From NCBI RefSeq assembly GCF_964340395.1, contig NC_135549.1, forward strand, positions 14,995,342-15,059,341: a DNA stretch of 64,000 nt, written 5' to 3'. Positions 1-64,000 of this stretch are shown here, piece after piece. How positions within the stretch are numbered: position 1 is the stretch's first letter; every line of letters starts with the position of its first letter. Source of the DNA: Glandiceps talaboti. Taxonomy: Eukaryota > Hemichordata > Enteropneusta > Spengelidae. The translations under genes and the position numbers were made by a program. The notes under the pieces were generated by a model. That model was given only the letters and a program-made list of their open reading frames with translations, searched no databases and had not been told where the DNA came from.

Positions 1-3000
1 GTCTTCGTGACTAGTCGAGTCCGCACATGAGCATGGGTACTAGTAGAATTGAGAAACAGACCACGTGTAGTTTCAAACTTGTGTGTTGTAACTGACTAGA
101 AAGAAGCTGATTGAAATATTGAATAAAAAACATAGATGCTTGAAATGCAGAGATGAAAAAATAGATCTAACGTGGCGTGGTTGTTGGAGAAAACGTCGTA
201 ATTTACGAAAATAGTGATGTTGCTGGCAGTTGCTATTACTGAGGAAACATGTAAGAGCCATCCCGTGGAGGAAGAAAATGACAATTAGAACGCTGTGGGG
301 TGTGTAGGTGTTTGTCCGGTTACAGTCACAATTTTGTAAACTTGTATTCCAAGACAAACATTTGCGTTATTCAGCTCGTTCCTTGAAAGGCATCAGATTT
401 TTAGCTGGCCAGATTGCGATGTGTTGACGTGATCGTACCACAAAAAGACTCCTTTTGAGGGCACAGATTCCTTTTAAAGATAGCAGAACAATAGAAGGGG
501 AACCAGGTGGTGCTTTTATGTATGCACTGGTCCAGTCACTAGTATAGAGTGAGTGCATGGATGGCCAAGCAAACTTCCCAAAGGAGAGGCAATCAAAGAC
601 AATGAAAATATAAAAAAAAATGGAATAATATGCCAGTGTTTATTGCTATCTGTTAGTATTGCAACGTTTGTGGCTGGGAAATCTATGTGAAATTTGCATT
701 ATAAAATGTATGATGAGTAACCCCTAGCAAATTGTGTCAGAAACTGTTAAAATTTTGACTACATTCCACTCGTGATAAAAAGCTAGTCACATGAAGTGTG
801 TAACTTGAAAGTTTTCGTAAAAAGTGTCAAATGACTAGTTTTGCCACAATGTTTGTACTTGGAAATGAAGGGCACTGACATTATGAAAAGAGGGAAAAAA
901 ACCCAACACATTTTGAGATGGAAAGTGTAGGAGTAGAACAACTATATATTGGCCATCTGTTGGCGAATTTAATTGGGACTCCCCCCATCCTATGCATACT
1001 AAGTGAAGATAACAATATCCAAAAACTAAATTATTCAAAGAGGTCTGTTACACATATGAATTGACAACTCAAATTGTGGGTGTTTGAATACTTCTTTACA
1101 CCGAGTAAGTTTACATGTTTAAGTTCATCATGATGGAGTTTGTTTCTAATTCTGTGGTAGATTCGATCAGAATTCACATGTCGGCCATTTTGTGGTCTGA
1201 GTGACTCGCATCACAAATCATACCATATTGTTTAGTCCGTTGCTGTATCACAAAATGATATAATATTGCAAGCATGATACAAAATTAAGATTTTAAACAG
1301 GAGATCAAAAGTTGAAACGTGGTGTATTGGGAGATATATGAATATTTTGATGAGTTATTGTCAATTATTTCTTCCCCCCCCCCCCCCCCCCCCACAAAAA
1401 ATGTTTACCAAAGACAATACACAATAACTAATTCATCTCTTAAAGTTGAATGAAACCAACTGTACTCCTCAGATTGTTATTGAGAGTGAAAAGATACAGT
1501 ACAGGTGTTGTATATTGTCCTAGACTTGTCTGAATGTAATTTGATATTATTAGCTATTAATGACCCCTACAAGACTGCATTTTTCTGTTGTGTTTTAAAC
1601 CCACCCACCCCGCCCACCCCCAATAAGTTACATCAGTAGATTGTGCAAGGAAATCTGGAAGAGAACTTTAGTACTTTTAAAAGCATTCATTGAAATTGAA
1701 TTCCACAAAGGTTTCCAAGCATTCTACAGTCGTGATTGTTTTATTGGAATTTACAGGCTTCATGATGAGACAGATTGCCAGGGGATGACGTGGCTAGGGG
1801 GTGACAAGAACATCAGCCACCACTTGTCAAATTATGCACACTGTATCTAAACAGCAAGACGAGTGTACATGTACACTTTTTTGACGAGTTTTGTTGCGCT
1901 ATGCTTTCTGTCCTTTGTCATGTTATTAATATGGAGACTGATTGTGTTCCCAACATGTCAACCAACATGTAAGATGGCTGAGTCAGGGTTTGAAACCCAT
2001 ACGTAATTCACATAGACCAGACTTTGATTTGGGGAAGTCAACATTTACAATGTACTGGGTTTGTGTTCCATTCATGTGCAATTGTTTCTTGTGGAATTTA
2101 TCCAATGTGTCTCGAAAAAAATCAGTAATGCGGTAATGAAAATTGAACTTGAAATATTCATGTTTTGGGGAAAATAAAGAAAGTGGAGAGCCAACCGAGA
2201 ATGTTCCATGTCATCATGGCGGCCATTTTGAATTTTGGAACAGAGTGACTGTCACTAAAGCTAGCTACAATTCTAGGTAAAAGCTGCTGTTGGTTCATTG
2301 TGCACATGTTGTCGTCGGCAAGAGATACCTGCCACTGCAGTTGCTGTGTTTTGATGCATATGAGATTTTTTATTGCTAAAATGTACGAGATGTCAACTTT
2401 GCATAGTAAGGCTTTGTACCCATAAGAACAAACATTGCACTGGCACTGTTTCAAATAATTTGTAAAACACACAGTGCTGCCAAAAAGAAACAAAGATTTC
2501 TTATTTGGCTTTGGTTATTTCAGACATGGGGTAGGTTGTGATGGGGGAAGGGATAAGGATGTGAACGTAGAAAAATTGGAGACACGAGAGAATGTGACAA
2601 AAATGTATTTTATGTAAGCTCATATTGAAATCATTTTGTTTTACTGTAGGTTTGTATATGGTATGTTAATTATTTCCTAAAATAACAGTTAAGGTGAAAA
2701 AGGGCCTTGCTATTTCCTAATTGTTTTGTTTGTTGTTCACCTCTTTTTTAATAGTCCGGAAAGAGACTGCCTGTATCTTCATGTTAGGTTTATTTTGGGG
2801 GGCATTGTTTCTGAGTCATAGAACACAATAGCCTTCCAATACGTGGTATAAAGGATTCTTGTATCTAATGTCATCAACGCTTTAATTCCTTCAAACTTGA
2901 AGCATTTGTTACGGATTTCCCCCCATCTTTTTTTGTACTATTAGACTGTGAGATACATCAGGTTTCTTAATGATGAGTGCTGGCTGATAGTGTGGAACGA

Positions 3001-3691
3001 ATGTCTGTATCTTACAGACTAGTTCTGTCAGAGCTATAAGTTTTATCACGTTCGAAATGTCAATAATATGTTAGTACAGTTTCAAATATTGGATAACGAT
3101 GTTGAAGGGGAAAGTTGATTTGAAGTCCAAAGTCTGAAAATCCTAACCTTAATTCTTAGAATTGGAGAATGATTACAAAGATAAATTTGTGGAATAAAGA
3201 TGGCAAGATTTTCCTGGAATCATGGTTAACACACAAATAGAAAAAGAAAAGAAAAGATGTTTGCTGCAGGCTAATCTGCTGTGTGAGTCTTAATGGTAAA
3301 GTTACATCAATTGTGGAGTAGTTGTGAAATATTCTTAAAATGTGAAGGAAAAAAAAATCATAACTAGTGTTTTTATCTTGTGATATTGTGATGTAGAGAG
3401 GACACACATATTGTGTATATAGTAAAGTAATGCTCCTCTGCCGATCTGTCATTCCAATCTGTTTCATTTGATGACAAAGATAATATGAAAAGAGTATTAT
3501 GAATGAAAAACAAGAAAATACGTGAATCGTGATACAAGTATGATCATTCATGTTTTCATTCGACTGCTGCCATTTTCGGATTTTCAGAAATCTCTAGATA
3601 TTTCACTCTTCTTGATGTCTACACTACTATACATTATGTATGATGTACTTTTCCATTTCTAAATCTGCAACTTAACTTGTGTCCATTTCAG
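1..3691 (+). other. intron of the FAM120 gene (no exon seen)
   Basis: The first supported exon starts in phase 0 at 3692, so this stretch should be intron. I found no segment resembling the upstream XPG-like region. It holds a C homopolymer at about 1374-1393 and otherwise unremarkable AT-rich DNA. Confidence 0.6.
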
Positions 3692-4708
3692 CAAGCACGC
3701 ACTCATCAGCTGGTTATGCCACCATGCGACACTGTGATTCGGGCTGTGGCTGCGTACGTACGAAATCTACCGAGTGTTGAAGATCTGGATGCCATAGCAC
3801 AGGACGTGTTCAAGAATTCCCAAGCAAAAACGGATGATAAAATTGTACGCTTTAAGCAGTGTGTTAACTACTTCTATGCGGGAACCCGACAAGGCTGGAG
3901 GCAGAAAAGAAGTAGGTCTTGACTGAAAAAAAAATGCAAGAATTATAAGCAGCAATTTAGTTTTGATTTTAAAAGTGCAATTTCTTGATCAGAGTATTTT
4001 CTGAAAATCAGAAATATCGTAAAGATTTCACAAACTGAGAACAAATAATTGTGGAGACGATCTTGTAGATCAAAGTCCATGGAGCAGACAGACCAAGCAA
4101 AGCAGGGCGCAACTTATTCGACAACAAAGCAAAAAGACATGGTAAAGTAGGAAGTGTGTGATTTGAACAACATGAACAGAAATAAATAGATTAAAAAATA
4201 CAGAAATGACTGAAATAAAATTTCTGAAGAAAAGGAGAGGAGATAGTTGTTGGATAGAGAATGTCATTCCTTCAAAAGAAATCATTTGAAATGCTTTGTA
4301 AACCTTTTGTCTGTTGTGTGTTGTTCTCATTGCAGTGATTAGGGAGTTACACGTTTTGATCTTTTGCTCAGTTGTAGATTTTTATTGTGGCATTTAATTT
4401 CTCGATTGAAGTTCAGTTTGTATTGTTGAGAACTACACCGGAAAGGAAGATGAGGAGATAAATATTAGTATATTGGTATGGTCAAAATTTGACATGACTG
4501 TGTCTGAAGTTGGAAATTCAGATATATGCTTAGCTTTGGAAGTTTGTGACTGAAAATCATTTGAGTGACAATTTTAACTTCATGTGTTTCCTCTCTAGAT
4601 GCAAGACCATCTTTCCACCCAATGCAACCTCCAATGATGCCATATGGTGGTGGTATGTGTAATGAGTACATTGAGGGTTCTGGTTACATGGACCCAGTAC
4701 ATCCACAG
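3692..4708 (+). other. FAM120A: FAM120 exons 3692-3911 and 4599-4708: end of the N-terminal conserved part
   Basis: The first exon opens in phase 0 after a TTTCAG acceptor and encodes the helical segment that follows the XPG-like domain (LDAIAQDVFKNSQAKTDDK, then RFKQCVNYFYAGT). It ends in phase 1 at GAA|GTAGGT. The second exon restores the frame with a Pro/Met-rich, probably disordered stretch (HPMQPPMMPYGGG) and ends at CAG|GTGGGT. An internal GGTG|GTATGT inside the second exon could act as an alternative, shorter donor. Confidence 0.85.
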
Positions 4709-7700
4709 GTGGGTAGCTCTCCCTGTCCAATTTTTGAGATTTAGTGACATACAGACCTCCATTGTACAAAGCTTTTATCAGTCTGTATCCTCATAGGTAT
4801 ATTTAAAGGTATTGCTGAATTTTTTTTTGTTCTGAAAAATGCTTTGATTCCAGTTTTGAGCAAAGTGGGTAAAGATGAAAGGAATTGTACAAGGTGTCCA
4901 TTGCATCTATCTGATGCATTACTGATGCAGCAGGTGGTTTAGTTGTTGGTGGATGCTATAAGGGGTGGTGGTGGTGGTGTGGGGGGGGGGGGATAAAGAA
5001 CATAAATATGAAGTTTGTTGATGCTAGTTTGCTACACTTGGCGATTGTACTGAGATTGTTGTTAAAATTTGAGAGAGAAATCTGATGGTGTCGTTTAGAG
5101 ATTCATGTTGGGCATAGCCTTTCCTAATGGTAATGGATTACTTTGTCCCCTTGTCAACTCTTTCAAAATTCAACTCATCCCAGTTTTAACTTGTCCCCAA
5201 TTTCAACACGTCCCAGTTAATTGGTGACGATGTGAAGAACAATCACTTACTTGTAGATGAAGAAGCAAAACGCTCTATTGAATTAAGAATAATTGAATAT
5301 GGTGTGCCATATTTGATACAGTGAAATCACAAAACACAAAAATTAGACCAGCAAGAAATAGAGTGTGATGCTTGCAGTGCAGTGTAAAATATGAAATAAT
5401 CATTGAACTATAGTTTAATATGGATATAGTGTTAGCTTTGTTAACGAAATGTACACGTGTACTATCATTGTGCTGTGATTACTACACGACTGACGGACGA
5501 GTCCGCCAATGATGACATGCATGACTACATAATGGAAACAATTACATGTAATATTTCTGTGAGTTATTCATTCTTTTATGCAATGACAGTCATACCAGAA
5601 GTGATTCATTGCAGTAATTAAAAATATTCCTAATCAAAGACCGTCTGTCCAGTGTACTTTACTCTCACTTCTTCCTAGCATGTGTACGTTGGACTAGGAC
5701 GAGTCCAAGTGGTTTTATTGTATCATCTTTACATGACAAGTGATCACTCGGTCTTAATCAAGAAGGGTGTAACTTCTTGTGAGATACTTTACAATGGCCA
5801 AAAGCTGTCTTTCTGCCTGCTATCACTGAGTGGTTTTTATAACAAGTATAGTATTTCTCATGTAGGTGTTGTATGTTTTCACGTGGGTGAAATATATGGT
5901 CTGTTCATTCATATTTGAACTATACAATGTGTGGGCTGTACTCCCTTGTCACTAACCTACAACCTCTGAAATTCAACGAGATATTTTCCGTGGTGATAAT
6001 TTTTCATTCATTTTTATTACTAACAGTTTTGTTAAGGAAGTATTACATAGATAATACAATGTAACTTTTACATAACATAAATGTACATGACACAGAAGAG
6101 TGACTTATTGTCATGTGAAACTGCAAGTAGAAATGTGATAGTTAGTTTTATTCCAAGAAGCTGCTTAATTATTACTGCAATGTCAGTGATATGAAATAGC
6201 CAACATAATATTTGAAAATAAAACTGCACTAGATGTAACTGGAGCATTGCTTTTTTTCAGTGAGACAACCACTAATGTATATTTACTGAGAATTGTTAAA
6301 ATACCAAAAAATTAGAAATTTGAAAAATGTTATTAGAGGTCGATTTTGTCCATGAGTAGTATAGTAATAATAAGTTGAAATCGTGATTGCGCTGGGGCAC
6401 TAATTTTAGAGTGCCAACCCAAAAATCAATTTGATTGGATTTATGTGTACAGAGCAACATCAATATGTCTACCAACAGGTGATTCAGTGTTCAGGGTGTA
6501 TGATATTCCAAGTAAGTCGTTAACATCTAACAAAACATTTTCAGAGAAAGTTCCCGTTGCAACTAGTGCAGCTTTGATGGGAACATCATCGTTATAATTC
6601 ACGTGAAGTAAACTATCTGATGAAAAAAAAAATTATGTATACACTGTCTGGGTGAATCAAATAGGGCTTTGCGTGGCTTTTTGATCAGTAAAAAATCTGA
6701 CGAGAATAACATTAAAAATGAGTAGATTGTTTTGGAATGACATTTTATTGGTTGTGACAAGTCATAATGTGTGTATTGTCCAAAATTTGATGTGGAAAAA
6801 ACAAGGAAATGAGACTTCATTGTGTGTGTGTATGTGTGTGTGTGTATGTAATTGTGTGTGGGTAGTTGGGTGGCAATCCAGGTAAATGTCAAAGGGTGGC
6901 TTGTATGTTAGCCAGTGGGCTGATTGTATGGATGACAGTCGTTAACTAAACAACTTAAATATGAAATCCAAAGTGACTGAGCTGTAATCAGGAAATTGAT
7001 ACGGGAAATAAAGAGATTATTTTAGGTTGATCTTGGCAAGATTTCAGTTTCAGTTTCATGAAAATTACAAGGAAAAATGTCATTCAGGATAATTATCAAT
7101 TCTTTTGTACTGCTCTGTTTATCAAACCCTGACAAAAGTTTTTTTTGCCAAGTTAGTCTTTTTCTTGATCAAATGTGTAAATTTCGTGAGGTCCTCTGAA
7201 AAACCGATGTTTAACTCTTAGCAAACCTGTGTATTTTTGTGTACAAGGCTTCCCAGACAATACAAATATGCTGACTTAGTTTATAATCAATGTATGATAT
7301 ACATGTACGTATCTCTTGTGTACAGCTGAAATTTACTTTGTATTTGGGCTGGTGACCTTGAAACATGATAAACCTAACCTAACCTAATGAAAATTATAGC
7401 ACACATATATATTGACAATATTACAATCTGGTTATTTGTTCATGCAGGAATTGTTTTTCTGGTTTTCAGCAATATTAAATATGTACACCATATTATAAGA
7501 GAGCTATCAATTTTAGCAAATCTGTGTATGTGAGCTGGCGGCAGGTTTCAGTGTGCATTGACTGCTTACTACTAGTGTAACACTCAAATCTGTTCTGATC
7601 ACTTGATACAGCTAGGGTCAGTATAGTGATATCTAAATTCACTGAGAAGACACTGAACATACTTGAGAGAGTAACAGAGTAGAAGCATGGTTATACACTA

Positions 7701-10700
7701 TAATTATACTATAAGTGTTACAATGTGTAACTTTTAATGAAGTCAAAGCAGTCCTATCTAGAAAATTTCTCATAAAATCATCCAACACTTGGTCAATAGT
7801 GAAGTGCATTTAACTTGTTGCTCTAGGTTTGTTACCTGTTACATTTACAGGTGATAAACAAGGTACAATTTGTGACGGGCAGGGTAGGAGACGTTACTGC
7901 TTCTTGTACTCTATATAGTTGCCACTCGTAGTCAAGCATTTGTACGTCATCCCTTCCCATTGATCCCCTCCATTCCTATTACCAAATAATGTAATAACGT
8001 TTTGTACTCATACTTGCCAATTACTTTAGTGCGGACACATATTTCTTTTTGTTGTGGTACCTGTGGTTCATTTCATAATCTTCTTCCCCTAGATCCCCCA
8101 ATTCATATTACCAAGTTGGGTAGTACTGTATTGTACCCATACCTGCCAAGTACTTCACATAGCTACAAATAGTAACATTGATGACTCGTGTTTCTTTCTG
8201 TAAGGGTACTTATTGTGAACTTCATGACCCCCACTCTTCCACCTGCCCCTTGATCTACACCCCCCCCCATCCTATGACAAAGTTATGTAATACTGTAGTC
8301 ATACCTACCAAGTCCTTCAGTGTGGACATGTTGTGGTACCTGTGGTTCACTTCATGATCCCCTCCCACTGATCTCCCTCCCCACTTTGTCATAATACTGT
8401 AGTCATACGTGCCAAGTATTTACGTTTGGACATGTGCTCTTGTGGTATCTGATTCATTTTATGATTCCCCCCCCCCCCCCCCCCCCCCCCTTCAATGTTG
8501 TAATACCAAGTGTTGTAATACTGTAGTTATACCTGCTAAGTTCTTCAGGTAGCTACATTGTGTTGTATGTTTTATAGTAATACCTGCCAAGTACTACAGA
8601 TAGCTTCATTTCTGACATGTTTCTTTTTGTTTGTGGTATTTCATAATTTGTGGTTCACTTCATGATTTGGAGAGAGGTCGTGTATTGTAATTTCCTAAAG
8701 GTCAGTGAGGTCAGAGTATTGAAGTAGGTAGACTCCGGCATTGTCCTTCCTACTCCTATTACGATGCTTGTACATAAAGGAAGTTGTAGTTGGAGAGTAG
8801 GCAAACGCAGTGTATGGCTAGTTATAAACATACAGACACACATGCATAACATTACAAACCTACCTACCTACCCGGGTAGTATGTACACACATACAGATGC
8901 ATGCACACATACATATATACACATACACATACATATACATACATGCACTCATACACGCACACACATATACATAGACGCACTCGCATGTACACTCATTCAT
9001 ACAAATACATGTACCGACATTTATGTATGTTATAAGTTATAATGATGTATGTAGGAAAGTCAGTATTATGTAATTGTTACGTCGTCCCAAACAAAGCATC
9101 CTAGTGCACTGGGGAGGACCCCGAGGGAGGGGAGTTGGGGGGGGGGGGGGTAGACGCTATAACCAGGACAAACAATAGAAGAATTTCTTGACATAGGTAT
9201 TTTTCTTGTGTCATACATACATCAATCATTCTCAATCTGTTCACCAGGGATATAGTTGAAGTTGTAGTATATCTAAGAAATTCAGCTACTCTCTACAGTA
9301 TGGTCAGTCATACAAATTTTGAACGTTCCTGATTATGGAATGTGTTTTGTCACACTACTGCATTTCTGAATGCAAAACATACACAGATGACGAACAGTTC
9401 AGCAGTTTCAACAAATGTCATGTGGGACAGAAATGTCGGAGGGATGAAAGGAAGTGATATACTGACCTAGTATTTAGATTAACAATGATGGGATAGACAG
9501 GTAGTCTGTTCCTATATTGCAATGATAGGCTCCAACCAAGCAGACAGTGACCCTGTTGAATCACAAATAGTGGAAAGTCACATTTGCATCCAAAATATCA
9601 AGTATGTGTGCAACGTCTGCATTGTCTGCTGTGTATGGTGGGACGGTGAGTTGTTACAATCAATAGGATTTCAACTCCAGGCAAAGACATCAGATTTGAT
9701 GATTTTGGTGATGCAAGATTTAGAGTTGAACTTGAGGTGGGATGTGATAGGCGGTACCCGTAGCGATGATATAGAGTTAGACTTGAACTAGCTTTGATGG
9801 AGATTACTGGTGGCTTTGCGCCTTGAATGTTATCCCGGGGGTAGATATTTGATTATGCATAGAGGGATCAATGTGAACTGAATATTGTCAGTAGGGAAGA
9901 CACAGCAGTCTTTCTAGTAATCAATGTTTAATCATCTCTCTAATGTGTCTAAAATTTATGATTATTGGTTCTGTAAAGTCCTCTGCATATTTATTGCCTG
10001 TATTCAGTGTATGGTGTACTATCATTGTGTATGTACTTGTAATTTGACAGTTATTTGCATTTGAAGTGAGTATGTGTGTGGGGTGGGGGTGGGGGTGGGA
10101 CTGGGTTTACAATGATTGCTTCTGGGTAGTATATCTTGTAATTTTGAAATAAAAATGACTTGAAAATTGCACTGAACTGGAAATTGTAATAAATGTGTAT
10201 ATTTCCTTTAGGATATATTTTCTCCAGAAATTCCCTTATCTGCTGAAACCTGTTTATGAAAAATGTAGGCAAGGCATTCTCTCTGTCCAAGTTTACAAGT
10301 GTACGTAGGGATAATTTGTATCAGGATCCTTTGTTTTAACAATTGAGAATTGAAAGTGCATGGCAGAAGTGTCGAATATCCACATGAACGTACTAGACGG
10401 GTCTTGCCAAAATGCAAGATAAACTACCTCATTGTAGCCAGTGAGCAGATTGATCATTTGGCGGCCATTTTGTTACAGCACCCTGACATTTAAGAATAAA
10501 CTAAAACTGATGGCAACTTTGATTCACACATGTTCTGGAGAAAATTAGTAGAATTTGAGTTTACTTTGGGACAAAAAACATTGTGGTGTTCAAATTGTTA
10601 TGGCATGAAGAATAGTGAGATGAATCATAAATAGATTTAAAAATCATTAGGGTAAAATGAAAATTAAAAATATTTAGTAATTATTCTCTCTGTAAATCTC

Positions 10701-13700
10701 ATTATGTCAGTGATGGTAATCTCAGGGTGACATTCGTAAAAGTTTATCAAAATTTTGTCTTTCCTCAGATTGTAACACTTTCATACGAAATATTGATGTG
10801 AATGGTACATATTGTACACGACTACTTGTACATATTCCTTGAGTACATAAACACACAGTCACTATTTAGAATTAAGACTCCCTTATATAGTCTGTGTTTC
10901 ATTCTATTTTATAGTTTTAGACTTTGTTTCTGAATTTCAAGGTATACTATGGTAATGAGTATTTATAAATGTGTTGATTTGTAGGGATGGTACCCACCAG
11001 GCAATGCACATCACGGTAATGCTGGAATGGGTGGAGAACACCACCAAGAGGTGGCAGCAGCAGCCCCTCAGATTGTGGTACAGCCACCAGAACAAACACA
11101 GGCCAACTTAGAAAGAGCACTAGAAAGTGAGATGAAGACACAAATAGAGAAAGATTTGGAGAAAGGCATAGCCGACATGACTTTGGAAAATATAGAGGAT
11201 ACAAGTGAAGGAGATTCCATGGACCAGGAGGGACTTGTTAAGGGTCAACAAATACCAACTAACAGTACTGAAACCGATAAACAAAAACAGGGGTAAGTAT
11301 TTGTGGTAACTGATAAATAAAAGCAGGGTGTGTGTGTATCTTTGAAACCGATAAACAAAAACCAGATTACAAATCTTTGGAAAGTAATAAACAAAAACAG
11401 GGGTGTGTATCTATGGAATCCAATAAACAAAGATGGGAATGTATCCATGGAAACTAATAAACAAAACACGTGGATGTATCTATGGAAACTGATAAAGGGA
11501 TATGTATCTAAGGAAACCAATAAACAAAACAGGTGTAGATCTATGGCAACCGATAAACAAAAACAGGGATTTGTATCTATGGAAACTGATAACCAAAAAC
11601 AGATTGTGAAATTTGTTTTGTCTAAAAAAATAGACAAACGTTGACCAGGCCATGGTTGTAGCCATTTCATACATATTTTTACCAAAATTCCATTGATCAT
11701 ACCAGAGTTGCGATAAAATTGTATGAACATCTTCATTTCCATAATTTCGACTTCACTCTGAAGCTAGTAGTACTTGCCATGCAGTTTTGTCATCTCATGA
11801 TGTTGTGTAGTGTCAAAGGTCAGACAATGACTGGCATATAACCAACTTATGTAAATGACTAGAACATATCAATCAGATTTCTGATTAGAAATTAGTTCAC
11901 ACATTTGTCTCCATTTAGCGAGATGAAATAACATGACACAGACTCAGAGTATTCATTCTCTACTAGTCAATGACAAAAAACTAGTTATATAACTGGAACA
12001 ATCCAAATATTACAATATTTTGGCACATCAGCTCAGATTTTTATTGATTTTTATTTCATGGCTATGTGATGGGTGTAGCTGTATATCTGTATTAGCTGAA
12101 ATCAAGTAAACTTTGATCTTGATGATTTCCCACACTCTACTTTTCAGTGCTGAACACATGAGCTCGGAGACCAGTAGTACAACCAGTAGTAGTAGCAATG
12201 GCAATGACAGGGGCACACACACTGCCTGGGCTGATCAAGTAGCCCAACAACAACAACACCAACAGCCACCACTCTTGCCAATGCAAACACCTCCACAAAG
12301 CCCAGTGGTAAGTATACCAATGCAAACACCTCCACAAAGCCCAGTGGTAAGTTACCAATGCAAACACCCCTATAAAGCCCAGTGGTAATTACTGTTATGC
12401 AAACACCTCCACAAAGCCCAGTGGTAAGTATACCAATGCAAACACCCCTATAAAGCCCAGTGGTAAGTACTGTTATGCAAACACCTCCACAAAGCCCAGT
12501 GGTAAGTATACCAATGCAAACACCCCTACAAAGCCCAGTGGTAAGTATAGCAATGCAAACACCTTCAGAAAGCCCAGTGGTAAGCACTTTTATGCAAACA
12601 CCTCCAGAAAGCCCAGTGTATGGTAAGTATACCCATACAATCACCTCCACAAAGCCCAGTGGTAAGTACTGCTATGTGAACATGTCAAGACTCTCTCCTC
12701 TGACTGCAACAAAATTTGTCCAATCCTGGTTGTTGCATCCTTGTGAATTATGGACATGGCTGTTCTCAGTCAAATAAACAACTTGATAAAGAAGCCATTG
12801 TAAGTGTAAGGAAATATTGAAAACAAGTTTACAATTGTTGGCAAAAACTAATGAAACCAGAATTGTACTGAATCACCTTATCTAAAGTTTGGGCAGGTCT
12901 TTGAATGTTCCAAACCAGTAGGTTCTTGTATCAAACTATGAAATATCAAAAGGAAGTTACCACAAAGTTAGTAAATCACATTCATTAGATGAAATATTTA
13001 TGTGGATATCCTTGTTCTTTCAGAGTGCCTCCCAGACCAGTTCAGTCTCGTCAACACCGAGTTCTGCAAACTCCTCCACTTCCAATATTCCGTCCCTCAT
13101 GTCACAACCTGTTCCCTTTTGTATGGTAGTGAGTGTGCCCAAGTTACCACGTGTTGCACCAGAAGTGTTGAGAATAGTCCATCATCGTCACCAAGAAGGG
13201 TTGATGATTCCACAAGTCTACCAGGTTCTTACTTCTGTAAGTATCTCACACAAGTTACATGTAGTAATGTCCATTGGTTATTGACAGTGCATACTACATG
13301 ATGTAAGTTCACTCACACAAGCAAGCAAGCACGCACGCACACACACAGATGCATGCAGACACACAGACACACACACACACACACATATACATACACACAC
13401 ACCACATATTTCATGAGTTTATTTTAGTATATTGCAAATATATTTGTATCAGTTATTTGTAAGAAAACATTGGTTGTCTAACCAGTTTCAATTTTAATTA
13501 TTTCATTGATAAAAACAGCTGAATTCAAAGAAAAGTGAAACAGCTGAATTCAAAGAAAAGTGATGATTTCCTTTGTTTCATGGGCAAAATTGAAACGTTC
13601 AATATCAGTAAAAACAGCAGTCTGACCCAAGTGGTATGCAAAGTCAGACACTTAATCTTTTTTTTTTTTTTTTTTTTTGGCGTTTGTGTCTCTGTTATTC

Positions 13701-14190
13701 ATAAACAATAAATAAATCCTAAAAGTATGTGTCTGTAAATATCAAGAAGTTGAAATATTAGGTATGACTCCCATTTATTTTGCATCTGTGACGCCAAATG
13801 ATCCAAATAAGAATGATCAGTGAGTTTTTTGAATTTGAAATTTGCCAAGATTGCCAAGTTGTTGTCATTTATTTGTTTCAAAGCAGACATAGAGTGCAAA
13901 ATGTCGCCATCAATGACAATGTAATGAGACTGGATTGCTGTAAATTTGTGCCTGGTTGGGAGTACGATCACCTTACGTGGTGGGAACCCAGCTAATTATT
14001 AACAAGTCACCTGAAGGGGTCACTTCATTGACCAAACATCATAAATCATGTACAACTGAACACTCAGTAGACCTGTGCAGGTGTTTCTAAAATACAATAT
14101 TTGTCACTTTATGAATAGTTTTAGCAAAATGTAAAATAAATAAGAAGGTGTAGATGGAAGCATTCAGAATGCATTACAACTCCCCCCCCA

Positions 14191-14222
<32 letters not shown>

Positions 14223-17200
14223 AAAAACAAACAAAAAAACCGAACAAACCAAAAAACAAAAACAAAACCCCCAAATAACTACAAAAACAACAACACAAAA
14301 TAGCAGTAAGTATATAGTTCCATACTCACGCTTGAGGAAATTAAGAAAATTGAATCCAGAATGATCATACTAGCAAGGTTTGAATGTTATCAATTTTTGA
14401 AAGCTAACAAGAACCTAGTTGGTTGTCTGTGCAGAATTTAGAAAGATTAGGGTCTTTGAAACATGTGAAAATTGTACAAATTGCATCTTATTGATATATT
14501 ATTGAGTTGTATGACTTGCTACCTTTTCAGTACATTGCATTCTCCCTGTCAAATCTTACAGTGTTGTCATTTTTTTTCCATGTTTCTGTGATCTCCAGAT
14601 AAATAATCTAGTTTATGAAATCATATCGAAATTTGTCATAGATATCAGAATGTCTGTCGTACAATATGTTAAAAACATGGGACTGTGAACATATTTTATT
14701 TTGGTGCTTGAAACGTTTGGTGGAATGACATTTGAGGATGTGTAAGGGTGCAATTAATTTGGTGAACTGTGCAAGGAGAAATTCAACAACAGCTGAATAT
14801 AGAAGCACGTGTCAACTCTGGACAGATTAATGGCTTTTTAACAGCCAGTGAAACAGGTCCATGTCTTTCTCTCCACTTTTGAATATGTCGCCATCGGTTG
14901 TGAAGTAAGTGAGCTAATTTGCATATTAATGTACATGAAGTATGTTAGTGGAGGTTATTTTGTGTGTATACAGCTAAAATAAACCCATCATAGAATCGGA
15001 TATATTAGGGATGATGTCATAGATTTTATAGCCAATCAAAATTAGCGTTAATATTCCTCTTGAAACTCAAAACATTGGTGTGTGTGATTGCTTTAAGTAA
15101 TAAATACATTTAAGGTGTATATGAAAAAGTCTCATGCAAGGCTACCTAGACGTTTCATTCTCTCTCTGAAGTGACTACAGTTATCAACAGACAGCAATTA
15201 ACGGAATGGGATGGGTACATAAAAAATTAAAGTTGTAGATAACGACAAACTGAGAAAAGGAAGCAGACTTGAAATTAACTGTACAAAAAAATTAAGCTCA
15301 TAACAAGTCCTAAACTTGTGAGTGTGACACCAAATGACAAGAAGGAAGTAAGGTGATTTATTGACGGGAGAGCTTTGCTTGGTAATAGACACTGGGGGAC
15401 TGTTTGGTTACCATGGAGATGAAATGTCTGGATCAGTGATGCATAGAATGTGGCAGTTACTTTTCATTCAGTTAGGGGAATATTAAAACTAACAGCTGCA
15501 GTCAAATATGATTTACAGTCATATTAGGGGCAACTAGGTAGAGCTGAACACCCCCCCCCCCCCCATTTGATAGCTTTCAGCAATCCCAAAATTTTGTAGA
15601 GTCTGTCAGTACTTACTAGAGATCATCACCACCCCTCCATTGTGATGTTTGATGTTTCATTATGACCCATCTAACTCCATGGTGATTATCACCTCCCCTC
15701 TAACTTGACAGTTTATCCCCCCCCCCCCTCCATTATACTTCACCGTGGCAACAATCAACCCAAGCACAAAATACAAATACAGTATGTGTTGTGTAGTAAT
15801 CGTTTAGAATAAACGTACCTCAGTTGTAAGCTTTCAGAATTTAAGTAAAAAGTACATTTTTAGGAGATTACTCTTCTGTTGTGCAAGTCTAAAAACCTTG
15901 GCTATTAAAGTCATTTGTGGTTTATGTTTTTTGTTTTTTTTAAACTCTGGTATGCATGATTTAGCTGACTAATCCTATTGTATAAAATTGGAATGGAGAG
16001 AGTTTGTATTGTGTTTGAAAGTGAAAGGATGACTAGATCTCTATGTGATAATGCATATATAATAGTGATATTTCTGACCATATGAAAAGCAGATGGCATG
16101 CCATAAAAAATGATGGGTCCCCAGTTCAGAATTAGATAAGTGACAAGGGATGGAGGAATTGCCTAGAGAGTCTGGCCCCAGACTAACACCATGCTTCATT
16201 ATGTAATGCCATTAAAGTAATACTCGTAAAATATCAACCCAATAATAAGTCCACTGCCTCGGAGGTGTCGTAATCTTAAATGCTGTTATTTGAAGTGTTG
16301 CAACCAAAGTAACTATATAAACTATCTTTGACTATAATTTAAACAATGCAAAGGATTGACTTTTATGCGTACAATACAGAGAAAGCAATCGGGTTAGAAG
16401 ACATCAGGTCATAAAATTGTTGTAAAGAATCTCAAAGAATACATTTAATAGTACTTTTTTTTCTGTTTCTTGTTCCACGCCATAAAAATGATGCAGAAAA
16501 TGTCAAAATGGAAGATTCAGCACACTTTGTAGTTGCTTGGTAAAGATATGAATATCGGTATTTTTTGAAAGTTGTATATTATGTTCTGTGGATTTGGTTG
16601 ATTTCTTCATCCATCAGAGATCAATGTTTTGCTAAAGGGGATGATAAATTAAATTTTCATTGGTTCTCTAGTCAGTTTACTTAACTTTGAAAATAAAACT
16701 ATATTAACCAGTGTGTGAAACTACAGTGTGCCATTTTCATATGACTTCTCCTTTCTGTTACCAGTATTGTGAAATCTTGGAAATCAAAGTAGAAAATAGG
16801 TAAAAATCCTTGATAGTTTAAAGAATATTTTATTGGTCAGTTTGTAGACGATCAAAGATTATTGGGCCATTGACAGAATATTGGTCAATTCATAGACAGT
16901 TGGTGGTTTCCCTTGTTATGGATGGAATTCAAGACAATTGGTGGTTTCCTTAGTCATGGATGGAATATAGGTCAATTCATGGACAACCGGACACTTTAAT
17001 CCTACCACTGTGGACAGTTAAACGTAGACGTTCTAAGTCTTTTGTCAGGGGTTTTGATGTTCTTAGTCTTTCGTCAGGGGTTTTCCAGCAATGCAATAGG
17101 TAAATGATAATACAATACTAGATATGATGCAATTGTATTTTTCAACATGACATGAAACGAATGATGATCAACTTAGCGATGTGTTATTGTTACGACTTAC

Positions 17201-20200
17201 ACCTGTTATCTTGTGTCACTTTCAGGGAGAAATCAAAATTCCGTGTTCACTAGAAGACGAGACAAGTCGTGAGCTTCCATCTTCCGCCTTACTATTCCGA
17301 CTTATCCGACAGTATGCATATGGAATACTATTCAGTTTACAACACCTTAACATGAGGAGGAAGAGGAGTGCCAAATGTAGGTACCTTCATCAATAAGTCT
17401 TTTTTCTGAATAACAGGCTCTGAAAAAGGACTTGTGTTGTGGCCACAGGCTTAGTTGTTGTGAACATAGTTTTCCTAACCCCAAACCTGTCTGGTATAGG
17501 TATTGGAGAATTCCAAAACTTGACCACACATCGATAACGTTGGAGTGGAAAATGATCATTTCTGGTCAAAATTATCAACTTGATATAATGGGATGGGGTT
17601 GGGGTGAACTTTGCTAATTCTGGAAGATATTTTTTGTACGATTTGTTTGTGTGTGCAAAACTAGCACTGAATGCTAAAAATTCTGTTTTCATATTGTGTA
17701 TAGCTATAGCAGATAGGAGAAAAAAATTTGTTACACTCTGCAAACCAAGGTAAAGTCTCATAGTCAAAAACTGTGAAATAGTTCTGTATTGCTGCAGTTC
17801 TATGCAAGCAATAGGGAACTTGCAAACCCGCCATGTTGAATGTTGCATCATGGGAGATGTGATAATAAATACAAATGAATTAGCATTGTAAACAGTAATG
17901 TTACATTGTTTGTTACCACAAATAGTCAATTCATAGTCACTCTAACCATTGTGGCAGGTTTATTTTATCGGTAGCTCCAGATAAGATATTACGAAAACCA
18001 CAGATAAACCCACAGTCCCTTTCATCTGAGCATGCTCAGTCTGGATTGCAAGTTCCCTATTACAGAGTGTGATATTACCTTACCTTGCTATCTATCTTTC
18101 CGTCAGTAATAAAATCCAAGAGGCAAATTATCATCAAAGAGTGGTGTGTACGTAAAGACAGCTCAATCCAGAAACCTGACTTGGTTGAAGCCATCTCTCT
18201 TCCCTGGCCTATACCACCATGTAGACAGTTGTGGACTGGCAGAACTCTTCAAGACAGAAACATCCGTACTCGTGCCTTCCTTTCCTGTATGTTGAGTGAT
18301 ACACCTGGTATGATGAAAAATTCCTATGTGCCAAGACATGCTATAATATTATGTACAGTGTTAAGGTAAGATTTCCTATGTGCCAAGACATGCTATAATA
18401 TTATATACAGTGTTAATGTAAGATTTCCTATGTGCCAAGACATGCTATAATATTATGTACAGTGTTAAGGTAAGATTACCTTATGTGCCAAAACATGCTA
18501 TAATATTATATACAGTGTTAATGTAAGATTTCCTATGTGCCAAGACATGCTATAATATTATGTACAGTGTTAAGATAAGATTACCTATGTGCCAAGACAT
18601 GCTATCATATTATGTACAGTGTTAAGGTAAGATTTTCTATGTGCCAAGACATGCTATAATATTTTGTACAGTGTTAATGTAAGATTTCCTATGTGTCAAG
18701 ACATGCTATAATATTATGTACAGTGTTAAGATAAGATTACCTATGTGCCAAGACATGTTATAATATTATGTACAGTGTTAAGGTAAGATTACCTATGTGC
18801 CAAGACATGTTATAATATTATGTACAGTGTTAAGGTAAGATTTCCTATGTGCCAAGACATGCTATAATATTATGTACAGTGTAAAGGTAAGATTTCATGT
18901 GTTAGATGCCTTCGTTTTACCAATCTGTAGTGAAATGATCAAGTCATGCGAAAAATGCAAGTCTGCATCTTTAGAGACCATTGAAATAGAATAAATGTAA
19001 AGCTGTGAAATTCCAGCTTCATAAATTCATAGCTGTCTGTTTATGTATTGGATGAAAACGTTTCAAATGTCTTCATAGCATCATCCCATACTCACAGTCT
19101 AAGAATTGAAATTACAAATCCAGTCAGATAGTGAAAGTAAATGGATTTAGTAGGGTTATTCTACGTAGTAGAGGAAAAATCTTTGCCTAAATGTATGCTA
19201 CGACAAATGAATAAAAAATTATGACAAAAAGAGAAGATTAAAACACAAATGTAAAGATTTAGTGTCAAACTTTCATCAAATATTGATTATGGCTAATGTA
19301 ATGGTGGGTGTAAATATTGATTGGCGAGATTGCCATAACAGACTAATTGATTGGTTGAGAGATTTCCACAAGAGACGACTTGATTGGTTGAGATTTTCAC
19401 AAGAGACTAATTGGTTAAGATTTTCACAAGAGACTAATTGATTGCTTGAGAGATTTTCACAAGAGACTAATTGATTGGTTGAGAGAATTTCACAACAGAC
19501 TTTATTGATTGGTTGAGAGATTATATTATATCATTAAAAAAATAAAATGATTGTAACAACTAAGTTTGTGTATTTGATGTAGGTATATGCTGCAATCAAA
19601 GTACCCAGTGTTACGTCGTCATGAGTGCGATGCATTCTTGGCCCAGAGTGTCAGCCCAATGTTACATGATCCAAACGCATTGCAAGAACTACAGGTATGT
19701 TTCAGCTACTTGGTATAAGTATTCACATATACATCTGCACTACAATGTAATGGACAATTGTTATATATCAGTTTATGAAGGTTGATTTTGTTTTTTAAAA
19801 AAGTGACAAAAATTATTTCACAAATGACGAACATAAGTTACCATAATTCCATAACTTGCTGTTTTTAGATTTCTAAGAAATTATACTAGTCTAAATTTCA
19901 TAATCATTTTTAACCACAACACTTTATCTACCAATGTCCACATCATCTTCGCTGAATATTGCTGTTTCAGGTTCCCCACATGTAGGCAATATACTGCTCC
20001 TGTTTCAGGTTCTCCATACTTAATCTTTGTTGAGTTGCTCGTGTTTCATTTCCCCTTCCATATCACTGGCAATATTGGTCATGTTTCAAGTTCCCCTCAT
20101 GTCGTCTATATCTGTATTGTTTCTGTTTCATGTTCCCATATCATCTTTGCAAGTATTACCTGAGTTTCAGGATCCCCACATTTATCTCTGGTAATGTCTA

Positions 20201-22236
20201 CTTTTGCGATTTCTACTGACGTGAGTGTAGCACATTAGTTTTACAAGAAATAAAATAATGATAATGTTAATTCTGTTCAACATATTATTGGTATTTAATA
20301 TAATTGTTTCTGTTTCATGTTTTCCACATGTCCCCTTTGCATGTGTTACCTGAGTTTCAGGTTCTCCACATTTATCTTTGGTAATATTAATCCTTTTCCA
20401 TGTTTCCTTCATGTAATACATGTTGATGTTCCAGTCCCAGTTTAGGTTCTCCTAATGTTGCTCTTGTTTCAGATTCTTCACATATCTTTGCTGATATTAC
20501 CCCTGTTTCAGGTTCCCCACATCTAATAGTTGCTGATATTACCCCTGTTTCAGGTTCCCCACATGTACTAGCTGCTGATATTGCCCCTGTTTCAGGTTCC
20601 CCACATCTAATAGTTGCTGATATTACCCTTGTTTCAGGTTCCCCACATATTGTAAATGTTGGTTTTCTGTTTCAGGTTCCCTTCATATCATCTTTGATAA
20701 TGTTGCTACTGTGTTAAATTCTTCACATATCTTTGTTGATATTGCCCCTGTTTTGAGGTTCACAAGATATATTTGTTGTTCCTGTTTCAGGTTCCCCATA
20801 TCTACATGTATTAGTTGGTTGATATTGCCACTGTTTCAGGTTCCCCACTTATACTATATGGTGATATTATCCTGTTTCAGGTTCCCCATATAACAGCAAG
20901 AGGTATTCAGTTATCAGCCATGTTTATGCGTGGTGTAGAAGCAGCCTTGGTAGCCAACGACTCATGTGGTCAGCCAGTGCCATGGAATGTATGCTGTCCC
21001 TGGCTCTTCTTTGATGGCAAACTTTACCAGTATAAATTATACAAAGCAACACAGAGCAAGTCATTAAAGGACATGTGTGATGGCCAGGTAAACTGCCTCT
21101 TGTCGCTTTTCATTGCAACAATTCTAATAATATTGGTCTCTAAGTTGATGGGCTACTGACATCAGTCAACCTGGGTGCTTAGTGACCAGTGTTAATCCCC
21201 CAAGTACAATCACCTATGCCATTGCCATCACCTTGTACATGATGTTTGCAGTCTATGCCTAAACAAAGCCATCTAGTAGCATTTCCTAAAATGGTATGTC
21301 TTTATACACAAGGGTAAAGTGAAGGCTAGATCTGATTTTATGCCTCTACACAGGCTTTAGACCTACAGCTGTCAGTGAAATTACCTAGGCAGACTTCAAA
21401 TAATGGGTTACTGTCAAGGATTGTATATAATAAACTCATGCTCAGTGCTACACAGGATAAAAGGAAGAAGAATATTTAAGAATGATATTTATGGTGTGGT
21501 ATTTTACAATAAAAGTAAGGCTAGGAAATTCCCAACAACTTGGGGTTTCTGGACTGTGTCAAAATGAAGGGTGAAAACACCTACCAAACTGTTGTCATGG
21601 TGACAACATGAATGACACTAAAGTATCACGTTGTCTTTCTCCCATAGATGGACCAAGTTGGGAAAGTGGAACGGATGCGTCAAGTGATAACAGAGGGTAT
21701 CTTAGACAACCTAGTATATGCTAAGCCTACACTGCCTAAGATGATGAACAGTGGTATGTATGGCTATCCACCCATGTATCCAAACTATAGACCAGCTGGT
21801 ACTGCCACTGTGCCACCAAACAGAAGACATATGGGAGGTACTACTTGTCTTGCTGTCCTCTCTTTTCTCTCATAAGACAGAAATGTATCACCTTGGACTG
21901 GAGTTTGTATTTCCTTGATTATTACAAGAGTTTGTACCTCTCTCACAAACTTCACACAGTTCATGAACAAGGCATATATCACAAGTTATCAGAAACTTGA
22001 CTATTTATAGATTTGATGTAGTTGGTTGTAACGTGTGACAGAGATCCTAACTATATATCAAAATGTTTTGTATATATGTGTGTATACATGCATGTGTATA
22101 TATGTACATCTTGCTTTGTTTATGTGATATGCTGTCTGCATTAGCTTGTGTTTGACCACTGCACTACTATAACTCTATCCTCCATGAGTAATAGCACTGG
22201 AATATCTGTAGACTTGCTGTTCGCAGTTGCTTTCTC

Positions 22237-22327
<91 letters not shown>

Positions 22328-22388
22328 CAATGTCTATAATGTATGTATGTATGTATGTATGTATGTATCTATATCTATGTCTGTCTGT

Positions 22389-22419
<31 letters not shown>

Positions 22420-24718
22420 CGTCCGTCCGTCTGTCTGTCTGTCTGTCTGTCTCAGACTTGTGTATCTATGTCTAATTGCATGTTTGTATTTGTTAGAATG
22501 ACTATCACAAAACTACTGTAAGTTTCTGTGTATGGCCATAGCTTTCCTTCAGTCTGTTTCATGAATTTCAACTCCTAAAAATTCTACTTCCTGCATTTGT
22601 GTTTTTAGTTTTGCTCAATTTGTTTTAAATCCCAACATTTAAGTAAAAAATAGCTGACTGCATTGCTTGCTGCATCTGATTGCTGTTAGTGTTAGTTTTA
22701 GCTTGTAGAGCACCTCTGTTTTAGAATATGTACTTCTATTTTCTCTTTCCTCCCCATTCCTTGCCGCTCTCCAATCAACAAGAATGAATTATCTCTTGTT
22801 TGTGAAGGTCTAGTATGCCATTAGAATCAATGATATCGTGTCTGACAACAACTAATGGCCATATTCACTCTGAATGTGGTGGCAGGTATCTATAGCATTT
22901 GTAAATAGTATAGATGATCACAGGGAATGAACTTTGATTTTATGAGCATACTGTATTTGTCCTTATCTCTCTTTGTTTCTTGTACAGGAAAGCAAGCATT
23001 CAACAATCGTGGTGGAAAGCTGGAAGTTGCAGGTGTTGTTGTTAGTGAGTGGGCAGGTAATAAAAGTGGCTTTGGAAGAAGTCATCATGTACCGCCTCAC
23101 ATGATGGGTGGACCTGTTAGAAGGTAAAACATTAAAATTCTTTGTTAGACACCTTAGAAAGAGTAAATATGGGCACTTTTTTTGGTGTGAGTGTTTTGCA
23201 AGTTGATCCCTCATTGTGTGCCAGTGGTTGTAGTGTTAGTAATGTTACTCCACCATTGTTCGCCAGTGTAGTTGTTAAATATATTGGTCTGGCAATTATC
23301 ACCAGCATCGATGTTAGATATGTTGGTCGAGCAATGAATGGGTGTTAGTGGTAGACATTTTGGTCCAACAATGAGTACTGTTCATGTTGGTTAAAAACAG
23401 ACAAAAGTATTTGATTGTATAATCGTTGTGAAAACAACCCAGACACTGTCAGTGTTAACATCATGATTGTAATAGTTTCAATTGTTACTGACCAAATCCC
23501 TGTTTTGTTGATTGATGCAGGGGAGGTTATGGTGTTGTATCTAGTGGTGCTGTAAGAGGGAGAGGCAGGGGAATTGGCAGAGGGAGGAGTGCAAATGAAT
23601 ATTACAGACATGGTGCTAAATCTGCAGCTGTTTGGGGTATCCCAGATACGGCTTCCAGTAGGGTAAGTAATAACTCATTTATTATTAGGCTACCCAGTGA
23701 TCCAGTGAAAACGTAATTTAACATTTTAGTTAACATTTTTTATTAAACCTTCCAACATTTCAATTGTAAAGATTTATAAGCTTACACTCAGAATAGGAGT
23801 TTAATTGTATTATTACTTTAAAATATGGGTGGTAATCTGTAGAAATCTGCAAATCAATGTAATCATCTCTCATATGTAGGGATTAGGGGAATATTTCAAG
23901 TCACAGGTAAGCCTGGAAATCTTACTTTGTGTATGCAGGGAATCGTACGTTGTGCTTCATGATTTCATGTTGTCATAGCAACTCAAAATAGTAAGGAACA
24001 TGTGAACATGTGTTGTATACCAAATTGTAGGGACCAGGTCATGGAATTATTGCCTGCTAGGGCTAGCGTATAATTTAGAATTTGAACTTGACTTGATTTA
24101 TGATGTCACACATCTTAACAGTTATAATTGTCTGATTTCATTATTGCCCAGATGGAAGGAGGTGTTGGAAAACATAAAAAACGCACAAAGAAGAAAGGCC
24201 CAGACAGCAGCAAGACCCAAAAGGCAGCTGGAAGTGGTGGTGTGGGAAGGGGATGTACAGTAGAGAGTGGAGATAGTAGCTTTGAAGTTCGTGAACTGGC
24301 CAAGCCAGGAACCATAGAAACAAGAAAACAAAATGGCGACGCAGACAGTGAGAGTGAAAGTGAAGAAGTTGAGAGTGATGTAAGCAGTAGCACAACGAGT
24401 ACAGTCGAGGAGCAAACATTACATGTACAGGGAGAGGATCAAACTGATGTAAATATTCCCGTTGAAAACCCTGAAGAACAATCTGTAGGTGATGACATAG
24501 TCAGTGCTGTTGTCAGTTCAGTTGTTGACAGTATTGCCGAATCGGAAGATGTGGAAGATTACCCATCGCCCACAGGTAATGGCAATGATGCCTCGCAATA
24601 CCCACATAAGTTCAGAAGTCCGGAGCCTCACCAACTTCTACAGAAGAGCAATTCTACTGACAGTCCTGACAGTGGAGTCAACGTGGAGATGGGCAGGACA
24701 CCGGAGAAAAGCTCATAG
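3692..24718 (+). CDS. FAM120A: FAM120-family protein (constitutive coactivator of PPAR-gamma-like), 3' exons, 5'-partial
   Basis: Fourteen exons join in one frame: 3692-3911, 4599-4708, 10985-11292, 12148-12307, 13024-13236, 17226-17376, 18107-18365, 19583-19694, 20881-21087, 21648-21837, 22988-23123, 23521-23662, 23880-23906, 24152-24718. They total 2802 nt, or 933 codons plus TAG. The predicted protein follows human FAM120A/B/C through characteristic stretches: PPCDTVIRAVAAYVRN, EVLRIVHHRHQEGLM, GEIKIPCSLEDE, RGIQLSAMFMRGVEAALVAN, GQPVPWNVCCPWLFFDGKLY and GGKLEVAGVVVSEWAG. Vertebrate members are RNA-binding scaffold proteins; FAM120A links to Src-family kinase signalling and FAM120B to PPAR-gamma. 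The N-terminal XPG-like nuclease-fold region of about 370 residues is not seen and must lie to the left. A single invertebrate gene would be co-orthologous to A, B and C, so the A symbol is only a family label. The 27-nt exon 23880-23906 is the least certain. Three exon ends and one exon start are embedded in tandem arrays. Confidence 0.9.
4709..10984 (+). other. 6.3-kb FAM120 intron
   Basis: No coding exon is supported. Contents: a G-run near 4980, a degenerate tandem repeat at about 7900-8680, a C-run near 8466-8490, a CA/TA-rich microsatellite at about 8880-9010 and a G-run near 9137-9150. Confidence 0.7.
7900..8680. repeat. degenerate tandem repeat, roughly 110-130 bp units
   Basis: About five diverged copies share elements such as GTCATACCTGCCAAGTACTT and TGTGGTACCTGTGGTTCA, with C-rich tracts between them. 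It lies inside an intron and does not touch a splice site. Confidence 0.6.
11255..11610 (+). repeat. degenerate minisatellite spanning the donor of exon 10985-11292
   Basis: Units of about 35-40 bp resemble the exon end (GAAACCGATAAACAAAAAC, then AGGG) followed by GTAAGT or GTGTGTATC. Roughly nine diverged copies run from the last coding bases into the intron. Several copies have lost a usable GTAAGT. Confidence 0.75.
12275..12670 (+). repeat. 39-bp minisatellite spanning the donor of exon 12148-12307
   Basis: About ten copies of a 38-40 bp unit combine 30 exonic bases (ATGCAAACACCTCCACAAAG, then CCCAGTG) with the donor GTAAGTATA. The first copy is the true exon end. The spacing from the first to the second donor is exactly 39 bp, so use of the second donor would insert 13 residues (VSIPMQTPPQSPV) in frame. 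Confidence 0.85.
13237..17225 (+). other. 4.0-kb FAM120 intron
   Basis: No exon is seen. It contains a CA microsatellite (about 13316-13400), a two-copy direct repeat near 13515-13562, a T-run at 13660-13678, an A-rich CAAAA tract (about 14188-14300), C-runs near 15550 and 15718, and a short repeat at about 16850-16990 built on TGGATGGAAT and GACAATTGGTGGTTTCC-like segments. Confidence 0.65.
18313..18895 (+). repeat. 53-bp minisatellite spanning the donor of exon 18107-18365
   Basis: About eleven copies of a 52-53 bp unit repeat some 46 exonic bases (CCTATGTGCCAAGACATGC ... CAGTGTTAAG) plus GTAAGAT. The first copy is the true exon end encoding VPRHAIILCTVLR. Later copies are intronic and nearly identical, with a few point changes. 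Each presents an almost intact 5' splice site. Confidence 0.92.
19310..19520. repeat. intronic tandem repeat, about 33-bp units
   Basis: Six or so diverged copies of a unit built on TTGATTGGTTGAGAGATT and CACAAGAGACTAA. It lies within the intron 18366-19582 and does not include a splice site. Confidence 0.75.
19950..20890 (+). repeat. degenerate array reiterating the 3' splice site of exon 20881-21087
   Basis: Some twenty diverged units contain CTGTTTCAG followed by GTTCCCCACAT-like sequence, which is the acceptor and first coding bases of the exon at 20881 (GTTCCCCATATAACAGC). Spacing is about 40-60 bp and irregular. Copies nearest the exon are the most alike. Confidence 0.85.
22240..22452. 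repeat. compound microsatellite (TG)n, (TATG)n, (TCTG)n, (TCCG)n
   Basis: A pure TG run (22240-22325) is followed by TATG, TCTG and TCCG tetramers up to about 22452, within the FAM120 intron 21838-22987. Open frames across it are artefacts. Confidence 0.95.
23880..23906 (+). other. FAM120A: candidate 27-nt microexon of FAM120
   Basis: ATGTAG|GGATT opens and CACAG|GTAAGC closes a 27-nt segment encoding GLGEYFKSQ. Both flanking exons meet in phase 0, so inclusion or skipping keeps the frame. It is supported only by splice consensus and frame, and is probably optional. Confidence 0.5.
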
Positions 24719-25071
24719 ACTGTGAACTCTTGAAAACGAATGTAAAAAAACACAGCCCTGAACAGTAGGAGAACAAGGAAACTTTCTTAGATCTGTAGAT
24801 ATCCTTGGTCAGTAGTGGTAGATCAAAGCCAGTTCAGGTCTGATGGGCTTTCCCAACATTTATAACCAGTCACAAGAGGAGCTTTTTGTAACACATGCAC
24901 TGCCATTTTCAGTACATCAACAAACAACTTTGTAGCAGGTGTTTCATTACATAGAACATCAACCAGACAACACACAAACAAACAAACAAACAAACAAACA
25001 AACACACACACACACATTTACATAGATGCAAACACAAAGATGCACACACACATATATACAAATCACACATG

Positions 25072-25072
25072 C

Positions 25073-25124
<52 letters not shown>

Positions 25125-25158
25125 GGACAGACGGACGGACAGTCAGTCAGTCAGTCAA
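25072..25158. repeat. (GACA)n microsatellite
   Basis: A tetramer run changing from GACA to GACG and then GTCA, just after CA- and CAAA-rich tracts, in the 3' flank of the FAM120 gene. Confidence 0.95.
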
Positions 25159-28100
25159 CACAAACAGGATTTGAACATTTTGTATGAAGTAGACACAACT
25201 CTGTGGCCTAAACAAAATCTGTGAGCCCAAGAGGGTTGACAACTTTCAGTTATCTCTCAAACACAACAGAAATGTTCGTCGACATTAAAAAACCCCACAA
25301 AATTTAATTGTCCCCCAAACACCCATATATTTCTCAATACCTGTAACGAGTGTATTTATGGGAAACTAAACCCAACCTTTTTTTTTCAACATTATCACCA
25401 TTTTAAGTATTTGATTGACTGTGTTACCACTACAAATAATTGGAAAAAGTAGTATTTTACTTATTTGACCAAAATCATAAAATTAAAAAAAAAAGTGATG
25501 GGACATTTGTACACTTTTTGAAAGGATTTTTTTTATTTTGAGCAAGGTTTCAGAGAAAGATAAGTTCAAAATGTGGTGAGCCCTGAAAGATCAATTCATG
25601 GAATTTAAAAGGACGTAACTATGTTTTGGAACGATAGATACTTTTTGAGAATGTATGCCACATCTGCTATACGTGTCACTGCCATTATTGTTGATGTCAT
25701 AGGTCAGGTCAGTATCTTAGTTTATGTCAGATTTTTCACAAACTTTTAAATATATCATTAGCAGTCAGATGTGGCATTATTGTACAAGTTACCTAGTTTA
25801 CTGTAACAGTTGTATACTGCCAGTTGAAACAACCGTTTTGAAGTATTTTTGCATTTGAAGTTTCAACCGAATGGAAAAAAAGTATGTTCAAATATTGTCA
25901 GTTTGCTGGAAGATCAGTATTGCCTTCCAAAAAAAGTAACCAAATTACCAAAAAAAAGAAATAATTAAATAGATTTTGTGCCTAAGGATGAATTATTGAT
26001 GTTACACTCTAATGGAAACATAATTTGTAATGTCATTAAAATTTGATGGTTTTGTCCAAATATGGCAAACCTGGTTAGCATACCATATTTGGCAACATGG
26101 TGATGTAATAATACCAAATAAGGCAAATATGACTTGTTGAATATGTGCCATTTGCCCATAAACTTGTACGAATGGAGACTTGGCTGGCAGCCAAGAATTC
26201 TGAGTCATAAATATGTGATGAAATCTCATTTCTTATATTTTGGGTAAAAGATGAAACGAAATCAGTCATAAAGATGAAAAGAATGTGGCCATTTTTATGA
26301 AAGTTGAAAGGATGGTAGAACAGTACCTCTCGATTGTTGTGTATTAGTCATGACAAGATTTCACATCTCAGCTTTACCTTTGAATTTAAACAGTAAACAA
26401 TTTGTCAATTCAGTGAGTCACTGCCAAGTACACACCATGTACTGTCGTAAACTGTACCTGTGTGCTGATGTGCCACATTCGGGGTATGAATGGTTGATTA
26501 CTAGTAACAAATCATGTCGCCATATTTGACATCCAAGATGTCTGACATCAGTGATACGGTCAATATGAAAAAAAATCACTTCTGCTTAGAGCTTGACTGA
26601 ATGACTCAATTTAAGCCTTACTCTTTTCACCATGTCAGAATTTTTTTCATTGTATTCTTAAATTTGAATCATATTAAAAAAAAAAAATTTGTGTTCCAGG
26701 TAAACGTAAATTTCATAAATTACTGCTTTTTGCCCTTCTAACCGTAAATTAAAAGTATCTTTATGTGGTCAGTGAATTGAGTTGTTGGAAATTTAGTGAG
26801 ATATCAAAGATTGATTGTTGTCCTGCTTTCAGTACACTTAATAATCAAATAATACTGTTATGGAAACTTAAAACACAAAACAGTGCGAGTTAAAATGCTT
26901 TTGGAACTTTTCAATTGCTCCCATGAGGGTAGTTAATTGTGCATAGACAAAGAGTCTGGTAGTTTCAGACCATGTTGTATGGCAATTTGAACCTATAGTG
27001 TTCTTACCCCCAACTTGTAAAGGTCACAAATACCGACTTCTAAAAAAATAAGAGCACACATCGAACGAAAATGGGTACTGTCCTAAAACTGAATTTTGAT
27101 GGAGTAAGCAGAAGAGTTTTGAAAGAAAGGCACTAAAAATATTATACCTTGATGATTTGCTAATAGAAGTTGGTAATTAAATTATTTATTCTGACTTTGA
27201 TGAGATATAATTTCTTTTTATTCTGTTGCTAGTGTTTCTTTTGGTAAAAAACTTATAAACAATTATCGTAGCATATTCAAGTATATATACACACACCAAA
27301 TATTAAACACAGCCGTATCTAGAAGCATTAATCATTCACATTAAAAAAAGTTAAAAAAAAAAAATAGCACAAATAGTAGGTGTTGGGAAAAGCTGCAGGC
27401 ATAACTGTTATTATCTCAATTAGTGGCTTTCAGGCTTGTTTTTCTGTCAAGTGTTGGTGAGCTCTTTCAAAGGTGTGCTTTTGTATGAGGAAGGGGTATG
27501 TATCTGCTTGGTAGAATGGGGAACTTTTGCCATGGAATGCACGCAACCCATGAAAATAATTGAAGGGTTTAGGAAGAAGTACTAGTATGTAGGGTTCATT
27601 TTTTGAAAGTGTAAAAACCCTCTTACAATTGTCATAAATGGTGACTATTTACAAACATGCTGACAGGACTGGAAAAAAGTTAGAAAAGAGGCAATTCATG
27701 TACATGTATAACACATATTGATTTGATGTGCGAATATTTTCACCAGAAGTTCGTTGCATTTGATAGGTGTGCACGTGCTCAGTAACACAGCATATAAAGG
27801 GATATGAGACAGAAATGGCAAAAGTTTACCCAGCTTGTAAAGATTTAAAAAAAGAAAAAAAAAGAAAAAGTGTTCATTGACCATTTTGACTCCTGAAAGC
27901 GATGCATTTCACTATTTACGAAGGGAAGGAGGGTCAGTAGGGAGGGGAAAAGGTGGCCGTGGACATGAGCTAGATGTAGTGCTCAAAATAACTCATTGCT
28001 TGCTTTAATTGTATAGTGTACTCTAAGGCATTGTTCTCTGCTTTCAACATGTTCTGGAAACTGTATTTGGAAGTAAACATAAAGGGTGGATTGTAAAGGG

Positions 28101-28576
28101 AGAGGAAAAACATGACAAGGACAGGAAAGGTAGCTTTGTGAAGAATTGACATATGATAGCGTTTGAGAGTTTTCTTTACTTACAAGCTAGCTTTCCTAGC
28201 TAGACAACAACTCCTACTACTGGAGTATATGGCCTTACACTTATGTAGTCAAGAAACCCTTATCATAAATGGCTTTCTTCACTTCATGTACAACCTGTTG
28301 TACTGACAAGGGAGAATATATTCTACTTGTTTGTTATGAAAGCACAACTTTGTCGGTGTCAGTTTTTTGTGTGTGTGATTCGATGAATAGTGTGTGTTGG
28401 TATGAACGTGTATTACAAATACACCAACATATATATGAATATACTCTGCATGCACACTTTTGAACATGTTATACATACATGGATCTATGAATATGTACCA
28501 CTTTTACATTGTAACACCCAACTAATAAAGCATTTTCCTGCTTGCTATACAATCGTCTATAGCATCCATATCAAGT

Positions 28577-28790
28577 GTAAAAATAAAATTGGTTTAACTA
28601 TAAGACTAGCATGTAGCCTTTCTAACTGTAGTCAATTTGTAAACAATGTCAGTTATCAATGGGCAAACAAATTTCATTGTTCCGTAACTGATTATCTATA
28701 TCTATATAAAAATAAAATTGGTTTAACTATAAGACTAGCATGTAGCCTTTCTAACTGTAGTCAATTTGTAAACAATGTCAGTTATCTAGG
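28577..28790. repeat. direct duplication of about 80 bp at 129-bp offset
   Basis: A segment starting AAATAAAATTGGTTTAAC and ending near AACAATGTCAGTTATC occurs twice almost unchanged, starting at about 28581 and 28710. It is intergenic. Confidence 0.85.
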
Positions 28791-30484
28791 ACATTGAGCA
28801 CTTTGGTTACAGATTTATTACATTGAGACATGCCATGTACAGGGCTGATAATTACATGTAAAACAAATATGACTCTACTGTTACAATTGATATAGATGCC
28901 TTAAATGATTGTGGCAAGCGGGGAAAACCCTTTAGTTGTATTACACACATACACTGACCTATGAATATGTGTAACACAGATTGATTTATGAACATGCATT
29001 ACTTATACACAGGACCTAAAAACCATGCATTACACATGCACTGTTCTATGAACATTTTACATGCGCTGTGACCAAAAATCACATTTCCCCCAAACCACGT
29101 GCCACTGGAACAAATGAGATTACCTTGATTGTAAGCCTGAACTCCTGTCAATCCTGGATCCAAACCAAATCCTTCTGGTCGATATGAAATGTATGTCAGA
29201 CTAAAACACTTCTGTTGGTTTTCATGATATCATGTAAAGTGTTTGATGCTCAATGATGTTACTGCCCAGACTAGCACCTTGTGTATATTTTTATCCTTTG
29301 AAAGGTTGCCATGGCATGTACAAATTATACGTACCGGTATATATAGTTATTTGCCATAAAGGCAAATCATTCTGGTAGTATTGCAGTTGGACAAAACAAA
29401 AGAACTATTGATGTATATGTTGAGGGCGCATGTCATTTTTGGCCACCATATCATCCTGCAGCATGCGGATCTGCATATGGAAGGCCTTGCTCGTCATGTG
29501 GTCAATGTTTCAAGTCATTATGGACATATTAATTCTGTTAGAAGTGATCAATACATTGCTATTGCCATTCCATTCAATGAGGAATTTCATGCTGTCTATT
29601 TGTGGTTGTTAAACTACCTGTGATTACTTGCACTGGTGTGTATATGCATTCTTGTGGTATTAACATTGCATTGAAATACCAATACTTTATTGCATACTAT
29701 ATGCAAATGATGATACAACTGTTCCTTGTATATGAAAGCACAGTTCAGCTTTACGGAAAGTTTGTATAAACCGAGCAGACAACTAGTATGCACATGCACA
29801 AATACATACCATACAGCTGCAGACAGACAGACAGACATACACATTAAACTGCATGGTAGATGTTGTTTGGACTATCTGTAATCACCACACACACAAAGGC
29901 ATCGCATATTTTGTATATTTACATTTATTATTGCACAAGCATATTTGACCAATTCTTTTCTAAATATAATCTTTTCAAAATAAATGGCTGTTTTCAGACA
30001 TATTTTTTGCATACAGACATCTTTGCAATGCTTCTGAATACTTGGTATTGCATTATGTACTTGTATGTAGCTTGCTGATTCAGACTCCATGGAGAAAAAA
30101 ATCAATTGCTTAATGTGACAACATGACTGAAAAGTTGTACAAACACTTCAGACTTATAGATTTTGAATTTGCAAAGATTAAGTATCAAGACTATGCAGTC
30201 TATAAGTCTATTCTGAGAACTATAGATATCTTGGATAATAGACAGTACATATGTCTAGATGTCTACAGTACAAATTATATGTATTATATATAACATACAC
30301 AACATCCTGTGATACTAGTATCATCAACAACACATCCTGGATGGACTATGAACACAGGAAGCTTCAGTGGTGAGGGCAGTGGACCCACAGGTCATGGCAC
30401 CTTATGAAAATTTTGGCAAGTTGCTCAGTGTGGACATATAAAGATTCTGTGATGTCATTATACAGGAAGAATAACACTGGGACT

Positions 30485-31060
30485 GTTTGGAGACATAGAG
30501 TAGTACTAAATTAAATTTTCCGCGTTTCGCTAGTATAGAGGAAAATTATTGTCTGGACGTTGTGAGAACAGCCAATGGGAGACGTGGAAAAAGTCACGTG
30601 GGTGACAGTATTTAAGTGAGGGAAGCGGGGATTTTGAACCATTCTAGGCCAGCACCCGTCACAGTGCAGCCAGTTTGTTTGAGTTTTGAACTAATGTCAA
30701 CTTAGTTAGTATTGCTCCTTTAGCAAAGGAGTTCAGTTCTAGGAACCAGAGCCAGTAAGGAAGACACCCGAAACCTCCCCAGATGTGCATTAGACAGTGT
30801 GTCGGGTACAGGTTTCCAGACTTTTTCCCAATGGGTTTTAGTCTGGTTTTTCCTGGGCGGTCTTTTGTACGGTAGAAGGGGCGATAAGGCTCAATCTGTT
30901 TGTTTGTTGAAATGTTTCCTTTTCGTTTTAATTTTTTGAAAGAGTGTTTTGCAATTGTATCTTGCACTTTGTTACCTTTGTTAATAAATTACACGGCCGG
31001 CATGCACTCATGTGACCGCTTGGCGACCTACCAATAAATGGTGTGTTTTTTTGGGCTGTG
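30485..31060 (+). promoter_or_regulatory. promoter-like island with downstream AATAAA (possible solo LTR or short transcription unit)
   Basis: The segment has CCAAT (about 30573), the palindromic E-box CACGTG (about 30595-30600) and TATTTAAG (about 30609) in a plausible promoter order on the + strand. AATAAA follows at about 30981 and again near 31033. It is richer in G+C than its surroundings. No recognisable protein is encoded and I found no convincing target-site duplication. Confidence 0.4.
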
Positions 31061-31162
31061 AAGCATTGGAGAGACCAATAATGCAGTTCTGTGTATGAAT
31101 AGTACTAAGGTTGTTTCTTGACGCTGTGTCACGTGATTGCTTTTATAGCCCTGCCAATACCT

Positions 31163-32122
31163 TCATCCACTTTCCAGTTGCTTCAGTGCACTGAGTACAC
31201 AGTTTGGACAGGCAAGTGGTACGCAACCATTCATCCTATACAGATGTACCATGATATCAGCAGTAGCTGGCAATGGCACAGGCAAATTATTCATGGCAGT
31301 TTCAAACAAAGGCACTGTGGTCAGGAGAAATGGCTGTTTTAGGAAGTGATGTCCACAGGAGAACACCATTATGTCTGGCTCTTGTTCTTCTGGGACGTAT
31401 CGATATGTGTTGGATTGAATTTGTTCCTTCAATGCTTTCAGCAAGGCCTGCGCATCGTTGTGTGACAGTTGTATAAATTCTCTGCTGTTGAGGTCTTTTT
31501 TCAAGTTCTGCAGTATTTCCTGCCACAGCTTCTCCTCTGGTACATCATTTGGTTGATGTTGCAGACCTTGCTGTAGTTGTGTTTTATCCCCCGCGAAACC
31601 ATTAATCATGATGTCGCTGTATTCTTTGTGTGGTTGGCCAGATGTGATGTGTGTCACTACTGCAGAAGTTACTTCCAGGCAGAATTTAGTACTGAAACTT
31701 TGTCTGATTTTGTCTGGAATTTCCAGTAACGATTTGGCACTTGTTGGTAGAGTTACATCTTCTCGGTCTGTCAGTAAAATGATTTCTATATCAGCACTGT
31801 TTTCAGGGGCAACATACACCATTTCTGCTGAGTTGGCACTATAACAAATAAAACAATAGTTTTCTGGTTAATATACGTATGCTTTGAAGTTCTCACAAAG
31901 TTAAATGACACCCCTCACCCTCTCATGTACACACATCCAATCCCCTCAACACTGCAATGCCTGTACATGTAAGTGGCCATAGATGGCATTTCATACACTT
32001 CTGTGCGATATGCCTTGTCTGATCTACTGTTAATGAACAAATTACATGAAATGTCTGAACAACATCAAATTCAACAAATAATACAGTCACATACTCTCTC
32101 TCTCTCTTTCTCTCTCCCCCTC

Positions 32123-32208
<86 letters not shown>

Positions 32209-35200
32209 AGACTACAGAGTCAATCTCACATTTCGTGTACACAATGCCATGTCTTTAGTTACTGAATATATTACATGCAATACCTGAAGAGCATCAGACT
32301 CAATGGATAAGCCAACAGCTTCAAGTACTCAGATAGTATAACTTCCAATGGCTGCATTGGTAAAGCCATGGAGTACCAGAACCATAACATCTAGGCAATC
32401 AAAATAAAGAGCGGAAAATAATGCACAAGACTTGATAATAAGTGTGACTACTTGCATTCATGCCATAATCTTTCTCAATTCAGGAATTCCATACATCTGT
32501 TTCATAATGCTGTATTTCTATCCACTCTCTGTGTTGTGCTAAAGTTCCTTACTATATTAAGGCACTGTAAAGTGAACTTCCATAATTATGTTTCATCTGA
32601 CATGTGAAATTACCATATTGGTGACCGACAGATTTCTACATGAGATGATCATCTTTGGTAAATTGTAGTATACAGTAGAGTGATGTTACCAGATAAAGTG
32701 CAAACCCACTTCTAAGATTAGTGATTGCTTTCTTTGTTTCTCCTTACCTGGTGTAAAAGGAATGCTAGATCCATGTTGGTTACAGTAACAGTATTTCCAC
32801 TCTTCTCATCACTAAGTATTCTATCAAAAACAAGCCATTGAGAATGACATAGTCCCCGCTATGATTGGGTTTTAAGGAATTAGCACTACTCTGATCACGC
32901 AACAACACTTGTGAACCTAAATCAAACAGACTTAGATATGTTGTGTCTGCTTGTCGGACATGGAACATGCCTACAACAATAAAGGATTGGTCGGGTATGG
33001 GGGATCATATCAATATGAAAATGGATATGCAAATGTATGTCATAGAACACTGTCCTAATACCAACTCTGAATGAGATCTGTTCAAGCATGTCTGAGTTAT
33101 GGCTTTGGACATGGAAAATTCACAAACAAAATGGCTGCCAGGCAGCCATATTGGATCGTATCATGACGAAAATGGATATGCACATGTATGTCATAGAACA
33201 CTGTCCTAATACCAACTTCGAATGAGATCTGTTCAAGCATGTCTGAGTTATGGCTTTGGACATGGAAAATTTGCAAAAAAAAATGGCTGCCAGGCAGCCA
33301 TATTGGATCGTATCACAATGAAAATGGATATGCATATGTATGTCATAGAACACTGTCCTAATGCCAACTTTGAATGAGATCTGTTCAAGCATGTCTAAGT
33401 TATGGCTTTGGACATGAAAATTCACAAACAAAATGGCTGCCAGGCGGCCATATTGGATTGTATCATGACAACAATGAATATGCACATATATGCCATAGAA
33501 CACTGTCCTAATACCAACTCTGAATGAGATCTGTGTGAGCATGTCTGAGTTATGGCTTTAGACAGGGAAAATTCGCAAACAAAATGGCTGCTAGGCGGCC
33601 ATATTGGATTGTATCATGACAACAATGAATATGCACATATATGCCATAGAACACTGTCCTAATACCAACTCTGAATGAGATCTGTGTGAGCATGTCTGAG
33701 TTATGGCTTTAGACAGGGAAAATTCGCAAACAAAATGGCTGCCAGGCGGCCATATTGGATTGTATCATGACAACAATGAATATGCACATATATGCCATAG
33801 AACACTGTCCTAATACCAACTCTGAATGAGATCTGTGTGAGCATGTCTGAGTTATGGCTTTAGACAGGGAAAATTCGCAAACAAAATGGCTGCTAGGCGG
33901 CCATATTGGATCGTATCATAAAACAAATTGACGTGCATATGTATGCCATAGCATGTTGCCCCTGTACCAAGTTTGAAAAAAATCGGTACAGGCATCTCCA
34001 AGAAACGGCTGTGGACGGACGGACGGACGGACGGACGGATGCACGGACGGACGGACGGACAGACGGAACCCAATCCATAAGTCCCCGTTCCGGACTTCGT
34101 CCGCGGGGACTAAAAAGAAAGTTAAAGCCTGTTCATGACTTCAGACTAGTACATCATGACCATAATACCAGAATCATTTCCTGCCAACGCTGTGGTTACT
34201 ATCGTACATCACAGGAAATCCTTGTTGGTACCTAACTCATTCTATGTCACTTAGCTTTCAGATTGTTCAAAATAACACACTACTAATTCGACTGAAAAAC
34301 AAAGTTGCTTTATTTAATTATCTCCATCCAGCTTTTGCTGAACAACATCATATATCTCAGTCTTCCATAGTCTATCAGCTAGCCCTCGGATGTTCTTCTG
34401 ATAAAATACGACACACAGCCGAACAACGCTATCGAGGATGGAACATCCGAGGTCTAGCGAATGTCATCAGGATATAAATAACTGCCAATCAGAGAACCGT
34501 ATTAGCGAAAAGCACAAACAGAGGACAATAGCTAAATTTTCATGCATATTCATCTTAAGGAGGGGCTTGTAAAAATAACCACCAATGCGTTAACTAAAAT
34601 GTGTGAATGACAACGTCTACACACTCATCAAACACAATTACAATAAACTGATAAGACATAGTAATGACATAAATGTGTTTGTCAACACCTGCATGCAGAG
34701 ATTGAATATATTAAAGTATATATATGCATATATGGCCCAACCCACCGCTTATCGTACTCTACACCTACCTGAGACAACTATGAATCACTGTTTTGGCTTT
34801 ATCTACTATCATCTCAGTCTTCCAATCCTTGTGTTTGAGTACCCTCTGAAAACACCTACCTGAGACAACTATGAATCACTGTTTTGGCTTTATCTACTAT
34901 CATCTCAGTCTTCCAATCCTTGTGTTTGAGTACCCTCTGAAAACACCTACCTGAGACAACTATGAATCACTGTCTTGGCTTTATCTACTATCATCTCAGT
35001 CTTCCAATCCTTGTGTTTGAGTACCCTCTGAAAACACCTACCTGAGACAACTATGAATCACTGTCTTGGCTTTATCTACTATCATCTCAGTCTTCCAATC
35101 CTTGTGTTTGAGTACCCTCTGAAAACACCTACCTGAGACAACTATGAATCACTGTCTTGGCTTTATCTACTATCATCTCAGTCTTCCAATTCTTGAGTAC

Positions 35201-38200
35201 TCTACACCTACCTGAGACAACTATGAATCACTGTCTTGGCTTTATCTACTATCATCTCAGTCTTCCAATCCTTGTGTTTGAGTACTCTCAGTCTATACAC
35301 CATACTGTAGATGAACTTTCTATCCATTTCATAGATGTCAGCTACTCCTTGCCAATCTTTGTAATCCAGACACAATCTCAACATGACAGTATGGCTGTAG
35401 TGAGAGGGTAGGTTTTGGAGTACCAAACTAATGCAGTGCCTACTGTATGGTACACTCTGTGGTCCCATTCTAGACAACTCTGGAAGGCTGATTTCAAGTT
35501 CACTGTCAGACAAGTCATCGCTCTGTCAAAGTATTGTAAAATGGTACACTTCTTTTACTTTTAGGCTGCTATTGAGTCATTGGAAAGTTTTGCACTGTTG
35601 GGGTGTTAAAATACTCAACCAGCCAACCAATGTGAAGACTCTAGAGAAGGCTTATGCTGTAGGTTTTTGCTCATATTCCAATAGCAGATTCTGTTGCCTG
35701 TGTGCAGCATGTGAGAAAGCATACCCATGATACAGCATTAGTTTGTAATTGGGTTCAATAGATCAGGACGACATCACAAAATTTGCCAAATCGATGTCTT
35801 TACTCAGTTGATAGAACATTATGACTGGAATCTAGTGTTTTATGCACTAGCCTCATTCCTTTTCCAAAACTTTTAAAAAACCCTTGTAAAGTAAATATTA
35901 TACTGCGGCAAACATGAGAAGTAGACATACCAGAGTGTCGTCATCCATCAAGTCATCCATTGGATTGATACTGAGACCACCTGTTGTAATGACCAATGGT
36001 AAGCCTGGTAACTGAGTAGGTATAAGGACATCTTTACCAAGGAACTGTCCACCCTTCCTCCCTGGGTGATGGTGGTGGGTTTGTATATTGCCTGACATGC
36101 CACCCCTGCCTCCTCCAATACTCTCTAGTCCAAGCTAAAAGGTATAAGGAATCATTCACAATGCGATGAGGTATGGAATGGGAAGTGTGAGTGGGGTGGG
36201 TGGGCTTTGAGTAATGAAACGGATGGCAGACAAGTATGAAAGTTACTTTAAAGGAGACTTTCAAAAGGAAGAATGTTGAACTTGCAGATTAGCCATGCAT
36301 AAGAACACATGAATGCCTCCCCCAAAAGACACACTAGTGCACATAAAGTAACAGACACAAGTGTCCATGTATACACACAGACACATAGACAGACACATGA
36401 ACACAGACACACACAGACACACTGAAAGACACACACACATAAATAGTAATTGTCATACCTGTCCATGATCTGCTCTTCCCCACACCCACGTGTGACCAGC
36501 GATATCAATGATAGCAGAAAACTCTACTCCAGCTGCCACTGCTATGACTGGTTTTTCTGAGAAATGTTGTACTAGAGTTGGTACAAACTGGAAAAACAAA
36601 ATTAATTTGAGTTAAATCTATCCATACACTTTCTGTTTTGTGTCTACGTCTGATGACTGAAGTCTAAAAAAAGTATCGTAATTGTATGGAGTGGTGATGA
36701 CTGACACCCTACAAGTGCTACATATAGTGAGCTGTGATGAATAAAGATCTGTTCCACTCTATAAGTCCCTACCCCAAGTTCACCAAATAGTTTGCATTCA
36801 CTCAAGCTATCACACTCACCTGTTCCAATATGTAAGTCCCTACCTCAAGTTGACCAAATAGCTTGTGTTCACTCAAGCTATCATACTCACCTGTTCCACT
36901 CTGTAAGTCCCTACCCCAAGTTGACCAAATAGTTTGCATTCACTCAAGCTATCACACTCACCTGTTCCACTCTGTAAGTCCCTACTCCAAGTTGACCAAA
37001 TAGTTTGCATTCACTCAAGCTATCATACTCACCTGTTCCACTCTGTAAGTTCCTACCCCAAGTTGACCAAATAGTTTGCATTCACTCAAGCTATCATACT
37101 CACTTGTTCCACTCTGTAAGTCCCTACCCCAAGTTCACCAAATTGTTCGCGTTCCCTCAAGCTATCATACTCACTTGTTCCACTCTGTAAGTCCCTACCC
37201 CAAGTTGACCAAATAGTTTGCATTCACTCAAACTATCACACTCACCTGTCCCACTCTGTAAGTCCCTACCCCAAGTTGACCAAATAGTTTGTATTCACTC
37301 AAGCTATCACACTCACCTGTTCCACTCTGTAAGTCCCTACCCCAAGTTGACCAGATAGCTTGAGTTCACTCAAGCTATCACACTCACCTGTTCCACTCTG
37401 TAAGTCCCTACCCCAAGTTCACCAAATAGTTTGCGTTCACTCAAGCTATCACACTCACCTGTTCCACTCTGTAAGTCCCTACCCCAAGTTGACCAAATTG
37501 TTTGCATTCACTCAAGCTATCATACTCACCTGTTCCACTCTGTAAGTCCCTACCCCAAGTTGACCAAATAGCTTGCATTCCCTCAAGCTATCATACTCAC
37601 CTGTTCCACTCTGTAAGTCCCTACCCCAAGCTGACCAAATAGTTTGCATTCACTCAAGCTATCATACTCACCTGTTCCACTCTGTAAGTCCCTACCCCAA
37701 GTTGACCAAATAGTTTGCATTCACTCAAGCTATCATACTCACCTGTTTCACTCTGTAAGTCCCTACCCCAAGTTGACCAAATAGTTTGCATTCACTCAAG
37801 CTATCATACTCACCTGTTCCACTCTGTAAGTCCCTACCCCAAGTTGACCAAATAGTTTGCATTCACTCAAGCTATCATACTCACCTGTTTCACTCTGTAA
37901 GTCCCTACCCCAAGTTGACCAAATAGTTTGCATTCACTCAAGCTATCATACTCACCTGTTCCACTCTGTAAGTCCCTACCCCAAGTTGACCAAATAGCTT
38001 GCATTCCCTCAAGCTATCATACTCACCTGTTCCACTCTGTAAGTCCCTACCCCAAGTTGACCAAATAGCTTGCATTTCCTCAAGCTATCATACTCACCTG
38101 TTCCACTCTGTAAGTCCCTACCCCAAGTTGACCAAATAGTTTGCATTCACTCAAGCTATCACACTCACCTGTTCCACTCTGTAAGTCCCTACCCCAAGTT

Positions 38201-41200
38201 GACCAAATTGTCCGCGTTCACTCAAGCTATCATACTCACCTGTTCCACTCTGTAAGTCCCTACCCCAAGTTGACCAAATTGTCCGCGTTCACTCAAGCTA
38301 TCATACTCACCTGTTCCACTCTGTAAGTCCCTACCCCAAGTTGACCAAATTGTCCGCGTTCACTCAAGCTATCATACTCACCTGTTCCACTCTGTAAGTC
38401 CCTACCCCAAGTTGACCAAATAGTTTGCCTTCACTCAAGCTATCACACTCACCTGTTCCACTCTGTAAGTCCCTACCCCAAGTTGACCAAATTGTCCGCG
38501 TTCACTCAAGCTATCATACTCACCTGTTCCACTCTGTAAGTCCCTACCCCAAGCTGACCAAATAGTTTGCATTCACTCAAGCTATCACACTCACCTGTTC
38601 CACTCTGTAAGTCCCTACCCCAAGTTGACCAAATAGTTTGCATTCACTCAAGCTATCATACTCACCTGTTCCACTCTGTAAGTCCCTACCCCAAGCTATC
38701 ATACTCACCTGTTCCACTCTGTAAGTCCCTACCCCAAGTTGACCAAATAGTTTGCATTCACTCAAGCTATCACACTCACCTGTCCCACTCTGTAAGTCCC
38801 TACCTCAAGTTGACCAAATAGTTTGCATTCACTCAAGCTATCACACTCACCTGTTCCACTCTGTAAGTCCCTACCCCAAGTTGACCAAATAGTTTGCATT
38901 CACTCAAGCTATCATACTCACCTGTTCCACTCTGTAAGTCCCTACCCCAAGTTGACCAAATAGTTTGTATTCACTCAAGCTATCACACTCACCTGTTCCA
39001 CTCTGTAAGTCCCTACCCCAAGTTGACCAAATAGTTTGCATTCACTCAAGCTATCATACTCACCTGTTCCACTCTGTAAGTCCCTACCCCAAGCTGACCA
39101 AATAGTTTGCATTCACTCAAGCTATCATACTCACCTGTTCCACTCTGTAAGTCCCTACCCCAAGTTGACCAAATAGTTTGTATTCACTCAAGCTATCACA
39201 CTCACCTGTTCCACTCTGTAAGTCCCTACCCCAAGTTGACCACAGTCATTCTTACCAATAGAAAACATCTCACCAGCCACTGTCACAATCAAGGTATGGT
39301 TACTTCCACATGCAACCTGTCCTCAAATACAGAGAGAGACGGTAATAATCAATACATGATCTGTACAGGAGATTAATATCACATTATCATATAGTGACTG
39401 AAACATTTTTCATCAGCTGGCTATATGTGAAAAAGAAACACTTTTTCCTCTCTAAAGATATTTTAGTTTATGCACCTTACTCAACTGCATTAAAAGTATT
39501 TGCTTCAAGGAACAAGTTCGAGATATTTTGGTTTTTTAATCCTCTTGATTTCCATACCTTATAAGTTACAGTTGGTATAGGCCTTCATTATTTTACAGAA
39601 AGGATTGTGTCGGGGGTATCCCTGACTGTTGTATTTCACAATGATCGAAAGGTTACATAACTAAACTAGCGGAATAATATGTAGTAGGAGTATGTTTTGT
39701 ACAGTCATATATTATATGTACTATTTTGTATCTTGCATTTCAGAAATTACACTCCTTGAAACACTGACAAATTTTCCAAATGAATTCCTTTTTATAACGA
39801 TATCTTTAACTAATTTGTTGAGGCACAAACTGCATATGCAGCAGTTTTCTTGACAAAGTTTACATTATTTTGTACATTCTTATAGGATACTATGTTTGCT
39901 TGATCCCCCACCTGTTTAATTCTGTTGATAATGTTATTATCAATGGGTCTTGGTGTAAGATGAACTGTTTCATAAGCTTGTGGTTTCACTGGTGAATGAC
40001 TACCACGACGTCTTCTACTTTGGAGTAGTTTTTGTCTGAGAGAGGCTGGATGTGAGCCCCACACATAGATCAGTTGAGGACCAGTTGTAACAGCAACCTG
40101 AAAACCAACAAGGACAGTCCTTAATAATGTCTTTAGATGAGTCCAGATATAGCTGAGAACTAGCCTTACAAATGACTTCTCTTCGTACTCATTATTTATT
40201 CAAATATGAATTTCTTTATGTTTATGATTGACAGATTTTGATGACACCTAGATTTTTTATGTATACTGTGATATGTAATGTTTGCGTCAGTGTTGTAGGA
40301 CACACTTTTAACATTCTGAACATTACTGACTAAATATCTTCATGGAATCCTTTAATTCAACCAAATGCTTTGTTAACGGCAGTAAACTGTCTAAATCGAC
40401 CTTGAGTGGGACAAAATTTCATGGTCAGTTTTTAGAGCGAGTCAATTTAGTCAGGGTGGGCGTGGCAGATCAAGACAATCATATAACAATGGCATGGTTC
40501 TCCAGACTACCCAGATGAATTAACGAACACCACTTTTGTGTTCTTACAGTTTTGCTTAGACATTTTCACACACACAGGTAAATTGATTCAGAGACATGAA
40601 AAATAAAATCAGTTTTTACATGAATATAAATGCATTTTAACTGATTATCCTACTTTAGCTAGAGAAAGTAAACAACTTGTATTGACTATTGTTTGTCTTG
40701 TCAACGTAAATTTATCAACTTACATTGTGGAACAATCCACTTGAAACCATGACTACTTTATAATCTTTCAGTGCCATGACAACAGTTGGTAAGGACTGCT
40801 TCTCTATTTCTCCATCACCAAGCTGACCAAATCTATTGCATCCAAAGGTCATGACCTGACCTTCTAAGGTCAAGACAACTGAGTGACAGCATCCAGCACT
40901 GATTTGGGTCACTTGAGAGTCAGCAAGTGCTTGTACAATCTTAGGTATGGGCTGATCATAGGGGTCACCATGACCGAGTTGTCCATGTACACCCCATCCC
41001 CAGCTCCAAACTCTACACAATAATAGACAGGGAACTTTGTATAAGAAATTGTGAATTTTAACATTGATATTTGAAAAGCAATATTTCGCCACTTTTTAAA
41101 GTATCCTTCTGGTGTGATTATGACCAGTCTTTGACACCATACAGTAGATAATAGTGGATGTAAATTTCATACCAAAAGTAAATTAAACGATTTATGCATG

Positions 41201-44200
41201 CATTGATGGTCACCAATTCAATGTACCTGCAATAGAATTTTACTGGCTGCCTAGGCACGTAAAAAAGTAATAACGAAAATAACATTGATATCTTGGTTGA
41301 CACATGCATTACAATAAGTGCATATGAGAATAAGTCAACCTTCAGGTTCTTTCTAGCATAAGATAAAATGCTATTACAGGGACTGAGAATTATGATATTA
41401 AATGTTATGCATGACACATAGTTTTAACCATCTAATTTCTCTGATGATCGTTGAATTCTTAAAGAGGAGAAAACAAGTGACAAATTGTTCATACAAGATT
41501 TACCTGTGGTCTTGGCACAATGCCAACGAAAATAACATTTGATATCTTGGTTGACACATGCATTACAATAAGTGCATATGAGAATAAGTCAACCTTGGGG
41601 TACTTTCTAGCATAAGATAAAATACTATTACAGGGACTGAGAATTATGATTTTAAATGTTATGTATGACACATAATTTTAACCATCTAATTTATCTGATA
41701 GTCGTTGAATTCTTAAAGAGGAGAAAACAAGGAACAAATTGTTCATGCAAGATTTACCTGTGGTCTTGGCACAATGCCAATGAATGGTACTGTCCACATG
41801 CTATGGCTGCAATTTTATGGTTTGATAGTTCAGTGATTTCTACTGGTCTAGTCTGGGTGTGACTGCTTCCTATACCAACTTGACCATACTTGGATGAACC
41901 CCAGCCATACACCTAGGAGATAGACATTGAAGTCATCAGTCAAGGGTGATTTGATGTTTTTGCTGTTTCAAAGTATCAGGTAAGCATGATGAAGAAATAA
42001 ACATTATTTTTGCCCTAAATGTAGACAACTTAGTTTTAGTCACCAAATCTATTTAACTCACAGTTAGCCAGTCTGTCTCTGATCATTCACTGTGTCCGTC
42101 TGTTTACCTGTCTGTCTGTTTGTCCATCTGTCTGTACTCTTTTCTGCTTCACTGACACTGCTATTTTTAGTTTTAGAGTAATTGGTGATTCTACTATCAT
42201 GGAAAACACTAAATCAACATGCAATGGTGTGAGTTTCATTTATTTTATTATTGTCATTTTTTATGAAAACACTAAAACTGTGGTAGCTTGTAGCCCGTTG
42301 ATCATTTTGGAATGTATGCCACAGAGGTGTGATGTTTATCAGCATTACCCGGTACATGCAATAGTAAAACAATACTAATCACAAACAATGTGTACCTATG
42401 GATGGCAATACTGCTAATGTTCTTGTTTTGCACATAAACCAGTCTTCACATACAGAATGGAATGGCTTATGTCTCATTCTACACAAAAAAATTTATTCTC
42501 GGAAAATTCTAGGAAACATGTAGTTCTGTTTAAACTCACCCCTTGTTGGCAGAGAGCTAGAGTGTGTTCCCTTCCACATGCAACTGATAATACTTTGATC
42601 CTGTGCATATGTAATGTCTCTACTCTGAATGGAGTAACTTTACCCTCATCTACAATGATTTCACCATGGCCCAGTCTGTGAAGGAATCAATGACAACTTT
42701 TAGTGCATTTTCAAATAGCGGCTAGTTTCCCCTTGCACTCTCTATCAAAATAAAGTGTGCCTCACATATCTACAATGGCACTCTGCAAAATTATTGAAGT
42801 GCAAAAATAAATATGTCCGGACTATTTTAGATTTTGTGAAAATGGTTCATTCACGTGACATCAAAAGGTGAAATGTTTACCTTCCACTGTGTGCTTTACC
42901 CCAGGTGTAGAGATCACCATGGCAGACAGCTGCGGCATGGTACTGACCACAACTCAGTAAAGTACTTTGTTTAGCAACACGACTGGCTCTTCTTGGACTA
43001 CTCAGTGGTGATTGTGGTGGACTGGTTAGTGATGTGTCTTCCTGGTATCCTGCAAATGATCTATACATACACCAGATAGTTAGTATTCAATTTAGTCAAA
43101 AGTCAAAATATCAAAAATCAATCATGAAATAGTCAAAATGTGTCAAAAACAGGCAAAATGATGTACCAATGCAAGACACCTGTGTTTCTATGCAAATGTT
43201 GGTATCTGATAATCATAAAATTGAACGGAGTTCTCATAAAATCACATGTAGTAATTTTATTTCATAGTCACATTCAGTCTACAGACTTGGCTATCTGGCT
43301 TGGGAATCTCTTTCGCCAGAATGTCTGCTGTGCCAATGTGCTGATCCAGATAGCCAAGTTTCTGGGCTAGATAACAGACTTAGCCTGACATTATAAGGTG
43401 ACCGTTCAACTTTCATTCATCTGTTACCATGACATTCACAGCTTTATTTTGATATAGTGATAGTAACTCACCCAGCATGAATTCTCCTGATCACCTGTCT
43501 CTTGTAATTTAGTACCAGTAAAACCTCCAGGAAGAATTCAACCAGGGTTTCTAATCTCAGTTGGTTTATATCCTGTCATACAAAAAGATACAAGACAGCC
43601 ATCAAAGTAAATATCTCTAACCACAGATGTTCTATGTAATGTAATCAGATGGCATGATCAGATGGACATATTTCTGACTACTATTAGCGCCCTCTATTGA
43701 CATAAGCAGGCAGTGATGTAACAGGATGGAAACAATTCATTCACTACATATAGTAATAGCTCTACAGATTTCTAGCTATGAGAGAGAAATTTGAATCTGA
43801 GATATACACAACCCTAGTAAGACTGCAAAGGTGAAAACTTACATGTACATGAGATCCTGGTTCACTGGAGGATGTGCTGAATGAACTGAATGTTGATGTT
43901 ATTGAGCAGAGTGATGAGGATCTGAGGATAAAGACACAACATTCAAACTCAAGTAGTAAAGATATTTATGATGAAGTAACTTTATCTACAGTACTTACTA
44001 TCACATGAAACAATTGATTTTAGTATGAATATTACACAGTGTGTTAGTTTTAGTTAATTTGTATTTTTATGGCATCAAGTATATAACATTATCAAATCAA
44101 AGTATACTGTTCTTTAAGAACCTGATATACATACATTGATTGTTCTGTACTTTTCAAAACAGATTGAGGTGCTGATATGACAAACAATATATATATATAT

Positions 44201-44444
44201 ATATTGTTTGTCATATCAGTACCTCAATTATGTATTCCATTTTTCTAGTGATAACATTGTTGTTTAGGCATGATATATGTGTAGCTGAACAGTTGGTGTC
44301 CATGCATGAAGCAATGTTTAGGCATACAAAAATGTTGGTGCATATGCTCACAAAAATGTGTACAAGTCCATTTTTATGACTGCTGGCACTGTAGTACCAC
44401 TATACACTTTATGTGTTAATTTTTTAAGTCCTACAGTTTTTGAC

Positions 44445-44519
<75 letters not shown>

Positions 44520-44532
44520 ACACATGCACGCA

Positions 44533-44563
<31 letters not shown>

Positions 44564-47009
44564 TTATGCATGTACACTTTGCCATGCTTATAACACTACT
44601 GAACCTCAGTTCAGTTGTGCTAATCAAAAACAATTTAACTTTGACATGAACAAAGTTACAAAGACTCATAAACCTCAATTTAATAAAAGGACCTTTGTAT
44701 TCAACAACTTTGGAGAAGCCAGGATGTGTCCAGTGACATATTAACCAAAGAGGAAAAACACAATATTCAATGCAAGTTAAATATAATCATCACCTTCTTC
44801 TACTTTGGATAGCTGCCTTCTGTAGGTGCATTTTCATACTTGGTCTGGAAGGATCAAACAATTCTGCAAGTCTTAGTACGGTCTCCACATCTAGTTCTCT
44901 CAGACAAGACTTCATGGCTGTTAGGTATTTGTTAGTGTACTCAGGCTGTAAGACAAGTTATGAATTGATAGGTCAGGAGAAGTGTAACAATATAGCCTGG
45001 ATGTAGAAAAGGAGCATGACATACATGTGTCATATGTCAACAAACACATTCACATGAAAATGACCTGCTAGTCACCCAGTTGGAATCATGGTAGAAGCTG
45101 ATACACAATTTTGACTCAAATTAATGGTGAGGTGTCTGTATTTCATTATGTTGATGAAATCTACATGATTTGAATGAAAGCTACATACTAGATGAAAACC
45201 TAACTTAAACAAGGAAATTCAATTTTTATTTGCTGGTAACATTTGAGGTAGATTGTCACTCTGTGCCTTTCATCTTTGGACTGAGAAAGACATACATTAC
45301 ACTCATACCTGTGCCAGGCTTGTTAATTTTTGCAGATACCACAACAATAACCTAATTGTAATATATCATTTACCTCATTCAGGAGATGATAGACCAAATC
45401 AGCTGATGTCAAACATTGCAACAACGTGCCTGTACTGGTTGCCATGGCAACAGAGAATTCCTGACTCATCGCCCTAGTAGTAGAGTCAATACCTAGTTGT
45501 AAGGTACCTTTACTGATGATGAGGTCAAGGGCATCACCTACATGACCACGACTCTGAAAGGAAAAATAATCGTAAAAGACTTGTTGTTCCAAGACACAAC
45601 TGTTTTCACAAATACCAAATAAAATTGACACAAGATTCTTGTTATAACTGTGGCTATGAATTGGACAATAAAAATCATCTCTAATGTACTTGAGGAGTGA
45701 GAACTGAGATGTCAGAATTGGTACGAGATAGGATCTTATACTTACCTTTGCTATGTCCATCAAAATTTCATACATTCCATGTTCTGCTAGTAAGTTTAAT
45801 GCCAGCAGTACATTGTAGTCAAAACTATCTGTCAAGAATTGTCTTTAAAAAAAGTAAGAAAGAGAAAATCAAATTAATTATTATGTTGTATATGTTTGGT
45901 ACTTCACAAAATCAAACCATCCAGTTCCTGAAATCATAGCACATTGACACACCTTATCAATACCTTACTGTAAATGTATAGATCATAATGTTGTCACTAT
46001 AGCATATAACTTTACTGTAACACATATAAACTGTGAAATGTCACATTATGCCACATCATATCACATCATACAAACAGTGCATTAATTTGCCCTGATTATT
46101 ATTTCTCTTCCAGCAAAACCTGTTGTTTTTTAACATAAGAAACTCCACAACAACTATTGATGAATGTGAATCAGCTACATAGACATTTCTAGGTGTCTCC
46201 CTTTACTCTCTACAATCTTGTCAGTACTTCAATAACACCAAAAAATGCACCATCTATAAACATAACAACACCAAGTGTACAAACCTGAAAGTCATTTCTA
46301 AATGTCTGTCTTTGCTCTCCACAATTTGTTGTATGTAACATTGTACGGCCAGGTTTGACAACTCTTTCCTTTCAGTGGGTAACAACTCAGCTGGTCTGTT
46401 TAACACAAGTCTTAGGTGGGTCAAGATCTCTTTCATTCTTCCATATTTGGCAAAACTGGATATTCTTGTCATGTTGTCACACTATGCAAGAATGAATGTA
46501 AATATGGAGTACTGTCAGTTTTACAACATATCAGTGGCAGTCAACAACAAGAAAGTCACTTTGTGGATAGCGATTATGATACATAGATACTCATTATATC
46601 CTAATAAAGTCACAGTGTATAAATTGAAAGGACATTTGTCTATATTAAACTGGTGTTCTGTATTTTTATGACACCACTGAACAAACCAGACTTTAATAAT
46701 TTGGTGTTTTGATCTTTCTGTGTCTGTCTCTGACAATATATGACCACAAAGTGTGATTGAAGCATAGCAATGTAAAGTTTGTCTCCTTCTTTTGAGTAGT
46801 CATTTATGTGACTCATACTTCATTAACTATGAAAACTTACAGTACTGCATTCCAAGATTGAAAACTATAATATTTACACATATACCTTGAAAGATTGAAG
46901 CGTTACATTCATTCATCTTTCAGAAAACTTTGAAAACAACATTACACAAATAAAATTTGAAGAATTCTGTGGAAAGTTCAAAATCTATGTAATTTTCATA
47001 AAATATTTA

Positions 47010-47061
<52 letters not shown>

Positions 47062-50000
47062 GTTGGGGGGGGGGAGTTGGGGGGTTCATGAAAAAAGTTT
47101 GAAAACATGTACATTAAGATTGACACATACCTTGGAAAGATTAAAGAGTTTCATGGCCTGGTTATATTCTCCTCTTGAAAGTCTCAGTTTAGCACCTGTT
47201 TCATACAATGTATTAACATCTAGACTCAACACAATACCAAGTTGATCAGCTAAGGAGCAATCACTATACTCAACTGCTAACTGAAGGAATAGCTTCTCTG
47301 GAGATACTCTACAAAAATCAGAATAGACTTAAAGAGGATTGTATAACATTTATGTAATAATTTACTGTAATATACAAATACTAACACTACCTCTAGTAAA
47401 ACCTATGAATTATACAGGAGATATTTTAACATAATTATCCTCATTATTACACACACTGTATACTAACATAAAGTAAACATGTACAAACCAATTTACATAC
47501 ACACAATCAAAAAAAGATACACACAAAACTCGTGAACAGCCAGACATCTTGGAAATAAACACAAAATGCACAGACACCTCTAAACTCAAAAACTCTGGCT
47601 TGTACTTGTAACTTCCCTAACTCTGATTCCCCACTCTTCTAAAATCGTTCACTCTGGTTATCCCACCCTTCTAAACTCATAATCTCTATGGCTATCCATT
47701 GCTTCTTACTTACTTACTCTGGCTACCCCATGCTTACTTACTCACTCTGGCTATCCCATGTTTCTAATTTCAAAAACTGGCTACTGCATATTTCTTAAAC
47801 TCTCTAACTCCTGCTGCACCATACTTCTAAACTCACAAACTTTGCCTACTCCATGCTTCATACCTTGGTCTACATTGATATACAGCAGCATCAGTTACTA
47901 CAATACAACCGTCTAACACCGTATCTTTCTGTGACTCTATATATTCAGCTGTGCTGCTAGCTAGGCCTCGTCTGCTTCCTCCATCACCCTCTGTCACTTT
48001 GTGTCGTTTCTGTCTGTCGGCTAAATACCGTGATGGAAATCTCTCTTTGTAGATTTCAAGTATGTTTTCATCATCTGGTATTGAAAACAACTGTACTACT
48101 GCATCCATGCTGGTTTCTTCATCAACAGTAGGAGATGAAGTCTCTGACATTTGGTTGGAGATGACACTCAGACATACCTAATGTTAGATTAATAAAAAAA
48201 AACAAAAAACAATCAATGAATAAATGAACAACACTTATAAAGTGCCACACTCCCAAACATTACATTCAATCATGCTGAATCCTCTCTGATCACAGTCTTG
48301 GACGAGTTTGTGGACAGCAAACAGATGTGCTGAAAATACATGTATGATTTTGCAGTCAAATGCTTCCAAACATTATCGTCTACTCTTTTTTAAGCCACTA
48401 AAATATTTCCTTGTTTTGAGTAAACTGCATCATACTTTAAAGTATGCATAATAAAATTAACTTCAACTCAACAAGCTGTCATCTAAAATGTGTACACATG
48501 TATTAGGTTCTTCTTTAGGTTTGTTTTAACGGCCTACTTTTGATTAGGATTCAAACCAAGGTATGAAAAACAGTTGTTTGGCAGAGCTGGAGAAAAAGTT
48601 GGGACAGAACAAATGAATGATCCTATGTAATACTTATAAAAATGACACAAAAGTGATGGAATTGGATTAACCATTGAAAATATCTCAAACTGGGTATTTT
48701 GAGACACTATGCACTATGTCTTACCTTGTCCATATGATTAATCACAGCAAACATGAGTCTATCAGTCAGAACTATATGATCACTGTCAGCTGGCACTTGA
48801 TACACGAATAATGGCAACCAATTATCAACACTGGCATCAAACACCTGCATAGGAGTGAACAATTATTGATGTATGAATGTTATTTCATGACCTCACCATA
48901 ATCATGACATTTAACATGTAACCTCGTGTAACTTAGCTTTTAGTTTTGTTGTATGACACGAGCACTCTCATTAAATTACAAAAACTCATATTTTGAAAAA
49001 AAAAGAAATGTACGCATTGATCCACATTACAAGAAAAATGAATTTGTCAATTACTAGATCTGTGATTTATTTGAATCAAAACTAAATACTGGAAAGATTC
49101 ATAAATATGAATACCGTTATCTGTTTTAAGACAACATGATGAGGATGATGATGATAATATTAATATAATGACAATGAGGACGAGGACAACAACGACGATG
49201 TTGAATCATCAGGTCAACAAATGAATATGGAGAATATACTGTAACCAATCCATATGCAGCTCAGTGTTCATTCTAGATCACAGGATCAGCACATATGTTT
49301 TATAAAAGACCCTAATAAATCTGATGAATGCGGCCACACAGCCACATCGAAAAATGGACTCGGTTGTTTGCATTCTTAACTTTATTTTACCCTTGACATC
49401 AGTTCTAAAGCTACAATGCTACAAACTGTGAACACAAACCTTGACATCAGTTCTAATGTTACAATGCTACAAACCGTGAACACATACCTTGACATCAGTT
49501 CTAATGTTACAATGCTACAAACTGTGAACACATACCTTGACATCAGTTCTAATGTTACAATGCTACAAACCGTGAACACATACCTTGACATCAGTTCTAA
49601 TGTTACAATGCTACAAACCGTGAACACATACCTTGACATCAGTTCTAATGTTACAATGCTACAAAAAGGTAAACACATACCTTGTAAATGCTAGTTTCTT
49701 TATCATGTGCTGCAACATAGTTTCTACCTTTAGCATGTTGTACATTCAGCCTTACATAGTTTGAAAACTGTTTGAAAGGTACTGGGGCAAAATCACGTCG
49801 GAACTCATCTGTAATATCAGACAGACAATAACCAAGATATTATTATCACATTGAATCCTATTTGAACTGTTTAATTAAAAGATAACCATATTTAGATAAA
49901 TCAGTTAGCTGATTTCAAACCCAATACAATAGTAGGCAGTATGCTATATTGTGTTTGAAATATTGTGTACTAGCTTACAGATAAACAGAAAATGAGGCAA

Positions 50001-53000
50001 GTGTATCTAATCTGATTTAAATAGCTGTCACAAAACATTTTCCTACACTTACGACATTGTGATTTGACCGGTTAAAACATGTCACTAAAAGCGAAAGTGA
50101 AGAGTTTAGATTATATGTAATAAGGAGCCTTAGAATTAAATTTGTATATACATGGATGATAACCAGTGGATACAATTGTAATATCGACATGCTGCAGTGT
50201 TTATCAATATGACTCTCTTATTCTTTCTGTGAGTAAACAAATCTAGGTAAATCACACCTGACTGTAAAAACGTTTCAAACGGTACTGTTCTTCCTTCCAA
50301 CATTTCAAAGCCCATTTGTGAAACATCACTATCAGGAGACCACTGTGTTGGAGATAATTCTAGTAGCAGTCTCCACTGTTCACCAGACACTGTATGAATC
50401 TGTAGATGAGACAGAAATGATGACAATGAACTTATCAGTAGTCAAACTTAAACAAAAGGCAAGGCAAACTGACTAGTAGAGAAGTCACCAGTAAAAAGTT
50501 AAATTTACTAGTAAATAAGTCAAATTTAAAATCAGATAGTCAAACCCACCAGTATATAAGTCAAACTAACTGGTCTATTAGTCCAAACTTACCAGCAGAT
50601 AAGTCACAGAGCTCTTGTCATTCTGTGCTAATTCAAGATTTGCAACCTTTTCTTTAACATCAGTTACAGCTACATCATGATGTAAACCTAGGTCAATGAA
50701 CACTAATTCACCAAGCTGGAACAAAATGAAACAGAAAAAATTATATGTGGTGGGTTCAGAGGAGATATCATATACAGCATACACTTTGGTATAAAAGTAA
50801 GTATTCAAAATGAACTGCCTTGGTTCCTAAAAATTGTAGTATATATGCTTCATAAAAATAAGAGGCATTCTAACATCCCAAAGATCACGTTTTTTGGCCT
50901 TCACTCAGTGTTTCAAAAGTTGAATAGCCATAATCTGAGGTGTCTTATTTGTCTTTACTTGTTTAAAAACTGTAAATTCCAACATCAAGTGTTCATTATT
51001 CCTGCACTTGTATTTTCATTTCTTCTAAAGATCAAAGCATACATCTTACCTCTGTGCCTATGATCGCAATGTCTTTCTTATCAATGCTATGCCACCATAC
51101 TATACTGGTAGGTGGAGCTGTTAAAAAAAATAACAACAAGAACAATAAAATAGAGGCTAACAAGGCAGGAACAGTAGACTGGCTTCAATAACATGCATCA
51201 AGCTAGAGAGTATAGGTTAGTCAAAGTACCTATAAAGATATAATTAGACTCCCTAGCTTAAATGCTGATTAGGCTGCTGACAGTGGCAACTTTTCAACTC
51301 CCAGCTCATAATTTTCTAATTTTTGTTTTTTAAATTTTGTTTTTAAATTATGATACAAGGTATAGTATTCTACTTTCTTTAACCAAAGATTGTCTAACCT
51401 TAGCAAAAACACTGATTAGAGTACATTTAGATATTTTGTTCAGTTGGTTTTTTGAGTGACAAAAACCCTTATTTTTCATCGTAGGTTCTGTATTTGGACA
51501 GTTTGCAGCCAATATTTACAAAACATGAAAGTGGTACTGAAAAGTGATATTTTAGTTTCTGCATAACAATCAATGAAAACTTATATATATATCAAAACTT
51601 TCTCAATTTCCAATACACTTTCACTAACCTCTTCTGTTAGTAGGTTCTATTATGGTGATGTCTGTTGTTGACCAATTGGGTTTATAATCTATTGCTTTAT
51701 TAAATATTGCTGCGACAGGTAAGACACACACTGAGTTGTCTTGGCAGGCACACACTAGCCAATCACCATTGGGGTCAAAGGACATGCATACCATCTGTTT
51801 ACTTGGATGCTATATCAGAATGAAGTATGAGAAAGTACAATATCATAAACTACACTGGTAGACTAATAAACAGTTATTGTGTTACTGTAACTCTATAGAG
51901 AAAGGGTATTAAGTGACAGTGAGAGCACATTGTTTGAGGTCCATAGAGTATTTATTGTCTTGAAAATCACATAACCGTCACTGTTTGGGGAAACAGTTAT
52001 GAGCGTTTTATGGAATAGGTTTATAATAACCTGCACACAGGACTACACAATTACATGTAGTACCTCTATCTCAGAGCTACGTGTATACTGGTACAATCTA
52101 TAACCCTAAGAAGCATTCTTGCTACCACTCTAATAGTACATAGTACCAATTACTTGGTAGTCCCCTGTGGGATTCTGTTTAATGTATACTTTTAACATAA
52201 GCTATGAAATAGTACATAATTTTTTGTCTGCCACTGGTGCTTGTTTCTATTTTTATGGTCCATATCATTGCAGCAGCATTAGTTTTTCAGACAATATTTA
52301 TCTCTAATAGGTTCTCAATAAGTTCTGTATGTCACTACTTCAAAAAAGACGAATCATCAGTAAAATTGTCATTACCTCACACAAAAAAATATAAAATATT
52401 AACATAACATGAAACACAGATCTTCTTTTTTTTGGAAACCATTGATTGAAACAAATCTAACTCTTGATGTGAGTCGTATCCTATCAAGTATTATGAATGG
52501 GTACGCTAAGTTACCACCAGGCTGGTTCAGTACTAATGGCCTTGAAAGTTTGATACTCTGAAAGTCATATGGACTGATGAGCTTGCAATATGAAGATCTA
52601 TTATCAGTCCACTCTTTAACCATTTGACCATCATGATTTACCTCGACATACTAACTAGCCCCCCTCCCCCCAAAAAAAAGGGGAAAAAAAAGAAGAAAAC
52701 TGGAAAACAACAACAAAACAACAACATTCCTCATTCAAGGTCTTACCTGGAACCACTGAACTTGTTTGACTATTGGTACCTGTCCATAGACACTGTATCT
52801 AAGTAGAAGATAGCCTACAAAACATGTTCAGAGGTGACAGAAAAATATGCATCAATGCAAAAAAACACACAAAATTGTATGGAATATACAAAATTCCATA
52901 CATAACTTCATTTCAGAATCCTTTTTATACTGCAGATACATAAGATAAAATCAAGCAATATTTCAGTAAATGGCAAGTTTCACTTTTTTACTTTTGAGAA

Positions 53001-54553
53001 GGGTATAATTTAGGATATAATGTTTATCTTAGATGCAAATTAAAACAATTTTCTTAATCTATGGTGGTACAAATCATTTCAATATCTCTTCATATATATA
53101 TTGATAAACTGAACCAAATTTTATGAATATGATTATGATTATGAGAAGTTAAAATTACAACATTTTACTACAGTTTTACTGTAGTATTTATTTATATTTT
53201 ACATCGCCGGATGTATTAGCACGTCTGTGCTACTTTTTAAACCGAGTATAAATAAAATAATAACAACAATAATAATAATAACATACTTCATAATAAATAC
53301 CAAATACATACCATTATCACACATTAAAACCATAATGGTTACAGGCTTTGTTTTCAACTCTTTAAAGGCACACAGTTTGACATGAACAGTCCTTGACCTG
53401 TGTTTGTCAATGACATGACTTGAGTCATTAGTAGCACCATGCCTTCTAACCCTAAGTAGGGTAGCTAATTCAAACAGTGGATATGGCATGCTATTTAGGG
53501 TCTGATCCTCTCTGTAGTACTGTAGTACTGTCTGCTATCTCTAAAAGCTCATTTCTTGATCTTTCCTTCAAGATGACTTCCTTCTTCGCCAGTTACCTAT
53601 AAAATATATTACATGCAAAGCTATTATTATTTTGTCATAGCTTGAAAGTTGAAACGTTGTTTTGTGGAGTCTGGCTTTGCAACATTACACTATTGATCAT
53701 TTTTTTTGCAAGTGCTACTGCCAGATATTTCAATGATTTACTTGATATTTTCAAAACATTGTAAGTGTAATTCAACTCAACACCAATGCTTCATTTGTTA
53801 TGTTTTCTTGCCAATGTCACTTCTTGTGTACATGGCTTAATAAATAAATAGATATGTACATCAATGAACAACTGTACGTGATAGCATGGAGTTTACTGGT
53901 AGCATCACGGCCATTCTACCTCAATGATGATAGATACCTAACTATTATGAATTTCGGCTCACTTCATTCATACAATACATGTCATTGCCAGTGTTACAGG
54001 TAGATCTACACACAGAGCTCTGATTTACACCATAGACCCTCCACCATTATTGGTGGACGGTCTATGTTTACACCTACACAGGCTACAGGTATACACTGTT
54101 GTTTTGTTAAAAACTTATGTGCATGTTTCAATGTACGGGTTTGTTTATCAACTCGATAGATTGTTCCTTGCCTGTCAGTAAGTTTTACTGTAATTCTGAC
54201 AACTCGAATTTCTCACTTGACAATCACACTTTGCAAATATGACATTTCATACACCCTGTTTTCTATCGAAAAACAACACCCCTCCTTGAAGGACAACCCT
54301 GTGACTTCCGCGTCGCGTCTCATAACATACAACTTGACCGCTTAGCTCTTAGCTCGATCTAACAACCAGAAAATGAATCTTATTTTACATTTGACGGCAA
54401 ATGCATCTTGAATTTTCATCTTGAATGTCGTATAACTGACATATTTATCTCAGAAATATCAACATTTAACACCTTGGGACGTTCTTCACTGCGAACTCAC
54501 CTTGTTTTGAACCCTGGCCACTCGTGCGACCGACTCCGTGCGGACGCAGCCAT
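31163..54553 (-). CDS. large multidomain protein: N-terminal propeller, helical middle, seven-blade RCC1 propeller, C-terminal RING-like cluster
   Basis: Twenty-nine exons join without a break to 4899 nt, or 1632 residues plus TGA. The start ATG at 54553 reads MAASARSRSHEWPGFK. It sits in a strong context (CAAGATGGC), and its exon ends in phase 2, matching the next acceptor. Seven RCC1 blades span about residues 845-1200. The first 350-450 residues contain strand-rich, WD-like segments such as SFDPNGDWLVCACQDNSVCV and IVWWHSIDKKDIAIIGTE. Residues about 465-790 look like a helical solenoid. The C-terminus has CGHHF followed by CVPLACPNC, a partial RING-type zinc site. A propeller plus solenoid plus RING-like end is the plan of vesicle-tethering and coat subunits (Vps8/Vps11/Vps41 type, HPS5), and RCC1-like blades also occur in TECPR2. 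This is resemblance in layout only; I do not recognise the family. A role in membrane traffic or ubiquitin transfer is inference. Confidence 0.85.
32094..32210. repeat. (TC)n microsatellite
   Basis: A near-pure TC run inside the intron between exons 28 and 29 of the minus-strand gene. Confidence 0.95.
32850..34112. mobile_element. candidate non-autonomous inverted-repeat element with internal 150-bp tandem array
   Basis: The left end TAGTCCCCGC (32850-32859) matches the right end GCGGGGACTA (34103-34112) as an inverted repeat, and both ends carry TA. Inside are six copies of a roughly 150-bp unit (marked by AAAATGGCTGCCAGGCAGCC, around 33000-33935), then a GGAC tetramer run (34014-34063) and a terminal hairpin (34080-34112). 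No transposase is seen. The element ends 29 bp from the acceptor of exon 27. Confidence 0.6.
33000..33935. repeat. about 150-bp tandem repeat, six copies
   Basis: Each copy has ATGGCTGCC, GGCCATATTGGAT, GAACACTGTCCTAATACC, GAATGAGATCTGT and GTCTGAGTTATGGCTTT in the same order. Marker positions are 33130, 33283, 33431, 33583, 33735 and 33885. Confidence 0.9.
34764..35290 (-). repeat. 91-bp minisatellite spanning the donor of exon 26
   Basis: On the minus strand each unit repeats about 74 bases of the exon end (from GTACTCAAACACAAGGATTG to GTTGTCTCAG) followed by GTAGGTGTTTTCAGAGG. Junctions recur at 34764, 34855, 34946, 35037 and 35128, plus the true junction at about 35211. Copies are nearly identical. 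Confidence 0.93.
36750..39240 (-). repeat. 71-bp minisatellite, about 35 copies, spanning the donor of exon 23
   Basis: On the minus strand each unit holds about 34 bases of the RCC1 exon end (GGTCAACTTGGGGTAGGGAC ... GTGGAACAG), then the donor GTGAGTATGATAG and some 25 intronic bases. The true exon end is the highest-coordinate copy at 39206-39240. One unit near 38690 is internally deleted. Variants (TTTGCATT, GTCCGCGTT and others) recur in blocks, showing local homogenisation. Confidence 0.97.
41268..41780 (-). repeat. tandem duplication (254-bp offset) copying the donor of exon 20
   Basis: The stretch from CGAAAATAACATTGATATC to the exon sequence TGTGGTCTTGGCACAATGCC occurs twice, offset 253-254 bp. 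The intronic copy carries the last 23 or so bases of exon 20 and its GTAAATC donor without any acceptor. Confidence 0.88.
44163..44228. repeat. near-perfect 66-bp palindrome
   Basis: Two 33-base arms (ATTGAGGTGCTGATATGACA... and its complement ending ACCTCAAT) meet at an alternating TA centre, with one mismatched pair. It lies in the intron between exons 15 and 16. It could be a tiny foldback element or hairpin RNA precursor. Confidence 0.85.
44450..44560. repeat. (CA)n microsatellite
   Basis: A CA run interrupted by a few TACA and TGCA units, intronic in the minus-strand gene. Open frames across it are artefacts. Confidence 0.95.
47013..47060. repeat. (GT)n microsatellite
   Basis: A pure GT run followed by a G-rich tract, in the intron between exons 11 and 12. 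Confidence 0.95.
47585..47862 (-). repeat. degenerate tandem repeat next to the donor of exon 10
   Basis: Diverged units of about 40-50 bp contain ACTCTGGCTA, CCCATGCTT and TTCTAAACTCA. The array runs up to the donor at 47863, whose intronic side (CCATGCTTCATAC in + orientation) resembles the unit. Confidence 0.6.
48725..54553 (-). other. exons 1-9 of the RCC1/RING-like gene: N-terminal propeller-like region
   Basis: Coding exons, in transcript order: 54501-54553, 53312-53511, 52747-52814, 51629-51809, 51050-51117, 50593-50715, 50258-50399, 49681-49808, 48725-48844. Phases agree throughout and the sum is 361 codons. Beta-rich segments alternate with loops, for example YLLLRYSVYGQVPIVKQVQW, KQMVCMSFDPNGDWLVCACQ and LGELVFIDLGLHHDVAVTD. 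No classic WD dipeptide series is obvious, so the fold call is tentative. The acceptor of exon 2 (TACTACAG|AGAGG) lacks a good pyrimidine tract and is the weakest junction. Confidence 0.78.
49392..49690 (-). repeat. 48-bp minisatellite beginning at the donor of exon 8
   Basis: Six copies at 49392, 49440, 49488, 49536, 49584 and 49632 precede the true exon boundary at 49681. Each unit reproduces CAAG|GTATGTG on the minus strand, so only the final exonic bases are shared and the rest is intronic. Open frames on both strands arise because 48 is a multiple of 3. Confidence 0.92.
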
Positions 54554-54880
54554 CTTGCAAACTGTTATAGGACTCCTATTAACGGGGGTACACACATATA
54601 CATATTTTGTATTATTGTGTATTGTGTATATGAACAAATATAAAATCTGTCCTGTAAGTTATGGAATTTTCTTTCCAAATCAACAGAATTAAAAAATTAA
54701 AAATTAATCTGAAATTACCTGCAACAAGTTATGTGATTATCCAATGAAATATCTCAACATGCAGCATGTCAAACATGGACGTTTACCCCCGGATGTTTAT
54801 CCTCTCTTCATGATCTACGTACTATAGACAACGTTGACACCCCCGGTAACCATTCATTAGCTCGTCTGCAAGGCAAAAAA
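54554..54880. promoter_or_regulatory. candidate bidirectional promoter between the RCC1/RING-like gene and LTA4H
   Basis: Only 327 bp separate the two divergent start codons. The stretch holds a CCAAT element (about 54738-54742) and AT-rich DNA. No clear TATA box is placed correctly for either gene. On the minus strand, CAAGATGGC overlaps the start codon at 54553 and matches the YY1-type AAGATGGC motif often found at such starts. Confidence 0.55.
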
Positions 54881-57800
54881 ATGGCAGAAGATATTGCAGC
54901 TCGTACTAGGGACCCAAACACCTTATCGAACCTAGAAGATGTTACAACTACTAACATCGATTTAGACATAGCTGTGGACTTCACGAGTCAGACATTGAGT
55001 GGAACTGCCAAATTGGACCTTCAGATTTTGAAAGACGGAGTAACTCATGTGGTAAGATATTACATGTATTACTATGTATGTCTGTATTACATGTTGTAAC
55101 CTACCTTATCATCATCTTCCTATCTCGCGCCACGTATACCGTTATAATAAATATAGATAAGAGAATAATATTATGCACATGTTGTATGCGTAGATTTGCT
55201 ATACTTATGTGAAAAACCATCCTTTTGATATGTATCATACTGTACATTGCATTGTAATAATGTTTGTTAGCTAATGTGTTTGTTAAAATGTATGTCACAA
55301 ACACAATATTATTATTTTAATTTTCGGTTTACACTCTAGGTGTTGGACACCAGAGAGATCACAGTGAGCAGTGTACAGGATGGGGATGGCAAAGACCTGC
55401 AGTTCACTGTTGGCGAGCCTGTCAAGGCCTTTGGATCACCAGTGGATATACAGTTTAAAAGTCCTTTGAATAAGTAATTTATGTTATTGAATTTATTACA
55501 CCATTCGGAATATTTTAGCATAGAATTGAACCTGTAAGACTTATTGACATACGGATACACAGATAACAAACTATAACTCGACGAAATGACAAAACATCCT
55601 TTTAATGTTAACATGTTATGTGAAAACCCCATCTTTTTAATAGAATGATCTAACAGATGATTGAGAAGAAATTATAAACCCAGCTGTTAGAGGGAAAATG
55701 AAACAAAATTGAGAGAGCTACTACAGCTGGCAGTCAGACTTGAAAACCTTATCCAATCATTTCAATTGGAGTTATCCACTTGGAGCAGATTTGAAGAAAG
55801 CAAATCATGTGTATCATGTCAGGGTTGGCTAATTTATACATTGAATTACAGTAATCAAGCATGTCAACATAGAAAGAATTCTTGTAGGAAATATAGTCAG
55901 TTAAATATATACAAAGTATGTAGTATAATAAGTTATAACACAGTGCCAGCTTAAGTGAGCTCAATGGATGGCTTTTTTCTAATTTGTATTGAAAACAATT
56001 ACCATACTTGAATTTGATGTCAACTTACATAAGACAAAGTTGATTCAAGATTACAAAAGAATTATAGGTAGCAAATGATTTCCTGCATTAAAGTTTCAAA
56101 CACATAGAATAAAAGTGTTCGGACTACTGAATTAAATATGTTAAAGTTAGTTTCGCTTTCACTTTCTCCCTTCTATTAAAAGTGAACAATATTTGGAGTA
56201 CACTACAGTAGTCTTCAAAGAATGTCCCCTCTGACCTTTGACCTTTGACCTAACTTTTGAGTAATCAAAACCCAACATGTATCATGCATAGAATTTGAAA
56301 TGTTAGAAGTCACTGTCTGACAGATGTGCCTGTTTTGTCTTGAAAACAAAAAAGTTTAGCTATTATTTATGAGGTGTAGATATGGCAACAAAGTAGAAAA
56401 TTGGCTTGACTGAACTTTCTGGGTGATATATAATAGTTGTAATGTGAAATAGCATGACAAGCTTGAATACTTTAAGGACAAACTAAACTTTTTGTTGGAT
56501 ACGGTAACTAATAGGTACATGGCACACTGCCAATGGTAGAGTTGCTATGCAGAGTTTGATAACTTATACACTCAACTATTTGACTTGCAGTGTTTATGCT
56601 TCAGATACAATAGTACATTGATTCAGGAAACCTATATTACAGTTATTATATCAATTATTGTTAATTTTAAGATATCTTTTGTTTATATACATTTGATTAT
56701 GTATGCCCTTGATATTAAACAGTGTGTTGACTCAAAATCAGTTTTAGTCATATGAATGGATATGTTTTGTCAGTTAATACTTATTGTTTTCAAAACAACT
56801 TTTACATGGTAATTTTTACCAGTGAGTGCTGTCTTATTTCTTTAGGTACAAAGTTTAATGAATGATTTAGATGTTAATTATTAATTACTGCAAAGAAATA
56901 ATATTTTAATGGTGTAAGATTTGTATAACCATTGCATCTGTAACAGCATTCAAAATTCTCATAATGTCAGAAATTATTGCCCTGCATTGTCATGGTAATG
57001 ACTTGGCTGTGATATTGCACACATAGTAATGATAATAATCATAATATGTTCTGTTTTTTAGAAATAACAAATAGATACATGATGGGTGACCCTGTTAGGA
57101 CAAGCCAAATCTGTCCAGGGACCCTCAGAATGAAAATGATAAATGTTTATTTAAATTAGCAATTTGACACAAAACATTTCAAAAGATAAATAAATATACA
57201 GCACAACAAAAATATACAAAGTAATACAAGTATATACAACAGAAAACGTTGAATTCAAGTGGATTCAAAAATAGAACTTTTCATTGACAAATATTTCGGC
57301 AAGAATCAATTCAAAGGAAACTTGCATAGAAATTCATACTACTGCTGTTCTTACACTTTCAGGGATGCTACGACCACAGTATGTGTCCAGTACAGGACTT
57401 CACCTAAAGCCAGTGCATTACAGTGGTTACAACCAGAACAAACAGCTGGTAAAAAACACCCATATCTCTTCAGTCAGTGTCAGGTAATTCATCACTCTCC
57501 TCTTATCATCAGTTACTGTTTACTTGATGTCTATGTTGATTAGACCTCAAAATATGATTCATTGCTGACCTCATATTGTAAACTGTATTAGCAACTAACA
57601 CAGCATATGTTGATTTCCCATACGTATACAATAATGTTTCCAATATTGCACTGCAGTGCAAATTACCAATAGTATGTGAGCACACCGGTGCAAGTAATCT
57701 CTGGTACATATGTAATAACATATTGGAACTATCAAAAATTTTCTATACAAAACCTTAACAGGAACTTTAATGTTTTTTTCAGAGGAAAAAGCTAATAATA

Positions 57801-60800
57801 GTACATGTATTAATAGTAAACTTTTGTTTTCCCATTTAGTTTGACAAATTCTAAAGGGTTACTGAATGACGTATACAACAGAATATGACAGAACCCTATG
57901 ACATGCGAGTGCAAGTGTGGCGTACTGGGGTATTTGCACGAGCGCTTGTAGTGTTTTCTATGGCAGTACTTTATTTTCACGAGCATAGTGAGTGAAAGTG
58001 CAGCAGAAAACACTGCAAGCATAAATGCAAACACCCCTGAGTACAAACACACTGACTTATGTGGGATGGGGTTCTGTTATTGTTACATATGTTTATCCAA
58101 AACAAAAAGTTTTCATAAAAATGACACTGTGAGATCACATGCTTTTGTGTGGATTACATCCTCATTTGCATATCATGTGCATGCAGGTATGCAATAATGT
58201 TTTCCATATTGCACTGCAGTGCAAATTACCAGTAGTATGTGAGCACACCGGTGCAAGTAATCTCTGGTATATATGTAATAACATATTGTAACCATCAAAA
58301 GTTTTCTAAACAAAACCTTAAAAGTTTGTTTACAATATGAGGTCAGCAATGAATCATATTTTGATGTCTAAAAAAGAATTTTCATAATTGAAATAATTTT
58401 CCAGTAAAACTAAGTGGTATGATTAATGCATATGTTGCTATTTTTTCCAGGCAATACATTGTCGAAGCATGATACCATGCCAGGATGCACCTTCTGTCAA
58501 GGCAACTTACCATGCTAAGGTAAAGTATGTAGATAAAATTTTAATGTTGAAAAAAAATGTGTATGTTGATCTCGTTATTATGTATCCTAAAATGTAGGTG
58601 ACGAGACTGTCAAATCTTGGTATGTTTATCTGTAAGGGTCTTTGCAAAGGTTCTGTACATACTGAACCAAATCAAATGGTAATGCATCCTGAGACTGCCA
58701 TTAATTTCAAGCCTTGCCTTTATACAGGTGACAGTGCCACGAGAACTCACAGCTTTGATGAGTGCATTGAGAGTTGGTGAGGAGCCAGTTAGTGGAGATA
58801 AGACCAGATGGACTTATAAATTTCACCAGAAAGTACCCATACCTAGCTATCTGATTGCCATAGTAGTTGGAGCACTGGAAAGCAGGTAATGCTAATATTC
58901 GGTGTTCAGAATTATTATTTTTTAGTTGACACATAAATTCATGTACATTATCTAATGTATAATTTACCAAAATATGATACTAAAATTTCTGGCTAGCATG
59001 GCAGTGCCATAGGCAGAATGAAGAACATTGAGAAGTAAGAAAGATTATACCATGCACAAGCCATGTTATTGTCTTTGAACAGAAAATATGGATTAATTGT
59101 TCAATGTCATGACAACCTGTGTCTACAGGAAATATGAGACAATGTTCCAAAGTGCCATTGTTCCTCGTCCCCTTTTTTTCATAATGTATGCTTGACTAGG
59201 TATAATTATATTATCTTCCAATCCTCATTCAGCCGGAAAATACATGTGACCAAAGGGTTGTCACATGACTCATAGTTACAAGGCCCCTTAGGTCACTTGT
59301 ATTTTCCTTGACTCAACAAAGAAAAATGTTGGGAATAATACCTAACTATAATTAGGTTTGCATAAGTATTATACAATTTCAAGATGTATGATGTTCATTC
59401 TTTTCCTGTGTTTTCTAGTGTTATTTAAACATTTGTCAATGATTTTATTTTTACTTTTCCAGAGTCATAGGACCAAGATCACGTGTTTGGTCTGAAAAAG
59501 AAACTGTTGATGCTGCAGCCTACGAATTTGTTGATGTAAGTTTAAGACTCTGTACTTAATATAGTTTAATTCAAATGTAGATTCAAATTTGACAAAAAGG
59601 TTGGAATAGAGTAAAGAATAATCTGATAATACTGTAAAATGTAATATTCACAAAAATATTTGAGTGACCTATATTTGTATACATTATTTGGTAATTTATA
59701 AAGTAATGGTCTTGAAAAGTTACTGCCACTGCAGCAATTTTAGAAGCCTTCAATGGACTTTTTGCATGATGAATGTATTTGGAGACAATAACATATTAGT
59801 ACACAAAGTGTATTGATAGTATAGTTGTCACCTTTATTTTTTGAAATGTGTTGAAGTCTAATAAATACTGATTCAAGATATTTAAATAGTAGAACAATGT
59901 ATATCTCAAGGTCACCTCAGAAAGTCAATTATGAAACCAGTAAGATTTATGCATATTGTCAGCAAATGAATACAAATTGACATGGTTAATCCAATCATGA
60001 TTGTTCTACAGACAGAGCAGTTTATACAAACAGCTGAGGAGCTGTGTGGTCCATATGTCTGGGGAGAATATGATCTACTGATCCTGCCACCATCGTTTCC
60101 ATATGGTGGAATGGAAAATCCTTGTTTGACATTTGTGACACCAACTATTGTGGTAAGTTGGCAGGGAATTATCTAAATTGATCTATTGTAAGGTATGAAT
60201 ATCTGCAATGTGATTAAAATCTAATCAAGGAGAAGGCTTGGAGGAGGAATTGAAGGCAGTCACCCATTGTATAAACAAAGAACAAAAAGGACAAAAAAAT
60301 AGTAGATATGAAATACAGCAAATAAAGCAAATGAAGCCTTCGCCTTCATCAGATTTCACGTTCTTCAGTGGAAAAGGTCATCAACAAATTCCAATATAGA
60401 TTACTAGGTTGTAAAGGCACACTTTCAAAGTGTCAACCAAAAATGTTATACATGTTGTCGAGGGATAATTATGCTTTTGAAATCTATATTGCTGGATAGG
60501 AATGTATCATGAGATTTTAGAAAACTACTCTCTTGAGTGACTGCTCAATGAAAGGTTCCTTAGCACATCTAGTCCTCAATATTTATTCTTCATCTGTGTT
60601 GTCTTTCCATGATGTTTTTAAAATCAACATAAAAGTAAAACTAAACTTTCTTTTTATTTACAGGCTGGAGATCGGTCCCTTGTAAATGTGAGTAGCAACC
60701 TAATAAACATATTTTGTATTTCTCTTCTTATGATTAGTGAGGGTTGTTGTTAACTAAATCATTGGTACAGTACATAGTCTTGGAAAAATATTTTTCTTGA

Positions 60801-63800
60801 ATGGCTAATAATTAGATGTCATTCCCCAATATTTTTCTTCGTTCAGCCAAGGAAAATAGGACTGACCTAAGGGGCCTTTATCACTATGACAACCCTTAGG
60901 TCACGAGTATTTTCCAGCTGGATGAAGAAAAATATTGGAGAATAACATAATTATACCAGCAGTAATAGCAAAGAGCAATTGGGGAAAGTAATGGCAATTT
61001 TGAAGTTGTGACTCATATTTAAAACACAGCAGAACCAGTGATGTAGACATACGTTGTCGTGGCATAGGCGCGAGTTGTCATGACATTGAGAGCATATATT
61101 CCATATTTTTTGTTCGACTTGGCTCATGCATGTTATAATGAGCTGTGTACAGAATGTATAACTTTGTTACAACTATACATACATATAGGAAGGATATGTG
61201 ACAGACTGCAATCATACTTTGAATGGGGATAGTATGCCAGTGACAATAATATGAAATCAATATGGAATGCATATATCATATTTTGAATGAGGAAAGAAAG
61301 TGACAATAATAAAAATCAACATGGATCTCATATCTTTGTGTTTTGGTGTTTATCAGGTAGCTGCTCATGAAATATCACATAGCTGGACTGGAAACTTGGT
61401 GACTAACAGAACTTGGGAACATTTCTGGTTAAATGAAGGCCACACTGTGTTTGTAGAGAGAAAGATAGTAGGCCGTCTACATGGGGAAAAGACACGACAC
61501 TTTGAAGCTATTGGTATGTTACAATCTGAGTATACAATGTGATGGTACAGGCTACGTATGTTTAGGAAGGGGGAGATAAATTTGTCATATGTACTATATA
61601 CGTGACATACACACTTTGCAAATATCATTTACACTGTTTATGATATGATGAAAGCACTCATTCACATGTACTATTAAATCATCCTAAACTGGTAAATTGA
61701 GTGAATAATGCAAATCTCACTGTGTCAAAGGTTATAGCAAATTATTTAGGTCTAGTAGAAGAACTTGAGAACTCAATTCTTGTTAGGTGACTAAGAAGTG
61801 ATTGCATGTATACTATGTTTTATTTTTGATAAGCGCAGAAAGGGGTCTTAATCTAACAACTTGACCTGAAAATGGCATAGAGAATTTGTTCTCCAATACT
61901 AGCACCTTATCTTATAAACTAATTTCTTAGCAAAGTATGATCACAAGTGTAACAACACCTCTTTACAATCTATTCTAAGCAGTATTCATTACCATTTACG
62001 ATTTGTATTTGAGACATTCAGTCTATTTACTGTACTGGTACATATATTTACAGGAGGCTGGACTGACCTGGCTGATGATGTAAGTAATGATAATATGACA
62101 GTAATTTACACTGTTTGATTTTTTACTATATTTTGTTTCATTTTTCAGGAGGTTGGCACTTTCTTCAAGATACTGTAAGTTCAATTTAATAAGCATTGCC
62201 TACTTTCAAAATCAACGTCATAAGATGTTATTATTCAATCATCTTGGTGTTATCATTTTGTTGGCTTAATGGGTACATATGTTGGAGCTAAACGTTACTT
62301 GACACAATCAGTGGACATTCAACACATTATTGTAATTTCGTATCTCACAAATTTATCACATCTGTGATACCTGAAGCCTGGTCATAGGTATTACATGCTT
62401 TTTTTTGGTTGTACACATGTCATACAAGTTTTACCTGTTCGGTGTTTTGCCATTAGATATAATAATAAGTTTGTATATATGTCAGTCTCATATCCTTCAC
62501 ATAATTCTTCAGATTCTCACAGCTGTTCATTATTTTGTAGACTACGCAGACACACTTTTGAAATTCTAAAATTATGGGTTATAAATGATCATTAATAGGA
62601 AATTAATAGGAATGGCATGTTTTAGGGATTTTTAATTGATTCAGCAACTGTACTATGTTTTTCTACACAAAAAACAAAACTATTTTAAACAACATAAACT
62701 ATCAGTTTGTGTTTAAGCATGTATGCATGCACATATGTATGTATGTGCGTATGTGCGTATGTATGTATGTATGTATGTATGTATGTATGTATGTATGTAT
62801 GTATGCATGTATGCATGTATGCATGTATGTATGTATGTATGTATGTATGTATGTATGTATGTATGTATGTATGTATGTATGTATGTATGTATGTATGTGT
62901 CTGTCTATGTATGTATGTATGTATGTATGTATGTATGTATGTATGTATGTATGTATGTATGTATGTATGTATGTATGTATGTATGCATGCATGCATGTAT
63001 GTATGTATGTATGTATGTATGTATGTATGTATGTACATGTATGTATGTATGTATGTATGTATGTATGTATGTATGTATGTATGTATGTATGTATGTGTCT
63101 GTCTGTATGTATGTATGCATGTATGTATGTATGCATGTATGTATGTACATGTATGTATGTATGTATGTATGTATGTATGTATGTATGTATGTATGTATAT
63201 ATGTATGTACATACGTACGTACGTACGTACGTACGTACGTACGTACGTACGTACGTACGTACGTATGTACGAGCGTACGTACGCATGTATGCATGTATGC
63301 ATGTATGCATGTATGTATGTATGTATGTACTACACACATAACATTTTACATGCATGTATGCATATAAGGAAGTGATTTGTATTAAAACAAACTGGGTAAA
63401 AACAAGTAATCATAGTGACATGTTCAGTCTGCATGCCTCTGTTGCTTCCTTATTGAAACATCACCATACATAAATATTTTTGATTACATGTGTTTACTTT
63501 CGATTAAAAACTACTAAGTGCACTTGTATTTATCCATTTTGTTTACAAACCAGTGCCTGTACATACAGTAACTTTTTACAGGTTTGAGTTTTAGCAATTT
63601 ATTGAGTTACACACACTGACTTGGACTATGTTGCTGCACAAGTTGTTTATTTAATAAAAAATCCAAGGTGAATGTCCATATCTCGCCCTTAGCCAGTACC
63701 CTACCACATACACTATTTTACTATCTATTGCATACACAGATTGCTGCATTTGGTGATACCAATCCTCACACCCATCTTGTACCAGACTTGGAGGGCATTG

Positions 63801-63884
63801 ACCCTGATGATGCATTTTCCTCAGTTCCGTATGAAAAGGGGTCTGCATTGCTCTTTTATTTAGAGACTCTAGTAGGAGGTCCAG
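54881..63884 (+). CDS. LTA4H: leukotriene A4 hydrolase / aminopeptidase (M1 family), N-terminal and catalytic exons, 3'-partial
   Basis: Exons: 54881-55051, 55340-55473, 57363-57483, 58451-58519, 58728-58885, 59463-59535, 60012-60152, 60664-60687, 61357-61513, 62054-62079 (or 62149-62174), 63740-63884. They give about 406 codons in one frame. LTA4H is a cytosolic zinc enzyme with epoxide hydrolase (LTA4 to LTB4 in vertebrates) and aminopeptidase activities. Visible hallmarks are [20 protein letters not shown] and [27 protein letters not shown] (exopeptidase GxMEN), HEISH with the third zinc ligand Glu 18 residues later in WLNEGHTVF, and [14 protein letters not shown]. Similarity is clearly closer to LTA4H than to aminopeptidase B (for example [13 protein letters not shown] and GGPYVW-type segments). 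The residue matching human Tyr378 is Phe. The C-terminal helical domain lies beyond the window. The 24-nt exon at 60664 encodes AGDRSLVN, which is conserved in the family. Confidence 0.93.
55474..57362 (+). other. LTA4H intron 2
   Basis: 1.9 kb of AT-rich DNA. I see no exon or repeat array in it. The flanking phases (2 then 1) join directly, so no exon is missing. Confidence 0.75.
57541..58371. mobile_element. 831-bp element with 43-bp terminal inverted repeats
   Basis: The left terminus 57541-57583 (starting TAGACCTCAAAATATGATTC) and right terminus 58329-58371 are inverted copies with one mismatch, both ending in TA. Inside, two direct copies of about 135 bp (near 57625-57760 and 58190-58325) share TATTGCACTGCAGTGCAAAT and GAGCACACCGGTGCAAG. 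There is no transposase, so it is MITE-like, in LTA4H intron 3. Confidence 0.8.
59200..59355. mobile_element. foldback (MITE-like) element, copy 1
   Basis: An imperfect long hairpin: AATCCTCATTCAGCCGGAAA on one side pairs with TTTTCCTTGACTCAACAAAG on the other, around GGGTTGTCACATGACTC. It lies in the LTA4H intron before exon 59463. Confidence 0.65.
60808..60960. mobile_element. foldback (MITE-like) element, copy 2, opposite orientation
   Basis: CCCCAATATTTTTCTTCGTT and AAGAAAAATATTGGAGAA form the hairpin arms. The centre TGACCTAAGGGGCC and GACAACCCTTAGGTCA matches copy 1 in reverse orientation. It lies in the LTA4H intron after exon 60664. Confidence 0.7.
62054..62079 (+). other. LTA4H: LTA4H alternative microexon a (GGWTDLADD)
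   Basis: TTTACAG|GAGG opens and GATGAT|GTAAGT closes a 26-nt exon. With the preceding phase-1 G it encodes GGWTDLADD and joins in phase 0 to IAAFGDTN of the exon at 63740. Human LTA4H has GGW at the same place. Confidence 0.8.
62149..62174 (+). other. LTA4H: LTA4H alternative microexon b (GGWHFLQDT)
   Basis: TTTTTCAG|GAGG opens and ATACT|GTAAGT closes a second 26-nt segment, with the same phase as its neighbour 69 bp upstream. It would encode GGWHFLQDT. Including both exons shifts the frame, so they should be mutually exclusive. It is a sequence-based prediction. Confidence 0.65.
62750..63330. repeat. 580-bp (TATG)n microsatellite with a (TACG)n core
   Basis: Long TATG runs with TGTC, CATG and TACATG interruptions, and a self-complementary TACG block at about 63210-63262. 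It sits between the LTA4H alternative exons and exon 63740. The long open frames on both strands are repeat artefacts. Confidence 0.95.
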
Positions 63885-64000
63885 GTGAGTTGAATGAGAA
63901 ATGAGGATTTTTCATTAAATAAATTTACGTGGTTTTGTGACTATTTAATATTATAATAAATTTCTTTTTTCTTGTTAAAAATAGATAACATGTTTATTAA

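What the first reader, a model, noticed from the sequence alone, without database searches (positions are those of the whole stretch)
11255..49690. Several independent minisatellites all straddle exon-intron boundaries of two genes
At least six arrays and one duplication, with unrelated units (about 37, 39, 53, 71, 91, 48 and 254 bp), each include or begin at a 5' splice site. The first unit is the end of the coding exon and the rest extend into the intron, so each true donor is followed by a row of decoy donors. One further array does the same with a 3' splice site. Ordinary intronic tandem repeats should fall at random along introns this long; this placement suggests a mechanism that targets or tolerates expansion at splice junctions. 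I recall, unverified, a report of amphioxus minisatellites repeating 5' exon-intron boundaries; if so, this would be a dense example of that class.
Basis: partly seen in the sequence, partly recalled or inferred. Interest (0 to 1): 0.92.

Follow-up and report, generated by a model that had tools for sequence, protein, structure and literature searches.

The report
Repeated splice donors in acorn-worm genes
In DNA that likely comes from an acorn worm, short tandem repeats copy the exon-intron boundary at eight of the 51 splice donors mapped in three neighbouring genes, leaving rows of decoy splice signals that the cell would have to ignore; such "mirage" repeats were known from amphioxus, so this would extend them to a second phylum.

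Summary
In exon models of three genes, 8 of 15 non-simple tandem arrays cover a splice donor and none covers an acceptor; a diverged 42-bp row leads up to one acceptor. A ninth (92 bp x 3.8) lies in LTA4H just outside the window. Random placement gives 1.2 donor hits (0 of 5000 trials reach 8) or 4.6 (P = 0.03), depending on the null. In each donor array the real donor comes first. Of 63 strong decoys one would keep the reading frame, and the LTA4H protein aligns without a gap across its junction, so the first donor is probably used.

The class is known: "mirages", reported in amphioxus. This genome looks like a hemichordate instead (mitochondrial ATA at isoleucine sites, candidate tRNA-Lys CUU, little or no AAA; 23 chromosome-size contigs). 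In 19 random 10-kb stretches 0 of 42 predicted donors lay in an array, so genome-wide enrichment is not shown; the window is rich or selected. I read it as microhomology-bounded duplication tolerated in introns; true targeting remains open.

The parts
3692..24718 (+). Gene 1, 14 exons modelled in window, FAM120-family-like (name recalled, from no call)
   Evidence: Open, phase-matched exons with GT/AG; predicted N-terminal exons upstream in L026/L027; no Pfam or PDB hit
11269..11602 (+). Donor array, ~36 bp x 9.6, old; real donor after 11292
   Evidence: TRF; 1 of 8 aligned decoys still donor-like
12278..12668 (+). Donor array, 39 bp x 9.9; real donor after 12307
   Evidence: TRF; 8 of 8 aligned decoys donor-like, one in frame
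18321..18896 (+). Donor array, 52 bp x 11.1; real donor after 18365; microhomology TTC
   Evidence: TRF; 8 of 10 aligned decoys donor-like; junction
19963..20891 (+). Acceptor row: 42-bp TRF core 20488-20648 with diverged copies on both sides; real acceptor before 20881 is the last copy
   Evidence: 15 matches, 0.04 expected
31161..54553 (-). Gene 2, 28 exons modelled plus 53489-53312 added late; WD40/RCC1-repeat protein; the most upstream exon (54553-54501) is uncertain
   Evidence: Exons; Pfam PF25390, PF00415; PDB RCC1-type hits
50487..50606 (-).
   Evidence: TRF, donor coverage
49391..49684 (-). Donor array, 48 bp x 6.1; real donor at 49681; microhomology CAAGG
41272..41784 (-). Donor duplication, 254 bp x 2; real donor at 41758; microhomology TT
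36749..39242 (-). Donor array, 71 bp, ~35 copies; real donor at 39206; unit matched nowhere else in the genome search
34761..35289 (-). Donor array, 91 bp x 5.9; real donor at 35212; microhomology AGAGTAC
46868..46908 (-). Possible fossil single copy of the donor region of 47131
   Evidence: local alignment score 39; frequency of such copies not above control
46181..46215 (-). Possible fossil single copy of the exon end before donor 46285
   Evidence: score 35; not above control
32035..32074 (-). Possible fossil single copy of the donor region of 32284
   Evidence: score 35; not above control
54891..63884 (+). Gene 3, leukotriene A4 hydrolase, 11 exons modelled in window, no donor array inside the window; mirage at L028:1451-1802 (C1:15060792-15061143)
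   Evidence: 487 bits to human LTA4H; L028 array

Best explanation
These are "mirage" minisatellites: tandem arrays whose unit spans or starts at a 5' splice site, likely born by small tandem duplications across the exon end and likely tolerated because the first donor is still the one used. Shown: unit structure; real donor first in each donor array (and real acceptor last); decoys mostly intact in the younger arrays but almost all unusable for the reading frame; 2-7 bp of microhomology at the four clean junctions; a 71-bp unit specific to its locus. Inferred: birth by microhomology-mediated duplication (template slippage or end joining), later growth by slippage or unequal exchange, neutral decay of old copies, and use of the first donor in the cell. 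Why exon ends exceed mid-intron sites here is not explained by tolerance alone.
For: 8 of 15 arrays on donors, 0 on acceptors by TRF span. 63 of 74 aligned decoys score as donors; 62 of those 63 would shift the frame or meet a stop. The LTA4H protein aligns without a gap across its mirage junction; at the 41758 junction two of three RCC1-repeat alignments to UVR8 are gap-free and one has a one-residue gap there. Microhomology AGAGTAC, CAAGG and TT and TTC. The 71-bp unit: 10 matches, all in its own array. An old array has lost its decoy donors: 1 of 8 left at 11292.
Against: Tolerance alone predicts arrays anywhere in introns, yet donors are in excess. No RNA data: use of the first donor is indirect. 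Microhomology was read at 4 of 7 junctions examined; at 12307, 39206 and LTA4H the junction is blurred or the last copy truncated, the 11292 and 50593 arrays were too old to read, and no null for microhomology length was run. The 71-bp array ends at the exon-derived edge of its last copy, which a simple duplication does not predict. Random genome sample: 0 of 42.
Confidence: 0.68

Rival explanations
1. Active targeting: a transcription- or splicing-coupled process (polymerase pausing, R-loops, breaks at 5' splice sites) makes exon ends hot spots for tandem duplication in the germ line.
For: Donor excess over random placement, 8 against 1.2 or 4.6; donor arrays 8 of 50 against acceptor rows 1 of 50 (counting the diverged row), Fisher P = 0.03; three neighbouring genes affected.
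Against: 0 of 42 predicted donors in 19 random stretches; per array, 0 of 40 random arrays carry a predicted exon end at score 22 or more, against 2 of 40 with a predicted exon start; donor/acceptor asymmetry is also expected from first-donor tolerance; no expression data.
Confidence: 0.3
2. Chance: ordinary intronic minisatellites that happen to lie on donors, in a window picked because it looked striking.
For: Unconstrained placement gives P = 0.03 only; the window was preselected; random stretches have a similar array density (40 in 190 kb, some of it N, against 16 in 64 kb) but no donor arrays; a first, flawed control showed no donor excess (9 of 50 donors against 22% of random intron anchors at score 34).
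Against: Constrained placement: P = 2e-4, 0 of 5000; a ninth case found blind next door; amphioxus genes show the same form.
Confidence: 0.15
3. Selected function: rows of decoy donors are kept to recruit U1 snRNP, for exon definition or protection from premature polyadenylation.
For: 34 of 35 decoys in the 71-bp array and 8 of 8 in the 39-bp array keep a donor score of 7 or more.
Against: Decoys decay in the old array (1 of 8 at 11292) and lose GT in 2 of 10 copies at 18365; exon-derived and intron-derived columns do not differ significantly in the 71-bp array (P = 0.45).
Confidence: 0.07
4. Assembly or gene-model artefact.
For: Copy numbers in tandem arrays can be mis-assembled; no RNA support; one gene 2 exon was missed at first and its most upstream exon is uncertain.
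Against: Copies of the 71-bp array carry many private variants; assembly is chromosome-scale; exon ends fit phase and homology.
Confidence: 0.03

Closest known systems
Amphioxus 'mirages' (Adh3, globins BflGb6 and BflGb9, PGBD5; PMC3087553 and PMC3902484, passages seen; the original Adh paper, doi 10.1093/nar/gkf386, is not held and was not read)
   Same: Tandem repeats spanning exon-intron boundaries, donor and acceptor forms, many copies with splice signals, gene product apparently unaffected.
   Different: Host is probably a hemichordate; 8 donor arrays among 51 donors of three adjacent genes; up to ~35 copies over 2.5 kb; units 21-254 bp.
[quoted passage not shown] potato RdRp, PMC4974935, abstract and passages seen)
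   Same: Tandem duplication that copies splice signals; the potato case also crosses an intron-exon boundary.
   Different: Here existing introns grow; no new intron or exon is seen in the protein models.
Ordinary intronic minisatellites
   Same: Unit sizes, copy numbers, divergence between copies.
   Different: 7 of the 15 arrays lie away from donors (one of them is the core of the acceptor row); the other 8 sit on donors.

Membership tests
Mirage minisatellites | Tandem unit spans an exon-intron boundary | tested here: met
   8 donor arrays, one more in L028; the 48-bp one holds only 4-5 exon bases
Mirage minisatellites | Many but not all copies carry splice signals | tested here: met
   63 of 74 aligned decoys score 7 or more
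Mirage minisatellites | Both 5' and 3' boundaries can be affected | tested here: met
   One acceptor row, 15 matches
Mirage minisatellites | Unit 10-72 or 150-160 bp (sizes given in PMC3087553; 60 and 108 bp in PMC3902484) | tested here: met
   21-91 bp for seven of eight; the 254-bp duplication is longer
Mirage minisatellites | Regular splicing is not disturbed | not testable with these tools
   No RNA; indirect support from frame and alignments
Mirage minisatellites | Length instability between haplotypes or somatic | not testable with these tools
   One haplotype only
Mirage minisatellites | Host is amphioxus (range of the reports seen; not part of the structural definition) | tested here: not met
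   ATA at isoleucine sites, AAA absent in 9 of 12 mt frames looked at, candidate tRNA-Lys CTT after COX2, 23 large contigs; criteria in PMC3121625 and PMC11175523. Inferred, not proved
Intron gain by tandem duplication | Duplicated exonic AGGT segment creates a new intron | tested here: not met
   Units cross existing donors; exon models show no added intron or exon
Dispersed repeat or transposon | Unit occurs at many places in the genome | tested here: not met
   71-bp unit: 10 matches, all in this array; the other units were not tested

The most novel reading that the evidence does not exclude
Invertebrate deuterostomes, amphioxus and hemichordates alike, share a mutational process that aims small tandem duplications at 5' splice sites, continually seeding rows of decoy donors that are raw material for new introns and exon extensions.
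Probability: 0.2. Interest if true: 0.85.

Novelty: new member of a known kind. Interest (0 to 1): 0.58.

Why it matters
If the hemichordate reading is right, boundary-copying minisatellites are no longer a lancelet curiosity, and one stretch of about 66 kb offers nine donor cases of different age in three genes. They are natural tests of how the spliceosome picks one donor out of up to 35 near-identical ones in a row, and of whether tandem duplication at exon ends feeds intron evolution.

Tried and rejected
Random intron anchors as a control for donor self-similarity: by that measure donors were not in excess (9 of 50 at score 34 or more, against 22% of anchors), but the anchors fall inside the boundary arrays themselves, so I replaced it by array placement and a masked control. 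With arrays masked, single diverged copies downstream of donors are 3 of 42 against 3.1% in control: not significant, so I do not count them. Lower divergence of exon-derived columns in the 71-bp array (18 of 1152 against 51 of 1120 cells) is not significant per column (P = 0.45). Boundary arrays having more copies than others: P = 0.07. GFP family as an amphioxus marker gave no match, but its control rang nowhere, so it says nothing. Protein search for gene 2 relatives gave one remote hit, of no use. Myosin exons were located (78 places) as an unbiased gene set, but their DNA could not be fetched. The ab initio exon finder is imperfect: 34 of its 46 window predictions overlapped a modelled exon in cross-validation, and 10 of the 12 others were decoy exons inside the 71-bp array; so 0 of 42 in random DNA has an upper 95% limit near 7% and its exons are predictions. 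An array-centred version gave donors 8 of 16 in the window (model trained on the window itself), 1 of 7 next door, and in random DNA 0 of 40 at score 22 (2 of 40 at score 18; acceptors 2 and 4 of 40). Paper searches for the class; no hemichordate case was seen, but most subscription papers are not held.

Dropped before counts: TRF rows that are microsatellites or overlap a better row (15 kept of 54 by hand; the automatic filter keeps 16, adding 8950-8991); predicted exons lying wholly inside an array (10 of 46 window, 1 of 14 neighbours, 1 of 43 random); decoys scoring under 7 (11 of 74) in the frame test.
Full report
Observation. Tandem Repeats Finder lists 54 rows in the window. I built exon models by reading the sequence and checking open frames, phase and GT/AG: gene 1 on the plus strand (3692-24718; FAM120-like by recalled resemblance, no Pfam or PDB hit), gene 2 on the minus strand (54553-31161; WD40/RCC1 repeats), gene 3 on the plus strand from 54891 (leukotriene A4 hydrolase, 487 bits to the human protein). 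Of 15 non-simple arrays, 8 cover a donor (three in gene 1, five in gene 2) and none an acceptor by TRF span. The acceptor case is a diverged row: 15 matches to one 19-mer between 19963 and 20891, expected 0.04, the real acceptor being the last.

Chance. Placing the 15 arrays at random in the three genes gives 4.6 donor hits on average (P = 0.03 for 8 or more); forbidding placements that swallow an exon or cover more than 80 exon bases gives 1.2 (0 of 5000 trials reach 8) (the run with 50 donors gave 4.5, P = 0.03, and 1.1, P = 2e-4). Donor arrays 8 of 50 against acceptor rows 1 of 50: Fisher P = 0.03. The window was chosen because it looked striking, so I looked elsewhere. In 40 kb next to it an exon finder trained on the window gave 13 usable exons, one with its donor in an array: an LTA4H exon at L028:1414-1490 followed by a 92-bp x 3.8 array. 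In 19 random 10-kb stretches (a twentieth contig was too short; some bases read N) the same finder gave 42 usable exons and 40 arrays, and no donor in an array. On the window itself, cross-validated, it found 5 of 36. So the rate elsewhere is lower (upper 95% limit about 7%; Fisher P = 0.02 against the window) and genome-wide enrichment is not shown.

Anatomy. In the eight window arrays, and in the LTA4H one, the real donor is the first copy; where I could measure it, the unit holds 4 to about 77 exon bases and the rest intron. I aligned 74 decoys in the window arrays; 63 score 7 or more on a donor matrix made from the 42 donors without arrays. The 71-bp array alone has 34 such decoys out of 35. 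Only 1 of the 63 strong decoys would give a longer, in-frame, stop-free exon (39-bp array, first decoy); the three LTA4H decoys all follow an in-frame stop. The alignment to an LTA4H structure (4gaa) runs without a gap across the L028 junction. At the 41758 junction the gene 2 protein aligns to UVR8 without a gap in two repeats and with a one-residue gap in a third. Use of the first donor is therefore likely, but no RNA was available.

Birth. Comparing exon edge, joint and the intron after the last copy shows shared bases at the joint: AGAGTAC at 35212, CAAGG at 49681, TT at 41758, TTC at 18365. At 12307, 39206 and LTA4H the joint is blurred or cut. This fits duplication by slippage or end joining at short homologies; no null was run. 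The 71-bp unit has no match outside its array. Arrays differ in age: TRF matches of 93-97% for the 48-, 52-, 71-, 91- and 254-bp units, 81% for 39 bp, 67-68% for 36 and 21 bp; the 36-bp array has 1 of 8 decoy donors left, which fits neutral decay.

Organism. The genome has 590 Mb. Of 31 contigs whose length I saw, 23 exceed 15 Mb and together make about 588 Mb, so there is no room for a 24th; 23 is the number given for two hemichordates (PMC11175523, passages). Mitochondrial DNA lies in one contig as copies 15,435 bp apart (the 4,000 bases compared are identical). Gene names other than COX1 are mine, by eye. AAA is absent from ND1, ND2, COX1, COX2, ATP6, COX3, ND3, ND4L and ND4; untrimmed ND5, CYTB and ND6 frames hold 2, 1 and 2; ATP8 was not looked at. 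ATA stands at sites that I recall as mostly isoleucine in COX1 and COX2. A candidate tRNA-Lys with CTT anticodon follows COX2 (its predicted fold is not a clean cloverleaf). PMC3121625 (passages) names tRNA-Lys CUU and ATA = Ile as marks of Ambulacraria and reports AAA lacking in Balanoglossus, though not in Saccoglossus. CYTB lies between ATP6 and COX3, which I could not match to a described order. I conclude: probably an acorn worm, not amphioxus.

What is known. PMC3087553 (passages) describes "mirages", tandem duplications of exon-intron boundaries, in amphioxus globins and Adh3, at both 5' and 3' boundaries, apparently without disturbing splicing (RT-PCR), with length differences between haplotypes, and proposes a model of intron gain from them. 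PMC3902484 (passage) adds PGBD5 and cites troponin C. The original Adh paper is not held. My searches showed no hemichordate case. I file the finding as a new member of the mirage class, probably in a new phylum.

Verdict. Structure: firm. Class: mirage, on the structural features that could be tested. Mechanism: duplication across exon ends, tolerated because the first donor works, is the reading I commit to; active targeting of donors is not excluded and is the more interesting case.

Noticed in passing
G000:C40 (L002-L006): Mitochondrial DNA appears as head-to-tail copies 15,435 bp apart in one contig, and CYTB lies between ATP6 and COX3.
   Followed up: partly
54553-54891: Gene 2 (as modelled, first exon uncertain) and LTA4H start back to back about 340 bp apart, which suggests a shared divergent promoter.
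   Followed up: no
33018-33951: 151-bp x 6.2 array in an intron of gene 2, next to a GGAC microsatellite and away from the exon edges; looks like a repeat-element piece (a genome search for it did not complete).
   Followed up: no
L028:2886-3090, 4005-4186, 7522-7830: Further minisatellites (30, 62, 82 bp) in or near the LTA4H 3' part that do not sit on a predicted exon edge.
   Followed up: partly
44160-44230: Near-perfect hairpin around an AT run in a gene 2 intron, seen by eye.
   Followed up: no
57640-57760 and 58190-58340: Two similar stretches in an LTA4H intron with a shared core around 'actgcagtgcaat', similar to a stretch in L028 near 3700 by eye; likely a dispersed repeat.
   Followed up: no
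36749: The 71-bp array ends at the exon-derived edge of its last copy and runs into unrelated intron, not into the expected intron start.
   Followed up: partly
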